From positions 933,001 to 997,000 of the forward strand of contig NC_083507.1 in assembly GCF_032362555.1 (NCBI RefSeq): DNA of 64,000 nt. The letters are read 5' to 3'. The notes under the pieces were generated by a model, which worked only from the letters and a program-made list of their open reading frames with translations, did no database searches and was not told the DNA's origin. Origin of the DNA: Amyelois transitella (lineage: Eukaryota > Arthropoda > Insecta > Lepidoptera > Pyralidae). Positions 1 to 64,000 of the stretch are shown in pieces (position 1 is the stretch's first letter; each line of letters starts with the position of its first letter). Both the position numbers and the translations under genes were made by a program.

Positions 1-247
1 ATTTTCGAACGGACGCACTGATATGTTTAATTCTGATAGTTTTTTAGCAATATCGTGAGTCTATAAATAGTACAGTCAACCGCATATCAATGAACCCTGC
101 ATGCAACTCTATGACACGGTAATAAAAGCTAATTTGCGTTGAATTCGGGTAATTTGATATGCTGTTGATTGAACATCGAAGAACAGTTTCAGATTTAAAA
201 TTCCCGAAATTCCCACGGGAATTTCCCCCAGTTCACATCTTAGTGTG
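1..247. other. Flank downstream of the first gene
   Basis: No gene is seen here. The segment lies 3' of the stop codon of the minus-strand RRM gene and would hold its 3' UTR. No clear polyadenylation signal was recognised on that strand. Confidence 0.4.
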
Positions 248-3200
248 TTAGTCATTAGAATGTTCACTGTCGGCTTCACCGTCGCTGTCCGCTTTGTTTG
301 TCGGCGCCTTTGATGTCTTGACCTTCTTTTTCCTCACCTCGAATTGCGCCACGTGTATTTTCTTGCCGCCCACCTTGAGAGAGAAATAAATTGTTTTTAT
401 TTTACTAGGAATGCTAACGCGTGAATAAGATAGTTACTTTTTTTTGTCTCTAAATCGATTTAAAAATAGGTATTAAGTATATACATCCGCGATTTAGTGT
501 TTATATCGATAATCTTCGAATTTTCCATGATCGATTTATTCGAATTCGTGAACTGTGCAATACGATGTGAAGAACGAAAAAAGACTTACCTTAGCGCCTT
601 TAGACAACTCGATGGCTCGCCGTACTGCCTCTGGGCCATCAAACTCTATGAACACCGTATCTATAAAGTTAAACGTAAAATTATTATAACATTGTCATTT
701 TGTCTTAATCTATACTAATAAATATTATAAAGCTGACGAGTTTGTTTGTTTGAACGCGCTAATCACAAGAACAAATTGAATAATTATTTTTGTGTTGAAT
801 AGACCATTTATCGAGGAAGGCTTTAGGCTATGTAACATCACGCTGCAACTATTAGGAGCGAAGAAATAATGGAAAATGTGAAAAAAAACGGGGAAAATTA
901 TTCATCCTTGAGGGCTTCAATGATGCCCAAAATAACTATTCCACGCGGACAAAGTCGCGGGCACAGCTAGTTATGGGATATAACATTTCTCCGTCAAGTT
1001 ACTGGGCTTGTGGCAATGAAAAAACACAAACCTTTTTTTCTACATACATACATTTTTCTACATACACGTTTATATACCTTGCGGGGTAGAGAGCCAATAG
1101 TCTTCAAAAGACTGAAAGGCCACGTTCAGCTGTTTGGCTTAATGATAGAATTTCAATTCAAATAGTGACGGGTTGCTAGCCCATCGCCTAAAAGAAAAAT
1201 CCCAAGTTTATAAGCCTGTCCCTTAATCGCCTTTTACGACATCCATGGGAACGAGATGGAGTGGTCCTATTCTTTATTTTTTTATCGGTGCCGGGAACCA
1301 CACTGTGCTATCATAATATTATCAATCAGTATTTTTTACTCACCCATAGATTTCTTCCCTTTGACGAGTCTACGGATGCTTCTAATGCGTCCGTGCGCGC
1401 TGAATGTTGAACACACACTCTGGTCAGACAGCGGCGCGTACGAGCGCACCACCACAGTGGTCTCGGTGGGGGGGAGGGGCCGCTTCACCTGGATGCTGTT
1501 GCCGGCGATCACAGCGCCATCTTCTGTCAGAGCCTGGAAACATTTAATAGTAGTTGTTGTTGGTGATGAAGAGAGTTATGAATGTGGATGAAGCAAAGGA
1601 AGTATGCAGAGATTGTGGCAATTGGAAAGATGTAGTCTCTGCCTACCCCTCCGGGAAAGAGGAGTGATTTTATGTATGTATGTCCTAAATAAAACTCACT
1701 TCAGTAACTGCCCCCTCACTTTCAAACAGTATAGTGGTTGTGAAACCTGTGGAATCATCAGGATAAGCTTCAGCGACCCTGAAACAATTGCAATGCATGA
1801 AATAAATAAGCTTTCAACTATTCTTATGTTTGTACATCATATCTTGAAATAATGAAGTTATATAGTAATGAATGAAGAGCACTCAAAACCGCCGAGCTTG
1901 CATGAAGAGAGTTATGAATGTGGATGAAGCGAAAAAAGTATGCAGAGTTCGTGGCAAGTGGAAAGATGTAGCCTCTGCCTACCTCTCAAGGAAAACAGCG
2001 TGTTTAATGTATATATGTTAAATAAATAAACTCAACTTTGGAAACATTTGGAAATTTAAATTCTTTTTCTATACAAGATTCTATATGTTTATAGAAATGA
2101 AATAAAATAGCAACATAGGTACCCAATTCTTTTGATGGGCCCGCATTTCTCAAAGTGCTCAGTTAGGACGGTCTTATAATTACAGATCAGGGACAAAGGC
2201 AGATTCTCAACTATCACTGAAGCCACATTATCCGCTGCAGTTTTCTTCCCCCTATTCCAGTTCTTTGCCCATTTCACCTTCTCTTTGGTGCCTTCACTGT
2301 TATCAGTCTCCGTACTCGTCTGTTTATCATTCTTATCTTTCTTGCGTTTACTCTTTTTCTTCCTATCTTTGTCAACAACCGTCATTTCATCAAGCAAACT
2401 CGTCAGTGTATGCGGATTGTCTCCGATACTAAGATTTTCGAGATTCTCAGCAATCACCTCAGGTTTGACATCCTTCTTGCGAGATTTCGCTGCCGGCTCT
2501 TCAACGTCAGTGTCAGTCAGTTTTGTTGGTTTTTCCTTACGTTTTTTCTTGTTCAATTTCTTACTTTTCCCATCAATTTTTTCTTCATTTATATTGTTTT
2601 CTGATGTTGTTGATGCCGTACTAAAGTCAGTGTTTTTCGGATTCTTATGAATCTTTGACTTTTTAGTCTTTTCTTGTTTTTTGTTTTCCTCACTGAATGA
2701 AGAACTTTCATCAACACCATTGACTTGAGAATTCAATTGCCGGGACCTTTCAGCAGGTTCTGTTTCCATTGAGGAGTCTTCACTAACAACTCTGTTTTGT
2801 TGCTTCTTTAATTTCTTTAGTTTTTTCTCCTGGACATCTACTTTTGTTGACTTCACTGGTTTCAACCGATCTTTTGTCTTTTTTTTGCCTACAGCTAGGG
2901 ATTCTTCAGAACGAGTTTTCTTTGTTGCAACATCCTCATTCTCTTCAAGCATGAAACTCACAGACTTATTCCGTTTTTTTGGTTTATTATTATAATAAAC
3001 TTGTGAACTATCCACTGCTTCATCTGAAGAAGTATTTTTCATAATAGACTTCACTTGGCTTTTGTCCTTGTTTGATGTGCGCGGTGTGGATGTAACTTTA
3101 GACTGATTGAGGGGTGAATTAGGTAAATTCGGCTCCACAGCTGGTCCGTCTATGTTTATTCTAGATATGTCTAAAAGTTCTTGCTTTACTTTCTTTTTCT

Positions 3201-3405
3201 TAAGAGGAGAACCTAGGTGGGATGTGTCATTTTGCGACCTGAAGCTATTTTCCTTGTCAATGCCGTCGCCACCCTCATCAACCACCGAGTTACCATTTCC
3301 TGCGGCGGATTTGTACAAAGAAATAAAATCAAAAGATTTGTTGTTTTTGCCCTTGTCGGCGGGACTCCGCTTTAAGTCGAAAGACTTGGATTTCTTAGGG
3401 AACAT
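248..3405 (-). CDS. Nucleolin-like protein: lysine-rich N-terminus plus two RRMs
   Basis: Five exons on the minus strand: 3405-2123, 1778-1700, 1533-1344, 660-590 and 373-248, with intron phases 2, 0, 1, 0. They give 582 codons with no internal stop. Residues 1 to about 390 are charged and low-complexity (K, S, E, D rich with many KK/KKK runs), as in nucleolar proteins. The end of exon 1 through exon 3 encodes an RRM (VIVENLPLS, then GPIKRIG). Exons 3-5 encode a second, divergent RRM (VVVRSYAPL, VFIEFDGPEAV). The tail is basic then acidic and ends EADSEHSND. A role in rRNA processing or nucleolar RNA binding is inferred from composition only. The 5' splice site of exon 1 (GTACCT) is weaker than its neighbours. 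It faces a paralogue on the plus strand about 0.83 kb away. The exact orthologue was not recognised. Confidence 0.85.
709..970 (+). mobile_element. Non-autonomous Helitron, Lep1-like (family H1)
   Basis: Starts TCTATACTAAT just after an A and ends CTAG just before a T. A short hairpin (GCGGACGAAGTCGC or close variant) precedes the end. This A/T insertion and TC...CTRR structure is the Helitron signature, and the sequence resembles the lepidopteran Lep1 group. It sits in the third intron of the RRM gene and carries no coding capacity. Confidence 0.85.
1062..1312 (-). mobile_element. SINE-1 copy
   Basis: The family is defined here by a head ending GTGGTTCCCGGCACCAATA, a core CGTAAAAGGCGACTAAGGG, and a tail ATATAGACGTGATTATATG followed by (TATG)n. 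This copy is reversed (tail first) and ends about 30 bp from the 5' splice site of exon 3 of the RRM gene. At least 20 full or partial copies occur in the window. Confidence 0.85.
1566..1683 (+). mobile_element. LINE 3' fragment (family L)
   Basis: Encodes the reverse-transcriptase-ORF tail seen in longer copies ([11 protein letters not shown], then SAYPSGKE) followed by a stop and GATTTTATGTATGTATG. Such 5'-truncated pieces with (TATG)n tails are typical of LINE insertions. The clade (RTE, Jockey or other) cannot be settled from this C-terminal piece. Confidence 0.8.
1880..2030 (+). mobile_element. LINE 3' fragment (family L), degenerate
   Basis: Same C-terminal motif as the family L copy about 200 bp upstream ([10 protein letters not shown] and GKWKDV-like codons) with several substitutions and an altered tail. 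It lies in the first intron of the RRM gene. Confidence 0.7.
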
Positions 3406-4236
3406 TTCTGATTTTAGCTTTCAGGAATCAAACTCGTTGATAAAATCAATCAAACATGGTATTATTTATTGCAATCTTTAATATAATTTATTTTATTTAA
3501 TCAAAACATGCGCAAAGAAATAGAAAAAGGTTATTTCGATTTAAGGTTATGATTTCCAACAGCAACAGCAAGTTAATTTGACAGTGACATGAACATGTTG
3601 AGATTATCGGGCCACGGGCTTAGGCATATTCACACAGAGCCTACACATAATAAAAACGATTACACGTCAATGTTGTCAACGTCAATATAAATTCGTCAAT
3701 CGATATCTTGCGCGTCTTTTATTATGGCAACACTAATAACCTCACTTTTGTAATGGCGGATGCGCTTGCGTGATGCCGGTTTCGTGTTATTATTGCTTTT
3801 AGTTTGGCGTCCATTCGTGTAAACTCGTGCTACGATTGATTCCAAGTGCATATAGCATCTTGGTAAGTTAACCACCCAATATCATATTAAAACAACTTGT
3901 TATTCAGTACAAAAATGAATAATTCCTTGTGTATGACTTCGGCTTTTTCCGTTTGCTACAACGCCATGCTCCATGGCGCGATTAGCTTGTAACGATGTAT
4001 TTACCGTTATTACGTTCATTTGCGGAGTTTAAAATCAAATATTTGTCTTAGTCCATGTAGATATTTATATTTTTATAATCGTAACAATTTAATACGCGCA
4101 TTTGCGATTTTGTCCTTGAGACATGTGAATAGGCGCCAAGTAGATAAGTTTCGATGAAAATTGACTATGTAGTGGCGGGAAACTATATATCTCAAATTGA
4201 TTTATAATATCAATCAACTTTTAGACAACCGTGAAA
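3406..4236. promoter_or_regulatory. Shared promoter region of the two divergent RRM genes
   Basis: About 0.83 kb separates the two start codons. The plus-strand gene appears to have a non-coding first exon ending at 3862 (TCTTG|GTAAGT) and a 5' UTR intron to 4224 (TTTTAG|AC), placing its transcription start before 3862. A GGCGG-containing stretch near 3753 is compatible with a TATA-less housekeeping promoter. This is inference; no factor sites were demonstrated. Confidence 0.5.
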
Positions 4237-7200
4237 ATGGTAGCTCAAAAGAAGGGCCGTGGCGCTAAGACTCAGGCGGCGAAGGCAAAGGCTGCTGCCG
4301 CTGCTGAAGAACAGCAGATCGCAGAAACTGAGTTGGATCAAGTTGACGGGGAGGAAAACAACGGAGATTCAGAACAACAGGAACAGATGGACGACACTCC
4401 AGCAGAGGAAGAAGGCGGTGAACAAGCAGAGGGTGAAAGCCAAGAGAATGCAGATGGGGAACAAAAGGAAGAAGAAAAAAAAGAAGAGAAGGTTGAATCT
4501 GGTAAATTGCTTGTTGAGAATCTTCCTTCGAGCTACCTCTTTGACTACCAAGACAAACTCAAAGAACTGTTCTCAAAACATGGAGAAATTCTCAGTGTCA
4601 AGTGAGTATACTTATTGGCATTATAACTCTGATATTAAACTTATTTGCTAACATTCAAATATCAGTCCTTAAAATGTCATGGCTTAAATATGGTTAAGTA
4701 ATACATATGTAACAATATTATACTTAATTAATTTTTGATTGACATGTTCTGAGGTGCGAATTGCAGTCAGAATGAGCCGTCCAGTACGGAGTATTAATGA
4801 GAGAAATTTTCTTTCTTTCTAGACGTGGTCCAATCATTGTAACTGAACTGACCACAACTCCGACATTATCGGCTATAGTCGAATTCAAAAACAAAGAGTC
4901 TCTGGACAAGGTAAACATAAGTTTATTAACATTTTATTTCTATTGAGATTCATAGTTGCTAATTTTAGAAATGCGCTGTTGTTCAGAGTACTGAATTAGC
5001 GCAATTAAGGCTAAGATTATTATATTTTTTTCCAAATTACACCTAAAGTTTATGTACGAATTGCCCTGGAGTCTGCGGAATGAGTGACTATTTGAATGTT
5101 TCAACAGGCTGGTCTACTAAACTGTGGATATTGTTCTGGTTTTAAAATGATTTTGTTTTGTAATTTATCAAAATTATGCAATCTGTATAAGTTGTAGTAG
5201 ATCAGCTGATATAACTTGTGCCCTTGTATGTCTTTTGTGTATTTCAGAGGCAGTTTAGAAATAAATAAAAAAGGTGATTAATAGTGTTAGCCCAGAAGAT
5301 AAATAATAACAATTTTTCAAGTCTTGTTCCCACATGTCTTCTGATAAAGTCTTGTATTTAATTCCTTTTTTATTTTCCCACTTTTGGATATTTCTGGAAA
5401 ACACTCACACATTCCATTGGCAAGACTTTTCAAATTATTCTAAAAGTTATAAAGTTATATTCATCTTTTTTATTTATTCAAAGTACACGATAATTAATTT
5501 AATCTGCTAAGTCTACTCAGTTGGAAGGTAATATTACTTTAATGTTATATAATTGTAAATATTAATCTCTTTGACTCCCAATGCTTCATCTTCAAAAGGT
5601 AAGTCATTTATAAGTTCACTAGCCTTACTCATGTGAGGTAGTAAAAAGATTTTAAGTCAAGATTTAATTCCAAGTCTAATTCACATTCAAAATATCTTAG
5701 TTCTTCTCAGTAATCTTTGACTAAGAAATAATACACAAGTAAATCTATACATCACAGTTAAAAATTGTGAGAGACTGGTGTCCAAACTAAGCAGAGCTTG
5801 TAACTTAGAACATCAGCCTCTCCATTATGTTGTTAATACTTATTAAAGGAGGCACTTATTAACCTATCATGAGACACACCAAAAATCCATTCATTTTCTT
5901 ATTCATGAAATATCTTTCCATCCCATATGTGAAAATTAAACTTTTCTCTGCAATATACATAATAATATAATTATCTGAGAGAAGAGTAAAAAGACTTAAG
6001 TATCTGACTAAATTAGAGATATTGTCCAGGCCCCATATGAATAGGCCACTGTTATTAAAAATCAACTCTGAATTCAATTTGAAATATAGATAAATTTGGA
6101 TGTGTATCATCTTACCTTTCACTTTTGTGAAATTCAGGAATATATATAATAAAGAATGTTTGTAACTGGCAGTCTAGCAAGACTTGACATATTTTTAATA
6201 GCTTTATTTATATCTCAGTTCTATAACGTTATTATGTGGGAAATGAATTTTTATGTTATATGACATGGAACACATGATTTATATTTTATTTTATTCTTTT
6301 AAAAGTTCATCAAAAAGTTAATTGAATGTAATAGCGAGATAGCAGAACATATTTTGTTTTTGGATTTTAAGTTTAATGTACTTGTAATAAAGTCGATATT
6401 TCGGTTTGATTCAGCGGCAAAGACTTTTAAAAGTGGTATTCCTCTCTGTTCTAAGTAATTAATTGAGAATCTCGCTCGTTCTTACTCCGAAACCCGCCTC
6501 AATAACATCGTTCAAGATTATAGGCGATTTTGTATTTTCGCAATTTCTAACTCATTAAACAACTCTAGGCCCTGACCGAGGAAGGTACAGTCCTCGATGG
6601 AAACCGCATCTCCGTGGCCGTAGAATCCCGGGCGGAGACCGCAGTCCTGGTGGGAGTCCCGTATGAGGCCAGCACGGATTACGTGAAGCTACTATTCTCA
6701 CAGTGCGGCGAAGTCACCCATATACACGAGTTCAGCAAGACTAAGTATAAGATCTGTGAGTATTATTAATTTAACTATAGATTTTATCTGTGGATGAAGC
6801 GAAGGAAGTATGCAGAGATCGTGGCAAGTGGAAAGATGTAGTCTTTGCCTACCCCTCCGGGAAATAGGCGTGATTTTATGTATGTATGTGTTTTATCTGT
6901 AGAAATATATTTTTGTGATTGGACAAGATTTTGACGTTTCAACTTTTTCTTGGTAGGTTTGTTTACGGCCAGGATTTTTAATGCAGTGTAAGCAGTTTAC
7001 TTTTGTATGTGTTTAGTGGGTAGCTAGGGGAATGCGTAAATGAATTGGGTATGTTGAAGCTAAAAAATTTTTTAATAAGTAGAAAATGAGGAATCTTAAA
7101 ACAACATGTTTTCTGCTGATTTTTTATTTAATAACATGACATGTTGTGGATGAATCTCAGAAAATTTTGTTAAACAATATAATATTTAGCATGTTGAAAT

Positions 7201-10200
7201 ATTAAAGATATCATATTAATTTATTACTCTCATTTCGCAGTCGGGTAAAATGCCATCGCAATAATAAAGTGTACATGGTTTTGGTTGTAACTTTTGATCT
7301 TGACCTTGCGCTCAACGAAGGTCATTGACATGGAGTATTACGTCATCACTCATCTCTGCCCATTACAAATCTTTTTTTAGGACTATGACTGGTCACACTA
7401 ATGTGATATTTTTAACCTACAATGCTTAACAAAGGTATATCAAGTGAATATAAAGGTGATATCTACCCCTCCCGATCAGAAACTTAGCAAAACGTCAAAG
7501 CGAAACGTCTAATGAGCAAAAAACAAAATGTCTAACTATCTAGATAGATGGTAAGGTGAAAATGCGTGATGCGCATAATAGGCACAGGTTCAAATCCCAC
7601 TTTGGCTATGTACCAAGGACTACTTTTTAAGATTTAAAAATTTGTGAGGGTAAAACATCGTGAGGCAACCTCCTCATTCAGGTAAATAGATGTTTAACAT
7701 TCATATATTGACCGCCTCTGTGGCGCAGCGTACGCTTTTTATGATTGGACTGGGTCTTGGATGTTTATCTATATAAGTATTTATTATAAAATAAAGTATC
7801 GCTGAGTTAGTATCTCGTAACACAAGTCTCGAACTTACTTCGAGGCTTACTCAATCAGTGTAATTTGTCCCGTATGTATTCATTTATATATCCAATACGG
7901 GTTAGGTTCCCCTGCAAAGGTTGCGGAGATCAGACTTGAGTCGCTTCATGTAAAAATCTGCCTCACCCAATCCAGGATCCACGGTCGAAGGCATACCCCG
8001 GGCTCCTCTCCAGAGTGGTGAGGATGCAACCGGGACTAAAGCCAAGCAGAAAAATAAAGTTTTAAAAATTTTAAGTTAAACTAGCGATTATAAATGTTAT
8101 TATACATAAAAACCTTCCTCTTGAATCACTCTACCTGTTACAAAAAACCGCATCAAAATCCGTTGCGTAATTTTAAAGATTTAAGCATACAGACTAAAAT
8201 AGCGACTTTGTTTTATACTATGTAGTGATAAATGATGATATTCTTGTCACGCAGTGCGGGTGACCTTCCAAGCGAAGGAGGCGGTGGAGAGGGCGCTGAA
8301 GCTGGACCGCGAGCTGCGCATCAACGGGTTCCTCATCACCGTCTCCAAGTACCGCGACGACGATGAGCAGAAGGCTCACGCGGCCAATCAGAACAAGGTA
8401 CATACCACTCGTACTATTTTAATTGAAGGCTATTCTAATGTATGGGACATTAAATATAAATATATACGGGACAGATTACACCGTATATATTTGTGCCGTG
8501 CCGATTATAGATTGTGCCGTGTGGTTCCTGGGACCAATAAAAAAAAGAATAGGATCACTTCATCTCTTTCCCATGGATGTCGTAAAAGGCGACTAAGGGA
8601 TAGGCTTACAAACTTGGGATTCTTTCTTTCAATGGGCTATTTGAATCACAATTCTATCATCAAGCCAAATTCCATTCAGTCTTTTCAAGACTGTTGGCTC
8701 TGTCTACCCCGCAAGGGATATAGACGTGACCATCATAGACCATTTGTATGTATGTACAGATTACACACACTGAATTAGCCTCATAGTAAGTTCGAGACTT
8801 GTGTTACGAGATACTTTCTCAACGATACGTCTACATCAAAAGAAAAATCGGTTGTCTGTAAAGTCGGTTTACTGACGATAGTTGAACTTGACAACGTCTT
8901 AAGAAATTAATGATACACCACATTCACATTTCATTGCTCTTGATACTCGACCGAAACATGTAAATGTACTATAGTATAGCAGCTAGACGCATCGCTCACT
9001 CAAGTAGGAGAGAGACGGATGTCGAACGCAAAGGCCGATTGTGCCTCTTTGTCGCTCGTTCCGCGCTCTCGCTTGCACTGCAAGCCTTACATGAAACGCC
9101 TCAGAGCGAGGTAACGCCGCATGAGTCATGTTTTTACGTGCGTGCAGCCGGCTCAATCGAATTATAAGACATTGTCAATTGTCAAAAAAAAAATAGTGAA
9201 GAAGTATAAAGCCACTATTAGCCAGCTATTTAGTCTTAATGCCAAATAGCTGAACGTGGCCTATCAGTCCGCTCAGGACTGTTGGCTCTGTCTACCCCGC
9301 AAGGGATATAGACGTGATTATATGTATGTATGTATGTAAGAAGTATAAAATTAATGTTATTAAAAATGTTAATTTTGTTTTTACAGAACAAGCGACAACA
9401 CCCACAGAGCCAGAACAGGTCGGCGCCGGCGAACGCCAACAACAGCCCCAACTCGGGCCGCAACAACTTCCGCGGCCGGGGCGCCTTCAACGCCCGGGGG
9501 AACTTCAGAGGTGACCTATCAAAATTCAAGACTTTTATTCATTATTATAAAAATTCAAAATTCAAAAAATTCAAAATTTTTTATTCATTATTATAGGATA
9601 TTATTATATCGCTTAATAATTGTCGTATGGTTTAACAACTTGGTTGACGTCAAATATATTACTTAAAAACTAAGTTTACTGCCGCTTCCAAGGCGTCAGT
9701 GCAGAAGAAGCGGTAACAAACTGCACTGTATAGGATTATAGGATACTTCATATCGCTTAATAATTGTCAAAACGTTTGGTTTCACAACATTGGTTGACTT
9801 TCATTTGGTTCAACATCACTAGTTTCTTCTTCCACCTAGTGGCTTTAGTTCTCCGGCTGCATTCTCCACCATTCTGGAGAGGAGCCTGGAGTATATTATG
9901 CCTTTGACTATGGATCCTGGATTGGGTGAGTCAGGTTTTTACACGAAGGGAGTTCCCGTCTGACCTCTGGAACCTTTGCAGGGTAAACTTGACCGGTATT
10001 GGATCGATCGATACAAGGAGAGTGTGGAGGGAAAGGTCGGAGTGGGAAGACCTAGACGAACATATCTTGATCAAATTAAGGACGTCCTGGTAAAGGGTCA
10101 GGTCAAAAGTACCCGAAACCGCCGAGCTTGTATGAAGAGAGTTATGAATGTGGACGAAGCGAAAGAAGTATGCAGAGATCGTGGCAAGTGGAAAGAGGTA

Positions 10201-13200
10201 GTCTCTGCCTACCCCTCCGGGAAAGAGGCGTGATTTTATGTATGTATGTATGTATTGGATCGATCATGGCTACAAATTTAGTTTGCCTGAATATGCAGCA
10301 GGGGGATTTCCTCATGATGTTTTCCCACACCTTAAGAGCATTGCTTAGTATTAGAATAGATTAATTTTCAAAATTGGATACAAGGTATTACTTTATTGAC
10401 ATCACATCACTTAAATCTAATTATAGCTACTACCCGCTTCTAAAGCGCATGTGTAGAAGAAGCGGCGGAACAAACTAAACTGCAGCTATATTAAAACAAC
10501 TTCATACATAACTTCGAAAATAGTCATTGGCGCATCGCCGTTGGTGGGATTTGAACCTGTGCCCTATTAAGCGCTACACGCATTTCAACCAGGCACCTTA
10601 CCGATTCGACCACGGAGGCTCCCTGCAAGCGACTTAAAATTAGCAGTATCATTACAATAATACTCGTATGTCTGTCGGCAGGCGGTCGCGGCCGGGGCGC
10701 CTTCGGCCGCGGCTCGTTCCCGCGCGGCGGCTTCGCCCCCGTCAACTCCTACATGCCGCCGCAACCGTTCATGGGCCGTCCGGTAAATATATATATATAT
10801 GCATACATAAAATCACGCCTCTTTCCCTGGGGGGGGAGGCAGAGACTACCTCTTGCCACGATCTCTGCATACTTCCTTCACATACATATTTTATATATAT
10901 CTTATACATATATAAAATTCTCGTGTCACAATGTTTGTCTCTGTACTCCTCCGAAATGGCTTGACCGATTCTCATGAAATTTTGTGAGCAAATTTAGTAG
11001 GTCTGAGAATCGGTCAACATCTTTTTTTCATACCCCTTAGCGATAAGGGTTGTCCAACCTTAATTTTTTTTTTTTTTTTTACTAGAAATTAGGCTTATAA
11101 GCTTGGGATTATTTTTATGCGATGGGCTAGCAACCTGTCACTATTTTAATTTCAATTCTATCATAAAGCCAAACAGCTGACCATGGTCTACCAGCCTCTT
11201 CAAGACTATTGGCTCTGTCTACCGCGCAAGGGATAAAGACGTGATTATATGAATGTATGTCGTAAACAGCGACTAAGGAAAAGGCTAATAGCCCAACTTT
11301 TCAAGCCAGTTGTGCATATTTTATATATTTATATACCTATATGTATATTTATTTTTTATTTGTCATCCAATTAAATTGTTTACTGTATTTTTTTGCAATA
11401 ATTTCAAACGTGCTTTTCATTTGGTTTTGCATGCTCACACAGCGATAATAAAGAAACGAGTGCATAGAATGACGTGCAAAGAAATGCAGTAGCTAATCTT
11501 CATTGCAAGCAGCACAGGGAAAATATATACATACTTCGGTATTGAAAATTTAGATCGCGAAACAATCTCATCGAAACGGGGGGGAAAGTTGACAAAAGAA
11601 TTTAAAATCTATTCTCATACCATAACTTACAACTAAATACCTTACTTACTTTTACTTACCTTTCCCGTGGATGTCGTAAAAGGCGACTAAGGGATAGGCT
11701 TAGAAACTAGGGATTCCTGTTGTAGGCGATGTACCAATAAGCAACCTGTTACTATTTGAATCTCAATTCCATCTCTTCTGACTGTGTCTACCCCCTATAA
11801 AATCGATTCAAGCACGTCGAAAAGCTATGTCTTCTCTTTATTTCTTACGATCTTGTAACCTTACCTCAAGTTAGATGGAGGACACAAAATATGCCTTGTC
11901 AACCTCTGTACAGTACTACCACTTTAATAAGTTACACTGATGTACCTGCGCAGAAATCAATTTTTGTCATGGCGCGAAAATATCTGCGCCAATCATAGTG
12001 CGCCATTTGAACGCGGGATCAAAACCGTTCGCTATTGGCTAATTGCGTACGCGCAAGTCTGGAGTTCGGCGTCGCGGTAGTCGGTATTTGTCTGGTACAA
12101 CTTATAATGAGCGAGATACACGACTCCTATTGTTTTGGGATTTAAAATCCTATGTAGTAGCAATAAGTTCGTTATTTCACTTATGTTTTCATTCGGCCAG
12201 ATTCGGCGGTCGGTTGTACTATTCTTTGCCGTCGAACAATGCCGATGTTACTTATAAAAGTGGTAGACCTGTACACTATAACGTAAATTTCGTGACGTCA
12301 CACAATTTTTAGAACCAGCCCTTCTCTGCTTGCAATGAAGATATTACGCGACCAGCCTTCGCTACTGACTGACTCTATGCATTCTTTTCAGAGTTACCTG
12401 TAGTTGAACGTTAGTTGAACGCACGCGCTCAAGGTAACAAAGCCAGGGAAATAAGTAGGAATTATCAAATGGGTTATTCACAAACATTGACAAGAAATAT
12501 TTCTTGTTATCTCTCGCACATTAGGTTAACTCAAAAGATTTAAAATAATTATACGATTCTTTGGTTGGTGAAAGGCCCAGCGACTAAGCAACTTGTTTGT
12601 TGACATCTCGTCTCACCTACGATTAATAATTAGTAAAACCTAGATAGAATAGAATAGATTTATTTTCAATATTGGATACAAGGTATCACTTATTGACGTC
12701 ACATCAGTTTAATTAGATCGGTAAATTTATAAATTAACGGAAATGTCGACGTAAAATAATAAAATTGCATCACTCGTTCAGAATATTACGGGAAGTTTAT
12801 AATCTTTCTAGGAATGTTGATATACTTGCGGTTTTTGTTCTTTTCTCCAGGGACATAACATCTATTATTTAAGATTTTGTTATGTCAAAGTTAGGTTAGG
12901 CGACTCTGTCCCTAATTTATGCGACCGTTTGTATTGGATCTCGGCCAGCTTATTAAAAAAATTAATGTTTAATCTGGCAATGTCGACTCTCATCATAAAA
13001 AGTCAATTGTCAAAAGGTCAATTTCTTAAAATTCTCAGTGTTTCAGAATGACTTGTCCTAAAATTACCAGTTTCCAATAGATATGTTTCATTTAGTTAGA
13101 AATTATCATTATGTCAAACACTTTTATTATATTATGTTTAAGAGGTAGTCATAGTTATTACTAGCTCACGGTGGTAAAGACGAGATGCAAGAATGACAAC

Positions 13201-13411
13201 TTGCTAAGAACCTTAACTTGAGACTCATTCACGCGGTCGATTTAATTGCTGAAATTTTGATTTTTTTGTTTGTATAAAACCCATCGCGTCTAATCAGGTC
13301 TTAATGCGTAACTTTTTAAATTGTACTTTATGCAATAATGCTTTCTTTTTTTTACAGGGAGGTTTCATGAACGACGGGCAAAGGCCGAACAAGCGTCTCC
13401 GGCAAATGTAA
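4237..13411 (+). CDS. Two-RRM protein with RGG-like tail, paralogue of the facing gene
   Basis: Seven exons: 4237-4601, 4823-4910, 6569-6755, 8255-8397, 9387-9510, 10682-10782, 13358-13411, giving 353 residues. ATG at 4237 is chosen, with an upstream in-frame GTG rejected; it follows a 5' UTR intron. Residues 1 to about 90 are Ala/Lys then Glu/Gln rich. RRM1 spans about 90-155 (KLLVENLPSSY, GEILSVK). RRM2 spans about 165-255 (TAVLVGVPYEAS, RVTFQAKEAV). The tail is Asn/Gln rich, then RGRG/GRG/RGG rich, ending PNKRLRQM, as in RNA-binding nuclear proteins. The first four intron phases (2, 0, 1, 0) equal those of the divergent minus-strand gene, so the pair probably arose by inverted duplication. 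A polyadenylation signal AATAAA is at 13583. The family name stays general (nucleolin-like). Confidence 0.88.
4911..6568. other. Large AT-rich intron
   Basis: Intron 2 of the two-RRM gene. It is AT-rich, and I saw no known repeat, RNA gene or conserved exon in it. Confidence 0.5.
6791..6890 (+). mobile_element. LINE 3' fragment (family L)
   Basis: Short copy of the family L terminus (GTGGATGAAGCGAAGGAAG to GATTTTATGTATGTATG) in intron 3 of the two-RRM gene. Confidence 0.75.
7545..7640 (+). mobile_element. SINE-3 tRNA-like head
   Basis: Contains GGTAAGGTGAAAATGCG followed by a B-box-like AGGTTCAAATCCCAC. It matches the tRNA-derived head of the SINE-3 family, which is fuller near 10500-10622 and 26088-26400. 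Confidence 0.65.
7708..7893 (+). mobile_element. SINE-2 copy with internal deletion of the B box
   Basis: Begins CCTCTGTGGCGCAGCG (A-box region) and jumps directly to the body GATTGGACTGGGTCTTGG. It ends GTGTAATTTGTCCCG. Compared with the complete copy at 58704 the B-box part is missing, so this copy could not be transcribed from its own internal promoter. Confidence 0.75.
7899..8048 (-). mobile_element. SINE-3 body fragment
   Basis: Reverse complement of the SINE-3 body (CTGGAGAGGAGCCCGGGG, ATGGATCCTGGATTGGGTG). It abuts a reversed Helitron on its right. Confidence 0.75.
8081..8228 (-). mobile_element. Non-autonomous Helitron (family H3)
   Basis: Reverse orientation: CTAG at 8081 and the TC start at 8227-8228 (TCACTACATAG). 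It lacks most of the GC-rich 3' hairpin kept in the copies at 40539 and 61247. It ends 26 bp before the 3' splice site of exon 4 of the two-RRM gene. Confidence 0.8.
8514..8758 (+). mobile_element. SINE-1 copy
   Basis: Near full-length forward copy from TGCCGTGTGGTTCC to ATAGACGTGACCATC and a short (TATG)n tail. It overlaps only intron sequence. Confidence 0.85.
9241..9338 (+). mobile_element. SINE-1 3' fragment
   Basis: The last 100 bp of the family, GCTGAACGTGGCC to GACGTGATTATATG plus (TATG)n, about 50 bp upstream of exon 5 of the two-RRM gene. Confidence 0.8.
9522..9800. repeat. Dispersed repeat E (two adjoining parts)
   Basis: TTCAAAATTTTTTATTCATT, then ATCGCTTAATAATTGTC and CTTCCAAGGCGTCAGTGCAG with AGAAGCGGTAACAAACTG. 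A second partial copy follows directly. Related stretches occur near 10356-10500, 12650-12735 and 55893-56085. The class is unknown. Confidence 0.65.
9835..10350 (+). mobile_element. SINE-3 split by a LINE insertion
   Basis: The SINE-3 body runs from 9835 to about 10008 and resumes at 10254 (ATTGGATCGATCATGG, TTTCCTCATGATGTTTTC). The gap is filled by a family L LINE fragment flanked by an 11-bp target-site duplication. Confidence 0.85.
10009..10253 (+). mobile_element. LINE 3' fragment (family L) with 11-bp target-site duplication
   Basis: Encodes [20 protein letters not shown] and the rest of the family C-terminus to [15 protein letters not shown], a stop, then a (TATG)n tail. Direct repeats ATTGGATCGAT at 9998-10008 and 10254-10264 flank it, the expected mark of target-primed insertion. 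The reading frame is open in this copy. Confidence 0.9.
10500..10622 (-). mobile_element. SINE-3 tRNA-like head
   Basis: On the minus strand: TGGTCGAATCGGTAAGGTG (A-box side), then AGGTTCAAATCCCACC (B-box). This is the tRNA-derived promoter part of SINE-3, ending 59 bp before exon 6 of the two-RRM gene. Confidence 0.8.
10797..10885 (-). mobile_element. LINE 3' fragment (family L)
   Basis: Reverse copy from the (CATA)n tail through AAATCACGCCTCTTTCCC to the CACGATCTCTGCATAC part, starting about 15 bp after the exon 6 donor of the two-RRM gene. Confidence 0.75.
11095..11262 (+). mobile_element. SINE-1 fragment
   Basis: Starts at GGCTTATAAGCTTGGGATT and runs to AAAGACGTGATTATATG. The 5' part is missing. 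Confidence 0.75.
11485..12350. mobile_element. Inverted-repeat DNA element with nested arms
   Basis: Two pairs of inverted repeats face each other. Outer arms are ATCTTCATTGCAAGCAGC (about 11496) and GCTTGCAATGAAGAT (about 12331). Inner arms are TGTACAGTACTACCACTTT (11907) and AAAGTGGTAGACCTGTACA (ending 12275). A SINE-1 fragment (11652-11795) lies inside the left arm. The pattern suits a non-autonomous DNA transposon with long or nested TIRs. Target-site duplications were not clear. Confidence 0.5.
11652..11795 (+). mobile_element. SINE-1 fragment
   Basis: CCTTTCCCGTGGATGTCG to ATTTGAATCTCAATTCC with a truncated, altered 3' end. It sits within the inverted-repeat element. Confidence 0.7.
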
Positions 13412-15231
13412 CCTTATCGCAAAGACATAAAACCCAATATCGTGCGTTGTCGTCCTATGTTCGTGTGTTTGTGCGTGTGCGTCCCTGAGACTCTACAGTG
13501 ACATACAGTATCGATAAATCTAGCTAATTGTATTTACTAAGTACATGGAATTATTGTAAGCTATTTGTCTTTTTTGACAGGTAATAAATGTAATTACTAA
13601 CATCTCCGCGTTTTATTTTAACAACTTACTATTATATATAAAGGATTTTAAACAAAAATCTCATGTTAAATTGAAACAATAATTTATTGTGTCCTTAAAG
13701 TCAATAGTTATGCGTTAAAATTAAACATACTGTATACACAAGATCCTTATTGTTATCAAACTAGATAATTACAATTATCATCAATTATTTACACAATAAT
13801 TACGAATAAATTACAACGCGGCAAACCGCAATAATTAAAATAATACTTTCAACAGATTTACAAACATAATTCCGATATACAGAAAATAATACGTCTGAAA
13901 TTTAAATTACAAACAAGAAAGTTTCGGCGCTGCACGAAAATGTACGGAACAAAAAATGTTTGTTTGAAAAATATGGAAAAAATAATAACATATTCATACC
14001 ACATGATTTCCGAAAATAAATGATAAACATTCGTTAAGATTGAATTAACAAAAATTCGCTCATTTGGTTGCACAGTTTTCTCGTGAGTGTGACTAATAAA
14101 GTAAATACAAGTTCAAATTAAAAATAAGGACGCTTACATACAGATTTGTTTAGTACAGCACCAACTCTTGCGAGAATTGGTACAACTTAGATTATGATCA
14201 CGGAAATACTAAGATATAAGATTCCTCATTTTCTTAAAATATTAATGAATCACCAATTAGATCTGAAAATAAAGATTTTGAATCCTATGTGAATGCATTC
14301 GTTGGATTCTTTAAATCGTCATGTAAGCACCCTTAATCATAAAATCTCAGACACACGCAATTCAATATACACTATTAGTATAATTTATCACTAGTACTCC
14401 AACTAAATTAAGAAGTATTTTGACAAGATCGTCACATGATATTTTAACAATATTTTGAAAAGGGCAACGCCCCTTTACCCCTTTTCACAGGACACGGACT
14501 CCGTACATAGATCCAACTATAAATTGATTTATTTACTTGAGGCTTGAGGTAATATGATATGGATTATTTGGTGGGATTTTGTTCTGTAACTGAAATCAAT
14601 ACATCAATCAACATATATTTAAAACCTTAATAAAACGGTAGGAAAAGTGTGTCTGTAAATTTTAGGTAAATTAAAAGAAAGATGCCTTATGTTTTCTGGC
14701 ACTTTAGAATATTGCTACTCCATCTTTCCCGTGGATGTCGTAAAAGCCACTAAGGATGGGGCTATACAAGCTTGGGATTCTTCTCGTTAAGACCTATATT
14801 GTAACCATATTCAAGGAATAAATGATTACGGTAACCGGGGATGGTATGAAAGCAAAGTATCGCCAATTTAATATCACATAAAAAAACTTAATCTGATGCT
14901 AGTTCAAACTGAATGAAGTCTTAATGTAAAGAAAAGAAATGCTAAAATAAGTGGAAGAGAAACTAAAATGATTTTATAATATATCTATTTGAAATTGGCA
15001 ATCCATCTTATATTTACATAATATTTATTTATGTAAAACTCGCAGCAATTTCTTGCAATATTCGTGTGAAAAGGGGTCCAGTGCTCTTACAGACAAGTGT
15101 TCAAAATTTCGTGAAACCAATACTAAACTGAACGGCAGCATTTACCTAAGCTTAACCTAAGAGAGTTTGTATTGCTAGCATTAATTCCGAAATAACGATT
15201 TGCAAGAGCACACTCTTTAATCCTGGCAGAT

Positions 15232-15365
15232 CTCCCGGTTGCCTTCTTGGAGGGGAGCCCAGGGTCCGCCCATCGATTCAGAAGTCAGGTAATTACAAAG
15301 AGCGACCCACGTCTGACCCTCCATAACCTTAAAGGGGATGCCAGCCCAAATTGGATCGTGATTTG
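15232..15365 (+). mobile_element. Old, diverged SINE-3-like copy
   Basis: GGTTGCCTTCTTGGAGGGG, AGCCCAGGGTCCG, GAAGTCAGGTAATTACAA and CACGTCTGACCCTCC follow the order of the SINE-3 body with many changes. It is flanked by AGAGCACTC/AAGAGCAC words. Confidence 0.5.
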
Positions 15366-15802
15366 TAAGAGCACTACTTTAATATATATTTTACATTATA
15401 ACCTTTTAATTTTGGCATGGAATAAATGCCAATTAATTTATTATTAGATTAGCTCTAAAATTTAGAGGTAATTCCTGTATTTTCGTCTTTTCAAAGTCGC
15501 GTATATACACGCGGGTACGTCTAGTAAAACATTTGACATTCTTGCATGTTTTTTTTTTAGGAACTGATAGAATTTCCTTCGATATTGAAATACTGGTATA
15601 TAAACAAATATCCCATTTTCTTGTCAATGGAGAACGTTAAGAATTTTGTAAAGTCTGTAAGTATACATATACACTAGTTTCTGTTGTAGTCAAAAATACT
15701 TAATAGTTGGTAATTTTATATGCATTCAAAGTTCCGAAAAATATCGAGTCCTGCTAACAGCCACGTGACCGCTTGTGACGTCATTTCACAACACGCCGCG
15801 CC

Positions 15803-16054
15803 TTGCAGTCGCTTAGCATCAAGTCGCCGGCGATTATAATAGATAATATAGCTTGCGCTGTAGTTAATTTGGTTGTGTTTTCGTCGGCGTATAACGAAGT
15901 CTTAATAATAGTAAATGAATATTATTCGATTAATAAAAAGGATGAAGGATTTGAAAAAACACAATCGGATAATCTACCTAAAATAGATGAATTAATGTTT
16001 GCACACCATTTATCAACAAATAGTGATTTCGTTGCCGCCGAAATGAGAGGATAA
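15803..16054 (+). CDS. Short open frame of unknown nature
   Basis: 84 codons (start MQSLSIKSPAI, end DFVAAEMRG). It is the only long open frame in this gap and is not obviously repeat-derived. No splice partner or promoter is evident. The LPKIDELMFAHHL stretch looks like natural protein, possibly a fragment of a transposon ORF, but I do not recognise the family. Confidence 0.2.
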   Translation: MQSLSIKSPAIIIDNIACAVVNLVVFSSAYNEVLIIVNEYYSINKKDEGFEKTQSDNLPKIDELMFAHHLSTNSDFVAAEMRG

Positions 16055-16195
16055 AAAATGCAAATTAAACTTTTCTCGCTACTACTTAGATGCGTAATAG
16101 TTTATCAATTGTAAATCAAATACCTGGCAACATTGTAAAAGCTGATGATCTACCGAACATGGTAAAATAAAATAAATGCCTAAATAAATAAATCT

Positions 16196-16252
16196 GTTAA
16201 ACTTACCCATGTGTAGTTGCAGTGGATTGAACTACTAATGGGTAAGTTTAAC
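16196..16252. repeat. 57-bp near-perfect inverted repeat
   Basis: GTTAAACTTACCCAT is matched by ATGGGTAAGTTTAAC with a partly paired inner stem and an 11-nt centre. It can form a hairpin in DNA or RNA. Confidence 0.8.
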
Positions 16253-17696
16253 ATATTTCATATCGGCAAGATACAGCTATGGCGATGATGCTATTGGTTA
16301 TGTTCAAGTAAAAAAAGTAGGTGATGTATGTACCGTTAAATATTGAATCACACCAGAACACCGTATACGAACCACACCTTATCATTGCAGTTTAGAATGC
16401 AATGAAAAGGTTCTGAAGTTTCATTGTTCTCGAGTTCTTATATTATGTATTACCTACTATGTAAAAACATAACGGAAAGTTTTGACACTAAAGGTTTTGC
16501 ACTTCTGACATGATTTTGTTTATAGGTAATAAATAAATGTAAATGATCTCTCTTATCTCCAAATGAGCCTCTTCATAGCTTTTACCCCTTTCTTTCGTAT
16601 TTTAACGACCTTTTGAACTATAAAAACAACTTTTCCGGCGAATTAGTAGTTGCCCTTTTTTCACAATTAGGCACAACACTTCCTAGTGTTTGGATTGGAC
16701 ATTTTAAAAAGTATTCAGGTATAATTTCGAGGGATAGGCGCGCGACCGCAAGCGTACGAGCCAGATTGAATGTGTTGTACGATGACGTCACACCGTCACC
16801 AGCAGCCCGCGTCGGGCGGTTACAACTTCTTTAACTTCTAAATCGGGAACTAATTTGCGTATTGACGTAATTCTTTCTCTAGTATTTTTTATTTTTATCA
16901 GAGAATATGGAGTGCTAATAATCAAAATTAGTTAACATTCTCCATTGGCTAAGCCCTCTTTGTGGAATTAAAAGTTAATGGGAGTCGAATATTGCTATAA
17001 GTTATCTTTAATATAGCACAAACATTTCATAATTCTGATTTGTTTTCAAATAAATCGACCTCAAATTCAACTGGCCCAATTTGGCGGCAAAATTGATAAA
17101 TTTTGACAGCTTATCAAAACGTCAATGTCAAATCTTCCAAATAACAGCCAATAATGAAATACAATTTAGGACTGGCCGTTTATTATTTGAAAAAGGAATG
17201 CAAAGCCAAAAGAGAAGTTGGCAATAGACCGTGTCTATATTTGTAGGGTTAGCGGGCTAGTCGTAGCCCTACAGTAAACCCTAGGGATGGCGTTGGTTCG
17301 GAACTGGAATTCTGAAAAAGAAATATACATTAGTAGTCAAACTCCTAAAAATAGTATCAGAATGAAGAAATTACCTCTTCCCGTTGACCTAACAAATTGT
17401 AAATAAAGGCACATAAGGGAATACTTGCGTTTAGGTACTTGATTTTTATAAGAACATACAATTTTTATGAGAATAAAGGTGATATTCGACCTATGCTTTG
17501 TGGTAAAGTGGTCGCCATTACTAGGCAAGAGCCTCCTCCATATCATCTTTATTCAGAACAATTACAGTCCCTAAATTTTCTTTGTTGATGAGAATACCCA
17601 GGGTGGGTTTCATGGTAATTTGTATATTCACACTGTGTCATTATAAAAATAAAAATTTATAATACAAATCTTTTGTCAATTTTTATTATTACAAGT

Positions 17697-20600
17697 TCAG
17701 TATATTTTAATTTTTGTAAAACAAAATGGCGCATACCCATAGAAAGCCGGGAAACTAGTGTCGGTGTTGAACTGGAAATTCACTGGTGTTTTCGGCGACG
17801 CGCAACTGTAACTGAGATAGTCGTCCGACGCGTGGAGTTGCCTGCAAAACAATATTAAGTGATTAATTTAATATACAATAACACGATTAGTTTTTGACGA
17901 CAAAATGGCGGCGCCGATATAGTCCGCCCCCTATACTTCGATTGTCATCACATGTACATATATTTATACACATACATACATATAGTCACGGCTATATCCC
18001 TTGCGGGGTAAACAGAGCCAACTGTCTTCAAGACAATAGGTCACAGGTCTTGAAAACAGTTGCCTGAATGTGGTGGTTTCTTCACGAAGTTTTCCCTCAC
18101 CGTAAGCCAAGCAAACCCATTATCATAATCCTCAACTGACCTGTTTAGATTTGGCTCCGAAGCGCTTCTGGTGATCTTCGGCATTGCACGGAGCATGCAC
18201 TCGAGTGAGGCCAGTATCTGCCTGAACAGCGGCCTCTGCTCCCGGACAAACTTGATGCAGTCTTCGAAGAGCCTCTTCAGGGCTTGCGGCGCGTCCGCCC
18301 GCAGCCTTCTGGCGTCAGGCCGGAGGAAACCTCGACCCACAGACCACAGGATCTGAGGCATAGTTTGAATTAGCATGCAAAAAATATTAAATGTAATTTT
18401 AAATTTTCGAAATTTGAATTTTTGCAAGTACTTAAATTTTTGCTAATTTTTTTTTCTAAATAGATAATAACTACGCTATTTCTACATCAAACGGAACGTG
18501 TAGTGCGCGGACACAGTTATACAACTCAATCAGTGTTATTTGTCCCGTACACACCTACATACCCACACACACACATACAACGAGTTGTGTGACACCACGC
18601 TACCTGATATAACGAGTTGTGTGACATCACGATACCTGATATAACGAGTTGTGTGACACCACGATACCTGATATAACGAGTTGTGTGACATCACGACACC
18701 TGATATAACGAGTTGTGTGACACCATGCTACCTGATCCTTGTTGTTGAGATGCGCGTAGGGCAGCTCGGCGGCCATCAGCTCGTACAGCACGATGCCGTA
18801 CGCGTACACGTCCGAGCGGAACGTGTAGGGCGCCGGCACAGTTATACAACTCAATCAGTGTAATTTGTCCCGTACATATTCTACATACCCACTCACACAC
18901 ATATAACGAGTTGTGTGACATCACGATACCTGATATAACGAGTTGTGTGACATCACGATACCTGATATAACGAGTTGTGTGACACCACGATACCTGATAT
19001 AACGAGTTGTGTGACACCACGCTACCTGATATAACGAGTTGTGTGACACCACGCTACCTGATATAACGAGTTGTGTGACACCACGCTACCTGATATAACG
19101 AGTTGTGTGACACCACGCTACCTGAAACAACGAGTTGTGTGACACCACGCTACCTGATCCTTGTTGTTGAGATGCGCGTAGGGCAGCTCGCCGGCCATCA
19201 GCTCGTACAGCACGATGCCGTACGCGTACACGTCCGAGCGGAACGTGTAGGGCGCCGGCTCGTCCATGCGCACCACCTCGGGCGCCATCCACAGGATGGA
19301 GCCGGTGGGCTGCTGCCACTGCACGCCGCCCAGCGAGCTCGTCTCTGTATATATATATATATATATATACAGGGTGACATTTAATTCAACTGCATAAATT
19401 TAACTGTTAAGTGTACTCATCTAAATGATATTTAAAAACGTTAAAAGAAAAATATCGGTTCATATTTCAGAAAGTACGAAAAAAAAAATAAAAGTATCAA
19501 AATCCACGATCCTAAATACGTCATATCACCCAGGCCGGCGGAAAAGCGACGCGTAAGATTCAGAGGTCAACGACACAATTCATTCAGCTGAGCGATCTCG
19601 AAAACTCTGTACTTTACTTGATCTTGATACTAGAAAAATAATTTATTTTTCAGACATTTATTTACATGTTTAGTTTTAATTTCTTTTTTTAGTTATTGGT
19701 CTTTAATAAAGCGTGTGACGTAGTTGAGGGTTTTTTTAAATGTAAAAATGATGACGTTTAATTTAAATAAAAATAGGCCCAAACAGCTTAGAAGCATGGG
19801 TATAGTCTATGTTTATAAGGATGCAGTTGTTTTAAATGTCACCCTGCATACATATGACGATTGGGTCATACATGCCGATGAAATACTCATTGAGGCTAGG
19901 ATAGGTGAGTGTTTTTTTTTTTGTGTTGCGTTTACACACGGCTCGGGTGATACATACATACATACGGTTACGTCTATATCCCTTGCGGGGTAGACAGATT
20001 GAAAAGACTGATAGGCCACGTTCAGCTGTTTGGCTTAACGATAGAATTGAGATTCAAATAGTGACATGTTGCTAGCCTATCGCCTAAAAGAAGAATCCCA
20101 AGTTTGCAAGCCTATCCCTAAGTCGCCTTTTACGACATTCATGGGAAAGAGATGGAGTGGTCCTACTCTTTTTTGTACTGGTACCGGGAACCACACGGCA
20201 CGACCACTGATTCGAATTGAAAAATTCTTTTTGCATCGAATAGACCATTTATCGACAAAGACTTTAGGCTATATAATATCACGCTGCAACTATAAGTAGC
20301 AAAATAATAATGGAATATGTGAAAAAAACCGGGAAAAATTATTCATCCTTGAACTCTATCAATGATGCCCAAAATAATTATTCCACGCGGACGAAGTCGC
20401 GGGCACAGCTAGTATGCCGTGTAGTTTCCGGCATTTAAGAATAGAATCACTCCATATCTTTCCCATGGATGTCGTAAAAGGCGACTAAGTGTGGTGGGCA
20501 AGTCACTATGGAACGTGGCCTTTCAGTCTTTTCGACTCTGTATGTATGTTGTTATATATGTTATACTAGAGGCCGCCCGCGACTTCGTCCGCATGGAAAC

Positions 20601-23600
20601 CCTATCAATCCCGCGGGAACTCTGGGATAAAAAGTAGCCTATGTGTTATTCTGGGTCTTCAGCTACCTACATACCAAATTTCATGGTAATCGGTTCAGTA
20701 GTTTTTGCGTGAAAGAGTAACAAACATCCATACAAACTTTCGCCTTTATAATAGTAGTAGGATATTAGATGTGGGTATATGCATTGACTGTGGTAGTAAA
20801 CCGCACGTCTCACCTGACCACCGAACCTTCGCAGTCGCCAGGCCGAAGTCACCGATCTTGACGGACCAGTCGTCACGCAGAAATATGTTGTTCGATTTGA
20901 GGTCCCTGCAAAAAAGAAAGAAAATTTAAAAAAAAAATTGCCGTGTGCTTTTAGATACTCAGTATAGAAATTAAAAAAATAAAAATAAATAACCGTGTGC
21001 TTATAGATACTCAGTATGGTACCACTCCATATATATCCCATGGAGGTCGTAAAGGCTACTAAGGGCGATTGACGACCTGTCACTATTTGAACTAACTACA
21101 AAAAAAAAATGCATGTACATTTTTTTTTAAATTGATATGAGGTAATGTAATATTTATTATTTAGTTCAAAATATTAATTTTGTATGCCCAATGGCGTAAA
21201 ATTGACATTTTATTGGTACACAGGTTGACCCTGTGATAACCTATGTTCACAAAATAAACGATTTGATTTGAATCTCAACGGAGCGAGGAGCCTTCGCACC
21301 GTTGAGTTATAAAGGCAATGGAGGTCTCTTAAGTTGGTTGCCTGTCATCAGTATAAGTTTTAACTCTTGCTTCCTAGTATGAGTATGTAAAGAGAGGTCT
21401 TATTAATTCGGTTTTTCCTATCAATTACCAGTATAAGCTGAGCCTCAGTTTCATAGACCGACTATACAAAGACAGGTCCACTTGAATTGGTCCTACCTAT
21501 GTATGATATTCTTCGCGTGCAGATAGTCCATGCCCTGTGCCGTCTGCCTCGCCACGTCGATGAGGTACAGCATCGGGAACGGAGTCTCTAACACGTGAAG
21601 ATGCTGGTAGAGCGAGGAGCCTTCGCACAATAGAGTTATAACGGCAATAGAGGTCTTTTAAGTTGGTTGTCTATCACCACTATAAGCTGAACCCTCGCTT
21701 CATACTATGACCATAAAAAGACAGGTCTACTAAAACTGGTCCTCTCTAACCTGTGTATGATATTCTTCGCGTGCAGATAGTCCATGCCCTGTGCCGTCTG
21801 CCTCGCCACGTCGATGAGGTACAGCATCGGGAACGGAGTCTCTAACACGTGAAGATGCTGGTAGAGCGAGGAGCCTTCGCACCACTGCGTCACGATGGCC
21901 AGCGACGGTTTCGACACGCAGCCCATGAACAGCAGGATGTTGCAATGCCTCGTCTTGCGAAGAACTGCCACCTGAATGGGTGATAAAATTTTTTAAAATT
22001 TTAAACAAGATCGAGGAATAAATATGTATGAAGAAATCTTCATTTTCTTAAGCTCATCTTTCGCGTGGATATAGTAACAGGCGACTAAGGGATAGGCTTC
22101 AAAACTTGGGATTCTTCTTTCAGGTGATGGGCTAGCAACCTGTCATTATTCAAATCTGAATTTCATCATTCAGTTACGAGATGATCGTGAGCCTTTTGGT
22201 TTTTCGAAACTGTTGGCTTTGTCTTCCTCGTAAGGGATAAAAACGTGATTATATATTATGTTTAAGTGTATGTTATACATAAGTTCATATTACCTCATTT
22301 TTGAAAGCCTGCAACTGCGCAGGAGTCGGCGTTTTAACGTTCAGCGTCTTGACCGCGACGGGGCCGTGCCAATGCGCTTTGTATACTGTCCCGAAACTTC
22401 CAGAACCTATGAACATTTTTTTTAACTAAAATACAATTGTATATCATGTAAGAGCGTCGGTTATCGAATCGGTGGTTAAAATGCGTATGGCGCAAAATGG
22501 CACATGTTCGAATCCCACTTCCCACCATGTACATACATACATACATAAAATCACGCCTCTTTCCCGGCGGGGTAGGCAGAGACTACCTCTTTCCACTTGC
22601 CACGATCTATGCATACTTCCTTCGCTTCATCCACATTCATAACTCTCTTCATACAAACTCAGCGGTTTCGGGTACTTTTGACCTGACCCTTTACCAGGAT
22701 GTCCTTAATTTGATCAAGATACGTTCGTCTAGGTCTTCCCACTCCGACCTTTCCCTCCACACTCTCCTTGTATATCTGCTTAGTCAATCTGCGTTCATTC
22801 ATCCTCTCCACATGACCGAACCATCTTAACATACCCTTTTCTTTTCTTTTTTCGGCCATGTACCTCGACTATTTTCGAAGTTATGTACATTAGTTTGAAT
22901 ACTAACCGATGCTCTTACGGTGAGGGAAACATTGTAAGGAAACCTGCACATTCAGGCAGCTGGAGTATCCACACAGAGAGTGTTAAAACATACATACATA
23001 TGGTCACGTCTATATCCCTTGCGGAGTAGACAGAGCTAACGTTGCCGTTGTGCCGTGTGTTCCCCGCACCAATACAAAAAATAATAGGACCACTCTATCT
23101 CTTTCCCATGGATGTCGTAAAAGGCGACTAAGGGATAGGCTTACAAACTTGATATTCTTTTCTAGGCGATGGGCTAGCAACCTATTCGAATCTCAATTCT
23201 ATCATTAAGCCAAACAGCTGAACGTGGCCATACAGGTCTTTTCAAGACAGTTGTCTCTGTCTACCCCGCAAGGGATATACACGTGACCATATGTAATGTA
23301 CGTATCACCCGAGCCGTGTGTAACACCACACAAAAAAAAAAAAAAACACTCACCTATCCTAGCCCCAATGAGTATTTCATCGGCATGTATGACCCAATCG
23401 TCATAACTCTCCCTGGGTGACAGGGCGTTCTTCCAAGACTCGTCCGCCGACCTCGCCCTGGGCCTCCGCGGCCTCAGGGTCCCCGTGGGTGAGGCCTGAG
23501 TGCTTTGACTGTGCTGCTCCTTGTCGTCAGCGGCCGCTGTCGCGTTTTTGCATGTAAGATAGTTGGACGACTGCGGTGAGTTGGTGCTCTGTTGATGATA

Positions 23601-26600
23601 GAAATTAATTGTCAAGTGTTAATTAAAATATCCTCTCATGGGTCTACTGGAAGAGATTTCTTTTGAAATAAGTAGCACTTTTGTACAATAATAACTGTAT
23701 TGAATGCTCCTGTTTATAATTTCGTGTACAAAAATAAATAAATAAATAAAATAAAATACTTGTTACAGAACTCAGATGGATAGCCCATTCCCTTAATTGG
23801 CATTTACAATTAACATGGGAAGAGAAGCAGCTGTGTGTACATACATACATATAATGACGTCTGGCCTATCAGTTTTTTTTTCAAGACTGTTGGCTCTGTC
23901 TACCCCACAAGGGATATAGACGTGACCATGTATGTATATATGTATGTATAACATCAAGGTGCGTTCATACCTGATTGTTATATTTCCTCTGGTGCTCAGC
24001 CAGTGTCATGGGTCTCTGCACCATGTTGATGCAGACATTAGGAGCTGAGTTGGAGCGGTCCTGCTGATTCAGAGACCTCGGATGCTGCTGCCTGAGGGGC
24101 AGGAGACATTCAACTATGAATGATTAAGTCTACCAATCTATACTTATATTATAAAGCTGAACAGTTTGTTTGTCTGAACGTGCTAATCTCAGGAAATACT
24201 GGTTCGAATTGAAAAACTGTTTTTATGTTGAATAGACCATTTATCGAGGAAGGCTTTACGCTTTATAATATCACGCGGCAACTATTAGGAGCGAAGAAAT
24301 AATGGAAAATGTGAAAAACAAACGTGGTAATTATTCGTCCTTGAGGGCTTCAATGATGCCCAAAATAACTATTCCACGCGGAAGATGTCGCGGGTACAGC
24401 TTGTGGATTAATAAGTTATTAATAAGTTTAATAGGCATACAATCACTTTTTGCCATATAAAACTTTATTCTTCTCATACATATTTCTAGGATGGGTAGGC
24501 AAGAACTACATATTGCCACTTGCAATTCCTGCATACTTCTTTCGCTTCATACACATTCATATAACTCACTTCATGTAAACTCAGCAGGTTTAGGATACTT
24601 TTGACCTGCCTGACCTTTTCCAGCACGCCCCCGTTGTCATCAAGGTTCTATTATATCTTATGATTCGATTATATTAAAGTAATCGAGATATATTTAATAT
24701 TAGGCTGCAAGTTGTGGAAGTTAGACGGGAATCTATTCCAAATACACGTTCAAACTGATAATCTCCTTTTGTAAACATGGTCAACAAACATCATGGGTCT
24801 GGTGTAACAGTGCTTTACAAAACGCAAATCACAAGTGCTGTTATTTTACATATCATACGAAACACAAGCGTATATTATAGAGCACAAAAATAAGAATTCG
24901 GAGATTAATTTAGTCGTGACGTAAGCGTAAATGTTATCCATCCATCGTACTAAGTAGTCATGAAGTCAAACAGAAAACTTACAGATGTCGCTTGTTTAAA
25001 CTAAGTCACGTCGTCAAGCGTTGTGAGATCTAGCTCGTAGAAAATGTAGTCATGTGGTCAAAAATAAAAATAATATCTGTGGCTTTTATAACAAGGTTTG
25101 TCAGGTCGTATCTCAGCAAATAACAGAGTAATGCCGTCAAACATAAGATGCTGTTTCCATTTTACTAAAATAATAGAGTCAAGTCGTCAGACATACAAAT
25201 ATTTCATTACGGTTGCTTCAGCATATTATGTATATTCCTACAGCACAATCATAACACAAGTGCACCCACAGTGCTTATATTTACCAAGAAACGTCAAACT
25301 CCTTCATCTTCTTCGCTGGCGAGACGACCCTGTGTTACGAGCGAGTTTTAACCATAAATCTTCATAGGAAATGATTAAAATAACCGAACATCAATTTTGG
25401 TAAGCGCTGAGCTTGCGCTGTGAGACTTACTCATCGAGAATTGGGTTTGGTTTCCATGAATGCACAGAAATATATTCACTGTAACTTCGACACTTTTTCT
25501 ATTCGCTTAACGAATTGAAATATAGTTTTTTCATTGGGGCTACTGGGAATTAAATTAAAGTTTACCAAATACATATTTGAATTATGTTAAAAACAATGGT
25601 TAAACAGATTTGACGACGATTGACTACGTGTCGTCAGTATATAGAAGTTTACCATCCATTATACCATTATTTCATTATACAGTATTAAAGCTAGTAGCTT
25701 CCCGCGTCTGTCTCCATGTCTGTATGTTTTCTTAGATCTTTTAAACTACACAACGTTTAACGCACGAGTTAAACGCATTTCATTAATAGATAAGACTAAT
25801 TCAATAAAAAGGTTTACGTATAAATACCGCCCGTGCGTAGCCGGGTCGGGACGCTGGTAAAGTGAAATTGATTATCACTCACTTATTCTGATCACCCCTG
25901 TTGATCATATGATGATAGCCGAAATGTGGGGGGAAGTGTAGGATGCCCGCTTGTGTCTCCGGATTCTGTGCCAGGAGCGCCGCGTAGTATGTGTCTGTCA
26001 TTCGGACCTAGCAATTATATGAAAACCTTCATTGATATGAAACACCTTACGTAATTTTCATGTGGTTACTTTTATTTTTCTTCCTGAATATAGTCCCGGT
26101 TATATCCTCGATATTCTGGAGGGCAGCCCTGGGTAAACCCTTGACCATGGATCATAGATTTTGGAGTCAGATTTTCTCAGGAAGCGACTTGCATTTGACC
26201 TTCGCAACCATTGCAGGAGAACCTAACCCATATTGAGTCATGGTTACACATCCAGTCGCCTGAATGTGCAGGTTTCCTCACGATGTTTTCGCTCACCGTA
26301 AGATCATCAATTAGTATTCAAACTAATGTAGGTACATAGCTTCGAAAATAGTCACTGGTACATGGCCGAAATGGGATTCAAACCGGCGACACCGGGGACT
26401 CCTTATGTTGTTATTTTTTTACAACATGAAAACAAGAACAATGATAAAGATCCAAATTTGCCGTGACGTGTGGTTCCCAGCACCAATAGGTGCCGTGTGA
26501 ATCGCAGCACCAATAGAAGAAAAACCACACAATAAACCACTCCATCTTCTTTTCATGGATGTCGTAAAAGGCGACTAAGGGATAGGATTTTTTTTTAGGC

Positions 26601-28650
26601 GATGGCCTAACAAACTGTCGCTATTTGAATCTCAATCCTATCATTAAGCCTTACAATTGAACGTGGCTTATCAGTCTTTCACGACTGCTGGCTCTGTCTA
26701 CGCTGTAAAGGATATAGATGAATAAATTACTTTATCCACAAAGTTTTTCCCCGATTCAACCAAGTCAAGTTTTAATTATGCTCACCTGATGGCAAATACT
26801 TGGTACTTTATCAGCACAGCGCTGATGAAACTTGAAGTTGCACTGCGAACAGTAGAAACCGTTGAACAGCAGCCTCCGACAGCACTCGCAGAAGGCCAGC
26901 GTGAAGAATGTCTTGCGGGTGAATTGATGTGATATATGAGACATTATCGGCAGCTTGTCTAGTGTTCTCACTGTCACCTGAGGAATATAATGATTGATGA
27001 GTTGAATTAGTTGAAAATTAAGGATATCCTGGCAAAGGGTCAGGTCAAGAGTACCCGAAACCCCTGAGCTTGCATGAAGAGAGTTATGAATGTGGATGAA
27101 GCGAAGAAAGTATGCAGTATGCAGAGATCGTGGCAAGTGGAATGATGATGTAGTTTCTGCCTACCCCTCCGGGAAAAAGGTGTGATTTAATGTATGTATG
27201 TATGAGTTAAATACACATTATGCCTGTGGTTCTGACCCTTTAGCATAATACCACCCATCCCTTTCCCATGGATGTCCTAAAAAACAACTAAGGGATAGTA
27301 TCCATTCCATATCCATCCCATGGATGTACTAATAAAGTTGGGATTCTTCTTTTTAGTGATAGGCTAGCAACCTGTCAGTATTCAAATCTCAATCTCATCA
27401 TAAGGTCATGCAGCTAAATGTAGCTTTTCAGTTTTTTTCAAGACTGCTGTCTTTGTCTACCCAGCAAGGCAAAAAGATGTGACTATATGTAAAGTAAAAG
27501 TAAACAATATTTAATGCAAGACAAAAATTAGATACATTTGCCAAATATTTGTTACTAGCTGCGCTCCAGTAGAAATATGAGGATATAAAGTTCTCTATGT
27601 GTAATTACAATCCTAATATTCTACCAGTGTACCAAATTCATCAAAATACATTGTGAAGCTTTTACAAAGTGCAGAGGTAACAAACACACACATCAGCACA
27701 TCCTTACAAATTTTGCATTTATAATATTATTAGTAAATGCAAATTATATGTATGCAGGAAAGCCTTGCAGAATTAACTACTTAGCCAAAGTGATCTGATG
27801 ACATGTCCGAAAGGAAATAAATTTTGTTAATAAAGAAGAAAATAAAACAATGCACCACACAATATCAACAGTTAAGTGTAAATAAAACAAAAATGATAAA
27901 TACCAAAAACAAACAATGGAAAAAATTACTCAGGTTATTTTTTAATAAGATACAATTGTTTGCATGATTTAGAAATAAATAAGATATTGGCAAAAAAATC
28001 TTTTCATTGAAATTCCAATTGAAAACTTTAAGCAGCTCACACAGTTTTAAAGAAGCATTACTGGTGCTTACCTCCTCGGCGTCGATCATGGTGATGTCCA
28101 CATCCCACGGTATCACATGATTATTGCCTGTCCGAACCACTTCACACATTTCACAAGTCAAATTCCTCAACTTAAGCGCCTTTGAAAGCGCATCACGTAA
28201 AGTCACCCCTTCCTTAACTTGCACGCTTGTGCGCTGCTGGTTTGGAAGGTGCGCCCGCAAGAACACCTTCGGTTGCCGGGTGAGAGTATCATACTTCTTC
28301 GAGTCTTCTTGCAAGGAACACTCTTCACTTCTGTCCGGCGATTCTGACTGCAACAGCTCGCGCAAGGTTCGCTCTCTTTGTTCTAAATTATGCAACTTAG
28401 ACGTTAACTCCTGATATTCAGACAAATACAACGAAGGAGGGTGCTGGAAACCAGCGAATTTTGCATTCAGAGCGTCAATGTTTTCACGAGTCACGTTTAT
28501 TATACTTTGAATATTCCTTATTTCATATGTTGGGTCAGCTACGTCGTCGCTATCGGTAGAGGTCGACATATTATCACTATTGAGGGATAATGCAGGTATA
28601 TTTCCATTAATTTTTCTTGAACAATTTTCGTTCTCTCCAGTAACTGCCAT
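17697..28650 (-). CDS. Raf: Raf serine/threonine kinase (pole hole / B-Raf orthologue)
   Basis: Eleven exons on the minus strand: 28650-28072, 26977-26786, 26007-25883, 24091-23971, 23588-23354, 22406-22294, 21971-21751, 20905-20814, 19344-19154, 18352-18141, 17841-17697. All phases agree and give 741 residues, normal for insect Raf. Residues about 127-195 form the Ras-binding domain ([23 protein letters not shown]). About 210-255 is a C1 zinc finger ([18 protein letters not shown]). RSNSAP near 311 is the CR2 14-3-3 site. The kinase domain has IGSGSFG (416), IHRDLKSNN (HRD 528-530), DFG (548), WMAPE (580). RSASEP near 685 is the C-terminal 14-3-3 site, followed by [10 protein letters not shown]. 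Raf relays Ras signals to MEK. Three exons (5, 7, 9) have partial copies nearby. The start lies 348 bp from a divergent gene. Confidence 0.95.
17957..18050 (-). mobile_element. SINE-1 fragment in the last Raf intron
   Basis: Reverse copy: CATACATATAGTCACGG, ATATCCCTTGCGGGGTA, AGCCAACTGTCTTCAAGAC. It is followed directly by a reversed SINE-3 end (about 18058-18107). Confidence 0.7.
18490..19153 (-). repeat. Compound array: partial Raf exon 9, its 5' splice site, and 32-bp repeats
   Basis: Downstream of Raf exon 9 (ends 19154) are 8 copies of a 32-bp unit, a SINE-2 tail, a 107-nt copy of the exon 9 3' end with its donor (18838-18732), 5 more 32-bp units, another SINE-2 tail, and a stub of a third exon copy (about 18490-18512). 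Each 32-bp unit carries ATCAG|GTA on the minus strand, that is, the exon 9 donor context. None includes the exon 9 acceptor. Confidence 0.85.
19370..19846 (-). mobile_element. MITE-1, copy 1
   Basis: 477 bp with 26-bp terminal inverted repeats (CAGGGTGACATTTAATTCAA and its counterpart ending GTCACCCTG). The left end is next to a (TA)n run. It lies 25 bp upstream (minus strand) of the 3' splice site of Raf exon 9. Two more copies are in Nup205. It has no transposase. Confidence 0.9.
19853..20200 (+). repeat. Inverted partial copy of Raf exon 5, its 5' splice site and adjoining SINE-1
   Basis: 19853-19904 matches the last 52 nt of Raf exon 5 (TATGACGATTGGGTCATAC...AGGATAG) in opposite orientation. 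The donor GTGAGTG follows, then the T-run, ACACGGCTCGGGTGATAC, and a SINE-1 in the same relative position as at 23042-23353. So a roughly 350-bp block was copied and inverted into the Raf intron between exons 8 and 9. GGGGC in exon 5 is GAGGC here, so it is not an identical duplicate. Confidence 0.9.
20205..20412 (+). mobile_element. Helitron H1, 5'-truncated
   Basis: Starts inside the element (ATTCGAATTGAAAAATTC) directly after the SINE-1 head and ends with the hairpin and CACAGCTAG. The TC start is missing. Confidence 0.8.
20413..20550 (+). mobile_element. SINE-1 with internal deletion
   Basis: Begins TGCCGTGTAGTTTCCGGC, keeps CGTAAAAGGCGACTAAG, then skips to ACGTGGCCTTTCAGTC and a short TATG tail. 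Confidence 0.7.
20566..20762 (-). mobile_element. Non-autonomous Helitron (family H2), copy 1
   Basis: 197 bp, reversed: CTAG at 20566, hairpin region GCCCGCGACTTCGTCCGC, and TC start at 20761-20762. It is nearly identical to the 197-bp copy at 30178, so it moved recently. It sits about 50 bp downstream of the Raf exon 8 donor. Confidence 0.9.
21010..21090 (+). mobile_element. SINE-1 remnant
   Basis: ATGGTACCACTCCATA, then CCATGGAGGTCGTAAAGGC and CCTGTCACTATTTGAA, in the Raf intron between exons 7 and 8. Confidence 0.6.
21277..21750 (-). repeat. Tandem partial duplication of Raf exon 7 with its 5' splice site
   Basis: The last 120 or so nt of exon 7 (minus strand, GTGCGAAGGCTCC to ATACACAG) recur at about 21617-21497 with a changed but donor-like end (ATACATAG|GTAGG). 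A third unit is cut short near 21277-21296. The period is about 254 bp and includes about 130 bp of intron. The exon 7 acceptor is not in the unit. Confidence 0.9.
22060..22270 (+). mobile_element. SINE-1 copy
   Basis: 5'-truncated forward copy (CGACTAAGGGATAGGC to AAACGTGATTATATAT) in the Raf intron upstream of exon 7. Confidence 0.75.
22440..22985 (-). mobile_element. SINE-3 interrupted by a LINE
   Basis: SINE-3 pieces at 22440-22532 (B-box TTCGAATCCCA on the plus strand) and 22856-22985 are split by a reversed LINE fragment. CCATGTAC is duplicated at 22525-22532 and 22856-22863. Confidence 0.85.
22533..22855 (-). mobile_element. LINE 3' fragment (family L) with 8-bp target-site duplication
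   Basis: The longest family L piece here. On the minus strand it encodes [16 protein letters not shown] and [15 protein letters not shown], typical of the end of LINE reverse transcriptase ORFs, then the usual C-terminus and (TATG)n. CCATGTAC repeats flank it. Confidence 0.9.
22990..23310 (+). mobile_element. SINE-1 pair, short reversed piece plus near full-length forward copy
   Basis: 22990-23041 is a reversed tail piece; 23042-23300 runs forward from GCCGTGTGTTCCCCGC to ACGTGACCATATG. The forward copy ends about 50 bp from the Raf exon 5 donor and was carried along in the inverted duplicate at 19853. Confidence 0.85.
23865..23950 (+). mobile_element. SINE-1 3' fragment
   Basis: AAGACTGTTGGCTCTGTC to GACGTGACCATGTATG, about 20 bp from the Raf exon 4 donor. 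Confidence 0.7.
24137..24403 (+). mobile_element. Non-autonomous Helitron (family H1)
   Basis: TC start (TCTATACTTATATTATAAAG), with the 3' hairpin and terminal CTAG mutated (GGTACAGCTTG). It looks older than the copies at 709 and 32319. Confidence 0.8.
24480..24660 (-). mobile_element. LINE 3' fragment (family L), diverged
   Basis: Reverse copy with many changes: GATGGGTAGGCAAGAAC, TACTTCTTTCGCTTCATAC and TTTTGACCTGCCTGACC match the family in order. Confidence 0.65.
26088..26400 (+). mobile_element. SINE-3, near full length
   Basis: Runs from AGTCCCGGTTATATCCTC through TTTCCTCACGATGTTTTC and GTACATGGCCGAAATGG to the reversed tRNA-like head (GGGATTCAAACC). Confidence 0.75.
26460..26735 (+). 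mobile_element. SINE-1 copy
   Basis: Two head segments (GCCGTGACGTGTGGTTCC and GCCGTGTGAATCGC) precede one body, then a decayed 3' end (GGATATAGATGAATAA). It lies upstream of Raf exon 3 and ends about 50 bp before the exon 2 donor. Confidence 0.75.
27005..27215 (+). mobile_element. LINE 3' fragment (family L)
   Basis: AAATTAAGGATATCCTGGC to AAAAGGTGTGATTTAATG and (TATG)n, just upstream (minus strand) of Raf exon 2. It contains a short internal duplication (GTATGCAGTATGCAG). Confidence 0.75.
27240..27500 (+). mobile_element. SINE-1, diverged
   Basis: CCCTTTCCCATGGATGTC, CTAGCAACCTGTCAG, AAGACTGCTGTCTTTGTC and AGATGTGACTATATG in family order. Part of the 5' region is duplicated. Confidence 0.7.
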
Positions 28651-28997
28651 TTCTTTTCCTAATTATTTTTTATTTTTCTTTTCTTTGACTACCTACCTCA
28701 CGCAATGCCGCAAATGTTACCATATTTCGTTATTAGTTTCTACCATTTATATGTCAAAATTTAATCGATCGGTCAAGAATAATGTGAAAATGGCCTTGTA
28801 ATGTGATCCATTCATTTCATTCAATACCTCTATGATGTCTGTGGTCCAAAAATAAATATGTTTGTCACTGTCTAGAACTTCTTGTCAATGTCAAGTAAAT
28901 GAAAACAAATTCAAATAAGAAATAAACAAATTTATTAAAAACAGCAAACTGTCATAGCGATTTTTATCCCTAGATTTTTTTATTCACCATATTAACA
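28651..28997. promoter_or_regulatory. Bidirectional promoter between Raf and the zeste-like gene
   Basis: Only 347 bp separate the two start codons and no repeat lies between them. A shared promoter is the simplest reading. No core motif was identified with confidence. Confidence 0.55.
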
Positions 28998-31900
28998 ATG
29001 TCCGAGCCTACAGGCACATCAAAGCATGTAGACATTGAGCAAGTGCAGGTCATGATAGACTTCATGGGGCAACATGCAGAATTCGCATCAGGCAAGCTTC
29101 GGACACTAGAAGCTCGCCACAAGTCTAAGGAACTTTGGGAGAAGCTAACCGCGCTTCTGAACGACTGCGGTGGTATCAAGAAGTCACCTGATGGGTGGAG
29201 TAAGGTGGCTTTACATTGTTTCATGTTATTTCTTTTTCTGAGTACATCTATCAAAGCTTGGCGGGAACTTTGGCCCTCAGATGTAAAATGATATGCCAAA
29301 CATTAATTTTTACAAATTAATGTTTGGCATCTTTATCCCTTATGAGTTTAACAGAGCCAAAATGGCCATGTTCAGTCGGAATTAATTAAGCAGTTTAATG
29401 ATTAGATTCCAATAGCACTTATAAACTGAAAAATATAATTGTTACAGTATTGGAGCGACTGGAAAAATAAATTGAAAAACAAAACACATCTCCTTAAAAC
29501 GAGAAAGTCTTACAATGCGAGGTTAACGAGACTTGAAAAGAAAGCCCTCTCAATACTGGGACCAGAGTTTAGCAAGAAAAAGAAACCATTGACAAATGGG
29601 TTTGCATCTGATGAAAGTAGCTCGGTAAGTTTCTTTGTTCTCATGTGTTATGATCAGAGATCGGAAAAAGCAGATTGATTTTATGTACTTGCATCATGAA
29701 TTACCATAGAAAGCATAACACGGATAAGCCTCTTTTCCAGGATTCCATTTCAGTATTTACACTTACAGAAAACTACATTGTCCGTGGGTAACATAGGACT
29801 ACAATTTACGTGAACGAAGTCGTGGGAAAACAGCTACCACTAATATATTCTTCATCACACTTTTAAAAATTCCAGAAAAAATCTTAATAATTTTCAAATC
29901 CCGCAATCCCGGAGGCATGTCCATATTAATATATACGTTTCAGTTCATTGACCCCAATTCAATCTACCTATTCCGATCCCTGATTATGATTCACTAGCTG
30001 TTCTCAAAAGTGGTCCTTTGCTCCTGTGGGAACATCGGGATATAAATTAGTCTATGTGATATTCCATGTTATTTTCTATATGTGTTCAAAATTTCATCTA
30101 AATCAAAACTGCAGATTTTATGTGAAAGAATCACAAAGACACACACATCTTAACAAACTTTTGCATTTATAATAATACTAGAGGCCGCCCGCGACTTCGT
30201 CCGCATGAAAACCCTATCAATCCCGTGGGAACTCTGGGATAAAAAGTAGCCTATGTGTTATTCTGGGTCTTCAGCTACCTACATACCAAATTTCATGGTA
30301 ATCGGTTCAGTAGTTTTTGCGTGAAAGAGTAACAAACATCCATACAAACTTTCGCCTTTATAATAGTAGTAGGACTATGATTAATAAACAACAAATAATC
30401 TTCATGCCCTATGGGTCATCCAATACAGGTAAGGTTCCCCTGCACAGGTTGCGGATGTCAGAGGCTTAGTTAAAAAACCTGACTCGCCAAATCCACAATC
30501 CATGGTCAAAGGCATACCACGGGCTCCTTTTCAGAGTGGTGAGGATGCAACCCTGACTAAAGCCAGGAGGAAGTAGGTCTTCATGCCATATGGTATTCGT
30601 AACAAACTAAATAATGAAAGGGATTGAATCACTTGTTAGTTTAAAAGCCTGGGACATATGTATGTATAATAAAAAATTTGACCGTAATAATTCCAGGACT
30701 CTCCACTTATAAAATCTGAGGATAACCAGGGGTATGAAAAAAACATTTTGTCAGGTGAGTATGTCATTATAATCCCACTTATATATTACATGAGAAGTTT
30801 AAATGTATTGTTGCGTGTGGTTCCCGGCACCAATAAAAAAAGAATAGGACCACTTCATCTCGTTTCCATGGATGTTGTAAAAGGCGACTAAGGGATAAGC
30901 TTATAAACTTGGGATTTTTCTTTTAAGCGACAGGCTAGGCAACTTGTCACTATTTGAATCTCAATTCTATAATTTAGCCTAATAGCTCAATATGGTCTGT
31001 CAGTCTACATACATACATATAAACTCGTCCATATCCCTTGCGGGGTAGACAGAGCCAACAGTCCCAAAAAGACTGATAAGATAAAAGTAAGAATAAGATA
31101 TAATGACTTTTTTGTTTTCAGATGAGGAAAGTGATGATAATTCTGACTCCAGCCATGATGAAGATGAACTTAATTCTAATGAAGCTCTATTACAAAGTAA
31201 GTCAGAAAGAAATATACATACATACATATAATAATATCTTTAGACAGAGCCAACAGTGTCAAAAATACTGAAAGCCTCATTCAATTGCATGGCTTAATGA
31301 TGGAAGAAAGTAAAAGTTCACGTATCAACGGTGGAAACTGTGCTTGCGCGATTTAGCATACCTCGCTGTCATTGGCTGATGGCATGTGACGTAGGGATAA
31401 CGCCACATGCCGTGCCCTTGATCCATTTATATGCGTACACCATCAGCCAATAACAGCAAGTATGCTTAATCGCGCATTAAATGTACTATAAGAATATAGC
31501 CTCTATCCCGAAATGGCTAGGCAGACTACATCGTACCTTTATATTATAGTATTGTGAAAAATATCATTTTCAGATCCACATACATACAAAGTCACGTCGT
31601 TATCGCTTGCGGGGTTGACAGAGCCAACAGTCTTGAAAACTGAAAGGCCACATTCAGCTGTTTGTCTTAATGATAGAATTGAGATTAAAATAGTGACAGG
31701 CTGATAGCCCATTGTTTAAATGAAAAATCCCAAGTTTATAAGCCTATCCTTTAGTCGCCTTTTACGACATCTACGGGAAAGAGATGGAGTGATCCTATTC
31801 TTTTTTATATGGATACCGGGAACCACACGGCACTTTCAGATTTCTATCCCAAATGGCTGAAGGAAGTCGAGAAAAAGCGAGCGGACGCTGAGCTTTACCG

Positions 31901-32848
31901 AGCGAAAGCTGAGGAGCAGAGGGCGTCGGTCGCTGTGAAGGCGGCCGAAGCTGCCGTCAAACAAGCCGAAGCTTTGAAGAAGCTCGCCGAGGCTACCGCT
32001 AATCAGGTAAAAAACACATTGTAAAATACATACATACATAAAATCACGCATAATAACATCATCAGTAAGCAGAGACCTCTTTCCACTTGCCACGATCTCT
32101 GCTTCACTTCCTTCGCTTCATCCACATTCATAACTCTCTTCATGCAAGCTCGGCGGTTTCGGGTACTCTTGACCTGACCCTTTACCAGAACGTCCTAAAT
32201 TTGATCAAGATATGTTCGTCTAGGTCTTCCCACTCCGACTTTTCCCACCACACTCTCCTTGTATATCTGCTTAGTCAACCTGCTTTCGTTGTAAAATCTT
32301 AATATAAAAAGTAGTTAATCTATACTAATATTATAAAGTTGAAGAGTTTGTTTGAATGCGCTAATCTCAGGAACTACTAGTTCGAATTGAAAAATTCTTT
32401 TTGTGTTAAATAGACCATTTATCGAGGAAGGCTTTAGGCTATATAACATCACGTTGCAGCTATAAGGAGCAAAGAAATAATGGAATATGTAAAAAAAAAA
32501 CAGGGATAATTGGGCATCATTGAAACCCTGAAGGATGAATATCCTTGAGGGTTTCAATGATGCCCAAAATACTTATTCCACGAGGACGAAGTCGCGGGCA
32601 CAGCTAGTTAAATATCTAAATTCTGTACCAAGTGATACCAATAGAAAAAAGAATAGGACTCCCATATCTTTCCCATGGATGTCGTAAAAGTAATGTGGAT
32701 GGCTTTTTTTTACTTAGAATGTTTTTGCTGTATACTAGAAAATTTCTTTGTTTTAACAAATAAACGATTTGATTCACAGGCTGACGCTCTAGTAAGGATA
32801 GCTTTAGTATTGGAGGCGCGGGGTGAAAGAGATGTCCTCGAGATATGA
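28998..32848 (+). CDS. Zeste-like Myb/SANT DNA-binding protein with coiled-coil tail
   Basis: Six exons: 28998-29204, 29448-29624, 30697-30754, 31122-31196, 31840-32006, 32780-32848, giving 250 residues with matching phases. Residues about 12-100 form the Myb/SANT-like domain used by zeste-type insect regulators (VQVMIDFMGQHAEF, ELWEKLTALLN, GWSK joined to YWSDWKNKLKNK; the spaced tryptophans are the hallmark). An acidic Ser/Asp/Glu stretch follows (EESDDNSDSSHDEDE). Exon 5 encodes an Ala/Lys/Glu-rich coiled coil (KWLKEVEKKRADAELYRA and on). The product is probably a nuclear DNA-binding protein, but its target is unknown. A SINE-1 insertion has duplicated the 3' splice site of exon 5. Confidence 0.85.
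29994..30177 (-). mobile_element. Old Helitron-like remnant
   Basis: ACTAGCTGTTCTCAAAAG on the left and TTTGCATTTATAATAATAC on the right, with the CATCTAAATCAAAACTGCAG-type body that lepidopteran Helitrons share. It abuts the young H2 copy. Confidence 0.5.
30178..30374 (-). mobile_element. Non-autonomous Helitron (family H2), copy 2
   Basis: 197 bp, reversed, CTAG at 30178-30181 and TC at 30373-30374. It differs from the copy at 20566 at only a few bases (CCGCATGAAAACC against CCGCATGGAAACC, CCCGTGGG against CCCGCGGG). Confidence 0.9.
30424..30575 (-). mobile_element. SINE-3 body fragment
   Basis: Reverse copy: GGTAAGGTTCCCCTGCAC, CCATGGTCAAAGGCATACC, AGAGTGGTGAGGATGC. Confidence 0.75.
30806..31090 (+). 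mobile_element. SINE-1 inverted pair
   Basis: 30809-31000 is a forward copy (GTGTGGTTCCCGGCACC to TATGGTCTGTCAGTC). 31001-31085 is a reversed tail (CATACATACATATAAAC to AAAAGACTGATAAG). They lie back to back in the zeste-like gene's intron 3. Confidence 0.75.
31576..31833 (-). mobile_element. SINE-1 inserted at a 3' splice site
   Basis: A reversed, near full-length SINE-1 lies between TTTCAGAT at 31568-31575 and the same TTTCAGAT at 31834-31841. The duplicated target contains the exon 5 acceptor (TTTCAG|AT), so the zeste-like gene now has two copies of its acceptor, 266 bp apart. Only the right-hand copy joins to the conserved coding exon. Confidence 0.9.
32028..32290 (-). mobile_element. 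LINE 3' fragment (family L)
   Basis: Reverse copy from (CATA)n through AAGCTCGGCGGTTTCGGG and GGTCTTCCCACTCCGAC to CTTAGTCAACCTGC, in the last intron of the zeste-like gene, starting about 20 bp after the donor. Confidence 0.8.
32319..32607 (+). mobile_element. Non-autonomous Helitron (family H1) with internal palindrome
   Basis: TC start at 32319 and CTAG end at 32607. About 32511-32565 holds a palindrome (GGGCATCATTGAAACCCT against AGGGTTTCAATGATGCCC) that other H1 copies carry as a single arm, so one arm was duplicated and inverted. Confidence 0.85.
32636..32702 (+). mobile_element. SINE-1 5' fragment
   Basis: ATACCAATAGAAAAAAG to CCCATGGATGTCGTAAAAG. The rest is missing. Confidence 0.65.
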
Positions 32849-33670
32849 AAGACTCCATACGTGAAGGTACCAAGAACCTACCTGAAGACCGACGGAATGT
32901 GTTGGAAGATGTAGAAAGATGAGTTTTCTTGAATAACCTTGAATGGCCATGGTGATGTACAGATGAAGACCCAGCTCTTATCCTATGGCAATTTTTGTCA
33001 TAAGCAAACTCTTGCGCAATAGGGGATTGTGAGGAGAATGAATGGGCAATTCTTCCTTATGGTCCTCGTCAATGGAACAAAATCCTGTGCCCATGAGAAA
33101 ACAGCAAGCAGATCCTGCAAGCTTCCTTAATTTTGGGCAATACATTTAGTGTACTAAGACTAATGATCAATTTCAAACATGATATTACTCGTACCAATCG
33201 ATAAGAGAAGCAATGAACAGTCACTTTGTGTAAAGACCTGACTGGACCGTTCTAGAATTATATTCCAAGGTTCACCCTAGATTCTTCTCCTATGAGATCC
33301 TAAGGGACCAGGTGAGGATGCAATTGGTAATAATGCCAGGGGAATGAAGCCAAGGAAGATGCAAAAATTCAAAACTACTACTAAACTTGTGTGAACACAA
33401 AAGAAATTGTATTAGTTTTGTATGTGAGAGACGAGCACAGCTTTATTATACATACATATAAGCACGTCTTTAACCCTTATGACAAAGAGTCACCTGTCTT
33501 GAAAAAACTGAAAGGCCAATTTCAACTGTATAAATATGTACTATAAAATTGAATAAAACAAAGTTATTTTTTAAATAGATTTTTTTTTATTATTCACCAT
33601 TCTTATCTTTCATTCACATTCCTCCAGTTATTTACAACGTACCAAACATATAAACCATTATTTTCTATAA
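32849..33670. other. Convergent 3' ends of the zeste-like gene and IMP3
   Basis: AATAAA on the plus strand at 33552-33557 could end the zeste-like transcript. On the minus strand AATAAA (plus TTTATT at 33586-33591) could end IMP3. The two signals are about 30 bp apart. A SINE-1 remnant (33450-33530) precedes them. Confidence 0.5.
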
Positions 33671-34925
33671 CTACAGCATGTCAAAGTCGTCTCTCTGAAA
33701 CAATGAAATAAAATAGGTTAATTTCAAGCCAATTTGGTGATTTCATTTAAATGACTGAATTATTATATTAGGGTAGGCAGAGATATGGATTTCTTACTAA
33801 AATACTTACAATGACATTTCTCTCATTGTAAGTATGATCATTTTAAGATTAATAAGTTTAGTTATTTTAGTTTCTTTTCAGAAAGCAAGGGAGTTGCTAA
33901 CTCTACACTTCATGCTATTTTCATCATCATCATCATCATTAAATTGAGAATTTGCATGCTTGTCACCTCTGCCTGATGGCAAGATGAGGACTTGGGCAGT
34001 ACACATAAGCACAAATTATGCCTATTTGCTCCTCTACAATAGAAGTTTCTAAGCTATAGAATTGTTTTAGCATCTATGAAACTTACCATCTCATTATATT
34101 CCATGACATGTTTTCGTATGGCTGAGCTGTCAACCCACGTGACAAAGTCCTCCAATGATCTGGTGACAAGGAATGCTGGGTCCTTCACCACCTCGGGGCC
34201 AACCCTCACATGTCCCTGCTCTATGAATTTTGTGGCCTCTTTCAAGTTTTCTGACATCCTATCTGGAATATTTTTTTTTTTATTTATTTAAAATTATGAG
34301 TTATGATTATGGTTATTTTAATAAGTTAACAAATTATTAAGTTGCCCGTTGGTGAACCAAAATAAAAGGTAATGAATAGATTATTTGATTGAAGCAGGTT
34401 AGTGAGGCTTATTATACAAATCATACGTAAATGGCGCGTAATAAATGAAAATCAGTCACAAAATTTGAACATCAAAAAGTAATAATTGCCGACTTACTTC
34501 TAACCATTACAACAGGCAATCTCCGTCTGCAAAATGCACTTGCTGACACATTGCAAGCCAGTGCTAAGTCCCATCTGGTGGGGATCAAGCCCATCTGATA
34601 CAGTTTCTCCAATAACTGAGCACTTGATTCAGTTCTAAATTCACTGTTGGCGTCTAAGTCTTTAATTTTATTTGCTAGCTCACGAACATCTCGAGACAAC
34701 TTGTTATATCTGGAACATAAGTAAACCTTATTATAGGAAACGAAGGCTCGTGAAAAAATTAGGTAAAAAAATATATACCGGTACTTACTTCGTGTAATCC
34801 TCACGCTTCTGAACATAATACTTTTTCATGACTTTCACTTCGTGTATGTTGTTGTCGACTTTCCATGATATAAAATCTACTTTCTTTAGCAATTTTTGCT
34901 CATGAAACTTTAATTTTCGAACCAT
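33671..34925 (-). CDS. Imp3: U3 small nucleolar ribonucleoprotein protein IMP3
   Basis: Four exons on the minus strand: 34925-34789, 34709-34498, 34262-34087, 33694-33671, giving 182 residues, close to the usual length for IMP3. It starts [15 protein letters not shown], has [15 protein letters not shown], and the S4-like RNA-binding part contains [19 protein letters not shown] and [10 protein letters not shown], then ends RDDFDML. IMP3 is a core part of the small-subunit processome and helps U3 snoRNA pair with pre-rRNA in the nucleolus. The last coding exon is only 24 nt. The match to the family is strong across the whole length. Confidence 0.95.
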
Positions 34926-35926
34926 TTTTACCACTTATTAATTTGATTGCAAATAAACAGTAACAAACATGTGGTAAATACTGACCACTGATTGACTGTC
35001 AACTCAATGTCACTGTCACAAGTCTTAAGTCACATTTTTTTGCTTTTTTTTTGTAGCGACATTTTTCTCATTACATTGAGGAGTATACAGCATAACAACA
35101 TTGTTTTTTCCTTGACGGTCAAGACTAGATAAAGTAAAATTGCAAATAAAATCTGTATACCATAAATATAGATCCATTTTTTATTTGGAAATACTGTCAA
35201 ATCTATTTCGCCTTACCCCACAAAAAAAGAATATTCGTGTTGCCACATAACTTCTGACGAAAAATATGTAGTTTTTTGTATTCGACACGATACGTACGAT
35301 ACGCGTAAAATTCTCAAGCAAGAAAAAAGTCGTCGAATAAAACGGTTTTACTCAAATTGCACCCATCGAAAAAGCGCAGCTTTGTAAGGGCTCGCGACTT
35401 ACGTATAATTATATTTATAACTTCTTGCTTTCGTGCTTTTTCTGCCACACACACCCGACTAGCAAAAGTGTTGGTTCGGTATCAACACGCATATGCACTG
35501 TCAGGCAAGCATATATGGACAACATCGGAGTGCTTATAAAGACATGCAATGCTCCATTCAACATGTTCCCCGTTCAAATGGGGCCTTAAGAGAAAATTTC
35601 TTTACATATCTTCATATTTTTTCAGCAGATATGAATAAGGTATAAATGTAAAAAAAAAAACAGATATTTCTGACCAGTTATTTAATTTTTTATCTACTAC
35701 CCTCTTTACGGCCGGCAGACGTATATCGCCAGCTGTTCCCACAATTTTGGCGCGTTTAACGGCTAATTTAAGTCCCTATTTCATAGGATGTAGTTGGCAA
35801 CAGATTTTAGGCTGCCAAATTGAGCCGACGGAATCGATCGATGTTTTGTTTGAATTGTTTGTTTGATTAAATTACATTTGAATAAACTGCCGATTCAAGA
35901 GAATATAAAATCTAACCAACAAGAAA
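34926..35926. promoter_or_regulatory. Divergent intergenic region
   Basis: About 1 kb between IMP3 (-) and the coiled-coil gene (+). No repeat of the families above was recognised in it. It presumably holds both promoters. Confidence 0.4.
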
Positions 35927-37300
35927 ATGAATCGCTGCAATCCAAATCTCGTGGAATACGCTACTTACTTACAATCTATAATAAGATTGGATGCGCTTGA
36001 AAAAATGACCCAAGATTTGGATAAAGAATTGGCCGATTCCCAGAAATTAATGCGGGATATCAAGGCGATTTTTGAGTCTGTACCTAAAGGAACAAACGCG
36101 ACTGAAGAACCTGTTAATAATAGCTTAAGACATGAAGATATATCGAAATTTTTAGAAGCCGATGTTCCAAAGTTGCTGCTGCCGGATATGGTAGAAAGTA
36201 CATCAGATATTGATATAGACGACGTGATATCAAAGATGAAAGGATATGCCGAAGATCTAAAGAAGAACTTGATCGTTACTGTACCGCATGTCCGGGACAG
36301 CCATGAGAAAATGGAAGCTTTAGATTTGGAGCAGTATGCAATGAGTTTGGATCAGTTAAACAAACGACTAGCGAATATAAAGATGAATAAAGGTGATATT
36401 GCCTCCAGAAATCCTGAATTAGAGAACAAACTTGGGCAGTTGTGCCAAGATGTGGATATGTTTACAAAGGTAAAGTATTAATGTTAATGGCTTACTCTCA
36501 ATGCAATTTTTTTTACCATGTAAGGATGTAGCACTGATGTTTGAAGGAGGTAGTCTTGGTCTTTGCCCAAGACTTGTGGGAGATGCATATCTAATATCTA
36601 TCAAGTTTCGAACTTACATAGAGGCTAACTCAATCTGTGTAATTTGTCCCATATATATTTATTTATTTACTACATACCTATTATTAAATCCTCCTATCAA
36701 CTCTGTCTGTGGATGGAATCTCAGAAATTTGTGGACTGATTTTGTTCTTGTTTGAAATATTGCAAAGTTTTCTGAGATAGATAATATATCTTTAAATGCT
36801 ACCGTGTGAAGGTCACTAGTTTATAATAAACTGTTGTATTGTTCAGTTAGTATCCCTTAACATATATAAGTCCTAAACTTTGGGCTAGTCCAATTTGTTT
36901 TGTATATATTTATGGAAAGCCTTGGACTCTTTGGCGCTGTATATTTTGCCTATAAATATGATACCCTTACAGCATCACATTCATTGAATAAAATATTTGT
37001 GATGCTTTTACGTGATGAGCTGGCAACCTGTCTCTATTTGAAGCCAAACAGCTGAATGTGGCCTATCAGTCCCACAAATATAGACGTGGCTATGTACTCT
37101 CAGGCAGAACCACTTTAGATTTTAAGAACATAATTATGGGAATGTTTCAGATGGTCGAAGCGAAAACTGCACTGAGCGAATGTAACAAGAACTGGACTAA
37201 GACATCACAAGACAACAACGCACTCCAGTATGACAGTATTGTCAACAAGTTGCTTTCTGGCATCAATGAGGTCTCGTACCTTCTTCAGAACAGGAGCTAA
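35927..37300 (+). CDS. Coiled-coil protein of unknown function
   Basis: Two exons, 35927-36469 and 37151-37300, give 230 residues (phase 0 junction TTK|MVEAK with good GT/AG signals). The start is the first ATG (MNRCNPNLVEYATYL). The protein is mostly helical with heptad-like stretches (RLDALEKMTQDLDKELADSQ, KMEALDLEQYAMSLDQLN) and acidic segments (ESTSDIDIDDVI). There is no signal peptide, membrane segment or catalytic motif. Size and composition would fit a small subunit of a cytoskeletal or kinetochore-type complex (augmin or dynactin-like), but I could not align it to any family, so this is only a guess. Confidence 0.75.
36603..36668 (+). mobile_element. SINE-2 tail fragment
   Basis: GTTTCGAACTTACATAGAGG to GTGTAATTTGTCCC and an AT-rich tail. 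Only the 3' part of the family is present. Confidence 0.7.
37015..37095 (+). mobile_element. SINE-1 remnant
   Basis: TGGCAACCTGTCTCTATTTG, GCTGAATGTGGCCTATCAG and a shortened 3' end, about 55 bp upstream of exon 2 of the coiled-coil gene. Confidence 0.6.
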
Positions 37301-38341
37301 ACTTTCAGATTGAGCTCCAAGGGGTCTTGTTCAGAGATGTGTTAAGTGATAGTCACATCTTGTTTGGAAGGCACATCCAGTGTGGCCTAAAGTTCATTGC
37401 TATTGGAACTCTGAATTCAATAGCTCGAGTTACACCTATTAAGTGATTGTAATATCTTGTTTGGAAGTCACGTCACATCTAGTTTGGAAGAACTGAATCT
37501 TTGTAATGGCAACTTGCCTATTTAAATGTTTGTTTTTGATTCATTATTGTTCTTTTAAACAAATACTGGCAACCTTCAAAATCGAGGTTGTATTTAAGGT
37601 TAAGGTATACATATATTGGCGTACTTTGTAATCCAGTTCCAGTGATCCAGTTGAAAATGATTAATGAATATGCCACCATTTGATAGGATTGTGTAGGAAT
37701 TTACTATTTTATGTTACATTTATCCTGCTGTGGAATCTGGCAAATTTGATGTGAATCTGTGCTCATATTATTTGCTTTGTATAAAGAGATACTAATAGAT
37801 AATAGGAAGAAAGAACAAAGGAACTAAGATAAAATGGAAAGTGTAAGGTGCATTTGGTCATGTAGGGATTGTGGCAAGTGGGAAGACATAGTCTCTGCCT
37901 ACCCCTCTGGGAAAGAGGTGTATGGGAAAAATATTGACATGATAATTCTAGCTGAGGAACGGTTCCTATTGGTCTATGGAGTAAACTGATCTCAATGCAG
38001 TATTGTCAATGTTTTATTTATTGATGTAACTTGTCCAACCTTGTTCAAGTCGCAACTTCAAAGTATATGTGTTCAATTTTATGTATATAGTCAATGAATC
38101 AGTTAAAAGCATACTTGAACAATAGTTTATAAGTTTAAAATAATAAAAGTCTGGAACAAAATGCATGCTATAATCTCACAAAATACAATTTCAACAACAG
38201 ATTTTGATGTACTTCATTAGATATAAATGTATAATACTATAGTTCCGATTATGTCAGTTCTCAATAAAGTAATTCATTAAAAGTTCCTATTAAATATTAT
38301 TCTTGTAAACATATAAAATCTTCTAGTCAAATTGTCATTAG
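37301..38341. other. Convergent intergenic region
   Basis: 3' flanks of the coiled-coil gene and RBM45. A short family L LINE piece is at 37855-37925 (GATTGTGGCAAGTGGGAAG). AATAAA at 38142 could serve the plus-strand gene. Confidence 0.5.
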
Positions 38342-39910
38342 TTAAGAGTGAGACAGCTGGGCGTTATTGGATCTAGAATTGTCATAAAGCTTCATTCTTT
38401 TCCTGTCGATGTCAGGGTCAGAGTGGTTCTCACTGTGGTCTTCTGTCTTCATTCGGTGGTCATCTTCTTTAGGTTTCTCATCGGCCACACATACCTTCAG
38501 CTGGACTCCACAGAGCATTGAACCGTTTAGAACTCTGATAGCTTCCTGCGCAGCCTGTATGGAAGCATATTTTGCAAAACCGAATGTCTTGTTCGGAAAT
38601 GTGCAGACATTAATGAGATCTCCAAAACGGCAGAACGCATCTTGTAGGACTGCTATCGGTGGAGGGTAAGGTTTGCACACTATGAAGCATCTTTGGGCGA
38701 CTCGGCTGTCACCATTAGCCATCGGTTGTGGAGCAGGCAAATTCACATTGCAATTAATGTCATGTGATGGAGCACGGACATCATTTTTCACAGACGTGGC
38801 TGCTTTTATAAGCGTAGACGCTTGTGCAATGGCATCTGCTAACTGAAGTAAATCAGGGTTGCCGCTATCAATTGAATTTTTGAAACTATTAACCACTTCT
38901 GTCAAATTATTGGCAGCCTTTTTCAACGGGTCATCTATCTTGACAGAGATGATTTCACCAGATGGAAATTCAAATTGATTTAGCCTCTCTACTGCAAATG
39001 ATGCTTTTGCCTCACTTTCATATGTTATATTAGCTTTACACAATCCATTGTATGAGTCCAATGTGTATTTAAATTCAACCATGCCAGGAATTATATTGAA
39101 AAGGCTTTCAATATATTTCTGGGGCACTTGTGGACTACATGTTACCAGAACAGAGTTATATACAGGACCAGCTTTTGCAAGAGGAACATCATTCTTTATC
39201 ATATCTGTGACAGGGGGATGTGATTGATGAACATCTACATGGTGAAAATTATCCCAGAAATGGTGATTATTATGTTGATAATTATCTATAAAATTAGGCC
39301 CTATGTTATCTAAACTATTCCTACTTCTCTTCAACTCATCTTTAGGAGTAGCGAATACTGCCCGGTACTTTTTATCACAACCCTCGTAAGCTTTTGCAGC
39401 TCCTAGAAATGATTTGAAATTAACATAAGCGAAACCTTTACATGCATCTGTTAATTTGTCCTTTTGTATATGAACAGTCTCTACTTGACCAAATGTTGAG
39501 AAGTGTTCCAAAATTTCTTCTCTTTTTACTTCTTTGTGCACCTTGATAAAAAGCCTTTTATATTTTTCTTCATTGGTGCTTGGAACATCATTTCTATTTG
39601 CAGCAACCATTACTTTTAGGGGTTTCCCGGAATCCGTTAGGGTTTTCGTATTCAGTCTCTCAATAGCGGCTGCCGCAGACGATGTTTTAGCGTATTTAAT
39701 GTATGCTACGCCTTTGGACTCGCCCGTGTTTCGATCTCTTGGCATATAAATACCTTCCACTTCACCAAATTCTTCAAAATGCGGCCTCAAATCATCAACA
39801 TGAAATTGTTTACTGCACACAACAAACACTCTCGAAAATGGGGGCATGTCTTCTTTTCTTTCTTCGTTACGCATGTTTGAATTCCAATTATTACTTTTGA
39901 AGGCAGTCAT
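38342..39910 (-). CDS. RBM45: RNA-binding protein 45 homologue, four RRMs, intronless
   Basis: One uninterrupted exon, 522 residues. The first ATG is at 39910 (MTAFKSNNWNSN); the longer open frame begins at a TTG and is not used. RRM1 about 27-105 (RVFVVCSKQFHVDDL, GVAYIKYA). RRM2 about 120-195 (RLFIKVHKEV, GFAYVNFK). RRM3 about 260-340 is divergent (SVLVTCSPQVP, IPGMVEFKY). RRM4 about 420-495 (RCFIVCKPYPPPIAVLQDAF, FGFAKYA). The order and the RRM4 signature with FCRFGDLI match RBM45 (Drb1). It ends in a charged tail. Vertebrate RBM45 has a role in RNA metabolism and self-assembly through its linker. It is the only intronless gene here, which could reflect an ancient retrocopy or intron loss. 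Confidence 0.9.
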   Translation of the reverse strand: MTAFKSNNWNSNMRNEERKEDMPPFSRVFVVCSKQFHVDDLRPHFEEFGEVEGIYMPRDRNTGESKGVAYIKYAKTSSAAAAIERLNTKTLTDSGKPLKVMVAANRNDVPSTNEEKYKRLFIKVHKEVKREEILEHFSTFGQVETVHIQKDKLTDACKGFAYVNFKSFLGAAKAYEGCDKKYRAVFATPKDELKRSRNSLDNIGPNFIDNYQHNNHHFWDNFHHVDVHQSHPPVTDMIKNDVPLAKAGPVYNSVLVTCSPQVPQKYIESLFNIIPGMVEFKYTLDSYNGLCKANITYESEAKASFAVERLNQFEFPSGEIISVKIDDPLKKAANNLTEVVNSFKNSIDSGNPDLLQLADAIAQASTLIKAATSVKNDVRAPSHDINCNVNLPAPQPMANGDSRVAQRCFIVCKPYPPPIAVLQDAFCRFGDLINVCTFPNKTFGFAKYASIQAAQEAIRVLNGSMLCGVQLKVCVADEKPKEDDHRMKTEDHSENHSDPDIDRKRMKLYDNSRSNNAQLSHS

Positions 39911-41719
39911 AACGGTAATTCGGTCGAAGTCAAACAATGGTCAGATGAGAAGTCGTCGGTCAGGAATTCCTTAAGTCAGAATGAATCAAATGTCGCATAG
40001 TATTTATCGTATAGTGTTTGAAAAAAGTATTTTTTGTCAAACAAAATTAGTAAACTTAAAAATAACGTGAAACTTCGCCCCGAAATTCAATGCAATATCA
40101 TCAAGACATGACAAGAATCTCAAGAGAATACATCCAATCCAATCCCAATTGCCGATGAATGAATGATTGAACGAATAAAAGTCAAGTTGACTTGTTGTTG
40201 TTGAACCACTGACATTGCAATGACATAAATTAAACGGACAGCTTCTGCCTGCACTGATAATTTAAAAGTGGATAAGTTAATTTAAAACTGATAAGTTAAA
40301 ATAACGATAATGGTAATACAGAGATGTAAACTTTTTGCGCAAAAGACTGCATGCTATTTTTAATGAAGTATAAGACAAAAATGAACTAAAGACTTTTCTA
40401 TTATTTTAATTCTACCGAAATTTCGGTGATTCTGCCAATGTTATGGTTTGAAGAGACACAAAGTTACGAAATTGTTCGATGATGAGGATGTTAGTAAAGT
40501 GTAGTATGTGTGTACGGTGTGAAAGTTTTGTACACAAATCACTACATAGTAAATAAAACAAAGTCGCTATTTTAGTCTGTTTGTCTGTATGCTTAAATCT
40601 TTAAAATTACGCAACGGATTTTGATGCGGTTTTTTGTAACAGGTAGTGATTCAAGAGGAAGGTTTTTATGTATAATAACATTTATAATTTTGCACCCGTT
40701 CGGAGCCGGGGAGGGTCGCTAGTATTAATATATAATGTTGAACAATAGAGCACATAAGAGATTTCGGAGGTAGGAAAAAATGGCTGATAGGAGGAGGAAT
40801 AGGAATAAATATTATTGTCAGGTTATTTCTAGTTAGGAACTTTGTCATGATTTAATAGAAACGAGTGTGGATAAGTGAAAAGTTAGTCGGAATAATGTTA
40901 CAAGATGGATCACAAGTTTGGGGCAGCTGAAAATTATATGATTCATCCAGGCCACATTCACAGATAGAAGAGTCTCTAATTGGCAGTTTATGGAGAAAGT
41001 CAGGGATACATACGTGGCCAAGTCGCATTCGGATTATAACTGATATTATCCATTTTTCTAAGTTACGATTCCGGATGAACTAAGGGAGGTTGGGTAAGTT
41101 TGGTTGGATAATTCCATACCAGACACCTTTTTGATGACGAGAACGTTGCCATTTCTATTCCAATAAGTCAATAATTGTGGTTTAGCCAAAAGTCTAAGGT
41201 CTCGAGAATAATGTAATTTGTGACTTGATTGCTGAATGACTTGGAATCAAAGCAATAACTACATTGATACTGGAGGAGTGTCATTTATTTAAGGCTTCTC
41301 TTTTTTCAGGGTGATTGGAAAGTTATCCTTTGCATGAAAAGGTCGTTTCAAAATATCTTGGAGGCAGCTTAAAGAATCTGAAAGGATAAATGATTTGTCC
41401 AAATTGTGTGATAAAACAAATATATTTTGCTTATGAAACTGAAACTGTCTATGTCACAGAGTGTAATTAAAAAACACTAATGTCAAAACAAAAACCATGC
41501 ACTTGCGCATTGGTGTTTATTTCTTTTGTTTGTTTTTAATTTTTTGATTAGAAAATTGTATTTTACATTGCAAATGAAGAATTAAAATAATACATATGAG
41601 TAAAATTATGTAATGCACTTATAAAATAAAATTGGTAGTGTACCTAATAGTTTATATTCAGATGTTAAATCTTTCTAATTATCTTGCTCAAATTTACTGT
41701 TTTCCTATATAGAATAGAT
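39911..41719. other. Divergent region between RBM45 and CMTR2
   Basis: Contains one intact Helitron H3 copy (40539-40722) and otherwise unrecognised AT-rich sequence. An acceptor-like TATATAG at about 41712 just before the CMTR2 ATG suggests a 5' UTR intron in this region. Confidence 0.5.
40539..40722 (+). mobile_element. Non-autonomous Helitron (family H3)
   Basis: 184 bp, TC start (TCACTACATAGTAAATAAAA) and GC-rich 3' hairpin (CACCCGTTCGGAGCCGGGG) then CTAG, inserted between A and T. Confidence 0.88.
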
Positions 41720-44700
41720 ATGGATCAATATCTGCCTAGACTAAAGTTATTTCGGAACGGCGAGTTCGAGACAGAAATAGGGGATTTATTCAATAAGAAG
41801 TATTCGTTCCATTTTGAATCTAGTTGGAAATTACCGGAGCGAGAGTGTTGGTTTACTACGCCGCCATGGAAGGCCAAAGAGTTGGAGATTTTGAAGAACC
41901 GTTTGAATTTCCATAAGAGTCAGTTGAATGACTTTAATATCGAAGAATGGAGCAGTCACACGCGTCGTCGAAATCCCGCTGGGGAGGTGGGATGGAAGAT
42001 TCGTTGTCTCGTCAATCCAGAGTTTCTCACCCAAGCATGGACAAAGTTTTACGAATGCGCGAGCAGTTACGAGATAATCCCTAAAGAGGCTGTAGCGGAC
42101 AACAAGATGGTATCTCTGCATTTGTGTGAGGCCCCGGGTGCATTTATAACTTCATTGAATCACTATTTGAAACTAAATTACCGTGGACTTGAGGTGAGTT
42201 TTAGCAGCTGTATGTCTTGTTAATGTTGTCTCAATAATGAACACCATGAACCATTATGAATATTCAAATTATGAGCTTTTGACTCTTCCATCATTGGCTG
42301 TATGTTGTTACATCACATTGCATTGCACACTGAATATTACTTATTACAATTTAATACTTTTAAAATTTTGTATTGCATGATACTAATGTATACAAACGTG
42401 AATTGACATGAATAAAAAAAAAACATCTGGTTTTTGTTGACATTTCAACCAGGTTGCACCAACCATGGTCACAGGATCATCTGATTATCCTGTGAGTTTT
42501 AAGGATGGTAACCAGTGACTTAATACGAATAAAGACGAATGTATCTTGATCAAATTAAGGACATCCTGGTAAAGGGTCAGGTCAAAAGTACCCGAAACCG
42601 CCAAGCTTGTGGATGAAGCGAAGGAAGTATGCAGAGACCGTGGCAGTGGAAAGAGGTAGTCTCTGCCTACCCCTCCGGGAAAGAGCGTGTTTTATGTATG
42701 TATGTACGTTTATAATTTTTTTATTAAATCCATCTTAATTCTTTTGCAGTGGAAATGGGTAGCCAACACTCTGAATCCGTACTATGAAGGCAACTCTCCG
42801 TCAAACATGATCAGCGACGACCGCTTCATGTTCCACACGTTGGACTGCTGGGACTTTGGAGTGGACAACACTGGAAATCTGATGAATTGGGAGAACTCCC
42901 AGGCCATTGTTAAAAAGGCGAAGGCTTTGGGGAAGGTATGATATTTTTTGTATATACATACATATAATCACTTATAGTCTTTATCCTTTGCGGGGTAGAT
43001 AGAGCTAACAGTCTTGAAAAGACTGATTCAGCTGATGAGATCAGCTGATTGGGTTAGCAAAAGAATTGAGATTCAAATAGTGCCAGGTTGCTAGCCCATT
43101 GCCAGAAAGAAGAATCCCAAGTTTACTTTTCTGATACCCATCAGAATTTGGGGATCAGACCAAATAACTCAAAAAAACAAAATGAAATATTTGTACCTTA
43201 TTGTTTTCGGCACCAATAGAAAAAAGAATAGGGCCACTTTATCTCTTTCCTATGGGTAGTCATTAAAGGCGACTAAGGAATAGATAAACTTGGGATTCTT
43301 CTTTAGGCAACAGGCTATCAACCTGTCACTAAATGAATCTCAATTCTTTTGCTAAGCCAATCAGCTGAACGTGAACCTCTATCTGCTATATCGTGAATCA
43401 TTATTTTCAAGGCTGTTGCCTCTGTCTACCCCTGCAAGGGATAAAGAATGAATGATGTTATAAATAAATAATTTGCTAATAAATAACAATACGTTATATT
43501 ACAAATGTTTTATTAAAATAACACTTTCTAGGTGTTACTTGTAACGGCAGATGGGTCCATAGATTGCATGCAGCGTCCCGATGCGCAGGAGGAGGTCACG
43601 TCTCCGCTCCATTACTGCGAGATCGTCACAGCTCTGCAGGCTCTAAGCAAGGGTTTGTTGGATCATTTTCCACGTTTAAATTAAGATTTTCTAGCAATAT
43701 TTTGGCAGTTTCTACTAATTTGAGTCTTTGAGTAACATAGTAGTATTCGATACTTGGTTTTAGGTATATTTACGTACTAGTAACTATGAAGATTTTTAAA
43801 TAGAAAGCGGCGTCCAAAATTGACAATTATTTTGTGTTTTTTTTTTTTTTTATGTTTACCTTTTGCAACTTAGTTGATGAATTAATTTTTTACGTTACAT
43901 CCTGACGAATAGCATCATGATATTGTATTATCTGACTGTATCTGTATCTGACTCATACCTATGTTTGAATTAAAAATTTGATTGGCAATTAATTTATATT
44001 GAATATTGATATATTTAATTTTTAATAAAAAAAAAAAATGATCTGACTGAATTATTGTACGTCTTGTGTAGACAGATCGCAGTGACACGAACTGTTTGTA
44101 TCATCTTTTCTTCCTGTGTTACCGCAATAAAGAGATTTGTATTTGCAATCTAAATTTTCCAGGTGGAACCTTCATCTTCAAACTGTTTACACTCTTCGAA
44201 CATTCCACCGTGAGCCTGGTGTACCTCATCAACCATCTCTTTGGAGAAGTCAACATCTACAAACCTGTGACGTCACGGCAAGGCAATTCAGAAGTTTACG
44301 CTATCTGCCTCAACTACAAAGGCAGTAGTATTCTCGAGCGATACATACCCATACTGGAAGCGGCCTACGGTACAGAGTTATATGGAAACCAAGCGTTGTT
44401 CCCTCTATCAGCTATACCAGACTCATTCCTCAAGCAGCTACACAACTGCGCGTATTACTTCTGCGAAATACAGTGCCAAGTTATCGATAATAATCTTCAA
44501 GCTTACATCAATCAGAATAACATATCGCTTCATAGAGATATGAAGAGGATTCGAGCGCTCATTGCCACAGAGTTTATATGGCGATACGGGCTCAAACCAG
44601 TTGACATGGAGCACGAAATACTGAAAGGGATACTACATGAAGAGTGCAGGACTAATATGAACCCCAGGTTCCATCGTGGGTCTTATACGGAAAGGCAGTT

Positions 44701-45442
44701 GTACACAAAGATGTCGCTTAGGGAAAAGGCGAACAACTTGAACGCTTTATTGCAAGCTGAAGTTCTGGCTAACCCGTTAATTCTTATCAATGAACCAGTC
44801 GTGTGGCTGTCGTTTTTAGATGAGGAGGCACCTCTTAAATTAGTATTTACTCACGGTTGTCCTTTACAAAATATAAACAGCTCAAAATTCATCTTCGTCC
44901 CTATATTCCGATTGTACCAACAGATTTTAGCTGAAGAAGAATTCAAAGAAATAGCTTTGACGGACGCTTTGAAACAGAGTACAAAGAATGTGGACTGTGA
45001 TATTGATAAAACATTGAGACTTCCAGACTTTGATCACTCAGATAGTTACAGCGTGTATGAAAAGAAATGCTTTCGGATTCTATGTAATATGATTAAAGAT
45101 TTGCTTGTAGGACAAACTGTCTTTTTGCAGAATTTTAACACTTTGACACATTTTAATGTAAGTGTCCTGTATATTCTGTCCAGCAAATGTTTTAAGCGGA
45201 CCGGGTTTACGTCGAACGGAATTATCTTGAGGAATATGGTGAATAAAGATTCCGTGGCCTATTTGGATGATATTCAGAATGAATTGTTGAAACTCGGTGA
45301 TAGATCAAAGGATTTGCTGAACTTGTTGCCTGTTCAAACCACGAATGCTGGAGAACTCTTCAACAATATTGTGTTATATAATAACACATTCTATCGAAAT
45401 AAATGTGTAGAATACCTTGACGCCATTGAACAAAGACTATGA
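41720..45442 (+). CDS. CMTR2: Cap-specific mRNA 2'-O-methyltransferase 2 (adrift / FTSJD1)
   Basis: Four coding exons: 41720-42193, 42750-42935, 43532-43652, 44163-45442, giving 686 residues, similar to insect CMTR2. The RrmJ/FtsJ-type Rossmann methyltransferase spans about residues 100-340. It has the SAM-binding CEAPGAFI after HL, the acidic motif [11 protein letters not shown], and GGTFIFKLF with the catalytic lysine (K-D-K-E type enzymes). The C-terminal half is the degenerate second domain ([33 protein letters not shown]). The enzyme methylates the ribose of the second transcribed nucleotide of capped mRNA (cap-2). The ATG follows an acceptor-like site, so a 5' UTR intron is likely. All four exons are in phase and no duplicated exon ends were seen here. 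Confidence 0.95.
42540..42712 (+). mobile_element. LINE 3' fragment (family L)
   Basis: ATCTTGATCAAATTAAGGAC to AAAGAGCGTGTTTTATG and (TATG)n, with a small deletion in the middle. Its tail ends about 40 bp before exon 2 of CMTR2. Confidence 0.8.
42955..43130 (-). mobile_element. SINE-1 fragment
   Basis: Reverse: ACATACATATAATCAC, TTTGCGGGGTAGATAG, AGAAGAATCCCAAGTTTAC. Forms an inverted pair with the forward copy about 65 bp to the right. Confidence 0.75.
43195..43450 (+). mobile_element. SINE-1 copy
   Basis: Forward: TTTTCGGCACCAATAG, TTAAAGGCGACTAAGG, GTCACTAAATGAATCTC to CCTGCAAGGGATAAAG. The TATG tail is lost. Confidence 0.75.
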
Positions 45443-46224
45443 ATAATTATTTAAGTATATTTACTGAAGAGTAAAAAAATTTTAATGTTATTTTTTTATT
45501 GTTATAAATGTTGATGTCATTTGCGATTCGAGATTGAACTTTCACTAATTAAAGACTTTCTCAATGTTGTGAAAATAATTCTTTTTTGTATCACCAAAAT
45601 ATCCCATTATTAATTATGCTTGGGGCTTCAAGTCTGTTAGTGTGTAGTTTCATCTTTGTTATTAGGAAATCATATTTAACCCTATGAAAGTTGAAAGCTT
45701 ATATCCTACTCACTGGCTAGGCCGTCAAAGCGGCCCCATCCTGGGCCAAATTGTCCACTCCTGCCTGTATCTTCGACCCTAATAAGGTTGACTGGAAGAG
45801 ATTGCATTAGCGATAAGTTCGCTTTTGTACCATCTCTATCTGTTTTGTATGTTTTACTCTTATAGTGCAATAAAGAATTTTATCTATCTTTGGCCCATTT
45901 CGCTTCCAGGCGGTCTACGGTACCCCTCGGGAAGAAAAAGCTCCTTACCCTAATACCGGATGGACCCAAGACACAATCGACCCCTTATTCCTAAAAATCG
46001 TTCATTCAAACTTTACCAAAAAAAATTGAGTCAAAGATAAAAGAATGAAAGAAACTGTCAATGTCATGTTATGTCAAATCAAAGTGTATGTAACTGGCGC
46101 GCTTCGGTTTACGGCGAAATTTATTTTGTTTGTTTGAATAGTTTGCGGAGCAGTGATTTAAATAATTTCAATTATAAGCGAGGAAATATAAGATATATGA
46201 AGCTTTAAATAAACAGCAATCAGT
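45443..46224. other. Region between CMTR2 and Nup205
   Basis: CMTR2 3' UTR and the Nup205 promoter. A block about 45700-45980 (CGTCAAAGCGGCCCCATCC, AATAAAG at 45869) looks like an old repeat but was not classified. Confidence 0.4.
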
Positions 46225-49200
46225 ATGGATATCAGTGAAGGTAACATTATCAAAACTTATCATAACCTAGCTCCAACGAATACCTACTAATAAACACCCA
46301 AATAACTGTTAGTTCTAAAATGAATGTGCTGAAAAGTACAAAAATGCCTTAGTATATATTAAAGGTATCTATCAATACATAAAACACAAGTGTTTCGGGT
46401 AGTATTTGTTGAAATTTTAGGACAAAATATATTGAGGTTATGTTCCACTATGTGAACTATCTGGAAAGATTATTGTAGTCCCTATCTATCCAGATGACTA
46501 GGTAGAGACTACATCTTTTCACTGTGTCTATACTTCTTTGCAAATTTTCTACTTCCATTACTCTCTTCATGTGAGCTCATTAATATAGTCTGTATCAATG
46601 TAAAATACGAAATTTATTTCTTTAGGCACAACAACAGATGACTTGTGGACACCCTACAAGGAGTTGGTGTCAGTGGTAGAAGGATATTTAGCCCATGAAA
46701 GTGGCGGTGCTCCATATGCAGTTCACACCTTTGAGTCTCTGCTGCGACGGCACAAACAGACTTTCTTGTCTTTGTTTAAAAATCCTGTAAGTATTTTTAT
46801 TACACGAGCTTTACATACACTACTTTAATCCCAAAGAATTTGATAAAATAAATAAGCGAAGAATATTATTTTTTTACAAATCAAATGTACATACATACAT
46901 ACATACATAAAATCACGCCTCTTTCCCGGAGAGGTAGGCAGAGACTACCTCTTTCCACTTGCCACGATCTCTGCATACTTCTATCAAATCAAATGTCTTA
47001 TTTCTATATTAATTTTATTTTACAAATAGAATTTTTTTCAACTTTTTAAGGTGACTAATTTTTGTATCAATCAACCATGGGTGAAAAAAGAACAAAGCAC
47101 TTCTGATCTACAGTTATTATTGTAGTTATGTTGTTCATCAGAGAATTTGCTATTGAAGCTAATTTTGTCTAGTACACACTTCACTTAAACATATTCCTAA
47201 TGTATATGGCTACAAAATAATTTTTTTCTTGAGCAATAAAGATAATTTGTATTGTAAAACTGGTTTCCAAAATTTTGATAAATGTTTCATAAGACCTTTT
47301 TTCTAAAGCTTTTTTTAAACTAAAATCAGTTTTACTATACTGTGGGTTTGGCAACAGTGCAATGAATGAATTGTTGTGTCACTTCAGGCTAAGAATCCCG
47401 CAAGTCGAGATGAAATCAAAAGGGGCATCACTGAAGGTGTTAACTTGCCCAGCGTTGGCAGAACACTACTCTCCAAGGAGTTGGTGGACGAGGCTATCAT
47501 CATATCAGGTTAGTTTTTATTTCGTTGGCTTCAAGTTAACACTTTTCACCCTCAAATTTATAATAAAGGCGCCACATAAGTATAAGTATACAATATAATA
47601 AAATTACCCCAAAAAGTTAGTTAAATGTTTCCTAATGTATTCCAATTAATATTTCACTTGTATCACTTTCTTGTAGATGGTGTTAAGTTCTAAATTCAAG
47701 TGGGCTTCATTTATTCTGCAGCCCATTTGAATTAGTTGTTACAGCTACTTGCTAGTAAAGTGTAATTATTCTGAAGAAAAAATTGTAAAATTTTGCAGAC
47801 ATGTACAACGTGAACGAGTACCTGGCCCTGGAGCTGCTCCACACGGCGCAGCGGCAGTCGGGGCGGCACCCCGGCCTCCCTCGGGGGTTGGTCGCCGTTC
47901 TGCTCTACTACGACGGCCGCCGGTCGTTGCTCCAAGCGTTAAAAGAGTTAGTCATGGCCCGGGATGGAGTTTGCTGGTAACTATACCTTCTCAAATATAT
48001 CATATCTTGATCAAATTAAGGACGTCCTGGTGAAGGGTCAGGTCAAAAGTGCCCGAAACCGCCGAGCTTGCATGAAGAGAGTTATGAATGTGGATGAAGC
48101 AAAGGAAGTATGCAGGGATCGTGGCAAGTGGAAAGAGGTAGTCTCTGCCTACCCCTCCGGGAAAGAGGCGTGAGTTTATGTATGTATGTATGTATGTATA
48201 CCTTCTCTCACATATATTTGACGGCCTCTGTGGCTCAGCGGTAGTATGCTTGACTGTTTCCCTTATTCATGACCAGATATGTCTAAACGTTTACGTGTTG
48301 TGGGGTAGACGGAGCCAACTGTCATCAAAAGAATGAAAGGCTGAAATAGTGATAGGTTGCTGGCCCATCGCCTAAAAGAGGAATTCCAAGTATACAAGCC
48401 TATCCCTTAGTCGCGTTCACGACATCCGTGGGAAAGAGATGGAGTGGTCCTATGCTTTTTTCCATTGGTGCCGGGAACCACACGGCATAGATATGTCTAA
48501 TCTTCTCTATTCATATCAAATCAGAAAACCAGATTGAAGGAAAAACAAAAGGTACCTTTCATCTTGACAATAGTTTTTTGTTTTAATTAATTGACAAATA
48601 GCTGAAGTCGTCCATCAGTCTTTTCAGCACTGTTGGCTGTGTCTACCCAGCAAGGAATAGAGTCGTGAATTTATGTTTGTATATATTTTCATTGAGTATA
48701 ACTTCGTTTTTGTTTGCAGGACAATAAATGCACGAGAAGAGATAATCTCTTACGTGTCCCGATATGTAGAACAGTTAATATCGGATGGTCTACTTGGAAA
48801 TGTATTGGACGCTTTACGCCGTTACACGCTACAGGGCGAGCTGGAGTTACTACAGAACAATCGGGCGTTACCGCCTCAGAGGCAGCACGCGAGGCTTGTG
48901 GCTACCATAGAGAATACCAGGTATGCTAGTCTATGGTCTGAATAACTTGTTAAACGTTGTACACAGTTACTACAGAAATACCGAGTATTAACGCCTCAGA
49001 GACAGCACGCGAGGCTTGTGGCTACCATAGAGAATACCAGGTATGTCAGTCTATGGTCTGAATGATTTTTTAAGCTGTGTACACATTAACTATAGATCAA
49101 CCCAGCGTTACCGCCTCAGAGACAGCACGCGAGGCTTGTGGCTACCATAGAGAATACCAGGTATGTTAGTCTATGGTCTGAATGATTTGTTAAGCTGTAT

Positions 49201-52200
49201 ACACATTAACTATAGATCAACTGAGCATTACCGCCTCAGAGGCAGCACGCGAGGCTTGTGGCTACCATAGAGAATACCAGGTATGCTAGTCTATGGTCCG
49301 AATGATTTGTTAAACGTTGTACACAGTTACTACAGAAATACCGAGTATTAACGCCTCAGAGACAGCACGCGAGGCTTGTGGCTACCATAGAGAATACCAG
49401 GTATGTTAGTCTATGGTCCGAATGATTTGTTAAGCTGTATACACATTAACAAAGGCAAACAAATTGGTTTTACTAAACCATCAGGCAACATACTTTATTT
49501 ATATTTAATTAATTTTTTTATAAGTATATTTTAACGTTAACAGGCAAAGCCAGCTGGTATACATATGTACATATTATGTAGCAACGGTTGTCATAATTTG
49601 TTCCGTTAGCAAAATCATCGGACTTTTATTGTAAAATATATTTTCTTTAATTATTATTATATTATTAGTGCCTTTCATTTGATTATTTCTCTCCTCTTCA
49701 GTCCTACTTTCTTCTTTGAAGGAAAGTTGTAGGAAGTAAGGAAGTACATTCGAGAGCAAACTGCGTGTAACGTTTCTTGCCTATTGTAGGACCGATATGT
49801 AGCTAGTTGTTTATGGTACATAGCAAACTAGTTTTACTACAAAGTAACCATCATGCTTTGACGCCTCAGCAGCAACATGCAAGGCTAATGGCCACCATAG
49901 AGAATATAATTTTTTTTTCTATCTTTGGTTTGAATGCTTTATGATACGGCAGATGGTGCTATCGCCTTTTGCTATAATTGTTTTTAAGAACTGTGCTATG
50001 AAATGTTTTTTTTTCAAATATCATGTAGGTATATACTTCCTAGAATTACCACAGTGATAATGGTCTTGCCTCCCACTGACTAGGTCCCGAGGAGTTAGCG
50101 CGAGTTTTACTCGATCAAACACGCCGAGCGAGCGAGCGTACACGCGAATTTGTATGTGATTTGATCAGCGCCATCTAGTGGTAACGCTATGGCACTAATG
50201 CGATTTCATGCAAATTCGTGATAACTTGCTCGTAGTGTTTGATCGAGTGAAAAAAAAAATATTGTCATGTTTTTTATTTTTATTTTTTAATATTTGTATT
50301 TATTTCAGAAAATTACTTGCCGGCGTTGTCTTCGCGGCGTCAGCACAACGCGGTTTGGATAGAGATATCATGTTGAGACTTTTATCCGAGGTATGTGTTC
50401 CCGCCTATTTCTGCGTTTGTGCTAATTTAATGCCAGCAATTCTTCTGAAAAGGCTTCTTGTTTTATCGACAACGAAATTATAGGGGGGTCGAAAATAGCC
50501 TGAATTGCTTCGAGAAAAGGATGGTACGGCCGTGCCGCTTTTTTTGCTCGACTCGGCGGGAGCACTTACGTGCCCCCAGATAATGCAAATATGATGGAAT
50601 TAGGTATTTTTTTAATTGGTGCCTTGTGGTTCCCGGCACCTATAAAATCTGCCACTATGATAATTGAATCTCAATTCTATCATTTAGCCAAACATAATAG
50701 GCTATTACACTCTTTTTTGAAAACTGTTTTAAATCAATCCTGAGACTGTGTTATACCTATAGAATTTTTATTAAAATTTTTTGAAGCCGAAAAGTGCTCT
50801 AAAAACGATTTATTATTTATGATTTTGTATTTTCGCGCGAAAACGCCATCCGCCATGCTGTTTTGACTCGTGACGTCATACTTTTAGTAAACAATACAAA
50901 AAATAGGTTATGTTGGATTGGTTGTGTAATAATTTACCTATTATAATTGTGTATTGTAAGAGAATGTTTAATACAATAAATACTTACATCGCTGTTTTAA
51001 CATTTCTTAACTCAGCAGAACAGAAATCGGGATTGGACGCAAAAAATTTCGCCACCATCAACGTATTAATCCTCGGTAGATTTATATTGTCTGCTTTCAC
51101 AAAACCGTCTTCCATGATTCTATTAAATTATTAAAGAGTAAAAACCCAAAAATGTGATAGAAATTTTAAAATTTCAAAATAAACAGAGCCTGACATCATC
51201 AATATGTTTTCGATTCGATATTTGTTTACTAAAAGTATGACGTCACGTCAGTACCCAACATGGCGGATAGCGTTTTCGACTTTTGAAGAACAGATTAAAA
51301 AAGAGGATTTTTTAAATTGAATTATAAAATCCATATTGCACTTTTATGAATAATGATCGATGTTTTTCTTTTATTTTTTACAAAATCTATAAGATACGTG
51401 CATTTTTATATTTTTTTTTACATAGTGTAAAATAGCCTATTATGTGTATGATGTAAAAGCTTGTATTTTCAATATTGAAAACCAAACGAAAAAGTCATGT
51501 GCAAATTATTTATCTCTCTTTCTTTCTTAAAAATGTAATCTAAGCTTTGTTTTCTAGCAAACCACATCACCAAGCAAAGGGCCGACGGGCGCTTTGGATG
51601 AGATCTCTTTGGCATTGCATATGGCGCTGCTGTACGCTTTAGATTTGTCCGTTATACACGGGTAAGACATGTTATGTATTTATTTAGGTATTTTTTGTAC
51701 ATAGTTTAATTTACTCTTGACACAGTATATTGGATTGATCATGGTTACACATCCAGTTTTCATCACAAGAGCATCGGTTAGAAATGCATATAACTTAGGA
51801 AATAGTCATTGATAATTTTGGCCGAGTTGGGATTTAAACCTGCGTCTTTTATGCACATCACGCTTTATACTTTACCACCTTACCGTTTCGACCAACGACG
51901 TTGTTTAGTAAGAGTATGTTTTTTTCTTATGGTCCAATAAAAAGTTTATCTTATCTGTAATATATTTTCTTTTTAAATTATCTCATTCCACAGTCGCGAA
52001 GACGGCGAAGAATTAGCCAAAAAGCTACCACTAATCCAGGATCCAGATTTGATATCAGTATTACTCGACGAGCTTACACCAAATCCGAACCAAACCCAAG
52101 GGCAGGACGAGAAAGGCGGTGGGGTCAGAGCTTTATGTCAACTGGCGCTTGGATTGGCGCTAGCGGCGTTGAAGAGGGCGCCACAGTCGCTGCTGAGAAG

Positions 52201-55200
52201 ACCGCCACAGGATATAAAACCTGAGTTGTTGGATCAAGATGAAATGTTGGTCGATGCCGCTATAGATGGGAAGGTAATTAAGACTGTAACAATATTATTA
52301 TAAGGTAGGATTTAGGTTAGAAGTCTTGAAGAGGGCGCCACAGTCGCTGCTAAGAAGACTTCCACAGGATATAAAAGCTGAGTTGTTGGATCAAGATAAA
52401 ATGTTGGTCGATGCCGCTATAGATGGGAAGGTAATTTATACTGTAAGGTAGGATTAAGTAATGTGTTGAAGACATTTTTAAATATATACAGGACAAATTA
52501 CACAGATTGGGTAAATCTTGAAGTTACTTTAACACTTGTGTTAGGAGATACTTACTAACACCCTAAGACGCAGAATAAACTGTAGAACTAATGATTATTT
52601 TATTTTACAGGTATTCGAATACTTAGACGAAGCTATTCTGTCCACGGACTTCGTTTGCAAAGAGGAATATTACCAGCGGCGGTTACACAACCTTATAACG
52701 GATTTTATAGTGCTAATGCACTCTAAACTTATGGAGATGAGGGTCAAGTGAGTAGCAATTTTATTTAAAGTAGATAAAAGGCGCATGGGTTCGCCGTTTC
52801 CATTTTTTTTTTAGAATACCTTACAACAGGTCAGAAATGCATAAGATATAAAAACAAAACATATCGGTAAAATCACATAACAACGCCATCTAGCGCGAAT
52901 CGGTGGAACTACAACGAGTTCAATACATACCACGTTGCGTGTCCAATTCTAATAAAATCAGAGAAATTAATTAGATGGCGCTGTCGATAGACGATTGACA
53001 TTCCTCTTCGCTTTTTCCCACGGCACATTCGATCGGCTTTCCTAATTTTTTTAGCGCCATAACATACTACCTTAGAGAAGTCGGTCGGGTTTATTTTATT
53101 TTTGTACGAGATTTGTCATACAGGTGTATCACGTGGAGGGAGATCCTCTCAGTGGTTTACATCGTACCTTATTTTGTTTCAGGGCTGACGAAGCAGCAAG
53201 AGCGGTACAAATGTACGCAGCCGAAGGCATAGTGCCACCAGCCGGGGCCGGACAGAATAGAACAAGACTGGACGCGTTGCTGCGCTGTGTGGAGAGACTG
53301 TACTCGCACGACCCGCTCGGCCTCAGACACGATTACTGGCTCGCTTGCACTCAGAACGCGTCACATTCGGCTTCCTTCAGGTAATGTCACGTGGAACAAG
53401 TTATAGTGACGACGATAGGAGGGTGTAGTACCGACACAGAATAGAACAAGACTGGACGCGTTGCTGCGCTGTGTGGAGAGACTGTACTCGCACGACCCGC
53501 TCGGCCTCAGACACGATTACTGGCTCGCTTGCACTCAGAACGCGTCACATTCGGCTTCCTTCAGGTAATGTCACGTGGAACAAGTTATAGTGACGACGAT
53601 AGGAGGGTGTAGTACCGACACAGAATAGAACAAGACTGGACGCGTTGCTGCGCTGTGTGGAGAGACTGTACTCGCACGACCCGCTCGGCCTCAGACACGA
53701 TTACTGGCTCGCTTGCACTCAGAACGCGTCACATTCGGCTTCCTTCAGGTAATGTCACGTGGAACAAGTTATAGTGACGACGATAGGAGGGTGTAGTACC
53801 GACACAGAATAGAACAAGACTGGACGCGTTGCTGCGCTGTGTGGAGAGACTGTACTCGCACGACCCGCTCGGCCTCAGACACGATTACTGGCTCGCTTGC
53901 ACTCAGAACGCGTCACATTCGGCTTCCTTCAGGTAATGTCACGTGGAACAAGTTATAGTGACGGTGATAGGAGGGTGTAGTACCGACACAGAATAGAACA
54001 AGACTGGACGCGTTGCTGCGCTGTGTGGAGAGACTGTACTCGCACGACCCGCTCGGCCTCAGACACGATTACTGGCTCGCTTGCACTCAGAACGCGTCAC
54101 ATTCGGCTTCCTTCAGGTAATGTCACGTGGAACAAGTTATAGTGACGGTGATAGGAGGGTGTAGTACCGACACAGAATAGAACAAGACTGGACGCGTTGC
54201 TGCGCTGTGTGGAGAGACTGTACTCGCACGACCCGCTCGGCCTCAGACACGATTACTGGCTCGCTTGCACTCAGAACGCGTCACATTCGGCTTCCTTCAG
54301 GTAATGTCACGTGGAACAAGTTATAGTGACGACGATAGGAGGGTAAAACCGACTCAAAGTACGAGTAGAATAGACACCTATATTAGGTCATGTGGAGGAA
54401 TTGAGGATTGTGATGGAATGTTGAAAAGATAGGTAAACATGGCCACTTTTTTGCATAAATTATTTTGTCCCAATGTTCTTTGACAGAATGATCTAAGACA
54501 CAATTGATTTATGGCATTTGGATAAATGTGGCATAATTCACTTTTGCAGAGGTGCTTTAAATACTTATGCGTAAGCGAACGTGTCAAAGAACTTTATGCT
54601 TAAAAATCATTCTTTAGCTATAATATGGTATACTACATTACATTATGGCTTAAATTGTTTACGGTAATAGATCGAGTACCTTTCATGAACATAGTGAAGG
54701 TTAAGTCAAGAGTACCATAAATCAAGAAGCTTAGGAAATGTGTCGCGGAAAAATGTAGTTTCTGTCTTCTTTGGGAGAGACATGATCTTACGTTTCAAGC
54801 GTTATAATTTCGTACTATTTTATAAGAATAGCTCTCTTTCAAATTAAGGACCAAATTAAATACGACCTGGCAAAGGGTCAGGTCAAGAGTACCCGAAACC
54901 GCCGAGCTTGCATGATGAGAGTTATGAATGTGTATGAAGCGAAGGAAGTGTCCAGTGATCGTGGCAAGTGGAAAGATGTAGGCACTGTCTACCCCTCCGG
55001 GAAAGAGGCTTGATTTTATGTATGTATACAACCATACATACTCATTTTCCTAATGTTTTTTTTATTCTTGTTCTATCCAGGACGGGCAGCCGTGCAGCCA
55101 CACTATACAAGTTCGTCCGTCTGTCCGGGGAGTTGGTCTGTGCAGCCCTACTGCCCGCTTACCTGCTAGCCCTGGCCAGCTTGTGTGTAGCGCGCCACAC

Positions 55201-58200
55201 GTGGGCGCTGCTGGCCCGGCGGGACGCGCTGTCTGCCCACCACCTGCTGACCGCGCTGGCCAGATATCACAGGTATATACCGATGTCTGTCTGTCTGTGT
55301 GTCTGTAGCCCTGGCCAGCTTGTGTGTAGCGCGCCACACGTGGGCGCTGCTGGCCCGGCGGGACGCGCTGTCTGCCCACCACCTGCTGACCGCGCTGGCC
55401 AGATATCACAGGTATATACCGATGTCTGTCTGTCTGTGTGTCTGTAGCTCTGGCCAGCTTGTGTGTAGCGCGCCACACGTGGGCGCTGCTGGCCCGGCGG
55501 GACGCGCTGTCTGCCCACCACCTGCTGACCGCGCTGGCCAGATATCACAGGTATATACCGATGTCTGTCTGTCTGTGTGTCTGTAGCTCTGGCCAGCTTG
55601 TGTGTAGCGCGCCACACGTGGGCGCTGCTGGCCCGGCGGGACGCCCTGTCTGCCCACCACCTGCTGACCGCGCTGGCCAGATATCACAGGTATATACCGA
55701 TGTCTGTCTGTCTGTGTGTCTGTAGCTCTGGCCAGCTTGTGTGTAGCGCGCCACACGTGGGACCTGTAATGTAATTTCTACTTTCAAATTCAGATAAGTT
55801 TAACTAGCTTACCTTCAAGTTGAATAGAAGAAAATAACTTAATATGTATTTATGTTACAGTATTTTGGCCCTTCTCTTTGCCAAAGTTATTCAAAATTCA
55901 AATTTCAAAAATTCAAAATTTTTATTCATTACTATAAGGATATACTATATATCGCTTAATAATTGTCAAAACGTATGGTTTGACAACATTGGTTGACGTC
56001 AAATAAATTACTTAAAACTAAGTTTACTGCCGCTTCCAAGGCGTCAGTGCAGAAGAAGCGGTAACAAACTGTCTACACTGTCTAAACGGTTATCTGTGGA
56101 TATGTACATATATTTTTTTTCTATAGGTGCCGGATACCAACCAATACAAAAATAAGTACAGTAAGTGTTTTAAGTGAAATGAGTTTGATGATTGATGATT
56201 CCCCACAGCAACCTGCGCGCGGACCCGTCCCCGTTCTCGGAGCTTGCGCACGCGGCGTCGCTGGGCGCGTCCGCCGTCACCACGCCCGCCGCCCGCCCGG
56301 GCAAGCTGCTCGTCAGGCAAGAGGAGGTATTGTGTTGTTCGTCGTCTTTGATTTAAATCGAAATATATATATATATATATATATCTATACTAATATGATA
56401 AAGGTGAAGAGTTTCTTTGTTTTTTTTTTGGTTCAACGCGCTAATCTCAGGAACTATTGGTTCGCATTGAAAAATTATTTTTGTGTTGATTAGACCATTT
56501 ATCGAGAAAGGCTTTAGGCTATAAAAGCGGGGAAAATTATTCATACTTGAGGGCTTCAAAGGTGCCCGAAATAACTATTCCACGCGGACGAAGTCGCGGG
56601 CACAGCTAGTATATATATACTATACCCGCGATATATATGGAAGTATATATATTTATCCCACATTAAATTATTTATTTATTTTCCTATATATTTAGGTTAT
56701 ATTTAGTGATAGAAGATGTAGTTACAGGAATAGAAAAGGGTATGGTAAGTTGGTTTGGTCATGTGGAAAGGATGAATGAAAGCAGGTTGACTAAGCAGAT
56801 GTACAAAGAGAGTGTGGAGGGAAAGGTCGGAGTGGGAAGGCCTAGACGAACGTATCTTGATAAAATTAAGAACGTCCTGGCAAATGGTCAGGTCAAGAGT
56901 AGAATATATAACATTGACGTGACATTTAAAACAACTGCATCCTTTTAAACTTAGACTATACCCATGCTTCTGAGCCGTTTGAGCTTATTTTTATTTAAAT
57001 TAAAGGTCATCATTTTCACATTTAAAAAACCCTCAAAAACTACGTCTCACGCTTTATTAAAGATCAATACTACAAAAAGAAATTAAAACTAAACATGTAA
57101 ATGTCTTAAAAATAAATTATTTTTCTAGTATCAAGATCAAGTAAAGTACAGAGATGTCGAGATCGCTCAGCTGAATGAATTGTGTCGTTGACCTCTGAAT
57201 CTTACGCGTCGCTATTCCGCCGGCCGGGGTGATATGACGTGTTTAGGATCGTGGATTTTGGAACTTTAATTTTTTTCGTACTTTCTGAAATATGAACCGA
57301 TATTTTTCTTTTAACGTTTTTAAATATCCTTGTCGAGATTTTGTCGTCGAGAGTTGTCGAGATCGCTCAGCTGAATTAATTGTGTCGTTGACCTATGAAT
57401 CTTACGCGTCGCTTTTCCGCCGGTCGGGGTGATATGACGTATTTAGGATCGTGGATTTTGATACTTTTAGTTTTTTCGTACTTTCTGACATATGAACCGA
57501 TATTTTTCTTTTAACGTTTTTAAATATCCTTTAGATGAGTAAACTTTACAGTTAAATTTATGCAGTTGAATTAAAAGTCACCCTGTATATATAGGGAATG
57601 TTACGATGTGATAGAAGATGTAGTTACAGGAATAGAAAAGGGTATGGTAAGTTTATTCAGTCATGTGGAGAGGATGAATGAAAGCAGGTTGACTGAGCAG
57701 ATGTACAAGGAGTGTGTGGAGGGAAAGGTCGGAGTGGGAAGGCCTAGACGAACGTATCTTGATAAATATTAAGAACGTCCTGGCAAATGGTCAGGTCAAG
57801 AGTAGAATATATAACTACTATACAGGGTGACATTTAAAACAACTGCATCCTTTTAAACTTAGACTATACCCATGCTTCTGAGCCGTTGAGCCTATTTTTA
57901 TTTAAATTAAAGGTCATCATTTTCACATTTAAAAAACCCTCAAAAACTACGTCTCACGCTTTATAAAGATCAATACTACAAAAAGAAATTAAAACTAAAC
58001 ATGTAAATGTCTTAAAAATAAATTATTTTTCTAGTATCAAGATCAAGTAAAGAACAGAGATGTCGAGATCGCTCAGCTGAATGAATTGTGTCGTTGACCT
58101 CTGAATCTTACGCGTCGCTATTCCGCCGGCCGGGGTGATATGACGTGTTTAGGATCGTGGATTTTGGAACTTTAATTTTTTTCGTACTTTCTGAAATATG

Positions 58201-61200
58201 AACCGATATTTTTCTTTTAACGTTTTTAAATATCCTTTAGATGAGTACACTTAACAGTTAAATTTATGCAGTTGAATTAAAAGTCACCCTGTATATATCT
58301 GTTTCTCAGGTGGAAGCGATGATAGCGGCGTTGAAGTTGATAGCGGCTGTGGCGAGGGAAGACGAAGCCGCTTGCGCTAACATATGCGAGAATCTGCAGT
58401 GGGACGCCGTCAACGTTATGTTTGGTGAGCCATGTTCTTCTTCTTCCTTATGGCTTTAGTCCCGGTTGCATCCTCACCACTCTGGAGAGGAGCCCGGGGT
58501 ATGCCTTTGACCATGGATCCTGGATTGAGTGAGTCAGGTTTTTACATGAAGCGACTCCCGTCTGACCTTCGCAACCTTTGCAGGGGAACCCGTATTGGAT
58601 CGATCATGGTTACACATCCAGTTGCCTGAATGTGCAGGTTTCCTCACGATGTTTTCCCTTGCCGTGAGAGCATCGGTTAGTATTTTTAAATTCTAACCGA
58701 TGCTCGGCCTCTGCGGCGCAGCGGTAGTACGCTTGTCTGTGACACCGGAGGTCCCGGGTTCGAATCCCGGCCAGGGCATGATGAGAAAAGAACTTTTTCT
58801 GATTGGCCTGGGTTTTGGATGTTTATCTATATACTACATATTTATTACAAAATGTAGTATCGTTGAGTTGTAATCTCGTAACACAAGTTTCGTACTTACT
58901 TCCAGGCTAATTCAATCTGTGTAATTTGTCCCGTACATATTTATATTTATTTATTTTTTGTATTGGTGCCGGGAACCACGCGGCACCGTAAGAGCATCGG
59001 TTAGTATATCTTCAATTCTGAATTTGTCGATCAGGTCTGATCTGCTGCCACATCCCCATCCAGCTGAAGGCGGAGCTGTGCCTGACCCTGGGAGCCCTGG
59101 GGCGCACCGCGGGCACGGCGGGCCGCGTGTGGGCCGCGCTGGAGGCCGCCCGGCTGGTGGGGCCCGCGGCGCGCGCCCTCGACCACGAGCTGCAGGAGGT
59201 GAGGGGCGTCTCAACTGTAGCTGGTTGATTCTTAAACATACATATTGTCACGTGATTCTATGTATGTTTAAGAATCGAACAGCTGTGTAATGTATGTTTA
59301 AAAATCGAACAGCTGTGTAATGTATGTTTAAGAAACGAACAGCTGTGTAATGTATGTTTAAGAATCGAACATCTGTGTAGTGTATGGTTAAGAATCGAAC
59401 AGCTGTGTAATGTATGTTTAAGAATCAAACAGCTGTGTAGTGTATGTTTAAGAATCGAACAGCTGTGTAATGTATGTTTAAGAATCGAACAGCTGTGTAA
59501 TGTATGGTTAAGAATTAAACAGCTGTGTAATGTATGTTTAAGAATCGAACAGCTGTGTAGTGTATGTTTAAGAATCGAACAGCTGTGTAATGTATGTTTA
59601 AGAATCGAACAGCTGTGTAGTGTATGTTTAAGAATCGAACAGCTGTGTAATGTATGTTTAAGAATCAAACAGCTGTGTAGTGTATGTTTAAGAATCGAAC
59701 AGCTGTGTAGTGTATGTTTAAGAATCGAACAGCTGTGTAGTGTATGTTTAAGAATCGAACAGCCGTGTAGTGTATGGTTAAGAATCGAACAGCTGTGTAG
59801 TGTATGTTTAAGAATCGAACAGCTGTGTAGTGTATGTTTAAGAATCGAACAGCTGTGTAGTGTATGTTTAAGAATCGAACAGCTGTGTAGTGTATGTTTA
59901 AGAATCGAACAGCTGTGTAGTGTATGTTTAAGAATCGAACAGCTGTGTAGTGTATGTTTAAGAATCGAACAGCTGTGTAGTGTATGTTTAAGAATCGAAC
60001 AGCTGTGTAGTGTATGTTTAAGAATCGAACAGCTGTGTAGTGTATGTTTAAGAATCGAACAGCTGTGTAGTGTATGTTTAAGAATCGAACAGCTGTGTAG
60101 TGTATGTTTAAGAATCGAACAGCTGTGTAATGTATGTTTAAGAATCGAACAGCTGTGTAATGTATGTTTAAGAAGCGTCAAGGGATATAGACGTCTATAT
60201 CCCTTGCGGGATAGAGCTAACAGTCTTGAAATGACTGATAGGCCACGTTCAGCGAAATGCGAAATTTCATGAAGATTAGTTCAGTAGATTATGCGTGAAG
60301 AGAAAAAACAAGCAGATAAACTTACTTTCGCCTTCATAATATTGGTTAAGATTAATTTGTCGTAAACGTCTTTTGTGCATGACAATATTAGCTGGGATGA
60401 TTGTAAGATTGATTGATTTTAATTTATCAGTAATTTCTGTTATATCTATCTCATTAATAAACATTTTGCCTAATTTATCATATGTCCCATCTACAGGTGG
60501 AATGCCGCATGGAAGAGTACCCCCTATCCCGGGCGTTTCTGACCCTCCTGGACTCTCTGTGTGCGGCCGCGCCGCTGCCCCGGGCCCTGGGCGCGGGCGC
60601 GCGGCCCCCGGGGCTCGATCCCTACGTGCAGTACGTGCTCGACAAGCTGGCCTTGCCCGCGCCCCACAGACCCCACGCTAAGCCAACGGAGAAATGGCAG
60701 GTTAGTGGCCTTGTTTATAGAGCTAGAGATATAATTATGTTCTCTCCAACCTCATTATCAAGTTATCACACCTATGAAGTAGCAGGTTAGCTGATAACTC
60801 TATAGCTATGAATATGTGTCGCAACAGCCAATCACGGGACGCTATCAGCTAATAACAGCGAAGAGTCTTAATCGCGCAAGCAAAGATTTCTAGGATTGGA
60901 GCATATATACAACTTTCGACACAACGTCTTATACATATAAGCCTCTTTGTAACACGAGTCAAGTTAAAAGGTAGGTAAACAAAATTATTTTGATTGTGTG
61001 TATTTTCAGATACTATCCCTATGCTTCCGTCTATTCGCCCGCTGGCTCGACCAATACGAGCCAAGCGCGTCAGATTTCCCCCCGCCGGGAAGGGAACCTG
61101 ATACCAACCCGCCGCCCGGATTCAGACTGCTTTTACAACTACACACAAAGTCTGAGCTACTACGATTACTGCTGAATTCTCTGGATGAAACGCAGCAGTT

Positions 61201-64000
61201 GCTGGATAGCCAGCCTGATGGAAGAGTGAGTATTTCTTATTGTAAACTAGCGACCCGCCCCGGCTTCGCACGGGTGCAAAATTATAAATGTTATTATACA
61301 TAAAAACCTTCCTCTTGAATCACTCTACCTGTTACAAAAAACCGCATCAAAATCCGTTGCGTAATTTTAAAGATTTAAGCATACAGACAAACAGACTAAA
61401 ATAGCGACTTTGTTTTATACTATGTAGTGATGAAGAATAATAAAGTTTGCGATTTAGTCGGATTATAGTGAAGCATTTGATCGAATCAATTATAATGGAT
61501 GTTGTATCTAACAGATGATTTTTTGGTTTATCTGGAAAGTTATGTGAGTAACCTAATTTGTTCTTGTAAAAAATTAAGTAAACATTTCGCCATTGACCCT
61601 TTAATGCATTTAAGACGACGTAATTTAAAGGGACTCCGCAAGGTATTATTTTAAGACCGCTTCTTTTTTTTATGCATTTTTTCAATCATTCATTAGTTAT
61701 TTTTCTTTTATAGTTCATTTCCTTTCTATTTGTAGGAAAGTAAAAGATAATTTTTATATTTTCTCAGGTATACATAGAACAGTGTCTCATCAGCGTACTG
61801 CAAATATTAGAGAGAGCATTGACGTTAGAGCGGCCGCTAGTCAACGCAGCGTCAGAATCCGGTCGGGCTGTACTTATTGTCGGACTGTCCAAACTTATAC
61901 TTGGTATGTATCGTTATTTTGATATTATAATTCAATTACTTATTGAAATTTTTTGACTTACAATTTTATAATATTTATATGGGGTTAAGCCTGCAGAGAA
62001 AGAAACTTTCTGACGATGCGTATTATTTTATTAATGTCTGTCTGTTTTGCAAAAGATTGTTTGATATATTGATATTGCAAGCCTTGTAATTGTACTTATC
62101 GTTGTAAATTACTAACAGTGGAGGAAAGCACGGGTTATTTTAATATTTCTCACTATTAAAGATATACACAAAAATAAAGAGAAAATATTGGTATGCTTAT
62201 CCACATCCACACTAATAATAAAGAGGAAAGATTTGTATTTTTGTATGTTTGTGTGGAATAAACTCAAAAACTACTGGTCCGATTTTGTTAAAATTTGGCA
62301 CAGATATAGAATAGACCTTCAAAAGTGACATAGGCATAAATTTGTTTTGAAATAAATTTATTTCAAAATATAAAACACAAAAATATGTCCACCCGTGCGA
62401 AGCCGGCGCGGGCCGCTAGTAATGAATAAACTCAAAAACTATTGGACTGATTTTCACTGAATTTGGTACAAATAAAAAATAAACCTAAGGGACTAAAATA
62501 ACTTTATTTTCTGGAATTTCTCTCGGGGGCGAAGCCCTGGAAAAAATCTGGTCTTCCATATTTAAGTGGTTGCACTGCTGCGTTTCCTCTGCAGAGCAGT
62601 TTCTAGGCCCGTCACATGAATAATGCAAATATCAAGTCCTAACGTGGCAGAAATAGCCAATATTCTCTGAAGACCAATTTCAGAATTTGAAATTATTGCC
62701 CTTTGACATCCGATATCTTGTTCACAAAGCTGACAAATTAGAATTACATTTTAAATAAAAAAGTAATGCGAGCAAAACATCTGATGAGAAATTAGAAATT
62801 GGATTTTAATGAATTTAAATTTTGTGATATTTCGGCCTTGGGGTGGGTGTATCATAACGTCATCATAATAGGTTATCTTTTGTCTCCTAGCCCCAGAAGG
62901 CCCAGAGAGCCAAGACCGCCTGGTGACGTGCTGCCGCGTGCTGCAGCACGCCGCCACCCTGCCGTGCGCGTGCGCGCGTGCCGTGGCGCTGCTGCTGCGC
63001 GCGCTGCAGACCAGCTCCACGGCCGCCAGGCACCTGCTGGCGGCCGTCACACACCGCCACAGCTTGGCCAGGGACATCAGGTGACTGACACACACACACA
63101 TCGCGTGCTGTGGCGCTGCTGCTGCGCGCGCTGCAGACCAGCTCCACGGCCGCCAGGCACCTGCTGGCGGCCGTCACACACCGCCACAGCTTGGCCAGGG
63201 ACATCAGGTGACTGACACACACACACATCGCGTGCTGTGGCGCTGCTGCTGCGCGCGCTGCAGACCAGCTCCACGGCCGCCAGGCACCTGCTGGCGGCCG
63301 TCACACACCGCCACAGCTTGGCCAGGGACATCAGGTGACTGACACACACACACATCGCGTGCTGTGGCGCTGCTGCTGCGCGCGCTGCAGACCAGCTCCA
63401 CGGCCGCCAGGCACCTGCTGGCGGCCGTCACACACCGCCACAGCTTGGCCAGGGACATCAGGTGACTGACACACACACACATCGCGTGCTGTGGCGCTGC
63501 TGCTGCGCGCGCTGCAGACCAGCTCCACGGCCGCCAGGCACCTGCTGGCGGCCGTCACACACCGCCACAGCTTGGCCAGGGACATCAGGTGACTGACACA
63601 CACACACATCGCGTGCTGTGGCGCTGCTGCTGCGCGCGCTGCAGACCAGCTCCACGGCCGCCAGGCACCTGCTGGCGGCCGTCACACACCGCCACAGCTT
63701 GGCCAGGGACATCAGGTGACTGACACACACACACATCGCGTGCTGTGGCGCTGCTGCTGCGCGCGCTGCAGACCAGCTCCACGGCCGCCAGGCACCTGCT
63801 GGCGGCCGTCACACACCGCCACAGCTTGGCCAGGGACATCAGGTGACTGACACACACACACATCGCGTGCTGTGGCGCTGCTGCTGCGCGCGCTGCAGAC
63901 CAGCTCCACGGCCGCCAGGCACCTGCTGGCGGCCGTCACACACCGCCACAGCTTGGCCAGGGACATCAGGTGACTGACACACACACACATCGCGTGCTGT
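46225..64000 (+). CDS. Nup205: Nuclear pore protein Nup205, first 18 exons (runs off the right edge)
   Basis: Exons: 46225-46240, 46626-46786, 47388-47508, 47799-47976, 48720-48920, 50309-50390, 51558-51661, 51994-52273, 52611-52747, 53183-53380, 55081-55272, 56209-56326, 58310-58424, 59035-59198, 60497-60700, 61010-61225, 61768-61903, 62891-63080. They give 937 codons plus 2 nt in continuous phase, about half of a typical 2000-residue Nup205. Diagnostic stretches: LWTPYKELV with SLFKNPA, GLPRGLVAVLLYYDG, EEYYQRRLHNLITDF (seen as EEYYQRR), LIEVECRMEEYPLSRAF-type motif (VECRMEEYPLSRAF), LGAGARPPGLDPYVQYV. Nup205 is an alpha-solenoid scaffold of the inner ring. Exons 5, 8, 10, 11 and 18 each have tandem partial copies that include the 5' splice site. 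Later exons (12-15, 18) are far more GC-rich than exons 6-9. Confidence 0.93.
46885..46985 (-). mobile_element. LINE 3' fragment (family L)
   Basis: (CATA)n, AAATCACGCCTCTTTCCC to GATCTCTGCATACTT. A more decayed reversed piece lies at about 46490-46590. Confidence 0.75.
48005..48205 (+). mobile_element. LINE 3' fragment (family L)
   Basis: ATCTTGATCAAATTAAGGAC to AAAGAGGCGTGAGTTTATG and (TATG)n. It begins about 28 nt after the Nup205 exon 4 donor and is open in frame from YLDQIKDVLVKGQVK. Confidence 0.85.
48290..48490 (-). mobile_element. SINE-1 copy
   Basis: Reverse: GTGGGGTAGACGGAGCC, GGCCCATCGCCTAAAAG, TGGTGCCGGGAACCACAC. A short SINE-2 head (48222-48255) precedes it and a forward 3' piece (48600-48680) follows. 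Confidence 0.78.
48846..49450 (+). repeat. 120-bp tandem array of the end of Nup205 exon 5
   Basis: Five exon ends at 48920, 49040, 49160, 49280 and 49400, each AATACCAG|GTATG. Each unit is about 65 nt of exon plus 55 nt of intron start. Junctions read TACTACAG or AACTATAG followed by the exon piece. Copies 2 and 5 share one junction type, copies 3 and 4 another, so the array is somewhat old and rearranged. A decayed sixth piece is near 49861-49910. The copies contain in-frame stops if spliced in. Confidence 0.92.
50109..50249. mobile_element. Palindromic MITE
   Basis: ACTCGATCAAACAC at the left faces GTGTTTGATCGAGT at the right, with inner arms CGCGAATTTG and CAAATTCGTG. About 140 bp with roughly 40-bp imperfect TIRs, in Nup205 intron 5 just upstream of exon 6. 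Confidence 0.75.
50618..50691 (+). mobile_element. SINE-1 fragment cut by the next element
   Basis: GGTGCCTTGTGGTTCCCGGC, then after a deletion CAATTCTATCATTTAGCC. It stops where the long-TIR element starts. Confidence 0.6.
50692..51446. mobile_element. Long-TIR DNA element, about 0.75 kb
   Basis: Outer ends ATAATAGGCTATTACACT and AGTGTAAAATAGCCTATTAT are inverted. Inner arms AACGCCATCCGCCATG and CATGGCGGATAGCGTT, and GACGTCATACTTTTAGTAAA and TTTACTAAAAGTATGACGTC, are also inverted. A 74-codon open frame (50910-51134) in the middle has no recognised domain. Non-autonomous; the superfamily was not assigned. Confidence 0.75.
51730..51900 (+). mobile_element. SINE-3 3' half
   Basis: GATTGATCATGGTTACACATC, AAGAGCATCGGTTAG and the reversed tRNA-like part (CACCTTACCGTTTCGACC) in Nup205 intron 7. 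Confidence 0.7.
52169..52440 (+). repeat. 157-bp tandem duplication of the end of Nup205 exon 8
   Basis: The last 105 nt of exon 8 (52169-52273) recur at 52326-52430 with about four substitutions, again followed by GTAATT. The unit carries the donor but no acceptor. Confidence 0.92.
53256..54345 (+). repeat. 184-bp tandem array of the end of Nup205 exon 10
   Basis: Exon ends at 53380, 53564, 53748, 53932, 54116 and 54300. Each extra unit is 59 nt of intron start (GTAATGTCACG to CCGACACAG) plus 125 nt of exon end. The five extra copies are almost identical; only GACGACGATAG against GACGGTGATAG separates them, so expansion was recent. The exon piece is 125 nt, not a multiple of three. Confidence 0.95.
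54840..55030 (+). mobile_element. LINE 3' fragment (family L)
   Basis: AAATTAAGGACCAAATTAA to AAAGAGGCTTGATTTTATG and TATG tail, about 50 bp upstream of Nup205 exon 11. An older degenerate piece lies at 54665-54790. Confidence 0.78.
55169..55762 (+). repeat. 139-bp tandem array of the end of Nup205 exon 11
   Basis: Exon ends at 55272, 55411, 55550 and 55689 plus a truncated fifth unit. Each unit is a 36-nt GT...TAG segment, pyrimidine/purine alternating (TCTG)n, and 103 nt of exon end. The first junction keeps TAGCCCTGG of the exon; later ones read TAGCTCTGG, which shows the order of expansion. Units are otherwise nearly identical. Confidence 0.95.
55893..56085. repeat. Dispersed repeat E
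   Basis: AATTCAAAATTTTTATTC, GCTTAATAATTGTCAAAAC and CGCTTCCAAGGCGTCAGTG, close to the copy at 9522-9735. Confidence 0.7.
56384..56609 (+). mobile_element. Non-autonomous Helitron (family H1) in a (TA)n tract
   Basis: TC start within TATATATATC and CACAGCTAG end with hairpin, in Nup205 intron 12. It has an internal deletion relative to the 709 copy. Confidence 0.85.
56925..57585 (+). mobile_element. MITE-1, copy 2 (internally duplicated)
   Basis: The left TIR is damaged (GACGTGACATTTAAAAC), the right TIR is intact (AAAGTCACCCTG). The stretch GTCGAGATCGCTCAGCTGAA and its flank occurs twice inside. Confidence 0.85.
57823..58291 (+). mobile_element. MITE-1, copy 3, at a 3' splice site
   Basis: 469 bp, both TIRs intact (CAGGGTGACATTTAAAAC and TTAAAAGTCACCCTG), flanked by TATA on both sides. 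Its right end is only 18 bp from the start of Nup205 exon 13, so the branch point must lie in or beside the element. Confidence 0.9.
58433..58700 (+). mobile_element. SINE-3 body
   Basis: ATGGCTTTAGTCCCGGTTGC to CGTGAGAGCATCGGTTAG. It starts 8 nt after the Nup205 exon 13 donor and is followed by SINE-2. Confidence 0.82.
58704..58947 (+). mobile_element. SINE-2, complete, with tRNA-like promoter
   Basis: The head (58706-58775) has the A-box region TGCGGCGCAGCGGTAGTACG and a perfect B-box GGTTCGAATCCC. The body is CTGATTGGCCTGGGTTTTGG and the tail GTGTAATTTGTCCCG. This is the most intact SINE-2 copy in the window and the one that could be transcribed by RNA polymerase III. Confidence 0.88.
59252..60175. 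repeat. 30-bp minisatellite, about 31 copies
   Basis: Unit GAATCGAACAGCTGTGTAGT plus GTATGTTTAA. Because 30 is a multiple of three, the minus strand stays open for 307 codons as a 10-residue repeat (LKHTLHSCSI). The left half mixes TGTAA and TGTAG variants, while the right half is nearly uniform TGTAG, so homogenisation is recent there. Both ends adjoin SINE-1-like words (CACGTGATTCTATG left, ATAGACGTCTATATCCC right). Lies in Nup205 intron 14. Confidence 0.95.
60183..60255 (-). mobile_element. SINE-1 3' fragment
   Basis: ATATCCCTTGCGGGATAGAG to GATAGGCCACGTTCAGC, reversed, abutting the minisatellite. Confidence 0.72.
61247..61430 (-). mobile_element. Non-autonomous Helitron (family H3)
   Basis: 184 bp, reversed, CTAG at 61247 next to the GC-rich hairpin (GACCCGCCCCGGCTTCGCAC), TC at 61429-61430. 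Same length as the copy at 40539. It begins 22 nt after the Nup205 exon 16 donor. Confidence 0.9.
62206..62419 (+). mobile_element. Non-autonomous Helitron (family H4)
   Basis: TC start (TCCACACTAATAATAAAG), 3' hairpin (CACCCGTGCGAAGCCGGCG) then GGCCGCTAG. A second, older related piece follows to about 62545 (GGGGGCGAAGCCCTGG). Confidence 0.85.
62977..64000 (+). repeat. 127-bp tandem array of the end of Nup205 exon 18 (continues past the window)
   Basis: Exon ends at 63080, 63207, 63334, 63461, 63588, 63715, 63842 and 63969, each GACATCAG|GTGACTG. Each unit is the intron start with (CA)n and about 100 nt of exon end. Copies after the first are essentially identical. The original exon reads CGTGCCGTGGCGC, the copies CGTGCTGTGGCGC. 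The array is cut by the right edge. Confidence 0.95.

Follow-up and report, generated by a model that had tools for sequence, protein, structure and literature searches.

The closest described relative of the structures analyzed here is a minisatellite of the human IFI6 gene, whose units measure 12 bp. It is a tandem repeat across an exon-intron junction with a donor in each unit, two downstream units of which are used as donors (PMC4526556), and, on the part of that report describing the repeat, it can be regarded as a single-gene precedent for donor arrays. A related process is the gain of introns by tandem duplication, in which a new intron arises inside an exon from a duplicated AGGT (Hellsten 2011; PMC3443670, PMC2891723, PMC4974935). 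Internal tandem repeats have also been found to alter human gene structure, with minisatellite expansion changing both exons and introns (PMC2812944); these are paralogues from human segmental duplications, and the section consulted describes no donor bias. Our literature search, which covered open-licence papers and is therefore weak evidence of absence, found no report of recurrent donor-spanning arrays.

We analyzed a 64,000-nucleotide stretch of the Amyelois transitella genome (hereafter the window; C3:933001-997000 of an assembly of 327 Mb in 33 contigs) together with additional sequence described below. Both features of the IFI6 repeat, the position across the junction and the donor in each unit, were found. 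However, whereas the IFI6 account concerns one gene and short units, the donor copies described here occur in at least five genes, in many unrelated units of 32-184 bp, and use of their later donors would mostly break the reading frame. In both these copies and the published routes of intron gain, exon sequence containing a splice motif is tandemly duplicated nearby, and the duplication is neutralized by splicing. The copies differ, as far as those routes are set out in the sources cited, in that they extend an intron already present, from its 5' end, and need no new boundary.

Copies of exon ends in Raf and Nup205

Raf lies on the minus strand at 18.1-28.6 kb of the window, and Nup205 on the plus strand from 46.6 kb, past the window end, to about 82 kb (window numbering continued). 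Nup205 exons joined via the first donor of each array matched the Nup192/205 family (PF11894, E 1.7e-96) and, among PDB entries, vertebrate NUP205 (E 1e-67); the alignment to Nup205 was continuous. The joined Raf exons matched RBD, C1 and kinase domains. Introns past the arrays have their own acceptors, and the joined protein is continuous. Exon numbers are those of the original prediction, which fit if one unlisted first Nup205 exon is counted. The parent exons, in window coordinates, are as follows.

19154..19344, minus strand: Raf exon 9, donor CAG|GTAGCG
21751..21971, minus strand: Raf exon 7
23354..23588, minus strand: Raf exon 5
48720..48920, plus strand: Nup205 exon 5, donor CAG|GTATGC
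51994..52273, plus strand: Nup205 exon 8, donor AAG|GTAATT
53183..53380, plus strand: Nup205 exon 10, donor CAG|GTAATG
55081..55272, plus strand: Nup205 exon 11, donor CAG|GTATAT
62891..63080, plus strand: Nup205 exon 18, donor CAG|GTGACT

The original prediction had placed copies of exon 3' ends with their donors at eight loci, in Raf (exons 5, 7 and 9) and Nup205 (exons 5, 8, 10, 11 and 18). All eight were confirmed.

18901..19158, minus strand: tandem array of 32-bp units immediately downstream of Raf exon 9; CAG|GTA donor in every unit
18575..18837, minus strand: second copy of the Raf exon 9 end with donor (exon end 18732-18837) and further 32-bp units (18575-18736); 18575-18837 matches 18997-19259
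21390..21628, minus strand: copy of the Raf exon 7 end, 132 nt (exon part about 21497-21628), with donor and diverged intron start; 21390-21628 matches 21646-21882 at a spacing of about 254-256 bp, and a third, partial copy, of intron sequence, lies at 21281-21400
19853..20204, plus strand: dispersed copy in inverted orientation within intron 8, comprising the 3'-terminal 52 nt of Raf exon 5 with donor and intron; matches 23405-23047
48845..49445, plus strand: 120-bp x5.0 array of Nup205 exon 5; unit of 76 nt exon and 44 nt intron
52169..52446, plus strand: Nup205 exon 8 end with donor and one copy; 52169-52289 and 52326-52446, spacing 157 bp, 94% identical
53252..54344, plus strand: 184-bp x5.9 array of Nup205 exon 10; unit of 129 nt exon and 55 nt intron
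55167..55761, plus strand: 139-bp x4.3 array of Nup205 exon 11; unit of 106 nt exon and 33 nt intron
62975..64000, on to 66522, plus strand: 127-bp array of Nup205 exon 18; unit of 106 nt exon and 21 nt intron

Each copy consists of an exon 3' end, the splice donor and some intron, placed downstream of the exon, and the units, which follow one another head to tail and range from tens to about 200 bp, resemble those of a minisatellite or VNTR. The copied exon part lies at the exon 3' end as predicted, but its range is 52-132 nt rather than 50-125 nt: 76, 105, 129, 106 and 106 nt for Nup205 exons 5, 8, 10, 11 and 18, and, from the coordinates, 106, 132 and 52 nt for Raf exons 9, 7 and 5. On the intron side the copies end 21-108 nt past the donor, at no fixed point. 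In agreement with the prediction, the parent 3' splice site is included at none of the eight window loci, and none of the eight contains a whole exon with both splice sites, as in tandem or mutually exclusive exon duplication. The 127-bp array, with 8.1 copies inside the window and 27.9 in full (62975-66522), occupies most of its intron.

Divergence between copies extends from about 0.1% (127-bp array) up to about 14% (Raf exon 7 and the coronin copy listed below), and units of the 120-bp array differ by 12-13%. This wide range among loci speaks for separate events, as had been proposed from the unit lengths, spread over a long time, and the duplication process is likely to be continuing. Assemblies do err at near-perfect multi-copy arrays. 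Nevertheless, an assembly artefact is extremely unlikely, given that copies bear their own substitutions, as in the 120-bp array, and that diverged, inverted and interrupted cases are found, on two contigs.

Only the 120-bp array ends with a whole unit, with 1 bp of seam homology; the other arrays end mid-unit. We claim no end-joining pathway on the basis of seam microhomology, because the test is constructed so that left edges mismatch. The copy of Raf exon 5, which is inverted, is rich in transposon-like sequence and may have been carried by a transposon instead of arising by tandem duplication. A 30-bp x30.5 array at 59261-60174 lies wholly within a Nup205 intron, starting about 60 nt past a donor, and is an intron-only minisatellite. 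Around the donor of the 120-bp units, CCATAGA...TCTATGG and ATACCAGGTAT form inverted repeats that could fold, and other arrays show GGTATATACC and GGTAAATATACC; such hairpins or palindromes at donors were seen by eye in three units.

Copies beyond the window and the choice of splice site

Further copies were found in sequence outside the window (coordinates left of it are negative).

Window 72163-72858: Nup205 donor-spanning array, 118 bp x6
Window 79038-80642: Nup205 donor-spanning array of roughly 163 bp, 10 donors
Window -94155..-93952: exon of a phosphatase gene with donor-spanning copies, same contig (PF00782 matched the gene's other exons)
Contig C8 39336-39813, minus strand: exon with a donor-spanning array, 139 bp x3.4
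Contig C8 47310-47442, minus strand: coronin exon (PDB coronin-1C, E 1.7e-34) with a donor-spanning copy spaced 203 bp
Window -21904..-21730: third gene, with a short degenerate donor copy of 24 bp (-21747..-21724)
Window -27175..-26347: acceptor-spanning array, 60 bp x13.8, 14 copies of TTCAG|ACTGACAGCG

The last of these lies 26 kb left of the window and shows that, beyond the window, a 3' splice site can be copied as well, contrary to the absolute claim made from the eight loci. The gene containing this array had no Pfam match and may resemble NRF6-type acyltransferases.

Reading through the arrays revealed that, in 11 of the 12 donor loci tested, every later donor leads to a frameshift or a stop. 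Every later donor gave a stop at nine of the 12; at two others, the 139-bp array and Raf exon 9, the second donor shifted the frame with no stop inside. The exception is the 163-bp Nup205 array (79038-80642), in which donors 2 and 3 both maintain an open reading frame; forms longer by 51 and 102 amino acids are possible there. Three upstream acceptors of the acceptor array were read, and all three gave a stop; the last of the 14 keeps the frame. Because the frame is broken by later donors at 11 of the 12 loci, the exon-proximal donor must be used. Reading frame and protein continuity together point to first-donor use, and the copies are predicted to leave the transcript with the intron.

The exon-proximal site must thus be used at both kinds of edge, and it is the first to be transcribed at donors and the last at the acceptor array, indicating that "first come, first served" is not the whole rule; nearness to the exon fits splice-site choice at donor and acceptor arrays alike. 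In cis-competition experiments of the 1980s, globin minigenes with duplicated splice sites reportedly addressed which of two identical sites is used. Those constructs were engineered, whereas the present arrays arose naturally and contain as many as 28 near-identical donors or 14 acceptors. They offer natural tests of splice choice, as only the first of the 28 donors keeps the Nup205 frame and, among the acceptors read, only the last of the 14 does.

Excess of donor-spanning duplications

The placement of local duplications was measured in 344 kb from three contigs, comprising the window, its 100-kb flanks on both sides, and blocks of 50 kb from C8 and 30 kb from C15. Exons came from our own simple codon and splice-site predictor trained on the window, not from annotation. 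A local duplication was defined as a match within 3 kb, of at least 35 bp and at least 80% identity, not shared with distant places. A predicted exon was classed as a transposon when at least 30% of its sequence recurred in far copies. Exons predicted within arrays were removed as decoys, and three parent exons lost in this way were restored for the final counts. Two contigs gave 29 clusters and three gave 28, because more sequence was masked; the 30-kb C15 block contained no clusters, but it has few exons.

We observed 28 local non-transposon clusters, 12 spanning a donor, one spanning an acceptor and 15 others, among them one exon-internal piece and one overlapping a predicted exon read as a transposon. 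Raf exon 7 had been labeled internal by the automatic rule because of its diverged intron part, but its match does cross the donor. Random placement is expected to give 1.06 donor and 1.11 acceptor clusters when uniform, and 1.61 and 1.56 when GC-matched; 12 donor clusters were reached in 0 of 2000 and 0 of 3000 simulations. Chance placement, already doubted in the original prediction, is accordingly disfavored. When the window is excluded, 19 clusters remain, of which 5 are donor-spanning against 0.5-0.6 expected; with Nup205 excluded as well, the figure is 3 of 16 against 0.4-0.5 (P 0.005-0.015). The latter figure is the cautious one, because the window was picked for the feature and Nup205 supplies 7 of the 12 donor clusters, so that the smaller P values overstate independence.

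Counted by exon, donor-spanning and acceptor-spanning copies stand at 14:1 (two-sided binomial P about 0.001), the 14 including two cases outside the 12 clusters, Raf exon 5 (inverted and more than 3 kb away) and the 24-bp copy of the third gene. An acceptor overlap at window -14804 was set aside as a transposon (its 104-bp unit carries sequence of dispersed families); if it is counted, the ratio becomes 14:2 and P, worked out by hand, about 0.004. Among clusters outside both the window and Nup205, donors and acceptors stand at 3:1, which alone is non-significant. The predicted bias to 5' splice sites is real in this sample and extends beyond the window, but its absolute form, without acceptors, does not survive the 60-bp array.

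These counts and the reading frames bear on the view that the excess is pure survivorship. Duplication would then be even, with acceptor-spanning and exon-internal cases lost as protein-breaking and donor cases persisting since the first donor wins. The 14:1 ratio and the 11 of 12 loci at which the first donor keeps the frame and later ones break it agree with this view. However, a splicing filter alone, removing all acceptor-spanning and exon-internal duplications, predicts that 4.3% (uniform) or 7.1% (GC-matched) of the remainder span a donor, against the 12 of 27 seen. The filter-only P is 4e-10 for all clusters, 1.6e-4 outside the window and 6e-3 outside the window and Nup205; the GC-matched values are 1e-7, 3e-4 and 0.015. 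Furthermore, the single acceptor cluster equals the even-placement expectation (1.1), so acceptors are not visibly depleted relative to the noncoding background, and donor-spanning clusters exceed purely noncoding ones per available base. We consider pure survivorship unlikely. The tolerance proposed in the original prediction, that the first donor wins, accounts for the survival of the genes but not for the donor excess over noncoding clusters.

The explanation that we favor, with confidence evenly balanced, is recurrent local tandem duplication, favored at exon ends and tolerated since the exon-proximal donor is used. Ordinary genomic DNA, comprising exon 3' end, donor and intron start, would be copied to positions just beyond the exon, for the most part in head-to-tail order, at a birth rate that would be higher at exon ends. 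The arrays would then enlarge by unequal exchange or slippage, and most acceptor-spanning and exon-internal duplications would be lost to selection. The copies would be tolerated, the donor nearest the exon being used and the copies leaving as intron. If tandem duplications do arise preferentially at exon ends, introns can grow by a route whose source is still visible.

The donor-specific excess, with acceptor-spanning copies at background level only, would also be expected if the copies arose through transcription- or splicing-linked events at 5' splice sites (R-loops, paused polymerase, or template switching on splicing intermediates). Such an origin is very unlikely, considering that the copies are contiguous genomic exon and intron and that their scattered intron-side edges mark no fixed point past the donor.

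Array exons do not have stronger donors than other exons (P 0.46). The GC content of the last 100 nt is 0.60 in array exons and 0.53 in the others (P 0.027, one of six features, with Raf exon 5 placed among non-array exons). A difference in GC at the intron start (P 0.013) was discarded as circular, because the arrays themselves place exon copies there.

Decoy cores and wider scans

In seven arrays, 3 of 292 decoy columns from -40 to +6 around the donor vary, compared with 57 of 698 elsewhere (Fisher 3e-6, columns taken as independent), and GT is kept at every decoy donor inspected. Both observations speak for the idea that donor arrays are a selected splicing device, in which copied exon ends and 5' splice sites are kept as rows of decoys that bind U1 snRNP and strengthen exon definition, and so outlast other duplications. 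However, the low variation comes from the 120-bp and 163-bp arrays, the count for the latter is inflated by length variants, and a rotation test that keeps variable columns clustered gave a one-sided P of 0.024, with no single array significant. Array introns also differ greatly in length, one being about 340 bp. We therefore regard a selected device as quite improbable; if true, it would account for the donor-spanning excess as well as for the scarcity of variation in decoy cores, and introns would grow from their 5' ends.

Whole-genome Pfam scans for myosin head (79 matches), kinesin (86) and PK_Tyr_Ser-Thr (at least 156), inspected by eye, gave no clear exon-end arrays elsewhere, but by a method that also missed the known Nup205 and Raf copies, so that this negative carries no weight. 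In the positive controls, PF11894 gave 6 matches with no Nup205 copies among them, and with PF07714 the matches listed included Raf exons 7 and 9 and none of the copies of either. The only repeated series, again among the matches listed, was one of four successive myosin-head matches covering about positions 362-436 at C12:10167187-10168555, which probably corresponds to the cluster of alternative exons known from muscle myosin. Overlapping pairs of kinesin matches were seen at C11:5604171-5604550 and C4:7067781-7068464.
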